Assembly (NCBI GenBank): GCA_031763025.1
Contig: JASSKH010000029.1
Coordinates: forward strand, 1,798,001 to 1,862,000
Source of the DNA: Macrocystis pyrifera
Lineage: Eukaryota > Sar > Phaeophyceae > Laminariales > Laminariaceae
Reading direction: 5' to 3'
DNA: 64,000 nt
Shown here: positions 1-64,000 of the stretch, in pieces
How the letters are laid out: every line of letters begins with the position of its first letter
How positions within the stretch are numbered: position 1 is the first letter of the stretch
Position numbers and translations under genes: made by a program
The notes under the pieces: model-generated
What the model saw: only the letters and a program-made list of their open reading frames with translations
Databases searched by the model: none
What the model was told of the DNA's origin: nothing

Positions 1-138
1 ATTCTCTTGTGCGGGGGTTCCTTTATCCGTAACTTCAAAATGCGGGAAGGTACCCTGACAAATGCGTCGCTACGGCTAACGCTCAAGTAGAATATAAACG
101 ACTGTGGTCGCGGGCGATAACAATAATATATATATGTA

Positions 139-248
139 TATTACGGGGGACCATAATAAATAAGACCAAAAATTGTTCTAAAACATTGGGAAATATGTAG
201 TTTATTGTCTATACCCTAGGCCCTATATACCATGGACCCCCGTAATAG
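139..248 (+). mobile_element. MITE, TTACGGGGG family, copy 1 (diverged)
   Basis: Non-autonomous DNA transposon of about 109 bp with terminal inverted repeats that begin TTACGGGGG and end CCCCCGTAA, bordered by TA on both sides. This copy is the most diverged. Its left end reads GACCATAATAAATA, the right end retains CCATGGACCCCCGTAA, and the interior is AT-rich. TA target duplications and the small size suggest a Tc1/mariner (Stowaway-like) MITE. No transposase for it is visible in the window. Confidence 0.75.
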
Positions 249-894
249 TAGGCAGTACGGAAGATAGCGTATCAAGTCGCTGAAGTCGGCAGTATACAGT
301 CCTATATATGCCTATCGTGGCAGTGCTCAGTACGAGCATTGGGTACTACTATGCAAATTCTGAGATTGGGCATGCATAAGTAAGTATACGGTCAATCTGC
401 AGAACGCCATACACACTTCGTGCCGGAAACAAGATCGGCACAACACGTTAGTCAAAATGTGGCCTAGCTACAGTAGTGTTTGTTAGAATATCGGCACACT
501 GAAGCGCATAGTCATAGAACTTAATTTGAGAATATTAGTCGGGCGATGGATGACAGCCCCGTACCTGCTGTAGCGTTCACGCCTACTTATATCACCAACG
601 GTCGGACTGAGGTGACATGATACTCGTGCACTATTTCATACTGTAGTTAATTTGTTGGTTGATTTTGTTTTTGGTTGGGGGGTGCTGTACCGATGAATGG
701 TTGGCTCGAGACGCACTCGTTTCTTCACTCTAGGAGAGTTCGATGCGCTACGGCCAAATTAAGCGGAAAATCGATACCAATGGAGAGGAAAATCTAACAT
801 CACAAAAAACATGGTCAGGAGCGCCTGTAAACATACCACATGAACCCTTCTCTGCCAATTATTCATCCCTGTCATGTGTTCAAATTGACGGCAG
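249..894. other. Non-coding, presumed intron or upstream of the first secreted-protein copy
   Basis: I see no supported exon here. The open frame running upstream of 895 from an ATG at 840 is probably intron read-through, because homology to the second copy starts exactly after the CAG acceptor at 892-894. I found no match to the first two exons of the second copy, so the 5' exons of this gene are probably left of the window. Confidence 0.5.
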
Positions 895-1796
895 TGTGCC
901 CAACCGGAAGCAGCCTGTGCGGTGAGCCGCATATGCAGGGCCTGCGCGGTCAGCGCATCAACTGGTCTGGAGTCGACGGCGGCTGGTACTGCCTCGTCAA
1001 GGACCAAGACGCCGACTTCCACGTCAACGTCCGGCTCACCGCCCCTCAGCCCGAAGACTTCCCCGACCGCCAGCTGGTCACCGGCCTCAGCGTCATCTCT
1101 GACGGGAACTCTCTCGTGGTGGAGGTGAAAGACCCTTACACCACCGTCACGAGTGGGTGTCCTCATGGACAATCAGTGTGCCTTGCCAACGGCGGCCTGA
1201 GTGCTTCTGTAAACGGTGGGGACGCCGGTCAGCTCCTCGTGCCCACCAGGGACGCCTATGTGGCCGACGGTATTGACATGTCAGGGTCAAACCTGCCGGT
1301 GGAGTGCAGACAATTCGGTGGCGACAAGCTTTGGGCTCGCATGTACGACGAGATGCTCCAGGGCGAAAGGGAACTGCAGGGCGACACGTTCGAGGACTGG
1401 GTGCTGAGCTTCGACCAGATGGCGGCGCCCGAGTGGTGTGCAAAGTACGTCGCCGAGCACGGCTTGGCCGAGGTGCAATCCATCCACGCCATCTTCAAGA
1501 TCATGACCCCAACCGTCGACCTGCGCCTGAACGCCGGCTTCGGCTACCAGGTCGGCGGTGAGATCAACTGGGACGGCCGTGTTCTCCCCGATCTGGAGTT
1601 CTGGCAGATGGACGTAGGACTGGAAGGCCTGGCCATCGACAACGAGCACCTGTCCGGAATCTTGGGCGAGACAGCTCGCCCAGTGGTGGACGAGAACGGC
1701 GCCGAAGTGATGGAGGGATACGATGCGTTCCGCGGGACTGTCGAGGACTACCGCGTGTCCGATGCTCTGGGCACCGACTTTGCTCTACTTCACTGA
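895..1796 (+). CDS. Secreted cysteine-containing protein, last exon (copy 1, 5' partial)
   Basis: This is the terminal exon of a gene duplicated at 10594-11495; roughly nine residues in ten are identical by eye. It follows a CAG acceptor at 892-894 and must be entered in phase 1 (TG then TGC CCA). The product begins CPTGSSLCGEPH, continues with GWYCLVKD and a beta-rich stretch, has further cysteines in GCPHGQSVC, VECRQ and EWCAKY, and ends DFALLH before TGA at 1794. The Cys-rich GEPH start followed by a G-x-Y-C-L-V-x-D strand recalls von Willebrand D / plant root-cap type extracellular domains, which is inference from pattern only. The start codon and signal peptide are not in view. I do not recognise a named family, and the function is unknown. 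No frameshift is seen, so it may be functional. Confidence 0.75.
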
Positions 1797-4224
1797 GCTT
1801 GGGTTTTGAAGAAACATTTTTGAATGTGGTTTCAGGTAGCAGACCCGTCTACTGTACCAATACCCTTGGGGTCCCGATATCTAGCAGCAAGAACCCGTAC
1901 ATTTTCGGGCACCCCCCGTTGCCATCTTTTGGCTAAGTTCAGCACCCTATATTGCAGTGTCGCCATAAAAAAGTCCGCTAAGGCAGGGAAGTCAAACGAA
2001 CATAGCGCCCCACGCGCCCCACCTGCTGGAATTCGAAATTTGAATACCTGTTGTCGTTTGGTTAAGGTCGTGATTGGCTTGTGCGAAAATGAAGTGTGAC
2101 CAGAGAATCTGGTGCTCGGCTTACCGGCGCAGGTTTTATTCTTCGTGCACACAAAGTCGCACCTGGTATAATATATATTATTTTTAGATGTACTTCTATC
2201 GACTCCGTTCATAAGGCAAGATTATCATCAATGGTCAATATTTCTCTAGGGCGTACACCCAGAACCATAGCTTCTTACTATAGTATTAAGCCTATGGTAT
2301 TTTTTTGTTTCGGCGGTGATTGAGGTTAGCTCGTCGCTAATGCTGCATTCAGCAAGGCCTGTGTCTTTTTCATGTTCGACTGATATGTACAGTAGGTCTG
2401 TTTAAGTGTGTATGCGTATGTGTTGTGCGCAACTGCTGTAGTGTTTCTGTCTGCTGTTTGGTGTCGTTCGATTTTTTTTCATTGGTGAAGCGTGTGCAGC
2501 GTCTGCGCGTAGCAAGTGCTGTAGCCAGCGTCATCGTTTCGGTTGCTACATGTGTCACGCGATTCGGATTACGGCGGGTTGCGTTATTGAAAGCTGGAAT
2601 TGTTTAACTGAATAGATGCAGCGCGAAAACAGGGCTCTGGCGGATCGGTCGTCGCCCTCTGAAGGGATATAGGCGTATCAAACGCGAATCGTCGTGACTG
2701 GTGCGGTGGTAAATACAGGTTAATTTCTCGGACAGTGTTGGCTCTTTTGGTGCGTAGGGTAGATGTCTTCTCGTGTGCAACCATGTATGGTGTGGCCGGC
2801 CATATCTGAGAAAGGGCTTGACTGTGTTGTTGATGTGGAATTCTCAGTAGGACGGTTAAATGCCTGGATCTATTGTGTTTTTGTAGGCAATTCAGCATGT
2901 TGTCTTCTGGGATCTTGTGCTGGGGTGATAAGACCCCTGAGAGCAACTCACCCTCTCCTGTGTCTCTTGCATCTGCCCTGCTGAGAGGCCAATATTACGA
3001 CGACTTGACATATATATCGCATGGAGCTAAGGAACTACGAACAAGCGTACCCTTGAACGTACAACCTCCGCGGGAGCGTGCCCACACGTACGTGTAGGCC
3101 TGTTACAATATTGTTTCCGAATTGTACTGGTATTTCTAAGTAGAGGGCTTCCAGCACTGCGTGCGGGTACACTTGTTGGTGGAATCGGCATGAATATGTG
3201 GGACGTGTGTTTTCACCAATGGCAAGAGAGGTTCCTGTTCACGCGTGGCAATGTGTGTACACTACAAGTAGCTTGTATCTTGTCTGCCAGTGCAGCACCG
3301 TTTTCAAGCAATGCTATGCCAGCGGACTTCCCCTGACTGCCGTGCAAGGTGTCTTTGCACATTAGCTCGCCTTCTAAAGTAAGTCATCCGCGCCGAAGAT
3401 CATTTCATTGTTCGCTAGAAGCCCGATTATGTTTTTCCGGCGACATTGAGTTTCAGTCCGACTGTTCTCAGTAAGGTGGGAGTACACCAGGACACATGTG
3501 TGCCCAAAATGTGTATTGCTTACATCACGGTAGTCGAGTCCCGGTACACTTCAGGTGTTTTGTACGTGGTACCCTTAGGTATAGCAGGCGAGTGAAGGCG
3601 AAAAGAACAGCAACGCTTACTACGCGACCCCATGCTACTTGTCAGCGGAAACGGCTTGTTCGCCTTGGTGACAATGCATCTATACTCGGTACTGACTACT
3701 ACTTGCCCTAATGTTCACGTGCACTACTGCAGGGAAGACGGGCGTGACACTCCAATGATCAGTTCGACGTGCCAGAAGCATTAGTCCAAGGTCTGGTACA
3801 AGGTAAAACATATGTCCGTTTTCAGCTCCCAAACATGCTGATGATCACCGGCTCTAGAAACGACCGTGACCTATTCTATATATAGCCGCAGTTCGGTCGG
3901 CAAGCACATGTACAGCTGAGAATACCCACTTTAGAGCTGGCTCCTGCGTTCAATCGTACTAATCTGTCACTAAATACAAACACCTTTTGCAAATAGTATC
4001 AACGAATTAAAAGATCCTTATATTTCGGGAGGGAGTGATACTTGAAAAAAAACACAGAAACGATGATGCTCATATCAAAAGCGGAACATTTATTTTGGAT
4101 CTCAAATAGTATTGGGCGATCCTCTGGCACCGGGTTGGTGTCCCCCCGTTCTTCGTTTGGTACATGCCCTCGTGCTTGGTACAAGCCAACGTGCACGTGT
4201 GTGTGGGACAACATATGGAAATAC
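1797..4224. other. Intergenic, no supported gene
   Basis: Mixed-composition sequence downstream of the first secreted-protein exon. Open frames here are short, overlap on both strands and show no domain, signal peptide or repeat pattern. One near-match to the 9-bp motif (CACCTGGTA) lies at about 2160. Confidence 0.4.
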
Positions 4225-4333
4225 TATTACGGGGGTCCATAGTTAACGGGACCAAATTTTGTCAGTAAAAATCGGTAAATATATAGGTTTTAATGTACAC
4301 CATAGGTCCTATTAACTATGTACCCCCGTAATA
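4225..4333 (+). mobile_element. MITE, TTACGGGGG family, copy 2
   Basis: Complete copy. The left TIR (TTACGGGGGTCCATAG) and right TIR (CTATGTACCCCCGTAA) are near-perfect inverted repeats, bordered by TA. The interior reads GGGACCAAATTTTG then an AT-rich core and ACCATAGGTCC, which sets the orientation called plus here. Confidence 0.9.
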
Positions 4334-4498
4334 AGCGTAGAGGAGGGAATGACAAGCAGCAGAAAGTAGTGCGATTGATCCTACCGATGCACTACTGCTG
4401 CAACGCTTTACGATGGGTTGGTCAATAATTACCTCGTACATTTTTCACCCTAACATCCAGTTGTTTATATACCTGTACCTGTATGTCGTGTGCCTCGT

Positions 4499-4608
4499 GT
4501 TACGGGGGCCATAGTAAGTAGGACCAAATAGCGGCAGTAAAAAAAGTTAAATATATCGGTTTTTGTGTGTACCGTAGGTCCTATTTACTACGTACGGTCC
4601 CCCGTACT
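4499..4608 (+). mobile_element. MITE, TTACGGGGG family, copy 3 (variant ends)
   Basis: Same family and orientation as the copy at 4225. The left end carries the variant CCATAGTAAGTAGGACC and the right end GTCCCCCGTAC, so one terminal A is mutated. It is the second of three copies within 540 bp. Confidence 0.8.
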
Positions 4609-4652
4609 AGGTGATCTTTTTTAATGTCTTGAATGATTGTTGTAGTACGCAT

Positions 4653-4761
4653 TATTACGGGGGTACATAGTTAATAGGACCTATGGTATACATAAAAACC
4701 TATATATTTACCTATTTTTACTAACAAAATTTGGTCCCGTTAACTATGGACCCCCGTAATA
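4653..4761 (-). mobile_element. MITE, TTACGGGGG family, copy 4
   Basis: Complete copy in the opposite orientation to the two preceding ones: ACCTATGG precedes the AT core and CAAAATTTGG follows it. TIRs are intact and flanked by TA. One TIR substitution (GGGGGTACATAG) is visible. Confidence 0.9.
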
Positions 4762-4997
4762 GTAAAAAAATGGCGTCGTATCGTCGTCTGTAGTGAATGT
4801 GCCAAACAGGGGCCGGGCACTGCAGCATTGAGTTGTTTCCGCAGGATTTGCTTTTTAGTTCATCACATAGGGGTGAAAAATAGGCTGTGCGCGCATGGAT
4901 GCTCTCGTAGGCCGGATTGCGTCATACACGAGTACCATTACTGATATGTGTGAAACGGTCTCTCTCGTGATCTTCACGCAAAATAAATCCCGTGACA

Positions 4998-5024
4998 CAC
5001 ACATATATATATATATATATATAA
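4998..5024. repeat. (AC)(AT) microsatellite
   Basis: A short CA run passes directly into about nine AT dinucleotides. No gene is attached to it. Confidence 0.9.
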
Positions 5025-5292
5025 AAACACGGCAAACGGATAAATAAGTTAGAAAATGAAGAAAACCAACAGCGGACAGAGTCATTCAGCGATCTTTTTG
5101 CAAGCTCTATAACTTTGCTAAAACGCCCGCCAAAATGTTGATGATTGTTGAAAATAGCGACGATTCGTGACAAGGACAGAGGCAGATCTGGGGTCCGGGC
5201 GTTTCGTGAATCATCGCGATCGATGTGTGGAAGAGCTGTCCTTGCTCTCTCTATATATAGACTACAACGATACACGGATATCACATGATGAG

Positions 5293-5301
5293 TACCAGGT
5301 A
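5293..5301. repeat. TACCAGGTA motif 1
   Basis: Exact 9-mer, followed immediately by a one-mismatch copy (TACCAGGAA) at 5303. It belongs to the dispersed TACCWGGTA set interpreted as transposon footprints. Confidence 0.8.
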
Positions 5302-5351
5302 GTACCAGGAACATCAACGCGGCGAAGATCCACACGTTGTTCTCAAGAGTT

Positions 5352-5379
5352 GTTGTTGTTGTTGTTGTTGTTGTTGTTG
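5352..5379. repeat. (TTG)n microsatellite
   Basis: About nine TTG triplets followed by CTCTCACGTTAGCTCATCGCC. The same TTG-to-CTCAC-to-CATCGCC context recurs at about 40735 and 63950, so it belongs to a dispersed repeat. Confidence 0.85.
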
Positions 5380-5459
5380 CTCTCACGTTAGCTCATCGCC
5401 ACAATGCAATGCATTCTGTGGTCGCAGGATAGGCTCCTATAACTCTTCGAGTGGGAGAA

Positions 5460-6060
5460 TACCTCGGTAGAAATAAAAAACATGCAAAGAATAATACACA
5501 TGATAACCCTATTACACCTCAGACAAAAATAAAAAGTGAGGTCCGCGCTCGTGCGTATCAGGTACATGCGGTAAGCTGTACAAGTCCCCACCCACATAAA
5601 CCGAGAAGACCGCACACTTCCCAGGAAAAAATGGACAGGGTAAAAAAACAACTCGATATCGAAAGAATCGAACAACGAAGTCTAAAAAACCAAAGATCAA
5701 AAAGGGAAGAGAGAGAAAAAGCCAAAAAAAAATCGATTCAAGCAAGAAAGCAAGAGATCAAGAAAAGAAAATGCATAAACAAGAGGATGCGCAGATTTTC
5801 GCAGATTGCAAGCTCGCAAGCTACGCGAGGGGTGTAGAACGGAGATAACAAGAAAAAAAAACATGCTTACCTCGCTATTGAGAACACCAGCGGAGCAAAA
5901 AAGAAAACGAAAAACGAAAACGAAAGGGAGGACGACGAAACAAACAGTAAATAAAAAGAAACAGCAGATAGCAAAAAGTATAAAGGGAGAGACACAAAGC
6001 AAACGGGAAAAAAGGAAAGACGATAAAACGAAGAGGAAAAAAACGACGAAGAGGAGGCGT
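5460..6060. repeat. Strand-asymmetric purine-rich tract
   Basis: Roughly 600 bp in which the plus strand is dominated by A and G (AAAAAGAAAACG-type sequence). Any reading frame gives a lysine/arginine-rich peptide, and the complement gives a phenylalanine/leucine-rich one. I treat these open frames as composition artefacts. The LINE copies at 15.7-16.1 kb and 32.2-32.7 kb contain similar purine/pyrimidine tracts, so this may be a relic of such an element, but no direct alignment is evident. Confidence 0.5.
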
Positions 6061-6066
6061 ACCACG

Positions 6067-6075
6067 TACCAGGTA
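6067..6075. repeat. TACCAGGTA motif 2
   Basis: Exact 9-mer in the context CG-motif-TAA, at the end of the purine-rich tract. Confidence 0.8.
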
Positions 6076-6451
6076 TAATACCGGTCGCGCGGTATGGACA
6101 TACAAAGCTATGAATATCATGACTCTTGATACCCCGAAGTAAGTATCCACTCCTATTCCTCGCTAGGTTCAAGTACTTAATAACGCATCGTAGAATCGGA
6201 AGCGTTATGTCTGAAAGCGACAACCGAAACCTCGAACGGCTCCCTCTGTCCCTGGCGACGTCCCAACCCTACCCGCACCATTCGCACCACAACCAGCCCC
6301 ACTTGCCACTTTCGTCAACACCCCCATCGCCGAGCACAGCAGCTGAAGTGCTACCGAGTGCAACGCCCAGTCGCCGCTCTATCAAGGTACGAGGACTTTC
6401 AAGGGGTACTTCTGAGAGTAGATGCACTCCCGTGAGAGCACACACGCACGC

Positions 6452-6524
6452 GCGGTCGAAGTATCACACGCAGCTTGCATGAAAACGGGTCGAAGTATCG
6501 TACACGCAGCTCGCATGAAAACGG
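6452..6524. repeat. ~37 bp direct duplication
   Basis: GGTCGAAGTATC through GCATGAAAAC occurs twice in direct tandem with small differences. A diverged single relative (CGATCGAAGTATCACAC) is at about 16770. Confidence 0.8.
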
Positions 6525-6613
6525 GTGTTGGGGTATATCTATTTAATGTTTATTGTACATACGCGCGACTTCCCTAGTGCTTCGAAGTTCCACTCCCAAG
6601 TAGAGTAGTTTGC

Positions 6614-6710
6614 TATTACGGGGGTCCATAGTTAACAGGACCTATGGTATACACAAAAACCTATACATTTACCTATTTCTACTAACAAAATTTTGTCCCA
6701 TTAACTATGG
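6614..6710 (-). mobile_element. MITE, TTACGGGGG family, copy 5 (right end lost)
   Basis: The left TIR is intact (TTACGGGGGTCCATAG). The right side stops at CCATTAACTATGG and then passes into unrelated sequence, so the last ~12 bp including CCCCCGTAA are missing. It is a broken copy that could no longer be mobilised. Confidence 0.8.
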
Positions 6711-8061
6711 ATTGGGTTTGCCCATCAATGTCGTCGTACCATGTATCTTGCTGCATGCGAATCGCGTTTGTCTCGTGTAGAGCGTATCTCCCAGGGGGCG
6801 AAAAAACAAGGACGTGCACTGGGTGTGCTGGGTATCGTGTGGAAATAAATTGCGAAGAATGCAGACAAAACTGGTGTCGGGTACAAATTCTGTGCTGCTG
6901 GTCGATCCTCCACCAAGTACACTCTCAGACCAGAACGCTGTACTCGTTTCCAGCGCAAAACGTATATAGAACCTATCTATGCTTACGCTGTATCGTAGTT
7001 GTACATGCTGCTGCTGTTCACAGTATCTCACAATCACTTCCCCATTTCTGGCGCATGTGGAGCGGATGTTAATAATTATTCTGTGAACACCCCCGCTTGC
7101 ATTACATACCCCCCTGGGCGGACAGCTTAGGCTTGTTCGTGGATAAATATCACTATACCCAACGGTCCTTATCTTTCCGTCCGAAGCAGTACAATATGCT
7201 GCACCAGGTATAGGGTTGCTTCTCCCAACGTGCTACGAGGTATAGCTGTAGGCAACCAGCGCCCATGCCTACTTTATACAGTTCCATGACCTTATGCTCG
7301 GCAACCCAACAATACATCGATTCAACGGCTATGACTACTGGGCAGCAGACCTACACCTACGCCGGCCTATCAATCTTTTGCCCATGAAGGCTTCTAGGTA
7401 AAATATAGGGCATACTCGTCGTCCACCCGTTGGGATCCTGTTGTCGGTTTTGATCAGAGAGGATTCTACGTAGGACTTTCGATTTTTTCAAAATTCTATA
7501 TTTCCTAATTTCAAATTTCCAAATTTCTGATTGTACAGACAGCCAAGAAGGGCTGCCGGCGAACAGGAACAAAAGGTTCTGACATTACTCGTAATATAAA
7601 AAAAATACCTGCTAGGATACAGGAACAATTGGAAGTTGGGAAATTGAAAAAAAACAAACATTATTTTTGGTCCGCGATGAGCAGAATGCTATGTATTCTG
7701 GCACAGATTGGTACGTTTTACTGTTAACGTCGGACCCGGACCATATGGTCTCTGCGTTTGCAAAACGTAGCTCCCATCACCTACGTACGGACCGCGCTCG
7801 TTTACAATGCAATCGCGGGATGCAAGAAGTCTCAATATTCTGTAGTAGCTGTGCTGTTTTTGCTTTCCTTGCTGATGTAATACGCTAGTATGATCGCATT
7901 TCGGTCATCGAGGCAACCTGAAAAAAAAAAAGCAAGAATCCACCACGCCGCCCACCAAGCTTGAATCGTCTATCTACCCTCTGGCTCGCCGTAATTACTC
8001 TCTCGATTAAACAGCACCGTTCGCGCATCAACCCAACCCCCTTTATTCGAACAGGAATAGC
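6711..8061. other. Intergenic, no supported gene
   Basis: There are no recognisable exons, repeats or RNA genes. It lies immediately upstream of the signal-peptide exon at 8062 and so should contain that gene's promoter. I see no diagnostic TATA or initiator element that I would defend. Confidence 0.35.
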
Positions 8062-8187
8062 ATGATGATGCGCGCTTCTGGGATCGTGGGGATCGGCCTC
8101 CTAGCCTTGTCGTTTCCGCAGCAAGCAAACGCGACCACCGTCAAGCAACGCCAACGAGCTGCATGCGGCGGGAGACGCCCAGGAGAT
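8062..8187 (+). other. Exon 1: signal peptide of the secreted-protein gene
   Basis: 42 codons from three consecutive ATGs to a GTAAGT donor at 8188. It has a positively charged N-tip, a hydrophobic core, an Ala-x-Ala type cleavage region, then a basic linker rich in Q, R and K. Confidence 0.65.
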
Positions 8188-11100
8188 GTAAGTCGCAGAG
8201 TGCACGCCTTTGGTTTGCGGTTATCGTCTGTAGCTATTTCGGGGGTCCATAGTTAATAGGACCTATGGTAGACATAAAAACTATATATTTACCTATTTTT
8301 ACTAACAAAATTTGGTCCCGTTAACTATGGACCCCCGTAATAAAAAGAACACCGATGTCGACGCGACTGGTATTTTACTTTTTTTTTGCTGAAAGTTGAT
8401 TGGAGCAGTAGGCCGTATCGCTTAGGAAGTTATTACGGGGGTCCATAGTTAATAGGACCTATGGTATACATAAAAACCTATATATTTTACTATTTTTACT
8501 AACAAAAATTTGGTCCCATTAACTATGGACCCCCGTAATAGGAACTCGTACCGTTTTGGTCGGAAGTAAAGCCACGACAGAGGCGGTACGCTATCTTCTG
8601 AGCTCCTCCTCACATGAGGAGCCCAATGTCCCAACCGAAACATGAATCCGAAGGAGCTTGTTCACGCAACGAAGCCGACCAACAATTGTGTGCGCTGCTG
8701 CTGTACTTTTAAAACAACTAAGAATAACAGTAAAACCACCGATCCATCTAAGCGGGGTTCTAGTGGCCTACTTAAGGAGCTCAAACCGTCAGAAGATACT
8801 GAGCAAAATACGTAGTGGAACCCATAACGTGGCAATGCGCTTAAACATTTGCATCGTACGTACGGAATACCGCACGGTAGATAGAATGATTTTCTTGTAT
8901 CCCCCATATTGAAATTACTTTATACATCAAATCAGCACTGATGTAGCGTGGTAAGTCGCGTTCTGTTCAGACCGCGATGGGCATGTTTCCGTACCGCAGG
9001 GGGTTCATGTGATATCTTGACCGTCGTTTTGACAAACAGCCGGTTTTCGGGAGCTCGACAACCAGAATCCCGTGATATGTATGTATATTAGCGCGTTTAG
9101 TGAAACCTGAGGCATAGTCCAATCCGTGCCACTGCCATTTACTGTAGAGTCTCATACTATCCTTTCCTATGACTGTCTTTGGGCAGGGATGCAACTACTA
9201 CATTTCGCGGAGAAAAATCAGAGGAAACTGCGGGATGGACGAAGTGGGCGACAACTGCTGCAGTGAGTCCACGTTTGTGCGTACGCGTTAACTAGGCGCA
9301 CGTTGCTGCTGCAGCGGTTCCGGCCATGGCGTGTGAAACGTCCCGACGGTGCTACAGAGCCTTGAAGTACATCCAGCAGTAGAGCTCGTGCGGGGTTCGA
9401 GTAGGCGAAAATGAGTTTTGATGCATGTTTTCTGTATGCGAGTCCTGACGTGAGATGTCAAACAATGGTCGACAGTGTCGGTGTTGCTTGTTGGTTCTTG
9501 TTGCCCTTGTTGGTGAGCATTTAGTGGTTTGAACTACGGCACTCGTCAGGCAACCGAAACAGTCAAACGTTTTTTACTAAAGATGCACGGGAGGCGCTCT
9601 ACGACAGAGGTCCTACATTTAGGAAAAAATTACTTTGTGAGCCACCACGGCGTCATTACCGGGCGGCAGTTGAAGGAAGGAGGATGGGTGGGTATGTGAC
9701 TTGTGCTTTACATTGTTGGGCTTAATGCGTACGTACACGTGCAAGATGTGTGTAGCATCAGTGTGAGATGTGCGTAGCATCAGTCGTATTCACAGAGTTG
9801 TCCCCGTTGAATTCGGCGTTGTATATTGGGGGGATATATGAGCCTCAGAAAGTTTAAGTTGAATCTTTATCGTAGGGCGCCTCGAAGGCGTTACTGGCGT
9901 CGACCAGCACAAGCGATATTTTCAATGGGCTAAGTTTGAAGCTTTCATTGGTAATGAGTATTGCGCACCGCACATGAATGCTGCTGCAAAACAGGCCCAA
10001 CCTCACTGTACACCCTTCCGACTGCTCCGTCCCCCGTCCGGTTAACTTTTACACGTGGCCCTGGGTCTGGCTCGACACCTTGAAGACCCTGTGGGTAAGT
10101 CACTGTCACTGACGCTTGATGCATCGCATGTACTGTGTGGGAATCTAGCACAATCAGTGTTGATTGGATACAATCGTACTGTACATCGTTGGCACGAAAC
10201 TATTCCATGCGTGCCTTTGAGGGACACACGCCCTAGCAGGATGTCATACGGTGGCAACTAGTATTGTCGACATGTAGGTATTGACTAGATGGCACGCCGA
10301 ACCGGGAGCCCCGTCGTCTGCCATGCGACAGTGCACGCCAGCGTTCGGAGAGTGTATCAAACGGCTGGTGGTAATGATCGACAACAAAATATTACTTCAT
10401 GTCCGTTTTTCCTCGTTGATCCGTCCATGTACTGGGATGTAAGGTAGAAAATCGTTACGAGTGCAGACTCAGCGTAACACTCGACACCACGAACTGCTGA
10501 ACGCCCAAGCACTTCTAAACAGTCTTGATAAATGCCCGACTCCTGTCGCGTATGCGTCCGTGATTTTTTTCGATACACATTTGCAAACGACAGTGTGCCC
10601 GGACGGAAGCAGCTTGTGTGGTGAGCCGCACATGCAAGGTCTCCGCGGTCAGCATATCAACTGGTCTGGAGTCGACGGCGGCTGGTACTGTCTAGTCAAG
10701 GACGAAGACGCCGACTTCCTCGTCAACGTCCGGCTCACCGCGCCTCAGCCCGAAGACTTCCCCGACCGCCAGCTGGTCACCGGCCTGAGCGTCATCTCTG
10801 ACGGGAACTCTCTCGTGGTGGAGGTGAAAGACCCTTACACTACCGTCACGAGTGGGTGTCCTCATGGACAATCAGTGTGCCTTGCCAACGGTGGTCTGAG
10901 TGCCTCCGTAAACGGTGGGGACGCCGGTCAGCTCCTCGTGCCCACCAGGGACGCCTATGTGGTGGACGGTATTGACATGTCCGGATCAAACCTGCCGGTG
11001 GAGTGCAGACAGTTCGGCGGGGACCAGCTCTGGGCGCGCATGTACGCCGAGATGCTCCAGGGCGAAAGGGAACTGCTGGGCGACACGTTCGAGGACTGGG

Positions 11101-11495
11101 TCCTTAGCTTCGGCCAGATGGCGGCGCCCGAATGGTGTGCAAAGTACATCGCCGAACACGATCTCTCGGAGGTGCAGTCCATCCACGCAATCTTCAAGAT
11201 CATGACCCCCACCGTCGACCTTCGCCTGAACGCCGGCTTCGGCTACCAGGTCGGCGGTGAGATCAACTGGGACGGCCGCGTCCTCCCTGAGCTGAAGTTC
11301 TGGCAGATGGATGTCGGGATGGACGGCCTGGATATCGACAACGAGCGCCTGTCCGGGATCCTGGGCGAGACGGCCCGCCCAGTGGTGGACGAGACCGGCG
11401 CCGAAGTGATGGAGGGATTCGACGCGTTCCGTGGGAGTGTTGAGGACTACCGCGTGTCGGGCGCTCTGGGGACCGACTTTGCGCTGCTTGACTAG
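8062..11495 (+). CDS. Secreted cysteine-containing protein, three-exon gene (copy 2)
   Basis: Exon 1 (8062-8187) starts at ATGATGATG and encodes a signal peptide: MMMRA, then a hydrophobic run (GIVGIGLLALSF), then a likely cleavage after QANA. It ends in phase 0 at a GTAAGT donor. Exon 2 (9187-9262) follows GGGCAG, encodes a Cys-rich stretch beginning GCNYYISRR and ending DNCC, and leaves phase 1 at a GTGAGT donor. Exon 3 (10594-11495) follows ACGACAG, enters in phase 1 and runs to TAG with the same domain as the copy at 895-1796. Introns are 999 and 1331 bp, and two MITEs lie in intron 1. The matching phases across all three junctions are the main support. The protein is probably extracellular or cell-wall associated. 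The C-terminal part recalls VWD/root-cap folds (inference), and the function is unknown. The alternative start is the in-frame ATG at 10461, which I reject as intronic read-through. Confidence 0.65.
8235..8342 (-). mobile_element. MITE, TTACGGGGG family, copy 6 (in intron 1)
   Basis: Near-complete copy whose left terminus is mutated (TATTTCGGGGG). The right TIR is intact (CTATGGACCCCCGTAA). It sits about 50 bp downstream of the exon 1 donor of the secreted-protein gene. Confidence 0.88.
8431..8540 (-). mobile_element. MITE, TTACGGGGG family, copy 7 (in intron 1)
   Basis: Intact copy with both TIRs and TA borders, same orientation as the copy 196 bp upstream. The core differs by small indels (TATATTTTACTA against TATATTTACCTA), so it is a separate insertion or an old duplicate. 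Confidence 0.92.
9187..9262 (+). other. Exon 2: small Cys-rich exon of the secreted-protein gene
   Basis: 76 bp between a GGGCAG acceptor and a GTGAGT donor. It encodes four cysteines and a CNYY motif. A CNYY-containing exon-like segment recurs at 17.73-17.83 kb, which supports this being coding. Confidence 0.5.
10594..11495 (+). other. Exon 3: main domain of the secreted-protein gene
   Basis: 902 bp, entered in phase 1, terminating at TAG. It encodes CPDGSSLCGEPH through DFALLD. Differences from the first copy are mostly conservative or synonymous, which suggests selection after duplication. Confidence 0.75.
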
Positions 11496-12933
11496 AGCAA
11501 TCAACTACACAGTAGACGCACGGCAAGTGTTGTTTCTTCTCGTTGTGGGATAGCGTGCACGTCCACCACCACTACCACAGCTACCACCACTACCACCACC
11601 ACGGCCCCTGTGGTAAAACAGTCTTGACGTGAGTAATGACAGATGTACGAATGGTAAGAATACAAGTATGTGTACTTGCGCAACTTGGTATGGTGTATGT
11701 TTTAATATATGTGCGTGTGTTGTGAGACGTGAGCAGCAGCCGTCATAGATATGACAAGATGTGAGAAGCAGTGCTGTTTTGGATGGTACGAAGTCGCCCA
11801 AAAACGTACACCGTGTGTTTATGTAATCCGGCTTTTACTATTATATAATTCCAGGTTGTGCGTTGAGTTTTTTTCGATATGGTGTGTTCAACGTTTTGGC
11901 GGAGTTGTGATGGCACGGGAGTCTTTGTTTCCTTGATGACATACCTGGTAGGCGTACATAAGAGAGTTTTGTCGAAGTGGAGTGGGAGTTTTCAATATGC
12001 CAGACAAACGTAAGTCCTCGGATGTAGGTTTTTCGAGACGGCGGCAGCGCGAACCTCCGCGTTCTTGCGTCTGGCTCTACGTCCTGGAGAGGGGGGGGGG
12101 GGAAATTAGCGCACTGTTTGCGGTTGAGGCTGATGCAGCGGTGGCCCTGCTTGAAAGAGGGCCCACGCTACTGCGCTTGCTTCAACCATGTGCACCGCTA
12201 ATGCAGCGTAGGGTGTTGTACTTGCCGTCTAGTGTTCTACCTGTAATACAGCCGGCGATATACTGGAAGATGTAGTGCGTGTACGATGTATGGAGGCATC
12301 TCGCCAAAAGGGAACGTTCTCGTATGTGTTGTACGTATAGGCAGGGAACATTTGTTTTATTATCTATGGTAATGTAGTAAGTGGAATACTAGATGCGTGG
12401 CTACTCTGTTTTATCGCAGTCCGCATGAAATTCTGGTAAATGTGTTTTAGGTATCCGTGTGTGAGATGTAGTCGTCAGTGCGCGAAGTAGCGACATGGTG
12501 CCGACTAAATAGATTAACATCCACTCAGTAAGTTAGACGTCAATTTTGGTTACCGTCGTCATTAGTAGCTACTGTAGCACATTTTTTTTGTTTTAGGCGC
12601 GTGTACTCTATTTTCTTCTTGTGAGTCTACTAAGGTACAAGGTACCGAGACTGTGAAGAAGAAAGACCAAACTCACTCAGTAAAGTACGTTCATTTTAGC
12701 TTTCGTCCGCATGATGTAACAGCAGGGGTATCATCTTGAGATGTTCTCGTGTACACTAGTTTTCCCTTGTGAGTGTCTGGCAGTACCAAGTACATATGCT
12801 GTGACCAATTAGGCGTCTACTTACCGAGTAGAATACTTCCAAATGGTGTTATAGTTTAAATTGACAGGTGGGGCGTATGTTCGAGACGTTTGCGCTTGCT
12901 GGAGGTTCCTCTTTTGACTGCCGAAAGAAAGAG
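11496..12933. repeat. Duplicated downstream block, copy A
   Basis: This block has a diverged partner at about 18810-20050. Shared landmarks are CGGCGGCAGCGC, then GCAGCGGTGGCCCT, TGCTTGCTTCAAC, GCGATATAC and TTATCTATGG. It ends in imperfect ~135 bp units marked by CTTGTGAGT followed by paired GTAC motifs. A frame at 11982-12275 shares a short similarity (SCVWL, then TAVALL/AAVALL) with the partner, but the partner has stops, so coding status is doubtful. Confidence 0.5.
11942..11950. repeat. TACCTGGTA motif 3
   Basis: Exact 9-mer with T at the centre, context ACA-motif-GGC. Confidence 0.8.
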
Positions 12934-12938
12934 GTACT

Positions 12939-13070
12939 GTAATGACGGTCAGGGACACGCCCGACTAAGACGGAAGAAACGAACCGGGTTCGAACCGATA
13001 CACGAAAACTTAATAACTAAGCGTGGACAGGGGTTTCTCGCTCTCCGGGGCACAAAACAAAACAAGAAAT
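12939..13070 (+). mobile_element. Second SINE-like family, copy 1
   Basis: About 130 bp shared in inverted orientation with 15181-15317. It starts near TAATGACGGTCA, carries a pol III B-box-like GGGTTCGAACC at 12986-12996, then GGACAGGGGTTTCTCGCTCT, and ends in an A-rich tail (ACAAAACAAAACAAG). A clear A box and target-site duplications were not found, so SINE status is inferred from the B box and tail. Confidence 0.5.
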
Positions 13071-14772
13071 AAGAAAGGGGTCCATAAGCACCCACCTAAT
13101 AAGGCCCGATTCTGCGTCCGTCCGAGCTGATAGGTGGAATCTTTGTTTCGGAAGTTCGCGAGTACCATATGTGTAATATGTCAGTGCACGAAGGTACAAC
13201 GTACCAAGATCGCGATAAAGGAGGTTTATCTGTAAAATATGGTATGAAGAAACACTAAATCGTACAGGGTACTATCCCGGCGTCCCCATGTTCCACACAG
13301 TACCCAAACTACATCATGCCTGCAGGGTTTCTTTGAGTATCAAGAAATGTCTCGTACATGGTTCTAGCGACATAGGGCTTGAGGGTACTACTCCCGCAGT
13401 GAAAACTGTTCTCATAGCGTGCATAAGTGAGTGGGGACTAGGTGTTTTTGATGGTCCCGTGTCCTTCGGTTCTTTCGTGCGTTTACCAAGTGTGGAGGTT
13501 GTGGTGAAAGCAGATATTTTCATTTTGTCCACGGCATATATTCCAGGGTGTACTGTAACACATACCCGCGGAGGACGAGGACGATCGTTTTACCCACTGC
13601 TGACGCCTCGGCACTGCCCATAATCATGACAGCGTCAATCCTGTCTGCGTAGCATATTATCTCTGCTGCAGCATACCAAAGGCGCGTACGACTATCCCTT
13701 TCAAACAATTCCGTTCGCAGTCGGTATCTTTTAAGAGGAGTTCACGCATCTATCCGCCTAGGGAGTGGAGCAGGCAAAAACGTAGAAGAAACGTTATATA
13801 AATAAGGGATGGGATATCTTGTTATTTTGTTGTTGCCATCACTGACGTATTGTAGTTGATGCATAGCATGCATGAATGTATGGGTCGACGAAACAATGTG
13901 CAGTGAAACATGGTCACCCACTCGATTGCTGTGTGCCTGGCGTTGAACGAGCGGGCAGCATCAGTAGAACACCACATGATAGTTTTCGCGTCAAACAGTA
14001 ACGAGTTCGCCGGTGAAAACTGCCAGTGTTGCCGTCTTTGGTTGCATGGGCGCCTGGTGGTGTTTTGGAAACCCAGAGGACGTGGAGACTCATGTATATT
14101 TTGATCCTGCATCATTCCACACTATCTAAAGACGGATAATCAAGCAACGCTCTCAGATTCTCCAGACAGAGAGCACCCCAGCCATTCGTTCAAAGCGAGA
14201 CCCCAAGGTGATGGTTGCCCCCCACCCCGGGCCCGGCAAGTTTCTGTGAGGGTACCATGCGGGTTGTAGTCCGAACAAGTCTGTCGGCTGTTTCGTCTTG
14301 CTGTTGTGCGAAATGTGCACGATGCATGCCGAACAGGAAGGAGGTTTTCATTCATCGAAAAACATGTAATTCTACCACGTATATGAAACCTGGCACCCAG
14401 GCCACATTTTTTGAGCTGTCGGGAAATGTGCCTTCACGGAAGACCGTAGCAGAGTGAGGCATATTTTGTACATCGACAGTCCAGACCATCAGAGGTGTTG
14501 ACATTCGATCCCCACGGACCAATTGGTCTTGGATTAGCAAGCGAATTTCCAACATCATGACCTTCAGAGGTGACCTCGTACCGATTGGTAAACCTCGTCG
14601 AGGAATTGCAAGCGGCATCATACGCCGGCCGCATGTTACGTGCCTGATGTATTCTTGGGGCCTATAAGGGACGGCACGTACGTGAACTTAAGTTGGGCGG
14701 TGCCAGGGTCATCAGGAGGTTTCTAAGATAACGGTTTCGGCTATTAGCCAGACTGCCGCGCCTGAAGCCATC
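13071..14772. other. Intergenic, no supported gene
   Basis: Only short frames on both strands, without recognisable domains. No strong repeats were noticed. Confidence 0.35.
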
Positions 14773-14781
14773 TACCTGGTA
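14773..14781. repeat. TACCTGGTA motif 4
   Basis: Exact 9-mer, context ATC-motif-CTG. Confidence 0.8.
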
Positions 14782-15084
14782 CTGTACTACTACTGGCCAT
14801 CAGCAGTAAGCGGACCAGCAATCGAAACGTACGACAGAAACACGAAGACTGGGAAGGCTGCGTATCGACAAACCGGACAGCTGTTTAATTTTTCTAAACA
14901 ACATCGCATGTTGCGTATATAGCGCATACCTCGGTCTTCGGTCGCGGACGAGCACCGACCCTGTTGGCAGCACCACGAGCAGGCTATAGAACTTGTACCT
15001 CTTTAGGATCGAAGAATCGGCACAGACGCTGTCTGGTTGTGCTGGACGACGACGGGAGGAAGAACGGTTTAAACCTTTCAGGCC

Positions 15085-15160
15085 TGCAGTCCCGTTTTGG
15101 GGACAAGTTTCTTAAAATTCGAGTGGCTCGTGCCTAAGACAGGACTGACTACTGTCCTAA
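15085..15160. mobile_element. CAGTCCCGTTTT palindromic element, copy 1 (diverged)
   Basis: The left end GCAGTCCCGTTTTGGGGACAA matches the inverted ends of the element at 18066-18165. The right end (CAGGACTGACTACTGTCC) is degraded. It is a diverged relative of that small inverted-repeat element. Confidence 0.5.
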
Positions 15161-15180
15161 AAGAAGAACACACACACAAA

Positions 15181-15317
15181 CTTTTTTTTTTTTTGTAATG
15201 CCACGGAGAGCGAGAGGAAACCCCTGTCCACACTTATTTCTCAATTTTTCGTGCACCGGTTCGAACCCGGTTCGTTTCTTCTACCTTGGTCGGGCCTGTC
15301 TCTGACCGTCATTAAAG
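15181..15317 (-). mobile_element. Second SINE-like family, copy 2
   Basis: Reverse-complement partner of 12939-13070. It has a poly(T) run at its left (the A tail of a minus-strand element), GGTTCGAACCCGG as the B box read on the minus strand, and the TGACCGTCATTA end at the right. Confidence 0.5.
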
Positions 15318-15424
15318 TGTGGTGTACTCCGAGGATGTAGGCACCTAAGTCTATATTTTATCTCTCGTGACTCAGGTAGTGTAGGAGTTGAACCCACACA
15401 AACACACCACATCTAGCTATATAT

Positions 15425-16555
15425 GTTGTTGTTGTTGCTGTTGTTGCTATTTTTGTTGTTGTTTTCTCCACATTAAACCGTTCTTTCTACCCGTCGACAT
15501 CCAGCACAACCAGTGTCCGTGCCGATTCTTCAATCCTAGAAGAGATACAAGTGCTGTGGCCACAAAGCTACGCCACAGAGATACTACGTTGCCACGTACG
15601 CAGTGAGCACAGCAGTGAGCAATGCAATGTCATGTCATCATACTGGACACGACAGGCACGACATACACATTCCATGAAGCAGAGAAACGAAAGGAGACAA
15701 AGTTTAAAACAAAAACCAAGAAGACAAACCGAAAGAGAAAAAGAAAAACACCACTACTTGTAAACAGAGCAAGACTAAGAACCACGGGAAAAATAACAGG
15801 CAACCCAAAGCACAAAGCACCCTCCAGGTAGCGGCAGAAATTTGTGATACGAGTAGCATAGCCAGGTTCTCCCTGCTAGTCCGCCTGGTACCTTGCTGCC
15901 CGGACTACCGTCTCCGTCTTGCGTTCGTCAACATGCCCAGCTCCTCGGCGTCAGACACTACGAAACACGCAAAGCAGGCTCGTCATCTACCCACGCCACA
16001 CTCCTTCAATAAGGTTTATCAATCGAAAAAAGGAAGAGAAAGAAAGAAATGAATATCAGAGAGGATCAGCTCAAGAAAGATAAAACAACAAAGCGCAAAA
16101 ACAAAAGAAAAGAAGAAAAGGGAGACCGCGTTCGAACTAATAGCTGCAGCTGCACCAGCTGGTGGCACGAGTAGTATAGTTATGTTCTAATTCCTGGTCA
16201 GCCTGGTGCCTTGCTACCCTGTCTACCATCTCCTTTCTACTTTCGTCCACCGTAGTTTCCCTTCTACTCCTGTTCCCCCCCCTCTCCGCATTCCCTTCCT
16301 CGGGTTTTCCGCCACTCCTCCTGTTGCCCCCCACCCCCCATTTCCTTGGACACCACCCACGGCGGATGCGCGGCGCTGCCTACTCAGCTCAGCCTCAGCC
16401 TCGTACCACCTCACCATGAACCGTTCGGCTGCTTCAAGGATCCCCCGGTACCACTTCCCCACTTTTATTGCTGCAGTGGACCACAGCGCGGTCTCAACTC
16501 CAAACACCAAGGGGGCAAGTTCCGTTGACCCTTCGGTGGCTCGGAACTCCCTATG
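15425..16555 (-). mobile_element. LINE, 5'-truncated copy (C-terminus and 3' end)
   Basis: Minus-strand copy of the 3' 1.1 kb of the element at 30141-32955. Read on the minus strand it encodes the C-terminal tail (REFRATEGSTELAPL, then GKWYRGILEAAERFM), then a long purine-rich 3' region, and ends near CGGTTTAATG followed by a CAACAG-type tail (seen here as TGTTGTTGCTG at 15425). Homology to the longer copy stops abruptly at TTAGGGAG/TAGGGAG, as expected from 5' truncation during target-primed reverse transcription. Confidence 0.75.
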
Positions 16556-16659
16556 TGTAGGGAGCTTTAGCTTGTCATCTCCAATGTTGAATTCTACCGG
16601 TCGAGTGGGCATCTGCAGGTTTCGATATTATATGTGCATATAAGTACGAGTATAAACTT

Positions 16660-16668
16660 TACCTGGTA
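16660..16668. repeat. TACCTGGTA motif 5
   Basis: Exact 9-mer, context CTT-motif-CGT, just beyond the truncated LINE. Confidence 0.8.
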
Positions 16669-17715
16669 CGTGTACGTAGGAATCATTTCTAGCCCTCGAG
16701 GCGCCGCAAAAAGGGGATATATCGAAAATAATCGAAACAAGCTTGCAGACTAAGATGTTGCGTAGACACGCGCGATCGAAGTATCACACACAGCGTGCGA
16801 AAATGAGAGTTTCGACCGAATCCTCGGTTTTACAGCTGCTGATATATAACTTTATCAGTATTACAGTAGGAGGGCTTTTGACGCTGACGGTACCGATCAA
16901 GGGATAAATTAACAAGCTGTTCAGGGGAGCACGAGAAAGAAAAGGTATCCACACCCTTTCCATCGAGAGCAAGACAGGGGGGTGTACTAAAACCAAGTAA
17001 ACAGATGTTGAAAAATATATTCCAGTTCTGGGACGTACATGAATCCCAACGCTTCGGTTTTATTTTTTTTTAGGGCCTTGATGGGAATCTGGCTCATTTT
17101 TGTCTTTTTTCCGTGCTCGCCTGAGCTCTTCTTGGTTCTGCAGATCCAGGACGAGATACTTTCAGTTAGCCATGCCAGTCATCGTGGCTCGAAGCTCTCT
17201 TGGACTTCTTTAGTCCAGCCGGAAGATACGTTCTCCAGGAAAACGACGGATATCATTATCAGGTCCGTATCCTTCTGTGTGCTACAACGCAAATCTAAAG
17301 CTCTGGATTCGATCAAGAATCTACGTGCTCTGCGACTGTTGAAGATTCTTACTCTTGCCTACATCTACACAGTATCTACAAGATAATACTACCGTTGACA
17401 CATATTGATGGCAGGAATGGGCGGTGTTACCGCAAAAAAAAACGGAAACAAAACCTCTGCAATGCAGTATGCAAATACGTGTGGCGTGTACGAGATCAAG
17501 TACCTTTACCCTAGTTTACATCTGGTGCGCCTTGCTGCTCGTCGTTATCCAAGACTGCACAGAATCGCAGCGGGAAATATACTCCGAATTGGAGCGCAGA
17601 AGAACAAAGGGTGGTACGCATGAGCGGAGAGCGCTAGCTGCTCCAAGCAAGCAGTCGTCGGTTTGTTGACTTCCTGGCGCGGCTTCCATTGCCCCTATAC
17701 TCTTGTGTTTCATTT
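16669..17715. other. No supported gene
   Basis: Short open frames on both strands. One frame at 17424-17669 has a hydrophobic patch followed by charged residues, but no start context or domain that I can defend. Confidence 0.3.
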
Positions 17716-17732
17716 GTATCAGGTCAGGGGGG

Positions 17733-17828
17733 GCGGCAGCTTCGAAGCAGTTCCGCTACGCCCCGGAATGTAACTACTACTTCTGCGATGGTGTGGAGTG
17801 CGACGGGTCACACCCCGCCAACGTCACA
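17733..17828 (+). pseudogene. Orphan exon-like segment related to exon 2 of the secreted-protein gene
   Basis: Between a CAG-type acceptor (TTTGTATCAG or the following GTCAG) and a GTGAGT donor at 17829 there is an open frame containing ECNYYFCDGVECDG. The CNYY core and Cys density match exon 2 at 9187-9262, but it ends in phase 0 rather than phase 1 and no exon 3 homologue follows. Its downstream neighbourhood (18.8-20.05 kb) is the diverged partner of the region downstream of the intact gene. It is probably the remnant of a third locus whose main exon was lost. Confidence 0.35.
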
Positions 17829-18065
17829 GTGAGTACATCGGATGAACACACCTCTCCGCCTTCGGTATCGTAAGAAGGTCAAATCTTTGCGTGATCAGAA
17901 GGACGCGTTCTACGATAGGGGTAGCACATTTCCTCTAAAATGGTTTCTGAACCACGGGGTTCCTCAACCCCGAATCGTCGGAATGACAATCGCGTCTCGA
18001 GAAAATTCGCTTTCTTACACCTGCGCCATGGGGTTGTTCATCGGGATGTACTCTGATTTTTGCTT

Positions 18066-18165
18066 TTAACTCTTTTAGTACCGCAGTCCCGTTTTTTTAG
18101 GGGACAAACTACTTGGAATTGGACTGGATTGTCCCCAAAACGGGACTGCTGTTGTAAAAGGGTTG
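18066..18165. mobile_element. CAGTCCCGTTTT palindromic element, copy 2
   Basis: About 100 bp with long inverted ends: CTTTTAGTACCGCAGTCCCG at the left and the complement of CTTTTACAACAGCAGTCCCG at the right, enclosing GGGGACAA and TTGTCCCC. It is a foldback or MITE-like unit with no coding capacity. Confidence 0.7.
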
Positions 18166-18767
18166 AAGTCAGTTTTTGGGTGAGGTATGCAGCTCCTTAA
18201 GTGATGAGCTTCAGAAACATTCGAGTGAACCTTTTTGGTAGAACGCCTCAGGAACCATATCGAGGTTCCTACGGCATTTCCGCAGTATGGCGGTTGGTAT
18301 ACGGTGGGCATTTTGTCGAGTGAAGCCCCATCTATATCGGTGCCCCCATCCCAAAAGCGACCCGATAACTTCTTTGCTCGCGTTTGGGCTGTACCAAGAC
18401 CACCCCACGAGGCTGAATGAGAGGGCTGACCATCAAGCCATTCCAAACACGCCAGAGCGAAGTACCACCCAATAGACTGAGACCGCGCGCCCGGCGTTCT
18501 CTTTCTCCCGTAGCGCTGCTGTAGGTGGTGGCCCATTTTACTGTGTTCTCCTCGTTTCTCTCTCCCCCTAGGTCGTGTTTGATCGTCTGCGGGTAGGACA
18601 ACGACGCTGACGACTATATGGCGGACGGGGATGACACTGCAAAAGGCCGCGAGTCCGTTGTTTGTTGGCTTTCCTTCAAGCGCAATACCCAACTCACCTC
18701 AACTGGCTTTTGGGAGAGCTAAGGTTTTCACCTTTCCATTCACTTTGCCACCGCTTGCGTCGCTGTA

Positions 18768-18776
18768 TACCTGGTA
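18768..18776. repeat. TACCTGGTA motif 6
   Basis: Exact 9-mer, context GTA-motif-CGT. Confidence 0.8.
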
Positions 18777-18809
18777 CGTATTACCATGGTACAGGACATT
18801 TGGCGGAAG

Positions 18810-20050
18810 TTCCTCTTGAGTTTTGAATTTGTCACACTCCTCGAGATTGTTGTCATCCGGACGGCGGCAGCGCAAACGTCCACACTCCTGCGTGTGGCTT
18901 GTCGCCGTCGAGGAGAATGGTACAGCGGTGGCCCTGGTTGACAAAAGGTTCGCACGGCGGTGCTTGCTTCAACGCTGTTCGCCCCTGCTTTAGAGTAGAC
19001 TGTCATACCTGTTCTTTGTCTGCCACCTGTCACGAAACAGGCGATATACGGGACAATTTAGTCTGCGTACACGGGGTGGAGATCTCTCGCCGTGCGAAAG
19101 TGTCTGGTACGTGTTCTAGCCATAGGCAAGGTATTGAAATTTGTTTGTTATCTATGGTTCAGCACTGTGTAGCTACTGGGTTGCGTCGCAATGATCCGTA
19201 TGAAAACTGGGACATGTAGATGCCGGCATGTAAGATACATTACGTACAGTAGACAGTGTGAAATGTTCCTTATTCCACGGTGTGGACAGATAGACAAGCC
19301 GAAAGCCTTTCCTCAGAAGGTACGTGGGTGTTGGAGGAACTCCTTGTAGATAAATATATTAGAACGAGATCAAGCAGCTCCCCGCAACGTAAGATAGAGC
19401 AATGTGGCTCCACTTCGAGTTCAACTAACGTGAAATCTTGCGGCATGGTTGGCGACTCAAGCGGTTCCCACCCACTCAAGAAAAATAGGCATGCACGCTG
19501 TTTTTTTGTCCTCACCAACAGCTTGACGGGGTAGATACTAAATTATCACGCGTACGCTTTATCCTTATTGTAAGTTGTACGAAGGTACCAAGTACCAAGG
19601 GTGGGGAGGGAAGGGTCCCACATGACTCAGTGACAGAAGTGTCCGCTTTTGTTTCGTCCGCATCAATAGCCGGGGGGGTATGTTACGTAGATGCTCGTGC
19701 CTACTAGATGTTCCGCTTGTGAGTGTACGAAGGTACGAAGTACTGATAGGGTGAAGAAAACGTTCGCAATTATCTCAGTATAGTAGATCGAGCTTTGTAA
19801 GTCATTTCGAATGAATAGCCGGAACACGTGTTTTTTATATAGGTGTTTGCTGTATGTTCCTCTTGTGAGCGTGCGAAGGTACGAAGCACCGATCCTGTCG
19901 AGAACGAGGTTACTACTACTATAATCATCAACCAGTGAAATAGGCCCGAGTTTTTAGCCACACGAATGAATAGCTGGGGGGCTTATGAAGGCTGTGCACG
20001 CTTCCTCGTTGTTCCTCGTGTGATTGTACGGAAGTACAGTTCCTAAGCAA
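18810..20050. repeat. Duplicated downstream block, copy B with ~135 bp units
   Basis: Diverged partner of 11980-12900. The right half (19525-20050) consists of about four imperfect units, each with a TTTCGTCCGCATSAATAGC-like element, a GGGGG run, TTCCTCTTGTGAG and a GTACGAAGGTACGAAGTAC-like element. It is non-coding by inspection. Confidence 0.5.
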
Positions 20051-21600
20051 TCTTATACGGGTCGACTTCCCTTGAGGGTACCAAACAATGTCTCGCACAG
20101 AGAGAGGTTCCTACTCACGCATTGAGAGAGGTTCCTGTAGTCGACATTAATACATGGCGAAAAATGGTTAGGTTATCGCGTGTTCGTCTTTTCTCTTGTA
20201 TGTGTTCCAGGTACCGAGACTATGGTCCAAAAGGCGGTTCTTATTAACTCCAAGAAACACGTATATGCTGCTGTAACATATGTTCCGAATGACCAGGGAC
20301 ACGGTTTGCGTCCCGAACTGCCGCAATACTCTAAGCAACAATTCACACGCTGGTTCATTTGAATTGCCAAGCCAAGTCTCGTGCATGGGAAAAGCCCGCC
20401 TTCTGGACTCAATACATGGATCACCGTAAACGTAGGTTGCATGCACTTCGAACAGCAAGGAGAAGCGCAACGACATTGCGTTTTGCGCAAGAGGGTTCTC
20501 ATCCCAGTTTAGTATGAAGAGGTGGCAGTCTGATGTATCAGGTACCCACAATACATTGCGAAACAAATGCAGCAGGTCTCGCGCAAATGAGCGGTCTGGA
20601 AGTGAACGATGTTAACAACTTCGAAATCACCAATCCATATGATGGTTCCCCGCACACAACGTTCGCCACCGAGACAGCGGCAAAAAATCGAAAACCAAAC
20701 CTTTACCTTCCAAACAACATATGGGTCGTCTTGCAGACCCTTGCATTTCCTTCGCTGAGCTCTACAAGAGCCGTTCTTGGCCTGTCCCGGTTTTCAACGC
20801 CCCCCAGAGCGCTGCTTGGTAGACCAACCACGACGAAACTAAAGTACGTTCGCGTGCTTAGGGTATTTTAGTGCTGGGGATGCCATATCATTCAGGACTG
20901 AGAGAGGGTAGTTCTCGCTTAAACCACGCGATATAGAGTCGTGAATTATTGTGCAGAGGAAGCCGGGGGAGTGAAGCGATCGAGGTTCCACACGAGCATC
21001 TTCTTAACTGGTCGCGCGAGGATAAGTGCACTAAAAGCGGGTTCCAACACAACAATAGCCCTTTGGGGGCCCGCGAATTGTGGTTACCCCCAACTGACGT
21101 ACATACGTAGCGTTTTGACAACCAATCGCATGAGATGCAACTGGCGCCGATGGACCGGAAAAGTCAGGGAGAACGTGCTCTCACTATCCTCGGGTCAAGC
21201 CGCCAACAGTTCGCCGAGGGACATCTGCTACGCTGGCCTAACTCGTCTGGAAGCGTTGGAAAACCACTCTTCCGTATAATTTTGCCATTTTAAAGACTTG
21301 TGGAGAACGCTCGCGGCCTCAGTTGTATTTCCGTCCAGACTTTCTGAGAGACAGCTCTCGCCCCTCGCATGCTCACCAAGCATCAGGTCACCTGGTACGT
21401 GCCGCGTGGTGTGTTCAGGGTGTGGTGTGTCCCGTGTGTGGTGTGTGGCGGACGTGTATCGCTTGTGGATCCTGTGTGGGTCTCGTGTGAGTTGGTATAT
21501 AGGGGGAAACGTTTCCACCATGCATACGGAACGAACGCTGCGCTGTACTTCCTCCTTTCTGCCAACCAGGCTCCACAACATTCTCCTCCATTTCGAGTAG
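20051..21600. other. No supported gene
   Basis: Frames up to 132 codons exist on both strands but overlap one another and show no domain. Near-matches to the 9-bp motif occur at about 20209, 20535 and 21390. Confidence 0.35.
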
Positions 21601-21619
21601 CAATAACCGGAGTAGGCTG

Positions 21620-22600
21620 TTGCGAGATAGGGGATACCCCTGGATAGGGGATCCCCAATAGGCTTAGGGGATCCCCTCTCATCTTAGGGGATTCCCTCTC
21701 CCCTTAGGGGATCCCCATAAACCTTAGAGGGTCCCCACTCATCTTATGGGATCCCTGCTCACCTTAGGGGGTATTGCGAGTTAGGGGATCCCCCTGGTTA
21801 GGGGATCCCCTTTGCCTTAGGGGATCCCCTCCCAGCTTAGGGGATCCCCTCCCAGCTTAGGGGATCCCCTCCCAGCTTAGGGGATCCCCTCCCAGCTTAG
21901 GGGATCCCCTCCCAGCTTAGGGGATCCCCTCCCAGCTCAACATGTACGAGTCGCGTGTAATATGGCGTCTCTATTCAGTTGCTTCTTCCGAAATTATCGT
22001 GAGAATTGGGGGATCCCCTGACATACTTTGGGTGATATTCCAATATCACATTAAGATATTGGAAAATCACCCAACAGGCTTGGGGGATCCCCAACGGCCC
22101 TAGAGGACCCCTGATATGTGTGTGTGTGTGTTGTATATGCACCCAACATGTACGAATCGTATGTGATATCACGTCTCTATTCGGTTTCTTCTTCCGAAAT
22201 TATCGTGATCATCGGGGGATCCCCTAACACCGTTTGGGTGATACACCATTGATGATATTGGAAAATGATCCAAATGTGATATTGGACTATCACCCAAATG
22301 TAATATTGAAAAATGATGTTGTCAAACCATGTTGTTGAAGTGTCATAAACTCAAGGCGAGAGGGGACATCCCTTCAGCCTGTTGTGGATCACGCAAGCCA
22401 ATAGGATCATCTCACTATATTAAGGACTAGGACACAAATTCACGCTGAATACTATGTAGTTTTGATGGAGGATCCCCTAAGGCAAAAGGAGATGCCGTTA
22501 GACAAAAGGGATCCCTTAACTAGGAGGATCCCCCAACTCGCAACAGGAGATCCCCTAAGCCTGTTGGGGATCCCGCAAGGAAAATAGGATTCCCTCGTTA
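21620..22600. repeat. GGGGATCCCC palindrome field
   Basis: More than fifteen copies of (A)GGGGATCCCC(T) or one-base variants, spaced roughly 20-30 bp apart in the left half and more widely to the right. Between 21948 and 22320 a longer ~190 bp block containing CAACATGTACGA, TTCTTCCGAAATTATCGTGA and TTGGGTGATA occurs twice, and includes inverted CCAATATCA/TGATATTGG elements. It is non-coding and highly foldable. Confidence 0.9.
21821..21937. repeat. Exact 20-bp tandem array inside the palindrome field
   Basis: GGGATCCCCTCCCAGCTTAG is repeated five times without a mismatch, then a 17-bp partial unit. The perfect identity implies recent expansion. Confidence 0.97.
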
Positions 22601-22719
22601 TAATAAGGACTTTGGGACCCTAATGTTACGCTGAATACCTTAAATATTATGTAATGCAGCTAGTTGCGAGTTGGGGGACGGGGGTCAAGGCCGGAGGAGA
22701 TCCCCTAACGAGCTTCCCG

Positions 22720-24890
22720 TGTACAGTACCACAGGAACAACCAATCTACGCTCTCCCCTTCCTCGACGATGTTAATTTTGGGGATTTTTTCAATGAAAAC
22801 CCAGGACAATATGTAGTTTGTGATACCCGGCCCTCGTCCGACCCCTAAGGGCTGCACGTGTACAGTACCTCTCCTATTAATTTTGTCTTCCCGACCAAAG
22901 GTAAACCAAACCCGCTCACGTCTCTTTTTGAGCAGTGCTCATTTAGCGGATTGGTGCAATGACAACCCAGTATTATTTCTAGATTGGAATGCCCCACCTT
23001 CGACGGACAACTACGAGCCGCCCGTGTACGGTACCTACTTCACCCATTGTTTCCTCCCCCGTCTTTCCGACAGGGGGAAGGAGCAACCCACCCGCTCCCC
23101 TACGTGAACAATATTCATTTCGCGGTCTGTTGCAATGAAAACCGAGCAAAATATCCACGTTCGAATACCCCACCCCCACCCGACCCGTACGAGCTGCCCC
23201 TGCGGCAATTAATTGCTCCCTCCCTTGTTTCCCCGAGCACAGGAAAAACAAACACTCCCACTCCCCTTCCTGTACCATGCTAATTGCGCTGAATCATGCT
23301 AGGAATACCCATCATAATGCATAGGTTGGAATACCCCGCCCTCGCCCGACTCCTACAAGTTTCCCGTGTCCGAAACATACGCAACTCATTCTTCCCTGCG
23401 CCTGCCCTCGCGACCACACTCGAAACATACCCGCCCACTCCCCTTCATGAATAACGCATAGTTTTGCTGAATGCCGCAAAGAAAGCCCATGAAATATCCA
23501 GCTTGGAATATCCCACCCAAGATCGACCGACCTATAAGCGCTGCCCGTGTCCAGTACATCCGCCATTGTTCCCTGCACCTGTCTCCTCGACCACAGGAAC
23601 AACAAACCTGCCCATGCCCATTTCTGAATAATGCAAATTTTGGGTATTGATGAATTGAAAAATTGAAAACCCAGCATGATATGTAGGTTGGAATACCCCG
23701 CCCTCGTTCGACCCCTACAAGTTGCCCGTGTCCCAACCCTCCGTAATTCACTGCTCACTGCGCCTGTCCTCCCAATCACAGGTGAAACCCACACACTCCT
23801 CTTCCTGTACAATGCTCACTGTGCTGAAAGCTGCTATCAAAACCTATCAGAATATCTAGGTTGTAATACCTCACCCACTCCCGACCGCCCGTGTCCAGTA
23901 CATCCGCCATTGCTCCCTGCACCGGTCTCTTCAAACAAAGGAACAACCATTCCGCCCATTCCCATTCCTGAACAATGCTAATTTAGGGGATTGCTGCAAT
24001 GAAAACCCAGCATGATATGTAGGTTGAGGTACCTCTCCCTCACCGGACCCCGACAAATTGCCCGTGTCCAAGGCATACGCCATTCATTGCGCCCTGCGTC
24101 TATCGTCCCGACCACAGAAAAAAACGAACCCACCCTCCCCCATGCCCGAGCAATGTCAATTCCGCTGATTTGCTTAAGTGAGAAACCACCATAATATCAA
24201 GTCGGAATACCCCACCCACACGCCCGACCCCTACACGCGGCCCGTGTCTGTGCATCCGCCATTGTTCCCTGTGCCTGTCTCCGCGACCACCGGTACAACC
24301 AACCCGCCCACTCCTCTTTATTGCTAATGCTAAGCTACGGGATTGCTGCAATGAAAACTCAGCATGATATGTAGGTTTGGAATACGCCTTCCTCGCCCGA
24401 CCCCTACAAGTTTCCCAGGTCCGAAACCTCCGCGGCTAATTATCCCCCGCGATTGTCCTGCCGACCACAGCGTAAACAAACCCGCCCAATCCCATTCCTG
24501 AACATTGATAATTTTGCGGAATGCTGCGATGAGAAACGAGCTGAGTATTCGGGTCTGGAAGACACCATTGTCGTCGGACCCCTACGAGCACAGTACCGCC
24601 ACCATTCATTGCTCCCTGCCGTGTCTTTCCGCGCACAGGAACAACCGACCCACTTGCTCCCCTTTCTAAACAATGATAAGTTCAGGGATTGCTGCAATGA
24701 AACCCAGCATGACACGTTGTTCGAAATACACCACCCTAGCCCGGCCTTTCCGATCTGCCCGTGTGCAGTACCTCCGCAAATTCATAGCTCCCTTCCCTGT
24801 CTCCCCGACCACCGGAACAACCGGCCCACCCACCGCCTTTTCTCGATGACTCTTGCCATGTGCAGGATCGCTGTATCTTGTCCACGAACA
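22720..24890. repeat. ~173 bp tandem satellite, 12 diverged units
   Basis: A recurring anchor (GCAATGAAAACCCAGCATGATATGTAGGTTGGAATACCCC in consensus, quoted here only as landmarks CAATGAAAACC and GGTTGGAATACCC) appears near 22795, 22961, 23137, 23302, 23481, 23665, 23837, 24001, 24180, 24353, 24531 and 24699. Spacings are 164-184 bp, mean 173 bp. Each unit also holds a CGACCCCTACAAG element, a CGTGTCC element and a CGACCACAGGAACAACC element. Open frames in it are by-products of the repeat. Confidence 0.9.
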
Positions 24891-25510
24891 CTCCAATAAA
24901 AGGTCGAGTTCTCTCTAATGATAGCCCTCCTCTCTCACCACATAAAACGCAAACGTGCCTCCAGTATATATTCCATCTGAGCTGCGGACCCGCCTCTTTT
25001 TTCGCCAGGTGCTTCGAGTAGCAGCATAACGTGTTGTGGTCAATACCCACTAGGAGATAAGCCCTCGTGATAATCTTCTTTGAGATCGACTAAGACTCGC
25101 TCGCCGAAGGCAGTCGACATAATTGGCGTATGCTGTAGGTTATTAGGAGTGCGACCCTTTGACTCGCTAGGGGGGCATCGGGCCTTGACATCCTTCAACA
25201 GGGCCTTCGCAGCCACAGTCGGAAAGTAGTGCTTCCTGTTGATGTCTGCCACCATGCGGGTCCCCCCGTTATGCGTCTGCATGTGATCCTGACAACATAC
25301 TAGTATCGGGGTGAGCACACGCGTTATCGACAAACACGAATCAAAGGAGGTTAAAACAGGAAACAACGTCACCGAAGCCGAGAGCTTGAAACCTACTTCG
25401 ACTTGATCTCGAAATGTGTTCCTATAGCATAAAAAAACGTAAACCGGAACATCAGGCCCAATGGTATTGACATGAACTCCCATTCGGAATGCGCCGCGAA
25501 CGCGCTCCAC
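24850..25510 (-). pseudogene. Retrotransposon integrase remnant
   Basis: Read on the minus strand, a frame contains CCQDHMQTHNGGTRMVADI, then INRKHYFPTV and LLKDVKARCPPSESKGR. This resembles the H-H-C-x-C zinc-binding N-terminal module of gypsy-type integrases, with the last Cys pair degraded. It is followed by RVLVDLKEDY (position of the first catalytic Asp) and, after a frame break near 25050, by VGIDHNTLCCYSKHLAKKEA, which matches the second core strand (GIDH..SKY). The catalytic Glu is not identified. Protease, RT and LTRs were not found. It decays into the adjoining satellite. Confidence 0.5.
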
Positions 25511-25724
25511 GGAGTATTTGCAACCCCGTTCGAAAGACCGAAACGAGTCTTAGAGATGGTGTGATTACCACCCGATATCCATGCAATAACACACGTATTC
25601 CAGCCTCGTTTAGTATGTTTTTACTGCAACGGTACCTTATCCTCCCGCCAAGCGCAGTAGTTCCTGACCCGAATTTCGTATTTTTCGACCCGACAACTAT
25701 CATGCTACCCCTAACGATACCCAT

Positions 25725-26390
25725 ACACTATGATGGTGCACATCGCTATACTGATCACAGGAAACACATAAAGCTATCTCTTTCTTTGTTTATTGTCGAT
25801 GCGTTTGTGCATGGTGTTAGTACAAGGGGGCCAATTACGCAACATGCGCTCCCCCCGTATGAAAGGCCTACATTTACAGTCTGAGCAACAAGAGTGATAA
25901 TACAATATGATCGGAGAATAAACCATGCAAGCACGTGCACACTCAACCTCGTTACGACAGGTAGAGCCGCCTCCTTCGTAACCACACGACCTTCCAACCG
26001 GACAAGTCTCTCCCGATGCCTTGCGTCTCCCTGCTCGCAGGCTTTATTTGGTGTAAATGACGAGGTGGTCTCCGTCTGGTATTAGAGTGTAGGATTCGCG
26101 TAGGTTTTACACGAAGTTCCTCTTGTGATCGTTTCCTTTTTCTGACCCTCGCAAGCGACTCGGATACACCCGCTTGCCATGCATTTCACCACTCAGAAAA
26201 TATTTCACTTCGTCGTGATAGAAACGACCATTTGTCCCAGTGACGTAGCATGTTATTGCGAAGGCGACATCGAACACAGAGCGAATTATTCCAACACGCA
26301 AAACGTTGACACCAGGTTACAATATTGCCGGTCAGCAACAACATCCAAAACAAGATCATGGTGTGCGTGTTTATTGCTCCATGCGTGCAT
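25725..26390. other. No supported gene
   Basis: A 131-codon plus-strand frame spans 25489-25884 opposite the integrase remnant and has no recognisable domain. Nothing else is supported. Confidence 0.35.
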
Positions 26391-26394
26391 GTTT

Positions 26395-26610
26395 TAACCC
26401 CGAAACCATTCTGTCTACCCGTCGTCATTATACATAACCAGTGTCCGTGGACGAATCTTCAATCCTGGGTAGATATTAGCTCTGAGATCACATTGCTACG
26501 TCACAGAGAGGCCACATGTTCATGTAGTAAGCGGAGTATACAGTGCAAGGTCGTGTAAATGTACTGTATACGACAGACCTGACATACACATTATAAGGGG
26601 GAGGAGATGG
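26395..26610 (-). mobile_element. LINE 3'-end fragment
   Basis: Minus-strand fragment matching the 3' end of the LINE: CTACCCGTCGTCAT, CAGTGTCCGTG, TCTTCAATCCT and GACATACACATT are shared with 15480-15680. Only the distal ~200 bp is present. Confidence 0.65.
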
Positions 26611-26989
26611 GGTGGATGTCTGGGCACCCAGACCGCATCACATGCTAATGGCAGATGACTACTCCTCTACTGAAGGAACGGGCAAACCGAAGTACAACAA
26701 GAAGACGTAAGTAAATCCGCGCAAACGCCGCAGGCGGTGGTACGAGAATCATAGGCAGCTGTTCTACCTTTCGGCCTCATTCTTGCTGTAACCGCAAAGT
26801 AATGGGTAGTATGGAGGCTGTTCCTCAGTACCCGCGGTTGTTATATCTGTGATGCAGCATGGTGAGCGAATACGGATTTATGATCAACCAACACGAACGA
26901 ACATCTACGCACGGACGCGGTCGTATGTATCCGTAGTGTTCGGGTTGGTGGTTGGAAGGACCAAGAAATCGTCAGCTGCACCAGCAGAC

Positions 26990-27008
26990 GTGGCGGTGGC
27001 AGCAACAA

Positions 27009-27050
<42 letters not shown>

Positions 27051-27052
27051 GA
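26990..27052. repeat. (GCA)n microsatellite
   Basis: Interrupted GCA/ACA triplets become about nine pure AGC triplets. The poly-Ala/poly-Leu frames over it are artefacts. Confidence 0.9.
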
Positions 27053-27129
27053 GGGACAAAGAGGCCAGTGTCAGCGTCGCTACACGCTCCTCTCGTCGGT
27101 CTAGCGCCTGAACGCTTGGTACACGTTAG

Positions 27130-27315
27130 AGGTACGACCCTGATTTTGAATACCCGGGTAGCCTGCGTGTATATCCGGACGGGTAATTCCCGTTCCACTT
27201 GTGGGGTCCGAGCTCAACCCCCGAGTGTTTTCGGAGCCTGCGGGTAATTGCGTCGTCGGGAATCGGGTATCCGGGTACCCGCGGGTTCTCGGGTACCCGC
27301 AGGTAATTCCTAATC
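27130..27315. repeat. GGGTACCCG-rich imperfect repeat
   Basis: Clustered short palindromes of the type CGGGTACCCG and CGGGTAATTCCCG, related in composition to the GGGTC minisatellite at 28.9 kb. Confidence 0.6.
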
Positions 27316-27552
27316 CCGGTACATCGCCGATAGGACGATACAATAGCTTGTATTTCGGCATTACAGCTTTCCGCGGTAGTTCGGCATTACTATGACACAA
27401 CGGATTTTAATTCAACAGAATACCGTCGATCATTATGGTGATGAAATAGCGCTGCTTTTTGATACCCGCTAAGTCCTAGGTCGGAAGACGTTCACAGCGA
27501 ACGGGAGGACGAGGGGGAGAAGAAGGCGGGGGGGGGGGTGCACTCATTATCA

Positions 27553-27676
27553 TACATGGCCGTAGTCGTATGCCCATAGACTCTCGCATCCCTACAATGC
27601 CGGGACAGAGCACGTCGGGTTTTCACCGACCAGGCAGACATTGGTTGCACCAAGCGCGAAGCGCCGTGAGGTGTTG
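27553..27676. repeat. 120 bp duplicated segment, copy 1
   Basis: Shares CATGGCCGTAGT, CCTACAATGCCGGGAC, GGGTTTTCACCGACCAGGC and CACCAAGCGCGAAGCG with 28132-28258 in direct orientation. Confidence 0.85.
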
Positions 27677-28044
27677 GGGGAGTCGCATGAAGGGTACGCT
27701 CCATCTTACGCAATCCCCGCTTTAGAGGCGGAATTTATTGCATATGGATGACAGCGTCAATGAATTGATGTAATTTCTGATGTGGCCACATCCAGAGACA
27801 GCAATGGGTTTACTATGTAACTGCGTCTTGGGTGCCTCGCCATGTACACATTACGTGATACGATCATCCCCCTTCTGCGGTGAAAAGGTTTTCTCTGCAC
27901 AAAACTGATTAATTCGATCGCCAGCCGTGGTAACCGCCAAAAACAAATAAACATAACAAACAGTACCCTGGCTGCCCAGCTCACGCAGTGAGAAGCGCGT
28001 TTTACATCGTTGTCGCCAACCGACGCCAACCCAACCTACACATC

Positions 28045-28053
28045 TACCAGGTA
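28045..28053. repeat. TACCAGGTA motif 7
   Basis: Exact 9-mer, context ATC-motif-TAT. Confidence 0.8.
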
Positions 28054-28131
28054 TATGATATAGGGAGAGGTTGGAGGGGGTGTACTCGGTAGGAGATATT
28101 TACTCGATAGGAGATATTTACTAGATCTCAT

Positions 28132-28281
28132 GCATGGCCGTAGTTGCATGCATGAAGATAAATCCTCGTATGCCTACAATGCCGGGACGGAGCATGTCGG
28201 GTTTTCACCGACCAGGCAGACATTGCTTGCACCAAGCGCGAAGCGCAGTGAGGTGTCCGGCGAAGCGCAGTGAGGTGTCGC
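28132..28281. repeat. 120 bp duplicated segment, copy 2
   Basis: Direct partner of 27553-27676. Its right end carries an extra tandem duplication of CGAAGCGCAGTGAGGTGTC. Confidence 0.85.
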
Positions 28282-28895
28282 GGACGCTCGCGTACATGCC
28301 GTACGTACGTACATACCCCATGTAGGGTAATTATTTTTTTTGTTTATATACTTTGTGTACAAAAGAGAAAGCACATCACGGCACAGCAGCACTGCACAAG
28401 CAATCAAAATGAAACAGACAATTTCGGAGAGAAACAAAATCTCCGTCCCCTCTCATGTAATAATTTCCTGCGTTACTGGAACACCTTGCACCGGTCAAAA
28501 ACGAAGAAAACCAAACGAGCAGCAGAGCTTCTCTCTCAGCCTCGTACGCCGCACGCCCCTCTCGCGATCACCTCGACACCGATTCGGTCCGGGTAACACT
28601 TTCCTCGCGCTCCGCCACAGTAAGCCCCGTCGCCCGCCTCGCGTTTAGCTCGGTGCTTGCCGTGGCCGTCGTTCGCCAGCTCGACAACATTTATGCTCAG
28701 ACTGCGTAGCTCTCTCTGTGAACTTCAGCTGGGTCGCAAAAATTTCTGTGCATTCTCTTGTGTGAATTCGTTTTTGGTTTTATACTTTCTTTCTTGTGTT
28801 ATTTTTTTCTCTCTTTTCTCTTTTTGATGTTTAATTCTTTTCAATTTCGATTTCGATTTTCCGACGTCGAGTTGGTATTTTCCAGCGTTTTTCGC
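28282..28895. other. No supported gene
   Basis: AT-rich then pyrimidine-rich sequence. Short frames only. Confidence 0.35.
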
Positions 28896-28899
28896 GGGT

Positions 28900-29190
28900 C
28901 ACGGAGTGTTCAAAATGTCACGGGTCGGGTCGGTTCGGGTCAGGAAGTGTTCAAAATGTCGCGGGTCGGGTCGGATCGGGTCAAGAGAGTTTCAAAGATC
29001 GCGGGGCAGTTCAGGTTGGGTCAAGAGTTCTTAAAATCTCAAGGGTCGGGTCTGGTCAGATCAAAAATTGATGAAACGCTCGCGGATCGGGTCAGGTCAT
29101 GTCCCGCGAGAAACGGGTCACTCGCGGGTAGGGCCAGCATAACCCGCGAGTTGTTTTTGGCTGACCCGCGGGTCGGACCCGCGCATCCGG
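28900..29190. repeat. GGGTC minisatellite, block 1
   Basis: Imperfect units of roughly 50 bp: one to three GGGTC pentamers, then CA(A/G)GA and TTTCAAA(A)T, then CGCGGGTC again. Plus-strand frames through it are repeat artefacts. Confidence 0.85.
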
Positions 29191-29404
29191 CTAACGGATC
29201 CGACACTTGAAACAATTCCGGCTCTCTTACTCCAAGGCTTATCTTGTACTCATACTCAATAACACTCCTTTGGTATGATGTTCAAACATTAAAACATCGC
29301 CCAACCCATATACGCATGCCTGAATGCATCCATACTCACTACAGCCAGGCCACATAAAGCTGAGGGGCACAACAATGAGTTTTGTTTTGTTTTTTAAGTG
29401 TCGA
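29191..29404. other. Spacer interrupting the GGGTC minisatellite
   Basis: About 210 bp of non-repeat sequence bordered by GGATCCG on both sides (CTAACGGATCCG at the left, GCCGGATCCGTGGG at the right). It could be an insertion into the array, but no terminal repeats are clear. Confidence 0.4.
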
Positions 29405-29755
29405 CCCACGTGCCGGATCCGTGGGTCCAACCCGCGGGTCAAGATGAATTATCTCGCCGGTCAAGTTGACCCGACCCGCATGAGACCCGGTCGATCGCAA
29501 GGTGGGAGGTCGGGGTCGAGTCAGGAGGTTTTTAAATCTCGCGGGTCGAGTCGGCTCGGGTCAGGAGAATTCCAAACCTTACGGGTCGGGTGGGGTCAGC
29601 AGTTTTTAACGTCTCGCGGGTTGGGTCGGGTCGGGTCAACAGGGTTTCAATATGTCGCGGGTCGGGTCGGGTCGATTCAACATACCTCAACGTTTTCGCG
29701 GGTTGGGTCGGGTCAGCTCACCCAGCCAGACTCGCGGGGTTTGACCTCACCCGCG
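29405..29755. repeat. GGGTC minisatellite, block 2
   Basis: Continuation of the same array with about seven units. Several carry two or three consecutive GGGTC pentamers. Confidence 0.85.
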
Positions 29756-30140
29756 AAACGCCTGCTGCTGCTGCTACCGCAGCAGTGTAAAGTAATGTAA
29801 ATGATACACAACCTTTCGTGCCGTCGCGCGCTAAACGCAAACCGGTATGAGCACGAATACGAGTGCAAGAACGAGTCCTTTCCGGACGACGCATCCTCCA
29901 CGACAATAAGTCGGCGAAGGCGTGTACCGTGGCAGCGGGCCACTCCGCTGACACGATACAACGCCAACCGTCCGCGTACACTCCAGTTGCACCTCTCGTG
30001 TTCGAATATGGCTGTTCAGCACCAGGAGGTGTGCGTCCATGAGTGTTCGAATGATGTGGTTGTTTATCATTTTGGCAGTTTCGTAACTATTCGGGGTATC
30101 GGCTTACGATATGCTACTTGGTGATTGATTCTGTGAGTTT

Positions 30141-31690
30141 GTGTGTTCTAAAGCGAGGAGCAAACGGTTTTATAGGGACGAGGATGGCACGCTGTTGCGG
30201 GATAAGGTGAAAATTCGTGAACGATGGGGGGTTTACTACAAAATGTTGAAGAACACGAAATCGCGTAAAGTCGATCCCACGATCATCGACCTCTTGCCAC
30301 CACGACCGCTTAACCTGTCGCTGGGAGATGTACCATCCATGGACGCGATGACGGAAGCACGTAAGGGGATGTTAAATTGGAAAGCTGTCGGGCCAGATGG
30401 TGTCGCGGCCGAACTCCTGGAAATCGACCACCCCGCATTCGCCCAGTTCTTTCACAACATCCTTGTCAATGTTTGGGTAACAGGACAAGTCCCCCAGCAT
30501 TGGAAAGGTGCGATCATCAAAGTCCTTCACAAAAAAAAGGACCGAACTGATTGCAACAACTACAGATAGAAACTTCGTATCTTGCCCACACAGGCAAAGT
30601 TTGGTTGAAAATCGTATCGTCCCGCCTCGGGCAACTACTGCAAGACCGAGGAATTACTCCCGCAGGAACAGTGCGGCGTCCGCCCCGCACGATCAACGAT
30701 TGATATGTTGTTCGTCGTGCGCTGGTTGCAAGAGCTTGGACGACAGAGGAAAATCCCCCTGTACTTGTGCTTCATCGATCTTCAGAATTCGTACGACTCT
30801 GTCGACCGAGGGCTGTTATGGAAGGTTCTCCCACGCTTTGGCGTACCAACCAGGATTATGAGAATTATCACACGATGGCATGCGGGCTCACGTGCGTACG
30901 GATGACGGCGAGCACTCGAAATGGTTTGATGCCACGCAGGGGCTGCGGCAAGGCTGTGTGCTATCACCATTACTGTTCAACGTATTTTTCGCTGCTGCGT
31001 TACACGTCGTACAATATTACAGTACGCTTCAGCTAAGACGAAGCAATCGCAAGGGATTTGGTCCAAGTCAGTGACGCTGGAGTAGTCGAAACGGAGGAGC
31101 AGGAGCCGTTGGCGTGCATGCGAAGGGTTGTATGGAGCATGTTGTACGCCGATGACACAGGAATTGACTCGAGGTTGGCTGAATGAAGGGCTCGCCAAAA
31201 TGATGATAGTCATCGTGACTGTTTCGAAACAGCGGGCCTCATGGTGTCGGAAAAGAAGACAGAGACAACGCTTCTACAAACACCAAACCAGAAATCCCTC
31301 GCACCACCGCTCGTCATCGAAGCAGCAGGCCAGAGGTTAGGCCCGGAGTTGTAAGATAGGACGACCGCCCCCCTTAGCCTGAAAGACCGAATGAAGAAGG
31401 CCGAGGTGATGGAGACCCTGCTGTACGAGTGTGTGACGTGGACCCTTAAAGCGGAACACTTTGCCAAGCTTCGAACGGCTCACCACCAAGTCCTGTCGCG
31501 AGTCATTGGCTTCCAGCGCCGACTTCGTACTGACCATACAACCCTCTCGTACGCGAAGGCCCTCAAGATGACACGTTGCGAGAGCATCGATACGATCGTT
31601 CGTAAACGGCGGCTCTTCTTCGCGGGGGGGGGTGGCACGGCAAAGCAAGCAGCGATTACCCAGTCGGGTATCGTTCGGGACGATGGCTGA
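30141..31690 (+). pseudogene. LINE ORF2 reverse transcriptase, multiply broken
   Basis: Non-LTR retrotransposon coding region split by frameshifts and stops. In order: RFYRDEDGTLLRDKVKIRERW (region upstream of RT), WKAVGPDGVAAELL (RT motif 1), GQVPQHWKGAIIKVLHKKKD and CNNYR (motif 2), a stop at about 30568, then LCFIDLQNSYDSVDRGLLW (motif A with catalytic Asp), [19 protein letters not shown] (motif B), a frameshift, LYADDTG at about 31143 (motif C, catalytic Asp pair), and a C-terminal region with TLKAEHFAKLRTAHHQVLS and RRLFFAGG. Each catalytic residue is still present but in different frames. The endonuclease domain is not seen 5' of 30141, so the copy is 5'-truncated. The style suggests an RTE/L2-like clade, which is not firm. 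Confidence 0.85.
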
Positions 31691-32955
31691 TGGGGAGAAC
31701 CCGAGACCTAGCCGACAGTTTAAGATTTTGGCATAGATGCACAGTCGAAGACCTTAGGGAGTTCCGAGCCACCGAAGGGTAAACGGAACTTGCCCCCTTG
31801 GTGTATGGAGTTGTGACCGCGCTGTGGTCCACTGCTGCAAAACATGGTGGGCAAGTGGTACCGGGGGATCCTTGAAGCAGCCGAACGGTTCATGGTGAGG
31901 TGGCACGAGGCTGAGGCTGAGCTGAGTAGGCAGCGCCGCGCATCTGCCGTGGGTAGTGTCCAAGGGAATGGGGGGATGGGGGGCAACAGGAGGAGTGGCA
32001 GAAAACCCGACCAAGGGAATGCGGAGAGGGGGGGGAACAAGGAACAGGAGTATCTAGAAGGGAAACTGCAGCGGACGAAAGTAGGAAGGAGATGGCAGAC
32101 AGGGTAGCAAGGTACCGGGGAGACTAGGAAGTAGAACATGACTATGCTACTCGTGCCACCAACTGATGCAGCTGTTCGCACGTGGTCTTCCTTTGTCTCC
32201 CTTTTTTTCTTTTTTCTTTTTTCTTGCGCTGATCCTCTGTGATTTTCATATTATTTCTTTCTCCTCCTTTCTTCGATTGATAAGCCTTTTTGGAAAAGTC
32301 GTGTGGCGTGGGTGGATGACGAGCTTGCTTTGCTTGTTTCGTATTGTCTGAGGTCAAGGGGCCGGGCATAGTTGACGAAGGCTGGACGGAGGCGGCGGAC
32401 AGGGTAGCAAGATACCAGGCGGACTAGCAGGGACAACCTGGCTGTGCTACTCCTACCGTAAACTGCTGCCGCTTCCTGGAGAATGCTTTGTGCTTTGGTT
32501 TGCCTGTTATTTTCCCTTGGTTCTTAATCTTACTCTGTTTACGGCGAGTAGTAGTGGTGTTTTCTTATTTTTCCTTTTTTTTTCCAGCTCGTTCTTTTTA
32601 AGCGTCTGCCACATCCCCTGCGGGGGGGGGCACGACGGTTTGGTTCTCATATTTATTTCTTGTTTCTTTTTCACTTTCGACTTGTCTTGTTTGCATTGTT
32701 TTTTTTTCTTTGTTTCGTTTCGTTGCTCTACTTCATGGAATATGTATGTTGTGCTTGCCGTATCCAGTATGCATGATGACATGGCATTGCATTGCCCACT
32801 GCTGTGCTTACTGCATTCATGGCAACGTAGCTTTGTGACCACATAACTTGTATCTCTCTAAGATTGCAAAATCGGCATGGACACTGGTTGTGCTGGATGT
32901 CGACGGGTAGAAAGAACGGTTTAATGTGAAGAAAGCAACAACAGCAGCAACAACA
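31691..32955 (+). mobile_element. LINE C-terminal tail and 3' region
   Basis: Continues the element above with the degraded C-terminal tail (REFRATEG, then WYRGILEAAERF in another frame), a pyrimidine/purine-biased 3' region, and an end at CGGTTTAATGTGAAGAAAGCAAC followed by a CAACAGCAG tail. It is shared nearly full length with 15425-16555 in inverted orientation, which defines the 3' end of the family. Confidence 0.8.
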
Positions 32956-32984
32956 GCAACAACGACATTGAGGGCCGCTCATAA

Positions 32985-33110
32985 AGAACCGAACAAAATC
33001 ACGATTCGTGACTTTTTGACATGCCAAAAGATCACGATCCGTGACATTTCAGTTACAACAAAAAAAAGCCGAAAAACGTCACGTTTCGTTATCAAACAGT
33101 AAAAATTCCG
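32985..33110. repeat. TCACGATTCGTGA palindromes, left cluster
   Basis: Repeated AAATCACGATTCGTGAC-like palindromes separated by T-rich spacers. A similar cluster in rearranged order lies at 33545-33690. Confidence 0.6.
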
Positions 33111-33544
33111 ATATTTCAAACCCAACGTCTTTCGGGGGTGGAGCCGACTCTCGAGAGTGAGGCACGGCCAGGCCGGGCTGGGTCGTCCGAGCCTTGCCCA
33201 GCCCGTGATATATTCGAATCACGGGCCGAAGCCTGACCCAGCCTGCGAGATTCCAATTTCACCGACCGTCGGCCAAGCTTCGTTCGCCAGATTCCATCTT
33301 GCAGGCCGTCTGCCCGGCCTGGCCTGTGACACCCTCAAGTCATTTTCGCGTTTGTCTTCCAACAGTGGCTTCTCCTCCTTGAAATGTCAAGGAGGAGAAC
33401 CTCCTCGGTAGCCCGCGCCCAGCGGTGTCTTTGGGTAGCCGCCCGTCATCTATAAGTGGCATACGAAGCAGAGCCTGTCATGCCCCTGTACCGACCTTCG
33501 TATACTGTTGGTGCGCGTGGGTTGCGTAGTGCCTTGATCAGGCG
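33111..33544. other. GC-rich spacer between palindrome clusters
   Basis: Contains several CCAGCCC/GGCTGGG and GGCCTGGCC-type short inverted motifs. No gene is supported. Confidence 0.35.
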
Positions 33545-33690
33545 CACGACAAATGTCACGAATCATGATTTTGTTTTTGTCAGGGAAAAGCTAAAAAAAA
33601 AATGGCGTCATGAATAGTGTTGTCGTGATTCTCACGACAAAACCATCACAATTCACAGAACAAATCTCACGAATGGTGATTTTTGTTTAT
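33545..33690. repeat. TCACGAATCRTGA palindromes, right cluster
   Basis: Counterpart of the cluster at 32985-33110 with GTCACGAATCATGA, GTCGTGATTCTCACGAC and CTCACGAATGGTGA. The two clusters together bracket 33111-33544 and could be ends of a foldback element. Confidence 0.5.
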
Positions 33691-33704
33691 TTGGCAGGAG
33701 TCAC

Positions 33705-33850
33705 CAAAACCGTTTTGCCTACCTGTCTACATCCAGCACCAGTGTCCGTGCCGATTCTTCAATCCTAGAGAGATAGCAGCAACAAGTTATGTGGTCACAA
33801 ACCTGCGCCATAGAGATACTACGTTGAAACGTAAGCTACATACTAGACAC
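33705..33850 (-). mobile_element. LINE 3'-end fragment
   Basis: Minus-strand fragment of the LINE 3' end (AAACCGTTTTGCC, CATCCAGCACCAGTGTCCGTGC, AGAGATACTACGTTG). It faces the 3' end of the LINE at 32955 head-on. Confidence 0.7.
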
Positions 33851-34399
33851 ACCGGGGTGGCAATCAAACACGATACGAATCACCTGTAACATTTGTAGAT
33901 TGCGATCGAAGACCCAGGTACGAAATCTCTACTCCCGGCCCGTCGATCCTCCCAACTGCTGCTGCTGCTGCTGCTCCTCCTGCTGCTGTACTGTTGCTGT
34001 TGCCACTGCTGTACCGATGCCTCTTCGTATGCTTGCCCTCAATATACGTGAAGCTGTGATCCTGCCGTGAACCACTCAAAATCAGATATTCCTCCACTGG
34101 AAAAACAACCCCCCAACACCACGATTTATGATTTTTCTCTCCGATTCGCCAAAACCCAGACTGTTTGGACATGCTTCTACTTTGGTCTACTCTTGACGAA
34201 AAATGCATGTTCATTAGTAGCCCGTGTCGCCCACGGGGGAGGTGGGTGGAACTGTGACGGATTCCCCTCGCCCAATCCCCCCTGTCCCCCTTCCCCCGTC
34301 TTCTGCTTCAGCTGTTGTACGCGGCTGACCTGCCAACCACTCTGACAGACAACCTGAACAGCCAAATTCCCATTCAGAAGCCGCGTTCTCCGCCCACTT
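33851..34399. other. No supported gene; possible 3' flank of the DIRS-like element
   Basis: Contains a CTG microsatellite at about 33958-33990 and C-rich sequence. Terminal repeats for the adjacent tyrosine-recombinase element were looked for but not recognised. Confidence 0.35.
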
Positions 34400-34420
34400 C
34401 CCCCCCCCCCCCCCCCCCCC
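34400..34420. repeat. Poly(C) run of 21
   Basis: Homopolymer tract immediately downstream (in minus-strand sense) of the tyrosine recombinase. The length is likely to be inexact in any assembly. Confidence 0.9.
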
Positions 34421-34424
34421 TACA

Positions 34425-35420
34425 CGCCCCATCTGGTCCCCTGCCCCGGCTGCCTGCTCGGCCTTCCCGTCCTACCCACTAGGACTCTGGAGACCCACAG
34501 GGGATCCTCCATGTTCGACCTCACGTATCCTATAAATACCTGCGACGCCCACCTTCCCTCAATCTGAATCACCCACGGCGGGGCTCCCATCTCCGCCAAC
34601 CTCGTCGCTCCTCCTATCCTCCCCGAGTGCAGCGCGAACTCCTCCGGTATCAGCTCCGCCACAGCCCCCCTCTCTTGCGATCGCCATTTCTCACCCACCA
34701 TCTCCAGCGCGCTCCTTGGACAGTACGCCGCCTTCCCTTTCGTCCAAACCTTTCACTCCCTGCCGCTCCCGCGGGCTATCAGCGGCGCGCTCTCTCCTCC
34801 AGCAATTATTGTCCGGTAGTACTCGAACAGCTCCACCAACAAATCCACAACATTCCCACCCAGCCCCCCATCCTTTTCCTCCTTCGTTCTCCCCATGACC
34901 GCCCCTTTCTTCCCCTGGTCCCCTTTTCCTCCTGTGATATGTACCTCCACGAAAAAGGCAATGTCCCCCCTCCTCAGGCAGTAGACCTGGTGCACCCCCC
35001 CCCCTTCCCTTGTAAATAATTCCGATGCCCTCCGCAACAGCTCGTACGACAATGCCAAGCCGATCCACGCTATCCTCCCCCCACCACACCCCACCCCCGT
35101 GTGCTCTCCTCCATCACCTTGATCATCTCCCATGTTAGCGGTCTCCTGACCCGCGTTTGGTTCCCCGCCTCAACGTGCGCTCTGTTGATCTCCCTTTGCA
35201 CCGCTTTGATTCTGAAGCGCTGCAGCGGCAGTGACAACCCCCCCCACTGCTCCTGGTTAACGTTCACCCCCACCAGTTTCCCCGCCACGGTCGACTCCTT
35301 GTTCTTCCTCTCCGCATAGCAGTAGGCCATGAATTCCGTCAGCTCTTCTACCATCTCACACTCGATAATCTCCTCCCCTAGCCAATTCCACCTCCCCCGC
35401 ATGATTTTCGAGCTCACCCA
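34425..35420 (-). pseudogene. Tyrosine recombinase of a DIRS-like retrotransposon
   Basis: Minus strand, in three consecutive frames separated by frameshifts. The 5' part (35070-35417) has an N-terminal helical core-binding region (EFMAYCYAERKN, then RFRIKAVQREINRAH). The middle (34753-35133) has ALSYELLRRASELF and a beta segment (VYCLRRGDIAFFVEVHI). The 3' part (34420-34701) has LHSGRIGGATRLAEMGAPP, IEGRW and YVRSNMED, which supply the H-x-x-R catalytic pair and the candidate nucleophilic Tyr of the tyrosine recombinase superfamily. It sits directly downstream of an RT and RNase H-like region on the same strand, which is diagnostic of DIRS/Ngaro/PAT-type elements that integrate by recombinase rather than by a DDE integrase. 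Frame breaks show it is inactive. Confidence 0.8.
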
Positions 35421-36290
35421 CCTCCTCCAACCTTGCGCATAAGCCTTCCTAGTCGATCTCGCAACTCGTCCGAGTGCGTAGCCGCTCGCAAAATCTCCGA
35501 AGACATCTCCATCCCCTCCACTCCGAGCCCCTGGGTCTGTTATAGGAAATTGGGGTGTTCTGCGGTCAGCCTGGTTTAAATTTCACTCTCCTTCCACCTC
35601 GTTATCCCGTCCGCCAGAACATTCTCCACGCCCCGCACGTGCTTTGGCTGGACGCCCCACCCTCCTGTCCTCTCCATCACCGCCATAATCCTCATCATCG
35701 CCCCCGACCTCCCCTCCCCCTTTTCACCCCCGCACTTAATTGCCCACTGCACCGCCGATGAACTATCCCCCCTTCCTTCGTTGGGGTTTCCGTTCTGATC
35801 ACTATCATCACGTAAGCCGTCATCACCATTCCCATCAACTCCAGAACGTTGATAGACAACCGATTCCCGTTCCCGCCCTTCCTGCTCCTAATCGTCCTCT
35901 TCCTCTCCTCCTCCGACAGGCTGTATCTCCAGTACACCCCCGTTTCCAGGCACAGCCCCCCAACGTCCTTGAACGACGCGTCCGAAAACCAATGTTCTTT
36001 TGTAAGACTACTTCACGAATCTGAAGAATGGCGCTGCCAACCTTTCTCCCTCCCCAGCCATGCCCTCCTCCAGGCCCCATGTCCACCACTCCACGTCTTC
36101 CGTGAACTTCTCCGTCAATCCCGACACCCTCATGGCTTCCGCCTTCTTCCTACTCCTCCCCCACGCCCCTCCCGCCTCCCTTGTTCTCTGCCCATTCAGA
36201 TGCAGCTTGCTCAACTGCAGAAGCCGCCGCACGAGATATCTCCCTGGCCTGATCACGTACGCCACGTGGTGCAGTTTTCCGGCCAAAACG
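35421..36290 (-). pseudogene. RT C-terminus and RNase H-like region of the DIRS-like element
   Basis: Minus strand. 36008-36286 encodes AGKLHHVAYVIRPGRYLVRR and then LLQLSKLHLNG, matching the connection segment after the RT thumb in DIRS-like elements. 35695-35937 encodes NRLSINVLELMGMVMTAYVM, the E-L strand/helix of the RNase H-like domain. The GDN-type catalytic strand expected about 30 residues later is degraded. Frames are broken at about 36290, 36000 and 35690. Confidence 0.65.
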
Positions 36291-37050
36291 AGAACCTCTC
36301 ATACCGTCGCCGTGCGCCTCTCCTCAGGCCACTCCTCCAGCAGCTCCTGCGACTCCCTGATCTTTCTGGGTGGTATTGATATCGTCATTGTATCTGTGCC
36401 CAAGTTGAACCCCAGCACTTCCTGCTGTGGCGCCCAGTCCGTGACCTTCTTGTGCGGGCTCCTCCCCCTCCCCCCTCTCCCCCATGGCCTTAAAATGAAT
36501 CGACGCTAGCGATTGCGCCAGCGCTATGCATCTCCCCCCGCCCGCCTCTCACTGCACCTCCACCGACATCGCGTCGTCCATGAATAAAACCACTCAAGCG
36601 GTGTCCTCTGCCCCCCGCCCCTCTAATGCCTTAACTGTGCGACTCTCTGGCGACGGTTCCACTCCCGCTCCCGTGTCAGCTGTGACCTGGACATGCGCTG
36701 TAGCCGCCACTCATGATGCCAGGATCGTCGCCGATTCCTGGGTCGTCAGTCGCTGCGCTTGTTGAATGGCACTGGCCAATACCACCCACCACCTGGGGCT
36801 GCCCCTCTACCCGAACTGCAACCGCAGGTCGACGGACAGGTAATCCCCCAGGACGTACCCGAAGTTCACGACCCCTGCGAAGTCTACCCCCGATTGACGA
36901 AAGGCACTCTTCACGTCCATTTTCTGCATCAGTATTCTCCTTCCCCTCCCGAATCTGTCCTTCAGCCCCAGGATCCTCCGCACGTTATGGAGCATCACGT
37001 CCGCCAAGCGCTGAAAGTCGCATCGTGGATGATAATTATCTTCCCTTTCT
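36291..37050 (-). pseudogene. Reverse transcriptase of the DIRS-like element
   Basis: Minus strand. 36807-37007 contains MQKMDVKSAFRQSGVD (motif A with catalytic Asp) and NFGYVLGDYLSVDLRLQFG. Near 36570-36585 a different frame gives LFMDDAMSVEV, the Y/F-x-D-D catalytic box. 36300-36420 reads LGTDTMTISIPPRKIRES and EEWPEERRTATV, then an in-frame TGA where the conserved reading would have a CGA-type codon, then EVLVLAGKLHH. All catalytic residues survive but at least three frameshifts or stops intervene. The finger region upstream of 37050 is not recognised. Confidence 0.75.
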
Positions 37051-37557
37051 CTTCCACCACTCCCACTGGGTTTACCTGCAGGCCTCGCACCATCCCGCCA
37101 ATCCCGCTTGAAGGTATCGCAGCAGTCTTATCAATAGTAAACACAGCACTGGAATGAAATATAAATTCAAAAACAACCGATATCTAACCACTGTACTGCT
37201 GTGACTGAGATTTGGCCCCTGCGTTGTGGTTTTGTCGGGCCCCGACTCACACCAGCCACCGGCTGTTTGCATCGCCCCTACCGTTTGCTCGGCGCATGGC
37301 ACGTTACCGTACCCTCACTGCTGGTACCAATTGTGCGTGCGAATCGGGCACCCGTACTATCTCGGGGGTGACTTGGCTTGTTATGACTGACATATGATAT
37401 GCTGGAACCGAGGTCATCGATGTACGATACCGAAGAAACAGCGGTCCACACGCGCGGGTACCAGGTACATTTGATATCCTGGTACCGCAGCAGCACTATT
37501 AATAGTGCCCACAGAAATTTTCCGAATGGCAATATAACACTCGGGTGTCCAATTTAT
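37051..37557. other. Upstream flank of the DIRS-like element; no gene
   Basis: No supported coding sequence. It contains one exact TACCAGGTA and, 10 bp later, a TATCCTGGTA relative. Confidence 0.35.
37459..37467. repeat. TACCAGGTA motif 8
   Basis: Exact 9-mer, context GGG-motif-CAT. A reversed near-copy (ATCCTGGTA) starts at 37475. Confidence 0.8.
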
Positions 37558-37750
37558 ATGCCGCAGCAGCGTCAGAGTTAGACATGCAGCACTGAAGCCT
37601 GCACGGAGCAGCAGCCCCCTCCGTGGCGGTCAGACAAGAAGGCGGAGTCGCCGCGCGTAGGCACTCGTGCATATACGCCGCGCAGCACTAGCTCGGATTG
37701 TTTATTCTCGGAGGTGACTTGCTTGATCACGATATTTTGCTGGTACTAAA
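37558..37750. repeat. ~190 bp dispersed repeat, copy 1
   Basis: Shares GCCGCAG(C/A)AGCGTC, GTTAGACATKCAGCA, GGGGCAGCAG-like sequence, GGTGACTTGCTT and ATYATGATA landmarks with 44898-45110 in direct orientation. Confidence 0.65.
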
Positions 37751-38650
37751 TGTTACGGTGGTAATTCAAGGATCCGAGGAGTTTCCAGAATTGGACACGG
37801 CATGTAGGCAAAAGGGGAAAATGCGAATTGAACCCGGAGACTGTGGGGATGTGAGCAGACGGTCACAACCCTTTTCCACCCCGTCAGCTTCTTATAGATC
37901 ATCCCGTTGCCGGCAGTTTTCCCCTACACCGGAGGAGATGGTTCAGGCGTATGTTCCGCAAGCTGGGTGGAACGACGGGAATGCAATGGCAGTCTTTGCA
38001 ACGAACTGAAAGAGCTTGAGTGTGTACGTGTGTGCCGGACGGCCTACGGCCCTGTTTGTTGTGACGAATTAATACATGGTGTTTTGGAGGTGGGTATATC
38101 TGAGCAGTTTATCGAGGAACATAAGCTATCGCGACCGGAGAGCCCGACGGGATTACGCCATCATGCGTGACACGCGCACCGTTCCACTCTATAACATGGT
38201 GGCCAATCCGGTAGCCTGCAAACGACGATGAGCGCCTAAAAGATAACCCTCTTTGCAGGCTTTCTAACATATGTTGCTCCTCCTGGTTGATGTTGCTCCT
38301 GCTGGTTAATGTTGCTCCAACGGGTCGGGGTTTCGCCCGAGGCGTGAGGGGGTTCTTGGGGTCATTCCTTCTCACTTTGATCACCATACTGCGTCGACTC
38401 GTACCGGGTATCTCTCGATACGCTACAGCTAAGTAGCGACGCCACTAGCCAAACATGACACTCACGAACGGGACATGGCAGAGCGAGCAATCGGCCACGA
38501 CGGCCTCCCGCATGCGGTGAGTTTGCTCCCCGTCCGCGTGTCGCTCGCCACCGTGGCTCCCGACTTTTCACAGAAGATATGATAGCACAGTGCCCACGGA
38601 GGGTGGCCACCGCAGAGACGATGACTAGCCCCGAATCCGTAGGCTGTGCT
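37751..38650. other. No firmly supported gene
   Basis: A Cys-rich 87-codon frame (37907-38170, with ASWVERRECNGSLCNEL and YGPVCCDEL) looks more protein-like than its neighbours but has no recognised domain or splice support. A small triplicate of TGTTGCTCC(T/A) lies at 38270-38320. Confidence 0.3.
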
Positions 38651-38654
38651 GTGA

Positions 38655-38787
38655 GAGGTGTAGCACGAGTGAACGAGGGCTGAGTCCACACCCCTCGGGA
38701 TAGGGCCGCGTGGTGGGAATCGTTCAGCAGAGTCCGTCCTCTGCCGAGCTTCGGTATGCACGAGTGTAGTTGTCTCACGCACACCTC
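38655..38787. repeat. ~120 bp duplicated segment, copy 1
   Basis: Shares GTGAACGAG, CAGCAGAGTCCGTCCTCTGC and GAGCTTCGGTATGCA(C/T)GAGTG with 39150-39278. Confidence 0.8.
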
Positions 38788-39149
38788 ACAAGCGTCCAAC
38801 GAGAATCTGGTCGATGGGTTTATCCTGCATCTCGTGTATCGCATCATATTTCTGCGCCGTGTTTCGACACCAAATCCTCTCTGATTGATTCAGACGGGGG
38901 CGAGGTTGCTCTTGGTTCCCTATGCCGAATCCTAGGCTAATACGCTCATAGACGCGGAGAGTAACCACAGCGTAAACAGCAGTAGTGAACCCTAGCTTTG
39001 AGCAAACATTTCGACGGTACGTGCAGCGGGGAGGTCCTGACTGAGTCCGTCGTTCAGAGGAACCTTGGGTAGGTCACGATCGGTTCGCACCATAGTCCCC
39101 AAGCGGAACCGCGGGCGGACACCGCGTGGGTCTTGCGGCTGCACGCCGT

Positions 39150-39278
39150 GGGAGGTTTAGTGTGGGTGAACGAGAGCTGACTCCGTCCCCCGCGCGGGGG
39201 GGTGACTTACGCCTCGTGTAGCAGAGTCCGTCCTCTGCTGAGCTTCGGTATGCATGAGTGTAGTAGCCCCACACACTC
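39150..39278. repeat. ~120 bp duplicated segment, copy 2
   Basis: Direct partner of 38655-38787, about 490 bp downstream, with a variable G-rich middle. Confidence 0.8.
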
Positions 39279-39767
39279 TTTTAATGTCTTCAACGCAGGT
39301 GTGCTTAGTGGATGGAGGTATCCTGCAGTCTGCCGCCGCACATAGTCTCTTTTTAGTGCGCAGCGCCCACCCCTCGTCACATGCGAGCTTTGCAAACTCA
39401 GGCGAGAGAGGGGGGGCTAGTCGCGACGCCCCGCTAGATGAAGTAATGTCCCCCATATATACCGGGTATAAAGCATAAGGAGAGAAGACAGCACCCGAGC
39501 AGTGAACCACACACGCTCATTAATAATACAGGCGCCGTACTAAATACTACAGCAATTTATACAACAAAGTACCTATTACGCTAACCAGCAACAACGAGAG
39601 ACAGTCTTCGCACACGAGGCATGAGAGCAGCCCCCTCCGTACGCCAGCGGGGGACAGAGGGGACAGGGCAGGGAGGTGAGAGGAGTCGGTGAAAGGCCGT
39701 ACCGCCGGTTTGCTCGCAAGAGGGCCCGCAGAGAAAAGCAGGGGGATGAGAAGAGACGAATATGATC

Positions 39768-40200
39768 CGCTGCCGACGGCACCACCTACCGCATGAACGT
39801 CGCTAACCCCGTCCACAAGCTGCATATTTCGTATCCATACTTGATGCCCACTCGTATACGGAAGCGTTTGTAATCGTACAGGAACCTGCAGTATGCAAGA
39901 TACCTTATTCCAGTAAGTAGATAGCGACCTGTGCTGCGAGTGCGGATCGCTGTCGCTCGCTCATTTTAGTAATTCGTATATAAGATACGCTGCTGACGGT
40001 ACCACCTACCGCATGAACGTCGCTAGACCCGTCCACAAACTGCATATTTGGTACTCATGCTTGACGCGCACTCGTATACGGAAGCGCTTGCAGTCCTACA
40101 GGAACCCGTAACATGCGAGGTTCCTTATCCCGGTACTTAGGTATCATACTGCTGCAAGGACGGGTCGATGTCGCTTGCTCGTTTTAGTGGTTCGATGTTT
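39768..40200. repeat. 220 bp direct tandem duplication
   Basis: Two units (39768-39987 and 39988-40200) sharing CACCTACCGCATGAACGTCG, CTCGTATACGGAAGCG, TACAGGAACC and GTCGCT(C/T)GCTC(A/G)TTTTAGT. About 15 percent divergent by eye. Confidence 0.9.
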
Positions 40201-40529
40201 GACGATCATGTAGATACACAGGCAGTCATGCTCGGGGTTCGTACGGGTACGCATCGACTGTACAGCAGTAGTATTAATAGGACTCGGCGTGTTTAACCAA
40301 CTTTCGTTGTCAAAACTCGCTAGGCGCATGTGCGGTCTAGATAGAAATTTACCGGCATGCTGCGCAATTTTCAACAACGTCCAGTGTTGCACGTTTCGCG
40401 AACATACACCGGCATGCTGCACGAAATTTCAAGAACTGGCTACGTAGTACTGCATTGGTAATAACGTACCGACTAACGAACATTCAACGATGTACTCACG
40501 TATGGATAACTTGTTAGCCATGTGGTCGA

Positions 40530-40730
40530 TCTAGTTCGAGACACGCGCTTGCACGCACTGGGGATTGTTCTACGCCTCCCACTCGGTTTTGTTTTTTTAC
40601 TGTGCGGGACCCTGAGATCTCTCTGGGTTTTATGCACACGAGGATACGTACAGCAGGAGCATGCGATACTTGCTGCTGTGCTGTTGTACTAAAGCAGTAT
40701 TAAAATAGTAGTCCTGCCATTTTGTTTTTT
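40530..40730. repeat. ~195 bp dispersed repeat, copy 1
   Basis: Matches 62845-63050 in direct orientation: GAGACACGCGCTTGCACGCA, GGGACCCTGAGATCTCT, GGGTTTTATGCACACGAGGA and CTTGCTGCTGTGCTG. It is followed by a TTGTTGTCGTTGCTCTCAC segment also found at 63945. Confidence 0.9.
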
Positions 40731-41120
40731 TAAGTTGTTGTCGTTGCTCTCACATTCAATTCATCGCCGTGGTCGCAGGACACGAGAATACCTCGGTAAA
40801 GTACTTGCAAATTAATACTCAAATATACCGCGGTATAGACCCACCACATGAATAAGAAACTGACAGAAACAACTTGAGGCTCACTTTTCTAGGGACGCCA
40901 AGAATTTGCATCGAGATGAGGCGCTCCGTGGAAAGTACTTCTCGAATAATAGTATTATACCCGGCACCTGGTTTGTGTTGTTGTTTGTTGCTGTACGTTC
41001 TGTTGTTTTGTTGTGTTTTGCTTCCTCTTGTGTTTCGCGTTATACTTTCATGCCCTCATGGTGTCAAAAAGGAGAGATATGCCAGTGCCTCGTGGAAAGT
41101 GAATAGTGTCGTCAACTAAG

Positions 41121-41470
41121 CCTCCACAAGGTCCGTGCCTGTCTTGCCTGTACCTGTTGTTGGGATAGGTCTGTGCCTTGTGGGGACATAGTTCTGGCCT
41201 TGAACCGAGCCTCCATAAGGTCCGCGCCTGTCCTACCTTTACCTGTTGTTAGGATGGGTCTGTGTCTTGTGGGGACATAGGTATGGGCTTGAACAAAACC
41301 TCCACAAGGTCTGTGCCTGTCCTACCTGTCCCTGTTTATTATTGTATAGGAGAGATAGGTCTGTGCCTCGTGGAAGTGGTGCTGTGCCTTTACCCGTCGT
41401 GGGAGACAGGAACGAACTTCCACGAGGTCTGCGCCTGTCCTACCTACACGGTCTGTTAGTATGCTCTCTA
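41121..41470. repeat. 89 bp tandem array
   Basis: Units start CCTCCACAAGGTC at 41121, 41210 and 41299, exactly 89 bp apart. A fourth, 118-bp-spaced diverged unit starts CTTCCACGAGGTC at 41417. Frames through it are repeat artefacts. Confidence 0.92.
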
Positions 41471-41519
41471 CAATTTTACTTCGTTTATCTTGTGGGTGCA
41501 CGCATAGTGTATGGGTTTG

Positions 41520-42260
41520 TCTCAGCCTGGGAGGACCGTTGTTGCTGTCTCCATTCGGCAGAGAGATAGCAACAAGGTCTCTGGAATACTGAAATGTTCG
41601 GCTGATATGCCCCGCCGCTTTCAGCATGCTGTGCGGGCAGCAAAAGATGAACACACTCTCGTATACCGCGTATATTAATGTTCTCACCAGCTACTAATTT
41701 GCCGACGTCCCGGCTTCCACTACTGTACGCGTTTCTTTATCCTATCTTGACATTCGCTTGCCATTTGCCTGTCTGCGTATCCACTGCTGTCGCCGTACGC
41801 CACTCGTCACTGTCGCGACGCGTGGCTCTGCGTCGCTGCGAACGCGGCACCTCTTGTTTCATGTTATGTGTTGGTTGTTTTCGTTTGTCTGCCTCTTTGA
41901 CTGTTCATTCCTCGTATAGAGAGTGGCTGTCTAGAGTGGTTGGGTCTGCGCCTATTGGGACCGTTGTTGCTGCCTCCCATGCTGAACAGAGACGGCAACC
42001 AGGCGCCTCTAGGTCTGTGCCTTAGCCACGGGGCTTTTACCTGTTTTGTTTTGCTTTGGTTGGTTTTGTTTCGTTTTCTTTTGTTTGTGTGCTCGTTTGT
42101 TTCCTTCTTGCACTTTTGTTTGCTTGAGGCGGGGTGAATGCCCAGAATGGTCGGGTCTGTACTCATTGGGACCGCTGTTGCCGTCGCCCATACTAAAAGG
42201 AGACGGCACCAGGCCCCTCTAGGTCTGAGCCTTGCCACGGGGCTTGTTGCCTCTTTGCCG
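41520..42260. repeat. Imperfect ~210 bp repeat units
   Basis: A block with GGGACCGTTGTTGCTGCC, CAGAGACGGCAACCAGG and CTCTAGGTCTGTGCCTT occurs at about 41925-42040 and 42140-42245, with a shorter relative at about 41525-41580. The 41750-41850 segment (GTCGCCGTACGCCACTCGTC, CGACGCGTGGCTCTGC) matches 63365-63480. Confidence 0.8.
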
Positions 42261-43400
42261 TTTAGTTATATGTCGTTCGTCCGTTTATTTGTTTGCTCCT
42301 CTGTTCTTGTTTGTTCTGTTCCCTTTTGTTGATTGTTTGGTCGTTTGTTTGCTTGCGTACTTGTTTGTTACAAACCCGCTTGCCCGTGCATCCGACCGCA
42401 CTGGCGGTGACCTGTACTGACGCCCGTACTCCATCGCATGTGTCCGGCAGTTTACTGCCGTCCCGTGTCCGCTGTGCGTGCGTGTCCATCGTGGTTATTG
42501 TTGTTCCTTATCACTATGTTCTTTTCTCTTCATTTTTTTTTGGCGGGTGAAGGACACATCAAGGAAAATATTTCCCTGATATGTGTCTTATAGCCTGGAC
42601 CTGACTTTTAGGCTCGCCAGTTCCTCGACCTGACTGTCTGGCTCTCCAGTTGTCTTTGTTCCTCCCCTTCGTGTCCTTTTTCGTTTCCACTCTTGTTGAC
42701 GGGGGGGAGGCGACGCGTTCGTCGGAAACCTGCAACGGCATGAAGTCACCGAGACCAACCAAGTGGCTCAGGTATCATCCCCATTTCCGCCAATACCCAG
42801 CATTGCCCGTTCGCAGCGTTATCGTGTCCGCTGCGCCTCCCCATTTGGAGCCACCTCTTGCAACCGTGTCAGCCACGTTTTGCAATGCAGTGTTGCCTCA
42901 CCCCCGCCGGAACAGCCCACTGCGCGGTAATCACACTGTTCCCCTGTAGCGCGCGATGTTTTTCAATAATATTTTCAACACGGTACCCGCATGATGTGCA
43001 AATCCTTCCAGATGTACCGACCCGTATTTAGTGTTTTGGTGTTATTGCAATATTCTCGCGCTCATGCGGGCTGAATGACTCCGGTTAAGGGATAGGCTTA
43101 CAGGGTCGAGAAATTAGTAGTTGGTCGAGACATCATCATGGTTGGTAGCCAGTCCACATATGTAGGTATTTTACAATCGATACCGCGTGTTCGTGTTCTC
43201 CCTTGCGTAAGTAGTGCACAATGGGGGGTGGCAAGTATGGCTAGATTAGCGAGTTCAAGAACATGTAGCCGGGACAGCCGAGCGGCAGTCATACTCTGAT
43301 AGCTACAGCAACAAGACTTTTCATGACATGAATCGCCTTACTCTTCTTCGACTCGATCGCCCAGTAACTTATCATCAGAGTCATGATCACGCCGCACGCC
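42261..43400. other. No supported gene
   Basis: TTTG/CTTG-rich sequence followed by mixed sequence. GGACACATC...GATATGTGTCTTAT at 42550-42590 resembles GGACACACTC...GTGTGTCTTAT at 63110-63150, another link between the two repeat zones. Confidence 0.35.
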
Positions 43401-43538
43401 ACCGAACCATGCTCGCAGAAACCACGCATGCTGAGACCACGCCCGCCCCCCGCGCCCTCGCTGCTTGGAGCCGTTGTGGACAGCATCCCTCAGACTCACG
43501 TCGGCACCGTCTGCCTTTAGACGTCTGGGGAAGGGGGC

Positions 43539-44606
43539 TTGACTGACAGACAGCTGGGCACCCTCGCGTTTCACGTCAGATTTGCCGTCACGCTCGGGGC
43601 TTGCCACGGTAGTGGTGGCCACGCCAGCGATGGCGCTTCGGTGATCGGCACATTACGCCAGCGATGGCACTTCGGTGATCGGCACGGGCCTGCGCGCCGT
43701 CCGTGTGGCCCCGACTACGTGACTCGAGCGGTGCGGGCACCTCGGGTGGCGGCCCCGGCCCGTCTATTCCGCATATCGTCGGCGCGTTCGCCGTCGTCGG
43801 GGGTGAACGGGCAGCGTCCAAGAGGAGCAGGCGGTACAGAGAAGCAGGCGTCGTCAGCGGTGTCGCCAACGGGTCGTGGGATGACCACGGCAGTACCCTG
43901 GGGTAGCTCGGTTGGACCCCCCAGTTCGCGCAGATGGCGTGGGGAGCGGACCTGGGGCTCGAAGGGCACTCGACTACAGCAGCTCCAATCAATGTACACG
44001 CTACTAGACAGGAGAGTGGTCAGCGCTACCGGTGTCGCAAGATGGGGGTACCGCGGCGGGTACCTCGACGGGGAGGCGTCACCGGGTCCCGGAAGCGGAG
44101 TCACTGGTCAGGGGTGTGGTCAGTGCTACCGGGATCGCGAGATGGGGGTACCGCAGCGGGTACCTCGACGGGGAGGCGTCACTGGGTCTCGGAGGCGGAG
44201 TCACTGGACAAGCTTCACTCTGCTGCAGATGGACACGTTTCACGCGTGGTGGAACTTGTACGATCCGAGCAGCGAGCGGAGCCGCCCCGCAGCCCGAGAC
44301 GAGAGGGCGAGAGAACGCCCCGCGCTGAGTAGAAAGGAGGCGCTGAGAAATTCGCGATCGGCACGAACGTCAGCCGGTCGAGGGCTGAAAGGGGCGCGGG
44401 GCAACCCGGGCAGGTCTACGACTTTACTCGCCGTATTGGCGCGTCCAATGCGAGGATTCCTTGGAGTGGGAAGGCGAGGGTGGGGCCGCGGGCGCGCGGT
44501 TCCGAAGATCGAGCAGCTCGTCCGGGGTCCATCTTCGAGTACAGCCGCGCGCAACACCGGCTCACCTGTCTTGGTGGTGTCGACTTCGAAGCTTCGGGGG
44601 GGTTGA
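43539..44606 (+). other. GC-rich long open frame of doubtful coding status
   Basis: A 355-codon open frame in a locally GC-rich island, with long open frames on the minus strand too. It spans a 34 bp direct repeat (43621-43688) and a 100 bp tandem repeat (44016-44215). The two 100-bp units are read in different frames within this one open frame, which a real repeat-containing protein would not do. No domain is recognised. I regard it as open because of composition, though a short exon within it cannot be excluded. Confidence 0.25.
44016..44215. repeat. 100 bp tandem duplication
   Basis: Two units starting GTGGTCAGYGCTACC at 44016 and 44116, each with GGGGTACCGC and GGGGAGGCGTCAC. Confidence 0.93.
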
Positions 44607-44897
44607 TGGACGAGGAGCGTCTTACACTATTGCTCCGGGGTGGCGATTCTGGAAGAACTTGTTCTAAGCGGGGGAGGAGGAGCGGGATGCCGCTGGGGGG
44701 CGTTGGTCTAGGCCAGCGGCACTTTGGAAAAACCAACCCACTTAGCTCGGCAACAGACTTACGAATTTGCAGGAGGTAATTGTTTTGGTAGGCGCCAAGT
44801 GATTGCTATGTTGAAGTCACGCAGAAAAAAGACCCTGTAATTCGCTTTACGGTCGCGATCTGTGTATCTATGCCGCTCGACTCTATAACATATATAC

Positions 44898-45110
44898 CGG
44901 TAATACGCCGCAGAAGCGTCCGGGTTAGACATTCAGCATGGTGAAGCCGCTAGCGGGGCAGCAGGCCCCTCAGCGGATACCAAACAAAGCGGGGTCGCTG
45001 CGTGTACATGTTCGCACAAATACATGGCAGAAAATAACTCGAGTTTTCTGTTTGCGGGGGTGACTTGCTTTATTATGATAGAATCCTATTAACAGTGTAC
45101 GCCGCGACTT
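44898..45110. repeat. ~190 bp dispersed repeat, copy 2
   Basis: Diverged direct partner of 37558-37750. Confidence 0.6.
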
Positions 45111-45556
45111 CCCGTTTGAGAGAACACATAGTTTAAAATTAGAGTCAGATGTCAGATAGATATATGTTCAAGTACAGCACTGCAGCAACACAGGTTAATC
45201 GTGCCACACACGTGTCTGCGTAATGAGTGACGCATGTATGTATAATAGCTGCCTAATTACTGGAGACCGCTACAGCTGTGACTTAAGCTAGGGCTGGCTA
45301 ATAGGCGGAGGTGCTGCGGTTCGCGCATGAGGCCACGCCTAGCAAGTCGGCAGCTGTTGTAAAATGCTTATTTCATGACAATAGGCACCTGCCTACAATG
45401 CCCCGGGGGCTGTTGTTAAGCTTAACTGGTACATGGGATATACATACTCCTTGAATTCTTCAGCTGCAATTCTGCAGCTGCAGCTGCAGTTTTTGTCTTC
45501 CTCATTTGATCAAATGTACGAGTATTCCGTCATGAATATGCATGTACAAATAGGTA

Positions 45557-45565
45557 TACCAGGTA
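45557..45565. repeat. TACCAGGTA motif 9
   Basis: Exact 9-mer, context GTA-motif-TAC, with an AACCAGGTA relative 15 bp downstream. Confidence 0.8.
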
Positions 45566-45639
45566 TACAAGTACACTCAAACCAGGTACAATACTGCTGG
45601 TACGTTCCTATTTTGCTGGGATTTTCCAATTGTGGGTAG

Positions 45640-45840
45640 GTACCTTGCCGGGAATTTAATACACAGCATTTTTTGTTTCTACGAACAGTACGTCACTGGT
45701 GTTGTCATGTGCACTATCCTCGTTGTTGATGTAATGCGATCGGGTGGAAAAAATGCTGTGAGCCTTAGCAAATAAACGCCGAGAAAACATCGCGGCCACG
45801 CAGACACGAGCACGGCGACTCCAGATGTTTTACGTATTGA
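45640..45840. repeat. ~200 bp dispersed repeat, copy 1
   Basis: Matches 59945-60145 in direct orientation (AATACACAGCATTTTT, TGTAATGC, GGAAAA(A/G)ATGCTGTG, CACGCAGACA, CTCCAGATGTT). The match stops where the SINE at 45844 begins. Confidence 0.85.
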
Positions 45841-45843
45841 CAT

Positions 45844-46082
45844 TTTTTTTTTTTTAAAATCATCACTGTTACTTTCCAGCCTAACTCGTAGGAGGTTTTA
45901 CCCTCAGCGATCTTCTGGGTAAGCCGTGGTCACAGGTGTCGTCCCTTCTCTCCCCCGGTACGTGCCTTCAATTTTTTATCGCGCATGGGGTTCAGCATTC
46001 CCACTGCTCGTCGATTTTCATCGAACGTACAGCTAACTCACGCTCTCGGGCTTTCCGCTAATAATCAATTTTATGCAAGAAA
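45844..46082 (-). mobile_element. tRNA-derived SINE, copy 1 (5'-truncated)
   Basis: Minus-strand SINE body with a poly(T) run at its left edge (the A-rich 3' tail), then the body shared with the copies at 59171 and 61796. Landmarks are AGCCGTGGTCACAGGT, CCCGGTACGTGCCTT and GTTCAGCATTCCCACTGCTC. The tRNA-like head is missing. An 8-bp target-site duplication, ATTGACAT, is present at 45836-45843 and 46083-46090, which proves retroposition. Confidence 0.92.
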
Positions 46083-46090
46083 ATTGACAT

Positions 46091-47484
46091 ATGTATACGT
46101 ATATTTGTCAATTTTTCGTACTTTTGCCAACTTTTCTCTTCGCACGAGCACTTTTAGGCAAAACTGTAAGTACACGGACACGGGAAGCCATGCCGGACAC
46201 ATTGGTCTAGGTCTCGGCGCGATCCGTGCACTCTGAAGCGCGTGGCAGGCGCTTAAAGTTTTTTTTCCGGCGGGAGTGGATAAGACGATTTTCCCTGGTT
46301 TCGGTAAAGAGGCCTTATTTTGTACGTACGTATCGGTATAGTGTGATGCTCTCTGTTTTCTCCCCCCGGCTCTCATGAGCTGTGAGCACATAGCTCAGGC
46401 ATATACCAGGAACACAACAGACAACATGCACAGATCCCATTGTTCCCACGCTGCCGCCCACACGCCGTGCGTGTTCGACACGCCCATATGCGCAGTGTTG
46501 CTGTGGTTGGTTGTGTCTCTGTCAGAGCCTGTCCTCCGCATTCCATCGTCTGCCATATATATTTTTTATCCGCATGTACCCAGGATGACGTACAAAAATA
46601 TCCCATACGTACATACATTTTTTTTGGGTTGTTGCACGGAGCACGGACCACCGCCTAGAGAACAATGGAATATCCACAGCAGTGCACAGAGCGTGCTTAC
46701 CTACAGCTTCCTACAGCACTACAACCAACCCTGCTGCCCAGCAGCAGCAGTGAGCACACCTTGCGCGTATGGATGATCGTACTGCGACTCATTCGTACAG
46801 CAGCGTTCGTAACATACTTACAGCAGTACAGTAGTTCTGATTGCAGTGTGTCCTACATTGCTGACCGATAGATCCTAGAGCCAGCTGAAAGGGGATCAGT
46901 ACACGTACGTTCCTCGCGTGGCATTTTACAGCAGTACTGCTGAATATGCAGTCATACCTGTACAAAAGCTACTCTACTGCTGTAGGAGATCGTGCAAAGT
47001 GTTTTAGATCGCATAAAAAATACGACATGCCAGTTGTACGAGCACTGTTCTAGCGTATACCCTAAACTGCGCTGGATCACATTTTCGTTTCCGAGGTTCG
47101 ACTCGCACCATCCACGTTTTTTTTTTTTTTAATTTCAATTTTGACTATTTTTGTACCAGAACTTCAACAGAGTACTACAGTAATAATAATACATTCGTCC
47201 ACACCTTGCTTTTCTGAACGTATAATATGATAGAGTATATGTTACTTGTGTGTTTTAGCTCAAATTAAAGAGTTTGGGCACGCTTGTGTGTGGCGTGCGT
47301 TCATACCTCAACATTTCACAGCTATTATATTCCGAATACTTGGCAGTAAAGCAAGGTATGTTCGAGAAAATACTGTTGCTACGATTACCGTAGGTACTTC
47401 GTACACTCGCAGTATTTCGGGGTTTTTTGTACTCGAGATACTGCGAGTACTGACTGGCTGTATTTTGAGGTTCTGTATAGATAC
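46091..47484. other. No supported gene
   Basis: Several frames of 60-130 codons on both strands without domains. CTGCTG/CAGCAG bits and repeated TACAGCAGTA-like elements are scattered between 46730 and 46990. Confidence 0.35.
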
Positions 47485-47593
47485 TACTACGGGGGTCCAT
47501 AGTTAACGGGACCAAATTTTGTTAGTAAACATACGCAAATATATATGTTTTTATGTACACCATAGGTCCTGTTAACTATGGACCCCCGTAATA
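47485..47593 (+). mobile_element. MITE, TTACGGGGG family, copy 8
   Basis: Complete copy. One base of the left end is changed (CTACGGGGG) and the right TIR is intact. Same orientation as the copy at 4225. Confidence 0.92.
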
Positions 47594-47722
47594 CTGCGTA
47601 TACTTTCTTCGGGCTCGCACTAATGCGGGGTTCGCTACTGCTGCTGGCATGGATACCGCCTGTTGTGCTTCAAGTATCTTGGGGTGCTGTACCGCGGGTA
47701 CTACAAGTATACCAGTAAGTAC

Positions 47723-47831
47723 TATTACGGGGGACCATAGTAAATAGGACCAAATATTGTTAGTAAAAAAAGTTAAATATATAGGGTTTTATGTACACCA
47801 TAGGTCCTGTTAACTATGGACCCCCGTAATA
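47723..47831 (+). mobile_element. MITE, TTACGGGGG family, copy 9 (mosaic ends)
   Basis: Complete copy. The left TIR is the GACCATAGTAAATAGG variant while the right TIR is the GTTAACTATGGACCC form, so the two ends belong to different subfamilies. Confidence 0.92.
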
Positions 47832-48830
47832 GTCTATAGCAGTATTTCGTCCATTGGTAGTGTTCGTACCGCTGCTTCTTCTGCGAGACTCAGTACTCAC
47901 AGTAATGAAATAGCCTCAATATGCCCAGTATACTTCGAGTATGAAGTATACTTCAACCGTTTGTGCACCGTGTCGACAAGTCTCAGGCCCAGCTTTTGGC
48001 ACAAAACACACACAGATAGTCCCACACGAGTGGGAGTTGGAGCAAACTACTTTCGCTGGAGACAACTTGAGCACCCAAAGCAGTCTGCCAGTATTTCGAT
48101 ACCAGGTATAATATTATGCATGACTGCGAATGCTCTCAGTTTCTCGAGGTTCTGTACTGGGCATATATTGCGTTTACCCCAAGTATTTACGTCGTGTTTC
48201 GATACTACTGCGGGTACATACTTTAAGCAACCTGTATTCTCGGGGTTCGGTACTGCTCACACTCTCATTGCTCTCAGTATTTGTGGGCCTTTTCTCAGTA
48301 CTCGCAGTAGTTTTGCCGCCAGTACTCCAATACTCTCAGTACTCGGACTACGATTTGTTCTCCGATTTGTTCTCGAGCATTTACCTGTGAAACCTTGATA
48401 TTATACCCTGAGCACCAAGAAACATTTATTTTGGGGGAACATATATATTGTAGTACCATTATGTATATATGTGCTGCACCTTATTACTCAGCCGGTCACA
48501 AAGTATTATGGCGCAACCTCGACCTCGCGCAACTTTTATTATGTACTTACGAATCAATCGCCGCGAGTCAGCTGGATCAATATATCTCGACTTACCGATA
48601 CCCTATTATATATTATTATGGTAATGATCCCACACTGATTCCGCGAACAGCAGTATAATATAGTCTGTCCTCAAAAAATAAGCTGTGTGTTCTTCACGTT
48701 AAAATTATGGGTGGGTGCAGGTGCTACTTCTAAAAAAGTGTGCAGGGTTTCATACGAGTGTTATTATTTCGCTCTTGCGCCACTCCCCTATTAATACGGC
48801 ACCTCCCGGAGGGGAACCTTGTATAGTCTA
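47832..48830. other. No supported gene
   Basis: Repeats of AGTACT(C/T)GCAGTA-like sequence, including TTCTCAGTACTCGCAGTA, give short-period structure at 48200-48380. No coding sequence is supported. Confidence 0.35.
48100..48108. repeat. TACCAGGTA motif 10
   Basis: Exact 9-mer, context CGA-motif-TAA. Confidence 0.8.
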
Positions 48831-48849
48831 TTAATACTATTGTTAGTAA

Positions 48850-48981
48850 TACGTGCTACGTATGCCAACAAGGAACGCTGCGAGAGTCGTGGACGTGTCC
48901 ACAATAATATTGAATGAAAATTATAGAAGCGACGTACCAGGCCGTCAGCGCGGAGCCACGTTAGATGGTGACCTGTATATA
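48850..48981. repeat. 368 bp-type repeat, left part interrupted by the triplicated array
   Basis: CAACAAGGAACGCTGCGAGAG, GAAAATTATAGAAGCG, GTCAGCGCGGAGCC and TGGTGACCTGTA match 60155-60255 and 60520-60620. The match ends at CCTGTATA, where unit 1 of the array starts. The repeat appears to continue on the other side, at 59512. Confidence 0.75.
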
Positions 48982-50544
48982 GATACAACTATAATTACGA
49001 TTTTTGAGGTCGTTGTCACTTGCTAGCTCTTGGCAGACAGACCGACTGATAGACAGCTCTTCGCAAACAGCCCTTCTTCTTTGAAACAGCCAAACAGCCA
49101 AACAACCTTTCTTCCTTCTTTGAAACAGCCGAACAGCCAAACTTTTCTTCTTTCTTCTTCCGCAAACTGCCAACCAATAGACAGCTCTTTGCACGGCGCC
49201 TACAAGAGGCGTCTCGCCTTCGACGACACGAACGGCATAGGTGCAGCTGTCGGCGGCCAAGCTGCTGCTGTCGGTGGCCAACCTGCTGGTGCTGCAACCC
49301 CCGCCTCTCCCTTCTCCACGCCCCCTAAGCTCACCTCCCCCTCGTCGAGAGGCGCGTGGTCCTCGCCCTCTGGCAAGAGAGCGGCAACGACAAAGACCGA
49401 CCTGGTGCCGGCTGTTGTTTGCGACCAGTGCACGGACCAGCACTTACTTGGTCAAGAACTCCGCACCTGGTGGCAAAAACGTGGCCTTCGCCACCTGCAA
49501 GGATCTCACGTGCGTGGTGGCGGGATCATCCTGACAGGGCAACCGACTGCGAGTTCTGTGCTCGCCCGATCAAGGAAGGGACTGTCTCGTACTCCCTCGA
49601 GACTGCTGACAGTGGTGAGTGTCTTACGTCTATTGTGCATGCTGTATGTTGCCAGTACGTTTTTTTGGGGTTTTCAATTGCCTTTTTGCATACAAACTTT
49701 ACGTCGTTTATTTATTTTTTTACTCATCCATGCTCGTTCTTTCCCCTTCGTGCGTTGCGTCGGCTCCTCTTACACACAGTGCACGCGAACGCCAACATGC
49801 ACAACTGTTTGCGGGACGTGAACGAAGGAACGGAGGATTCAGCTGTCGCCGTCACCGCTGCACCGAACGACGTGAGTGCTGCTGCTACTGTGGTGCATTT
49901 TCGGTGCATGCACACGGTTTCTGTGTGTACATGTTTGGGTGACCCCACATGCTCATTTTGCTCGTTTTCGGCTGCCGCTGCTGCTGCTGCTGCTGTCAGC
50001 GCCACGCCGCGAGTGCTGCTGCTGCTGTGCACCTGCTTCTCCTGTGCACTCGCTGCTGCTGTAGTGCTGCTGCGTTGTTGCCGTGCTGTGCACCTGCTGC
50101 TCCTGTGCACTTGCTGCTGCTGTATGTAGTGCTGCTGCGTTGTTGCCGTGCATCATGCTGGAAGCGTACATATTTTCGGATCGTCAATTCCGTAGGTTTT
50201 GCGATAGCGGCATACCGGGGTACATGCTTTTTTTCTTCCTTATTTTCATATCGTTGCTATGCTGCTGCTGCTGCTGCCAACGCTGCCAACGCTGCTGCCA
50301 ACGCTGCGGCGATTCGTTGCAGCTTCTGCTGCTGCTAATGCTGTAGCTGCTTCTGCTGCTGCTGCTGCTAATGTGCTGCCGCAATATCCACTGAATGTTC
50401 GTATGTACTCGGATTACTGTTTTTCTTGGTCGTTTTTGTACCCAAATGGTTCCTTTTGATACGTGAAAAAATATTTTTGTCGTTTTGCTCCTGCATTTTG
50501 CGTACGTACTGCAATTTCTCGTTTTTGGCTTGGTTATTTTCATG

Positions 50545-50553
50545 TACCAGGTA
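50545..50553. repeat. TACCAGGTA motif 11, absent from sister units
   Basis: Unit 1 reads TTTCATG-motif-TATCG. Unit 2 reads TTTCATCTATATCG and unit 3 TTTCATATCG at the homologous positions (about 54240 and 57468). Confidence 0.85.
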
Positions 50554-51174
50554 TATCGTTGCTATGCTGCTGCTGTGGTGCTGCTGCGTTGTTGCCGTAC
50601 ATCATGCTGCACTTGTGTGTGTACATATTTCGGTATCGTCAATGAAATTCCGTAGGTTTTGCGACTGCGGCACACCAGGGTACATACTTTTTTTCTTCCT
50701 TATTTTCATATCGTTGCTATGCCGCTTCTGCCAACGCGGATTATTGTTTTTATTGGCCATTTTTGTACCCAAATGTTTTTTTTGATATGTAAAAAAAATA
50801 TTTTGGTCGTTTTGCTCCTGCATTTTGCGTACGTACTACTTTTTCTCGTATTTCGTATTGTTGCTATGCTGCTGTTGCGTTGTTGTCGTACAGCATGCGG
50901 AGGTGGGTCTATAGTGAGGTACCAAAAATACTTTTCGGACGGCCTCGGGGTACATACTTTTTTTCTCCCTTCTTTTCATATCGTTGCTATGCTGCTGCTG
51001 CCAACGCTGTGGCGATCCGTTGCTGCTGCTGCTGCTGCTGCTGCTCTGCTTTTAGTGCTGCCGCAATATTCACTGAATGTTTGTATGTACTCGGATAATT
51101 GTGTTTCCTGGTCGTTTTGTGGCGCTGCTGCGTTGTTGCCGTACATCATGCTGGGCATGATTTGTGTGTCTATT

Positions 51175-51660
51175 ATGGTAAATTATTTCTGAGCTCTCAG
51201 AACTGGGGTTTTAGGCTGAATATACGCGTTTTACTTGGCGGGAAAGCCAGAAACACCGATAGACTCCTCAAAATGCTCCCTGTAGTTTTTTGCGAGCTTT
51301 CAGGAACAATTTCCCGTTTCTCCAGAGTCCCAATTTGAATTTTAGAGCAGCCAATCACTTTTCTCTGGAGGGTCAGAAATAAAACTGTTGGTCAGAACTG
51401 GGGCCAGAAATAGTGGATATTCGAGGATTTTTGATGAAAAATCACGATGTCCTCAGAACTGGAAATATGGACGAACAGTCCTACGACGACTCTGGAGAAA
51501 TGGAAAAGTGCTCGAGAAAGCTCTCGGAAAACTATGGGGAGCATCGTGAGGAGTCTACCGGTGTTTTTGACAGTCCCGTTGAGTAAATCGCGGGTTTTCG
51601 GCAAAAAAAAGCCAGTTCTGAGACCCCCTCAAAAATTTCCCGTAATAGTTGGTCTTATTA
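51175..51660. mobile_element. Unit-1-specific ~490 bp foldback insertion
   Basis: Units 2 and 3 read GTGTCTATTACACTTAAAC continuously at about 54865 and 58100. Unit 1 has ~490 bp between CTATTA and TTACAC. The ends are imperfect inverted repeats (GGTAAATT...GAG..CTCAGAACTGG at the left, with its complement at the right), with an ATTA/TTA direct duplication at the borders. CAGAACTGG recurs internally. No coding capacity is recognised, so it is a non-autonomous element inserted after triplication. Confidence 0.8.
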
Positions 51661-52587
51661 TTACACTTAAACTTGTGCGTGTGTACATATTTCTGTATCG
51701 TCAATGAATTTTTTTGTGGTGCTGCTGCGTTGTTGCCGTACGTCATGCTGGACGTGATTTGTGTGTGTACTGTACCACACTTGTGTGTGTACATATTTCT
51801 GTATCGTCAATGAAATTACGTACTTTGCTGCTTCTGCTGCTGCTGCTGCTGCCGTTGTGTAGCAAGCGATTACGTACTGCTGTTGTGCCGCTGTAGAGTA
51901 GTACAAATAATGGCCTCTGCCCCCCCCCCCCCCCCCTTCCCCCTCCCCCGCCATTCCCTGCACGCCACTCCCGCCCCGCGCACCCTATATGTTTACTTCG
52001 ACCAGGTCCGTGGCAAGTGCTACAACTGCCGCCTGACGGACTCCACCATCAAAGACGGAGACATCATCATGCAAGCGCAAAAAGACTCCCTTCCATTTCG
52101 CCTACTCCAGGTCTTCGCGGAATTCCGAAGCAGTACGCCAAGCAGATTGTCGCCATCCAGGACGAACGAAAGGAAACAAATTGTTTCCCACATTTCCCAA
52201 AATCACGATTATTTCTTCGTACACATATCCAACGGGTTCAACAGCGAACAGATCCACATTCTGGGCCTCCCGCCTCGTTACTACAGCATCCTGGAAGACT
52301 ATTTACATATCATGTCTCATCCAAACTCCTGTGCTGGCTACATCGAAATCGCGGCCGCCCAGCAACTATACAACATTTCCATAACCGTTGTCGTTGCCGG
52401 CACTGCTGCTTTCTCTCCTGTCCCAAACCTTCCTTTAAACAACAGCCTGTATGTTGTATATCATCCACATACATGCCAAGCACTACTTCACTCTCTCCCC
52501 ACACTGATGAAATATGTTGTTCTTATTATTAGACGAATGTCATTCTTACTCTTGCGTCACCCGATCTTACGTTTCACATTACATTCA

Positions 52588-52600
52588 TAAATAAACGCGA
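52588..52600 (+). promoter_or_regulatory. Candidate poly(A) signal, unit 1
   Basis: CATAAATAAACG is conserved at the same place in all three units (also about 55795 and 59027), downstream of the OTU-like stop. Confidence 0.45.
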
Positions 52601-53026
52601 TTATTACATCCTTCACCGTTTCTTACACAAATACATTTAGTTTGGTTGGCTTTGGGCTATGTCGCCAATTAATTGCAGTTATATGTCCACGAAACGACGG
52701 AATACCCACTCCGAAGGAAAGCCTTGTAGATACAACTATAATTACGACTTTTGAGGTCGTTGTCACTTGCTAGCTCTTGGCAGACAGACCGACTGATAGA
52801 CAGCTCTTCGCAAACAGCCCTTCTTCTTTGAAACAGCCGAACAGCCAAACAACCTTTCTTCCTTCTTTGAAACAGCCGAACAGCCAAACAACCTTTCTTC
52901 TTTCTTCTTCGCCAAACAGCCAAACAACCTTTTCTTCTTTCTTCTTCCGCAAACTGCCAACCAATAGACAGCTCTTCGCACGGCGCCTAAAAGAGGCGTC
53001 TCGCCTTCGACGAACGGCATAGATAG

Positions 53027-53951
53027 GTACAGCTGTCGGCGGCCAAGCTGCTGCTGTCGGTGGCGAACCTGCTGGTGCTGCAACCCCCGCCTCTCCCTTC
53101 TCCACGCCCCCTAAGCTCACCTCCCCCTCGTCGAGAGGCGCGTGGTCCTCGCCCTCTGGCAAGAGAGCGGCAACGACAACGACCGACCTGGTGCCGGTTG
53201 TTGTTTGCGACCAGTGCACGGACCAGCACTTGGTCAAGAACTCCGCGCCTGGTGGCAAAAACGTGGCCTTCGCCACCTGCTAGGATCCCACGTGCGTGGT
53301 GGCGGGATCATACTGACAGGGCAACCGACTGCGAGTTCTGTGCTCGCCCGATCAAGGAAGGGACTGTCTCGTACTCCCTCGAGACTGCTGACAGTGGTGA
53401 GTGTCTTACGTCTATTGTGCATGCTGTATGTTGCCACGTCTTTTAAGAGTTTTCAATTGCCTTTTTGCATACAAACCTACGTCAAAGCGTTTATTTTTTT
53501 TTTACTCATCCATCCTCGTTCTTTCCCCTTCGTACGTTGGGTCGGCTCCTCTTACACACAGTGCACGCGAACGCGCACATGCACAACTGTTTGCGGGACG
53601 TGAAGCACACGATTTCTGTGTGTACATGTTTTGGTGACCCCACGTACTCATTTTGCTCGTTTTCGGCTGCCGCTGCTGCTGCTGCTGCTGTCAGCACCAC
53701 GCCATGAGTGCTGCTGCTGCTGTGCACCTGCTTATCCGGTGCACTCGCTGCTGCCGTAGTGCTGGTGCGTTGTTGCCGTGCTGTGCACCTGCTGCTCCTG
53801 TGCACTTGCTGCTGCCGTATGTAGTGCTGCTGCTTTGTTGCCGTGCATCATGCTGGAAGCGTACATATTTTCGGATCGTCAATTCCGTAGGTTTTGCGAT
53901 GGCGGCATACCAGGGTACATGCTTTTTTTCTTCCTTATTTTCATATCGTTG

Positions 53952-54002
<51 letters not shown>

Positions 54003-55716
54003 CAACGCTGCGGCGATTCGTTGCAGCTTCTGCTGATGCTAATGCTGTAGCTGCTTCTGCTGCTGCTGCTGCAAATGCTGCCGCAATATCCACTGAATGT
54101 TCGTATGTACTCGGATTACTGTTTCACTTGGTCGTTTTTGTACCCAAATGGTTCCTTTTGATACGTGAAAAAATATTTTTTGTCGTTTTGCTCCTGCATT
54201 TTGCGTACGTACTGCAATTTCTCGTTTTTGGCTTGGTTATTTTCATCTATATCGTTGCTATGCTGCTGCTGTGGTGCTGCTGCGTTGTTGCCGTACATCA
54301 TGCTGCACTTGTGTGTGTACATATTTCGGTATCGTCAATGAAATTCCGTAGGTTTGGCGATTGCGGCATACCAGGGTACATACTTTTTTTCTTCCTTATT
54401 TTCATGTCGTTGCTATGCTGCTGCTGCCAACGCGGATTATTGTTTTTATTGGCCATTTTTGTACCCAAATGGTTTTTTTGATACGTAAACAAAATATTTT
54501 GGTCGTTTTGCTCCTGCATTTTGCGTACGTACTACGTTTTCTCGTAATTCGTTTTGTTGCTATGCTGCTGCGTTGTTGCCGTACAGCATGCGGAGGTGGG
54601 TCTACAGTGAGGTACCAAAAATACTTTTCGGACGGCCTCGGGGTACATACTTTTTTCTCCCTTCTTTTCATATCGTTGCTACGCTGCTGCTGCCAACGCT
54701 GTGGCGATCCGTTGCTGCTTCTGCTGCTGCTGCTGCTCTGCTTTTAGTGCTGCCGCAATATTCACTGAATGTTTGTATGTACTCGGATAATTGTGTTTCC
54801 TGGTCGTTTTGTGGCGCTGCTGCGTTGTTGCCGTACATCATGCTGGACATGATTTGTGTGTCTATTACACTTAAACTTGTGCGTGTGTACATATTTCTGT
54901 ATCGTCAATGATTTTTTTTGTGGTGCTGCTGCGTTGTTGCCGTACATCATGCTGGACGTGATTTGTGTGTGTACTGTACTACACTTGTGCGTCTACATAT
55001 TTCTGTATCGTCAATGAAATTACGTACTTGCTGCTTCTGCTGCTGCTGCTGCTGCCGTCGTATTGCAAGCGATTACGTACTGCTGTTGTGCCGCTGTAAG
55101 AGTAGTACAAATAATGAACTCCCCCCCCCCCCCCCCCCTTCCCCCTCCCCCGCCATTCCCTGCACGCCACTCCCGCCCCGCGCACCCTATATGTTTACTT
55201 CGACCAGGTCCGTGGCAAGTGCTACAACTGCCGCCTGACGGACTCCACCATCAAAGACGGAGACATCATCATCAACCGCAAAAAGACTCCCTTCCATTTC
55301 GCCTGCTCCAGGGCTTCGCGGAATTCCGAAGCAGTACGTCAAGCAGACTGTCGCCATCCAGGACGAACGAAAGGAAACAAATTGTTTCCCACATTTCCCA
55401 AAATCACGATTATTTCTTCCTACACATATCCAACGGGTTCAACAGCGAACAGATCCACATTCTGGGTATCCCGCCTCGTTACTACAGCATCCTGGAAGAC
55501 TTTACATATCATGTCTGTCTCATCCAAACTCCTATGCTGGTTACATCGAAATCGCGGCCGCCCAGCAACTATACCAGGTACAACATTTCCATAACCGTTG
55601 TCGTTGCCGGCACTGCTGCTTTCTCTCCTGTCCCAAACCTTCCTTTAAACAACAGCATGTATGTTGTATATCATCCACATGCCAAGCACTACTACTCCAC
55701 TCTCTCCCCACACTGA
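53027..55716 (+). pseudogene. Zinc-finger/OTU-like gene, unit 2 copy
   Basis: Exon B (about 53027-53396) has a nonsense change: the AAG after FATC in the sister copies is TAG here. Exon C (from 53562) has lost about 70 bp including its donor, running from GGGACGTGAA straight into intron sequence. The 3' exon retains GKCYNCRLTDSTIKDGDIII and TPFHFAC in one frame and the OTU-like end (YVVYHPHAKHYYSTLSPH, stop at 55716) in another, with a 7-bp CCAGGTA insertion inside the conserved QQLYNI codons. It is inactivated by at least three independent lesions. Confidence 0.55.
55572..55580. repeat. TACCAGGTA motif 12, absent from sister units
   Basis: Unit 2 reads CAACTA-TACCAGGTA-CAACATT. Units 1 and 3 read CAACTATACAACATT (about 52366 and 58807). 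It disrupts the reading frame of the OTU-like exon. Confidence 0.95.
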
Positions 55717-57592
55717 TGAAAGATGTTATTCTTCTTATTAGACGAATGTCATTCTTACTCTTGCGTCACCTGATCTTACGTTTCACATTACATTAATAAA
55801 TAAACGCGATTATTACATCCTTCACCGTTTATTACACACATACATTTAGTTTGGTTGGCTTTGGGCTATTGTGATATGAGTAGAGTTGTCGCCAATCAAT
55901 TGCAGATTTATGTACACGAAACGACGGAATACCCACTCCGAAGGAAAGCCTTGTAGATACAACTATAATTACGATTTTTGAGGTCGTTGTCACTTGCTAG
56001 CTCTTGGCAGACAGACCGACTGATAGACAGCTCTTCGCAAACAGCCCTTCTTCTTTCTTCTTCGCCAAACAGCCAAACAACCTTTCTTCTTTCTTCTTCC
56101 GCAAACTGCCAACCACAATAGACAGCTCTTTGCACGGCGCCTAAAAGAGGCGTCTCGCCTTCGACGAACGGCATAGATAGGTAGGTGCAGCTGTCAGCGG
56201 CCAAGCTGCTGCTGTCGGTGGCGAACCTGCTGGTGCTGCAACCCCCGCCTCTCCCTTCTCCACGCCCCCTAAGCTCACCTCCCCCTCGTCGAGAGGCGCG
56301 TGGTCCTCGCCCTCTGGCAAGAGAGCGGCAACGACAAAGACCGACCTGGTGCCGGCTGTTGTGTGCGACCAGTGCACGGACCAGCACTTGGTCAAGAACT
56401 CCGCGCCTGGTGGCAAAAACGTGGCCTTCGCCACCTGCAAGGATCTCACGTGCGCTGGTGGCGGGATCATCCTGACAGGGCAACCGACTGCGAGTTCTGT
56501 GCTCGCCCGATCAAGGAAGGGACTGTCTCGTACTCCCTCGAGACTGCTGACGGTGGTGAGTGTCTTATGTCTATTGTGCATGCTGTATGTTGCCAGTACG
56601 TTTTTTGGGGGTTTTCAATTGCCTTTTTGCATACAAACCTACGTCAAAGCGTTTATTTTTTTTTTACTCATCCATGCTCGTTCTTTCCCCTTCGTGCGTT
56701 GCGTCGGCTCCTCATACACACAGTGCACGCGAACGCGCACATGCACAACTGTTTGCGGGACGTGAACGAAGGAACGGAGGATTCAGCTGTCACCGTCACC
56801 GCTGCACCGAACGACGTGAGTGCTGCTGCTACTGTGGTGCATTTTCGATGCATGCACACGATTTCTGTGTGTACATGTTTTGGTGACCCTACGTACTCAT
56901 TTTGCTCGTTTTCGGCTGCCGCTGCTGCTGCTGCTGCTGTCAGCGCCACGCCGTGAGTGCTGCTGCTGCTGTGTACCTGCTTCTCCTGTGCACTCGCTGC
57001 TGCAGTAGTGCTGCTGCGTTGTTGCCGTGCTGTGCACGTGCTGCTCCTGTGCACTTGCTGCTGCTGTATGTAGTGCTGCTGCGTTGTTGCCGTGCATCAT
57101 GCTGGAAGCGTACATATTTTCGGATCGTCAATTCCGTAGGTTTTGCGCTGGCGGCATACCAGGGTACATGCTTTTTTTCTTCCTTATTTTCATATCATTG
57201 CTATTCTGCTGCTGCTGCTGCTGCTGCTGCTGCCAACGCTGCGGCGATTCGTTGCAGCTTCTGCTGCTGCTAATGCTGTAGCTGCTTCTGCTGCTGCTAA
57301 TGCTAATACTGCCGCAATATCCACTGAATGTTCGTAGGTACTCGGATTACTGTTTTTCTTGGTCGTTTTTGTACCCAAATAGTTCTTTTGATACGTGAAA
57401 AAATATTTTTGTCGTTTTGCTCCTGAATTTTGCGTACGTACTGCTTTTTCTCGTTTTTGGTTTGGTTATTTTCATATCGTTGCTATGGTGCTGCTGTGGT
57501 GCTGCTGCGTTGTTGCCGTACATCATGCTGCACATGCGTGTGTACATATTTCGGTATCGTCAATGAAATTCCGTAGGTTTTGCGATTGCGGC

Positions 57593-57601
57593 ATACTAGG
57601 T
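57593..57601. repeat. TACTAGGTA variant motif, absent from sister units
   Basis: Unit 3 reads GCA-TACTAGGTA-CCAGGG. Unit 2 reads GCATACCAGGG and unit 1 GCACACCAGGG. This is again a 5-bp insertion plus TA duplication, with CTAGG instead of CCAGG. Confidence 0.8.
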
Positions 57602-57773
57602 ACCAGGGTGCATACTTTTTTTCTTCCTTATTTTCATATCGTTGCTATCCTGCTACCAACGCGGATTATTGTTTTTATTGGCCGTGTTTGTACCCAAATG
57701 GTTTTTTTGATACGTAAAAAAAATATTTTGGTCGTTGTTCTCCTGCATTTTGCGTACGTACTACTTTTTCTCG

Positions 57774-57782
57774 TACCTGGTA
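57774..57782. repeat. TACCTGGTA motif 13, absent from sister units
   Basis: Unit 3 reads TTTTTCTCG-TACCTGGTA-TTTCG. Unit 1 (about 50848) reads TTTTTCTCGTATTTCG and unit 2 TTTTCTCGTAATTCG. Confidence 0.95.
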
Positions 57783-59170
57783 TTTCGTATTGTTGCTATG
57801 CTGTTGTTGCTGCGTTTTTGCCGTACAGCATGCGGAGGTGGGTCTATAGTGAGGTACCAAAAATACTTTTCGGACGGCCTCGGGGTACATACTTTTTTCT
57901 CCCTTCTTTTCATATCGTTGCTATGCTGCTGCTGCCAACGCTGTGGCGATCCGTTGCTGCTTCTGCTGCTGCTGCTGCTCTGCTTTTAGTGCTGCCGCAA
58001 TATTCACTGAATGTTTGTATGTACTCGGATACTTGTGTTTCCTGGTCGTTTTGTGGCGCTGCCGCGTTGTTGCCGTACATCATGCTGGACATGATTTGTG
58101 TGTCTATTACACTTAAACTTGTGCGTGTATACGTATATATCTGTATCGTCAATGATTTTTTTTGTGATGCTGCTGCGTTGTTGCCGTACATCATGCTGGA
58201 CGTGATTTGTGCGTGTACTGTACTACACTTGTGTGTGTAAATATTTCTGTATCGTCAATGAAATTACGTACTTGCTGCTTCTGCTGCTGCTGCTGCTGCC
58301 GTTGTATAGCAAGCGATTACGTACTGCTGTTGTGCCGCTGTAGAGCAGTACAAATAATGAACTCTGTCCCCCCCCCCCCCCCCTCCCCCCTCCCCCGCCA
58401 TTCCCTGCACGCCACTCCCGCTCCGCGCACCCTATGTTTACTTCGACCAGGTCCGTGGCAAGTGCTACAACTGCCGCCTGACGGACTCCACCATCAAAGA
58501 CGGAGACATCATCATCAAGCGCAAAAATACTCCCTTCCATTTCGCCTGCTCCAGGGCTTCGCGGAATTCCGAAGCAATACGCCAAGCAGACTGTCGCCAT
58601 CCAGGACGAACGAAAGGAAACAAATTGTTTCCTACATTTCCCAAAATCACGATTATTTCTTCCTACACAATCCAGCGGGTTCAACAGCGAACAGATCCAC
58701 ATTCAGGGCCTCCCGCCTCGTTACTACAGCAGCCTGGAAGACTATTTACATATCATGTCTCATCCAAACTCCTATGCTGGCTACATCGAAATCGCGGCCG
58801 CCCAGCAACTATACAACATTTCCATAACCGTTGTCGTTGCCGGCACTGCTGCTTTCTCTCCTGTCCCAAACCTTCCTTCAAACAACAGCCTGTATGTTGT
58901 ATATCATCCACATGCCAAGCACTACTCCACTCTCTCCCCACACTGATGAAATATGTTTAGTCTTCTTATTAGACGAATGTCATTCTTACTCTTGCGTCAC
59001 CCGACTTACGTTTCACATTACATTCATAAATAAACGCGGTTATTTCATCCTTCACCGTTTCTTACGCAAATACTTTAGTTTGGTTGGCTTTGGGCTATGA
59101 CGCCAATTAATTAATTGCAGTTATATGTACAAGAAACGACGGAATACCCACTCCGAAGGAAAGCCTTGTA

Positions 59171-59504
59171 TATATATATTTTTTTTTTTATCCATCGCTT
59201 TTACTTCCCGGCCCATTCGTAGGAGGTTTGTACCCTCGACGATCCTCTGGACAAGCCGTGGTCACAGGTATCGTCCATCCCTTCTCCCCCCGGTACGTGC
59301 CTTTATTTTTTGTCGCGCGTAGGGTTCAGCATTCCCACTGCTCGTCGATTTTCATCGAATGTAGCCAACTCACGCTTTCGCGCTTTCCGCTTATCAATTT
59401 TTTATGCAAGAAAAAGTCCCTATGAGCATGCACTCGGTGGGACTTGAACCCACGAAATTGATCTTGACAGGCACGCGGACCACCTACCAAGCCACCGGGG
59501 ACGC
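59171..59504 (-). mobile_element. tRNA-derived SINE, copy 2 (full length)
   Basis: Minus-strand, full-length copy. The poly(A) tail is at its left edge (poly T 59178-59189), followed by the shared body and a 76-bp tRNA-like head at 59429-59504. It abuts unit 3 of the triplicated array on one side and the resumed 368-bp repeat on the other. A target-site duplication is not clear, perhaps because the junction coincides with the array edge. Confidence 0.88.
59429..59504 (-). other. tRNA-like head of the SINE with A and B boxes
   Basis: On the minus strand: GCGTCCCC, an A-box match TGGCTTGGTAGG (59483-59494), then a B-box match GGTTCAAGTCC (59440-59450) inside a perfect 5-bp T stem (GTGGG/CCCAC). 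The acceptor stem has two mismatches and the anticodon stem does not pair, so it is a tRNA relic serving as a pol III promoter, not a tRNA gene. Confidence 0.8.
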
Positions 59505-59511
59505 CGGCGGT

Positions 59512-59780
59512 CTACATGCATCCCCGTATAGTATCTGGAATAACAGTCGCAGGAGTTGACTCACAGCAACCGAGCCAAAATGCGTATGTACTACTTCCTG
59601 GTCGCGTGTTCCGACTTGCTCGCGCGGTGTCAAACTGCGTACGTACTGGTGCCGTTCGTGCTGCAGCGTACTGAAGTTCATCAACAACAGCAGAGTATTT
59701 TGGGACGCAGTCCGTTAAATTCAGTATACTTCATCTGCGGGCCCTTTCGATACATGTCTCAGATGTCTCAAGGTACTGAA
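59512..59780. repeat. 368 bp-type repeat, right part after the array
   Basis: CTACATGCATCC, ACAGTCGCAGGAGTTGACTCA, GTCGCGTGTTCCG, CTTGCTCGCGCGGTG and CTTCATCTGCGG match 60620-60850. It joins the interrupted left part at 48850-48981 across the array. Confidence 0.8.
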
Positions 59781-59806
59781 ATATTAATATTTGATCGTAT
59801 ATTATA

Positions 59807-59815
59807 TACCTGGTA
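59807..59815. repeat. TACCTGGTA motif 14
   Basis: Exact 9-mer, context ATA-motif-TAT. Confidence 0.8.
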
Positions 59816-59944
59816 TATCAACACTCCAAGCAGCATGTGATACTGTTCGAGGCATACTATATTAATAGCTACTTTGCAAGAATAACTATACGTAACCAAT
59901 GCCAGCTACCCAAGAGCTACCAGGTGTTGTTTATCAACTTTACG

Positions 59945-60145
59945 TACTCGTAGGTGCCTCCTGGCTTGGAATGTAATACACAGCATTTTTCGTTTCGACG
60001 AACAGCAGTACATTACTGCTGCCATGTGCCCACTATATCCTCGTTAATGTAATGCAACTATGCGTGGAAAAGATGCTGTGGGTCATCCGCCAAGAAAACG
60101 TGGCGGCTACGCAGACATGTACACGGTGACTCCAGATGTTCTACC
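59945..60145. repeat. ~200 bp dispersed repeat, copy 2
   Basis: Direct partner of 45640-45840. It is continuous here, where the other copy is cut by a SINE. Its CGTGGCGGCTACGCAGA and CTCCAGATGTTCTAC part recurs at 60470-60515. Confidence 0.85.
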
Positions 60146-60149
60146 ACGT

Positions 60150-60860
60150 GTTACGCAAACAAGGAACGTTGCGAGAGTCTCACTCCGCAAAAAAAATATA
60201 TAGCAGCTGTGTACCTGGTGGTCAGCGCGGAGCCAACTTAGGTGGAGACCTGTACATGCAGCAGTTGTTAATAGTCCTAGATGACAGTCGCAGGAGTGGA
60301 CTCACACCAACCCAGTCAGAAAGCACAAACACTAAATACTTGTCGCGTATTCCGCCTTGCTCGTGCGGTGTCACAACTGCGTGCCGTTTGTGCTGCAGGG
60401 TACTGGGGTTAATGAAGAAACCTTTGCATTTTGGGACTCTGTCGTTTGTGTTGTGTTCAACAAACAAACGTGGCGGCTACGCAGAAACGAACACGGTGAT
60501 TCCAGATGTTCTACACCGTGTTACACAAATAAGGAGCGACGCGAGGGTCTCACTTCGCCATGAAAATTATAGAAGCGGTGTACCAGGTCGTCGGCGCCAC
60601 GTTAGGTGGTGACCTGTACATGCATATATTAATTGTATCATACCTGAAAAAACAGTCGCAGGCGTTGACTCACACCGACCCAGCCAGAATGCACAAATAC
60701 CAATTACTTGTCGCGTGTTCCGCCTTGCTCGCACGGTGCCAAAACTGTGTACCGTTTGTGCCGCGGCGTACTGGGGTTGATGAAGAAACATTGCATTTTG
60801 AGACGCTGTCCCTTGTGTTCAGTAACGTACTTCATCTGCGGACCATTTTGCCTTGATACG
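60150..60860. repeat. 368 bp tandem repeat, two units
   Basis: ACAGTCGCAGG anchors at 60284 and 60652 are 368 bp apart. The units share GACCTGTACATGCA, CTTGTCGCGT(A/G)TTCCGCCTTGC, TACTGGGGTT(A/G)ATGAAGAAAC and TTTGCATTTTGGGAC-like sequence. The frames of up to 158 codons within are not conserved between units. Confidence 0.85.
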
Positions 60861-61680
60861 AGTCTCTGAATTATCGAGGTACGTGTACGTAAATAAAAAT
60901 ATTCGATAGCACCTCGTATGTCAGCCGTATTTCCCTGTCTCGAGCCCTCTGACCACATTATTCTCTGTATTATCAATCATGTACAATAATTATAGGGTAA
61001 AGTGGCCTGTTGTAGCAATTTCATTAAATGACATTACAGATTATCGGGGTGTATCATAGGTTTGTCACGGTATGGTGGCAGATGCTTGCTGTAGATATGA
61101 GGTTCATTGCCAGAGCTGCCCCCAGATTTCGCTGCTGTGAGGTCGCCGCTGTTCATGCCGATGCTACCCGTCTGCTTGCTGCGCTTTGCTGCTCTTTCGA
61201 TCTTCTAGCAGACACTCTACTAATGTAGACCCCGCTCGCAGTGGTGCCCATATACCTGGAATAGCGGAAGCTGTCAGAATACAGCTCCCCGATCTGCCCG
61301 TGCTACGTATATTCATACCGGTATAATAGCCATATGGCCTGTTTTGTGACCATGTGCGAGCTTTCGGGGAAACTTGAGGTCATCAGCAGCGACGCTGTGC
61401 TGTGTTGCCATGCTGCTTAAATTACGCAACAACACATACATGTTTGTTTATGGATTAAATCAACCTACAAACCGCAGTGCTCTCCCTGTTGCACACCTCG
61501 TTGTTGGCGCGCGGCAGCATGAAACGTTAACCATGGCCCAGGCCTCTGTCGACATCCACCCCGCCAGTCTTGACTCAAACCCCCTCCTCGCCGCTACGAG
61601 TATATAACGGCTCTTCAAGGGGTGTGAACGTGTGGTGGACCGGGCTGGTTCGAAGTTGGCCGAGCCCCTGTATTGCGTTA
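60861..61680. other. No supported gene
   Basis: Short frames only. One TACCTGGAA near-motif lies at 61253. Confidence 0.35.
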
Positions 61681-61682
61681 TT

Positions 61683-62225
61683 GGATCCCCTGGTTTAGTG
61701 GATCACTTTGTCAAAAATGAGTGGTCGTACCGGGTTATTGGTGGATCACTATTATTTCAAAAATAATAGCTGGTGGATCACCATGTATGTATGTGGTCCG
61801 CGTGCCTGTCAAGATTATCAATTTCGTGAGTTCGAGTCTCACCGAGTGCATGCTCGTAGGGGCTGTTTCTTGCATTAAAGAGATTGATTAGCGGAAAGCG
61901 CGAGAGCGTGAGTTAGCTATATTCGATGAAAATCGACGAGCAGTGGGAATGCTGAACCCTATGCGCGATAAAAAATAAAGGCACGTACCGGGGGGGAGAA
62001 GGGAAGACACCTGTGACCACGGCTTGTCCAGAAAGTCGTCGAGGGTAACACCATTAGGCTGGAAAGTGAAAGTGATGAGTAAAAAAAATAAATAAATAAA
62101 TAAAAAAAATGTATGTGTGTTTAGTGGATCACATTTATTTCGGGAAATGAGTGGTGGATCACCGGCTTACTTAGTGGATCACATTTTGGAAAATGAGTGG
62201 TGGATCACTGGGCTAGCTAGCGTGT
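61683..62225. repeat. TAGTGGATCAC repeat field, split by a SINE
   Basis: At least four units of the form TTAGTGGATCACATTT, an AT-rich piece, GAAAATGAGTGGTGGATCAC, about 55 bp each. The SINE at 61796-62108 interrupts the array between two units. Confidence 0.85.
61796..62108 (+). mobile_element. tRNA-derived SINE, copy 3
   Basis: Plus-strand copy that starts within the tRNA-like head (GTCCGCGTGCCTGTCAAG), has an intact B-box region (GAGTTCGAGTCTC) and the same body, and ends in an (AAAT)n/poly(A) tail. A 9-bp target-site duplication ATGTATGTG occurs at 61787-61795 and 62109-62117. Confidence 0.93.
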
Positions 62226-62840
62226 CACAATTCTAAAAAGAGCTGCTGGCGGTGAATCATGATATATATTTATTGTTCTTGTTTTATTAGTTATTAAGGG
62301 CGACCGTTAGGAGTACGAGATCGGACTTGAGTCATGACATTTTTTTTTTTTTTTTTATTTTTTGTTTACATAGTGCTACTGTTATGGTTTTAGACCGTTT
62401 CAGGAGTTACGACGACTTGCGTTTTTGTATCAGCAGGGGACGCGTCATTTACGGCCCCTCCCCCATTTGTGGATTGCCACTCTTTCTCGCTCCTCTTCGG
62501 CGGTCCTACGTGTTGCCTCGGTCATCGCTCTCGACCGGAGGCTCAAAGCAATCAGTTTACCATCTACATACCTGGGAGACCTTCTCCCTAGCGGCAGAAG
62601 CACGCTATACCCCTCTGGGACACGTGCGAGCCCACGTCTCGACTCGGTTGGATCGTGGCCAGACTTGAGGTTGGTCTTATTATTTGTATATTTTAGGCAT
62701 GTGTTGTAATCCTGTTCTATCCTGTATCTGAAGCGGACTGTCGACGGCTGATTTTTTAAAATAGGCTCATGCCCGTGCTGCTTGCCTCATCCTGACCCAA
62801 GACCTCATGACCTATACGCTCCCGATCCATATCATGGTGT
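62226..62840. other. No supported gene
   Basis: Contains an 18-T run at 62341-62358. A 113-codon frame from the T run shows no domain. Confidence 0.35.
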
Positions 62841-62844
62841 CCAA

Positions 62845-63050
62845 TCCGAGACACGCGCTTGCACGCACTGGGGATCGTTCTACGCATCCCACTCTGTTTT
62901 GTTTTTTTTATTTGTGCGGGACCCTGAGATCTCTGTGGGTTTTATGCACACGAGGATACGTACAGCAGCAATACGTATAGCATGCGATACTTGCTGCTGT
63001 GCTGCTGTACTACAGCAGTATTAAAATAGCAGTCCTGCTGTTTTGTTTTT
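62845..63050. repeat. ~195 bp dispersed repeat, copy 2
   Basis: Direct partner of 40530-40730, with a small insertion (AATACGTATAGC) near 62970. Confidence 0.9.
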
Positions 63051-63364
63051 TATTTTTTTCGTTTTGCCTCGAATGTTTTCGCTTTGTTTTTCGGGGGAGG
63101 CAACGGACACACTCAGGAGCATATAATGCCCTGGCGTGTGTCTTATCTCTTGGTTCTAACGGCTACCCTATCCAGTTCTGTTTGCCCCTTTGCACTTTGA
63201 GGCTTTGTTGGGATGGCACAGGTGGGAGTCCAAAGCTTGCAGCACACTCGTTAGGCCCCACCCTTTTCTTTCCACCGGCAGCGATAAAAATGAATGAAAA
63301 GCAAAAGCCCGAACGTGATGTGACCTGTGGTTTGTGCGGCCCCGAGTGTGCTCGCTTTAGTGAC

Positions 63365-63650
63365 TCCCGGGCCGGGTATCCACTTGCCATCTGTCCGTCT
63401 GCGCGTCCGCTGCTGTCGCCGTACGCCACTCGTCGCTATCGCGACGCGTGGCTCTGCATTGCTGCGAACGCGGCACTTGCTCCACTTTCTCTGCTGTGGG
63501 CACTACCCACAAGTGCCTGCAGCAGGGTGCACGGAAGAGCAAACCGCGACGCGTGGCTCTGCATTGCTGCGAACGCGGCACTTGCTCCACTTTCTCTGCT
63601 GTGGGCACTACCCACAAGTGCCTGCAGCAGGATTCACGGGGAGATACCTC
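63365..63650. repeat. 105 bp tandem duplication with a relative at 41.75 kb
   Basis: GCGACGCGTGGCTCTGCATT starts at 63441 and 63546, and the following CTCTGCTGTGGGCACTACCC is identical in both. The upstream GTCGCCGTACGCCACTCGTC matches 41790-41815. The 249-codon frame spanning it is repeat-driven. Confidence 0.93.
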
Positions 63651-63691
63651 TTGGTCTAAATGTACGATTATTTTTACAGAGTAGTTACTCT

Positions 63692-63700
63692 GTACCAGGT
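63692..63700. repeat. TACCAGGTA motif 15
   Basis: Exact 9-mer, context CTG-motif-TGC, close after the 105 bp duplication. Confidence 0.8.
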
Positions 63701-64000
63701 ATGCATATATTTATGTTGTGCGAGCTACTATTAATACTAGTGCTGTAGATCGAGGTCAAGTCTCGAAATGTTAGTTGGTTGCGTTCGACGTGAACATAGT
63801 ATCAAAGATCCAGCTCGTACGACGTATCTTTTGGGTCGAGTTGTGACGTATCAATACGACAGAAAAATGACTACGATATCAAGATCCTACAGATATCTTG
63901 CTTTCCAGCGGTAAAAGTGACAAGTAGGAGCGACCTACTTTGTCAAAGTTGTTGTCGTTGTTCTCACATTTAATTCATCGCCATAATAAAAAAACAATGC

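Follow-up and report, generated by a model that had tools for sequence, protein, structure and literature searches.

Copies of TACCWGGTA in the window and in the genome

The window, that is, the whole 64-kb stretch of Macrocystis pyrifera DNA that we analysed, carries exact copies of a palindromic 9-mer, TACCWGGTA, scattered along its plus strand. The form TACCAGGTA lies at 5293..5301, 6067..6075, 28045..28053, 37459..37467, 45557..45565, 48100..48108, 50545..50553, 55572..55580 and 63693..63701. The form TACCTGGTA lies at 11942..11950, 14773..14781, 16660..16668, 18768..18776, 57774..57782 and 59807..59815. The original prediction had listed 15 exact copies at about 30-fold excess. All 15 are present, and only the last start shifts by one, from 63692 to 63693. 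Performing 100 dinucleotide-preserving shuffles, we obtained a mean of 0.42 copies and a maximum of 2; thus, the 15 observed copies represent an approximately 36-fold excess. When one mismatch or less was allowed, the window gave 46 matches compared to 10.86 expected. Subtracting the 15 exact copies leaves 31 one-mismatch copies, where at least ten had been claimed.

We find the same excess dispersed throughout the genome. The 537-Mb M. pyrifera assembly holds 121,279 copies of TACCWGGTA and 2,421 matches to a reversed-pattern control, a difference of about 50-fold. The genome-wide count therefore lies far from expectation; a count near expectation was one of the outcomes that would have refuted the original prediction. 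The density is one copy per 4.4 kb genome-wide and one per 4.3 kb in the window, indicating that the window is typical of the genome. These counts confirm that the 9-mer observation is real. Some copies outside the window are multiplied within repeats, such as a tandem array on contig C1, and hence the 121,279 copies cannot be equated with independent events.

Empty sites, target preference and double copies

We compared filled sites with their paralogues in repeat copies. At the window sites 50545, 55572 and 57774, and at C1:75952, the paralogues carry a bare TA in place of TACCWGGTA, and the alignments show an exact 7-bp gain with the TA duplicated. For site 50545, the window paralogue at 54097-54399 (95.5% identical over 310) is without the 7 bp, as is the C1 copy, and a third copy at window position 57328 is without 11 bp; three alignments here show the empty TA. 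For site 55572, the window paralogues at 52221-52521 and 58665-58957 read CTATACAAC and are 7 bp shorter, and the same filled site is present at L025:7515. For site 57774, the window paralogues at 50696-50998 and at 54392-54690, like one on C1, have a single TA and are shorter by 7 bp; four alignments here show the empty TA. The predicted change from TA to TA-CCWGG-TA is thus seen directly between paralogous empty and filled sites. A one-mismatch copy, TACTAGGTA (57594..57602, plus strand), is likewise a 7-bp gain relative to its paralogues. Eight distinct 7-bp insertions distinguish paralogues in 262 kb; four are the TACCWGGTA motif and one is its one-mismatch version.

A paralogue aligned across the site in 26 of the 63 sites queried. 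The TA was empty in five of these 26; one repeat position is represented twice among them, by two of its copies. A further 14 were filled in all copies, and two were matched only by point variants. The latter two groups indicate that insertion does not account for at least a few of the exact copies. For the copy at 5293, no paralogue aligned across the site in the fetched sequence. We also searched the genome for a short dispersed repeat with CCWGG in its core, which gave 314 matches vs 17 for the reversed pattern. Among the 100 of these matches listed, 80 contain the complete TACCWGGTA at their first TA, and 75 of those 80 continue into the repeat.

The flanks of the 9-mer had been thought to share nothing. 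For individual sites in the window this is correct, but pooling the flanks reveals a weak preference for AT-rich sequence around the TA, reading Y-A-T outward from it and remaining AT-rich further out. With both halves of 48 unique sites pooled and tested against background TA, seven of the eight positions gave uncorrected p values of 0.0007 to 0.009, and position 4 gave 0.35. An AT-rich target preference around TA is a feature of Tc1/mariner (ITm) insertion. Double copies sharing a TA occur 5,620 times genome-wide, compared to 0 in the reversed control and to about 1,026 expected if the TA of a scar were an average TA. The TA targeting, the AT-rich preference and the shared-TA doubles fit Tc1/mariner-like excision scars with a 5-nt footprint.

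Origin of the 9-mer

The excision reading of the original prediction agrees with the 7-bp gain and the duplicated TA; against it, we recognised no element ending in CCAGG/CCTGG in the 262 kb and 330 kb of sequence that were fetched. The rest of the genome was covered by short patterns, among the matches listed. The frequent target repeat showed no clear occupied site among the 100 matches listed. Inspecting by eye 100 listed of 775 matches behind strong target flanks, we saw no common end sequence of an element; these rows were altered scars, scars with an extra G, or array repeats. Profile searches of the genome returned 0 matches for PF13358, 0 for PF01359 (control genomes were silent too) and 39 for PF03184, which we take to be a domain found in pogo-like transposases. 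At the DDE_1 loci L031 and L032, the two PF03184 loci that were read, no paired CCWGG ends were recognised, and the PF03184 matches were not linked to the motif. L032 contains three TACCWGG strings. Ten of the 30 listed ORFs of the window and ten ORFs of C1 matched no Pfam family.

We consider it probable that TACCWGGTA arose as a scar when a cut-and-paste DNA transposon, inserted at TA in the Tc1/mariner manner, was excised. The transposon would insert at TA and duplicate it. The departing element would leave five bases of its termini behind, and at the donor site the two 5-nt ends would anneal and be joined with high precision to give TA-CCWGG-TA. A longer element with CCWGG ends would once have been present, and the doubles would come from renewed insertion. 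If the ends read CCAGG and CCTGG inward, the overhangs would be fully cohesive as a consequence, and the A or T at the centre would tell the orientation of the element.

A scar could also form from identical inverted ends (CCAGG...CCTGG), whose central A-A mismatch would be resolved randomly to A or T, as the original prediction held. Both middle bases are indeed common, with a rough balance of 21 A and 18 T among 39 unique sites, and one flank test, of the base before the TA against the middle base, was not significant (p 0.07; 100 of 775 strong-flank matches listed). However, the choice varies with the flank. In one flank context, we counted by eye 69 A and 31 T (p 0.0002; 100 of 176 matches listed), and at one target 53 A and 27 T (p 0.005), where repeat copies may not be independent. 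Altered copies behind a strong left flank had 33 T and 12 A, a difference that mutation bias could also explain. Doubles with T first and A second are scarce, at 609/5,620 genome-wide (10.8% vs 25%), which a target preference for TA beside CCAGG could also produce. A near-absence of such doubles, seen by eye in the first 50 places with small contigs first (1 case), gave way to this genome-wide figure. The choice of middle base is thus non-random, varying with the flank and, in doubles, with the neighbouring copy. Random repair of a centre mismatch is therefore disfavoured, and we regard it as unlikely. We suggest that the A or T at the centre instead preserves the orientation in which the lost element was inserted.

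A minute insertion, in which a transposase or repair reaction adds 7 bp directly at TA and no longer element ever existed, would explain why none was seen in the fetched 262 kb and 330 kb and why the scars outnumber any visible source. We judge it distinctly unlikely, since TA targeting, 2-bp duplication and AT-rich preference are those of DDE-type integration, and a low-copy cut-and-paste element can, we argue, leave many scars. To our knowledge, DDE-type integration of a 5-bp substrate has no known example. CCWGG is the EcoRII site, and excision by a restriction-like nuclease cutting it, followed by rejoining, would also leave a single CCWGG. One algal-virus mariner element has an EcoRII-like nuclease gene, according to the accessible text of the report (PMC3627910). 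This route is nevertheless very improbable: cutting alone leaves the TA duplication unexplained, and the EcoRII-C profile PF09019 had 0 matches in the genome, with control genomes silent too. A palindrome in such excess might instead be a protein-binding site (regulator, insulator or origin) kept by selection; yet the informative comparisons show an exact 7-bp gain at TA, within repeats and tandem doubles. The empty sites disfavour this reading, to which we give hardly any credence. An artefact of composition or assembly, for which we found no supporting point, is contradicted by the shuffles, the reversed controls and the paralogue alignments, and has a next to negligible chance of being correct. 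A comparable palindrome, TAGGNCCTA, belongs to one repeat family in 21/22 places, whereas the flanks of TACCWGGTA are unrelated.

Extending the excision reading, we tentatively propose, with rather more doubt than for the scar itself, a kelp transposon with asymmetric cohesive 5-nt ends that is now rare or extinct and has left an oriented, datable record of the order of 10^5 departures. With fully cohesive asymmetric ends, nearly every departure would end in an identical 7-bp scar. The genome-wide one-mismatch excess (119,969) and exact excess (118,858) stand at a ratio of about 1.0. Assuming a single age, this ratio would correspond to a divergence of roughly 11% and to an original number of about 330,000 scars, a rough estimate because imprecise scars and backgrounds differ.

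Known footprints and other repeats

In the accessible text of two reports, Tc1/mariner footprints have 2-3 terminal nt, and the Sleeping Beauty/mariner footprint, TAC(A/T)GTA, consists of terminal bases between two TAs with an A/T centre (PMC7827188, PMC3878927). The kelp motif shares with it the TA target, the duplicated TA and the variable A/T centre. It differs in having five bases rather than three between the TAs, as the empty-filled comparisons show, so it falls outside the 2-3 nt range. It also differs in its very many copies per genome, in a middle base that depends on the flank, and in a source element that was not found in the fetched sequence. The accessible part of a study of Stowaway and Osmar5 in grasses describes a new element beside an old footprint at one locus (PMC1925063). 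As read here, the kelp motif resembles those Tc1/mariner footprints in being a TA-flanked remnant of terminal sequence. Those footprints are heterogeneous and 1-4 bp long, whereas a single sequence dominates in kelp. Among brown algae, Ectocarpus has 17 families and 11,912 copies of Mariner-Tc1 elements, and the term "footprint" is absent from the main text, as far as this is accessible (PMC12477816). The brown-algal host is common to both, and no Ectocarpus element is linked to the kelp TACCWGGTA.

Published excision scars are, in the texts accessible to us, short and heterogeneous, and have been analysed one locus at a time. If the proposed reading is true, a single assembly with a uniform 9-letter scar every 4.4 kb would suffice to count and date past transposon departures, to follow their choice of target and perhaps to tell their orientation, and these features could be compared between kelp species. 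Recurrent +7 insertion at TA sites would also be a mutational force.

Three other repeats were considered and rejected. Of the 22 places of TAGGNCCTA, 21 fall within a short repeat whose ends read TTACGGGGGTCCATAG; this palindrome is therefore not a scar. The inverted repeat TGATACCAGGCTCTAYTGCGCA on C1 gave 7 matches, on C1, C101 and C113, with a pattern that left out copies with C as the first letter; identical flanks in 7/7 indicate that it is not a dispersed element. GGGGATCCCC is a tandem satellite of ~20 bp at 21647-21929; further copies are scattered as far as 22224.

Excess of the 9-mer and empty sites in its paralogues

The 9-mer TACCWGGTA (W is A or T) occurs in 15 exact copies in the window (starts 5293 to 63693), while 100 dinucleotide-preserving shuffles gave 0.42 on average and never more than 2. 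Allowing up to one mismatch, we counted 46 copies against 10.86 expected. The window has a GC content of 50.0%, and the giant kelp assembly is given as 50.37% in its genome paper (PMC10498591). Searching the whole assembly (537,376,219 bases, 223 contigs), we found 121,279 matches compared to 2,421 for the same pattern read backwards. Thus, the strong excess claimed in the original prediction is real. In 162 kb, TACCNGGTA was among the top two over-represented 9-mer palindromes (33 versus 2.4 simulated); the other, TAGGNCCTA (22 versus 0.93), lay inside one short repeat at 21 of its 22 places. The flanks had been said to share nothing; by eye they are indeed unrelated, except in regions duplicated as a whole, such as the array on contig C1. 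TACCWGGTA is not a single repeat family. Genome-wide, the excess over the respective controls was 119,969 for one-mismatch copies and 118,858 for exact ones; read as the decay of a single cohort of scars, these figures would roughly correspond to 330,000 scars at the start, since diverged by about 11%.

Aligning the surroundings of the sites to the remaining fetched sequence, we obtained a paralogue, i.e. another copy of the surrounding sequence, across 26 of 63 queried sites. Window sites 50545, 55572, and 57774, all in a tandem repeat (~48977-59179), and site C1:75952 each faced a paralogue with a single TA in place of the 9-mer, the flanks on both sides being otherwise aligned. Altogether, an empty TA was seen for 5 of the 26 sites, at 14 all copies were filled, and another 5 gave a mixed picture or aligned poorly. 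The other two were matched by point variants only, which shows that an insertion is not behind every exact copy. L025:7515, one of the five sites with an empty TA, sits at the same repeat position as window site 55572, and a single event may account for both. Among eight distinct 7-bp insertions between paralogues, four were the TACCWGGTA motif and one was TACTAGG-TA. As regards insertion with duplication of the TA, the footprint reading has good support.

The tandem array consists of three units of a 3.2-3.8 kb repeat (48977-59179), which is also present once on contig C1 (~62219-65867), inserted into a TA run. Its unit junction is CCTTG-TA-GATAC, and no terminal inverted repeats were seen by eye.

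Putative scars in a dispersed short repeat and double copies

The empty core of a dispersed short repeat, AAACCTATATATTTACC, has 8 exact occurrences in 330 kb. CCWGG behind TAAAAACCTA gave 161+153 matches versus 10+7 for the reversed pattern. Among the 100 matches listed, a complete scar stood at the first TA in 80 (56 distinct strings), at the second in 9 (4 distinct strings), and at the third in 1; the remaining 10 were altered scars or unrelated. An occupied site at this target is therefore rare at best among the matches listed. The short repeat continued behind 75 of the 80 first-TA scars, and one of the other five was a double scar. Some of these copies may share descent via repeat amplification, although A and T are both found in the middle with one and the same consensus flank (15 A, 5 T among the matches listed).

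Two scars with a common TA, TACCWGGTACCWGGTA, were found 5,620 times genome-wide versus 0 for the reversed pattern; were the TA of a scar no different from other TAs, the expectation would be about 1,026. A triple scar is seen as two overlapping listings, C24:34009 and C24:34016. Doubles of this kind would result if an element inserted again at the TA of an existing scar; one such case, a new element beside an old footprint, is reported from grasses (PMC1925063). A minor scar class carries additional G residues, one or two per scar (TACCAGGGTA, TACCAGGGGTA); it made up 9 of 62 distinct rows among the matches listed behind strong target flanks, 8 of the 9 with A in the middle.

Flank preference and the middle base

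Tc1/mariner elements prefer AT-rich targets, and the flanks of TACCWGGTA resemble this preference. Pooling both halves of 48 unique single sites, we find that the bases outward from each TA favour Y, A, T and are AT-rich farther out (uncorrected p 0.0007-0.009 at seven of eight positions; 0.35 at position 4).

The original prediction assumed ends CCAGG...CCTGG, with the central mismatch repaired to A or T. With identical inverted ends, this repair should take no account of the flank. However, the middle base does depend on the flank. CATG-TACCWGGTA-TAT showed 69 A and 31 T among the first 100 of 176 matches (by eye; p 0.0002), and the 80 first-TA scars in the short repeat showed 53 A and 27 T among the matches listed. 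At unique sites, the first flanking base weakly affected the middle base (p 0.04). Altered copies behind a strong left flank had 33 T and 12 A among the matches listed, an excess that mutation bias could also cause, and the link between the base before TA and the middle base was not significant in them (p 0.07). T-then-A doubles were scarce (609 of 5,620, 10.8% versus 25%), for which a target preference for TA beside CCAGG could be another cause. As the simplest common reading, we infer that A or T at the centre reflects how a departed element was oriented, its two ends differing at position 3 and so yielding fully cohesive overhangs on excision.

Putative source element and known footprints

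In the fetched sequence, we found no TA-CCWGG end pairs with convincing inverted repeats; one inverted repeat with such ends on C1 was bound to the array and was rejected as an element. Transposase profiles PF13358 and PF01359 gave 0 matches in the genome, the latter being silent in control genomes too. PF03184 (DDE_1) gave 39 matches (e.g. C202:8066650, C162:80734), several with open frames of >330 codons. No paired CCWGG ends were recognised at the two DDE_1 loci inspected, L031 and L032. By eye, L032 has CAGTAGGGGG beside TA, which may be an element tip, and the catalytic-looking motif of L031 reads MNGCASH, suggesting that it may be a non-catalytic or domesticated copy. Few source copies would fit a cut-and-paste element if each leaves many scars before dying. 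Of the predicted Tc1/mariner-like excision, insertion with TA duplication is well supported, while no source element appeared in the fetched sequence; excision of a longer element is the best inference.

Sleeping Beauty and mariner transposases are described as cutting 3 nt inside the element, and Tc1/mariner overhangs are given as 2-3 nt (PMC7827188, PMC3878927). TACCWGGTA differs from this 2-3 nt footprint length and no element is in hand; therefore, we do not class it as a Tc1/mariner footprint, yet it works like one. Grass Stowaway and Osmar5 footprints are reported as mixed remnants of 1-4 bp (PMC1925063), and rice transposon polymorphisms were studied locus by locus (PMC4423477). The main text of the giant kelp genome paper (PMC10498591) contains neither the word "motif" nor the stem "palindrom". 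Titles and abstract openings of open-licence literature on footprints, kelp, or brown-algal transposons held no description of the TACCAGGTA 9-mer among the matches listed.

Two other repeats were observed. A ~105 bp palindromic short repeat with ends TTACGGGGGTCCATAG is abundant in the window (~4230-8540, e.g. 8433-8538) as well as in other fetched sequence; it looks MITE-like and contains TAGGWCCTA. A satellite, TTAGGGGATCCCCTCCCAGC, with a unit of ~20 bp, is tandem at 21647-21929, and core copies are scattered beyond (window 21647-22224).
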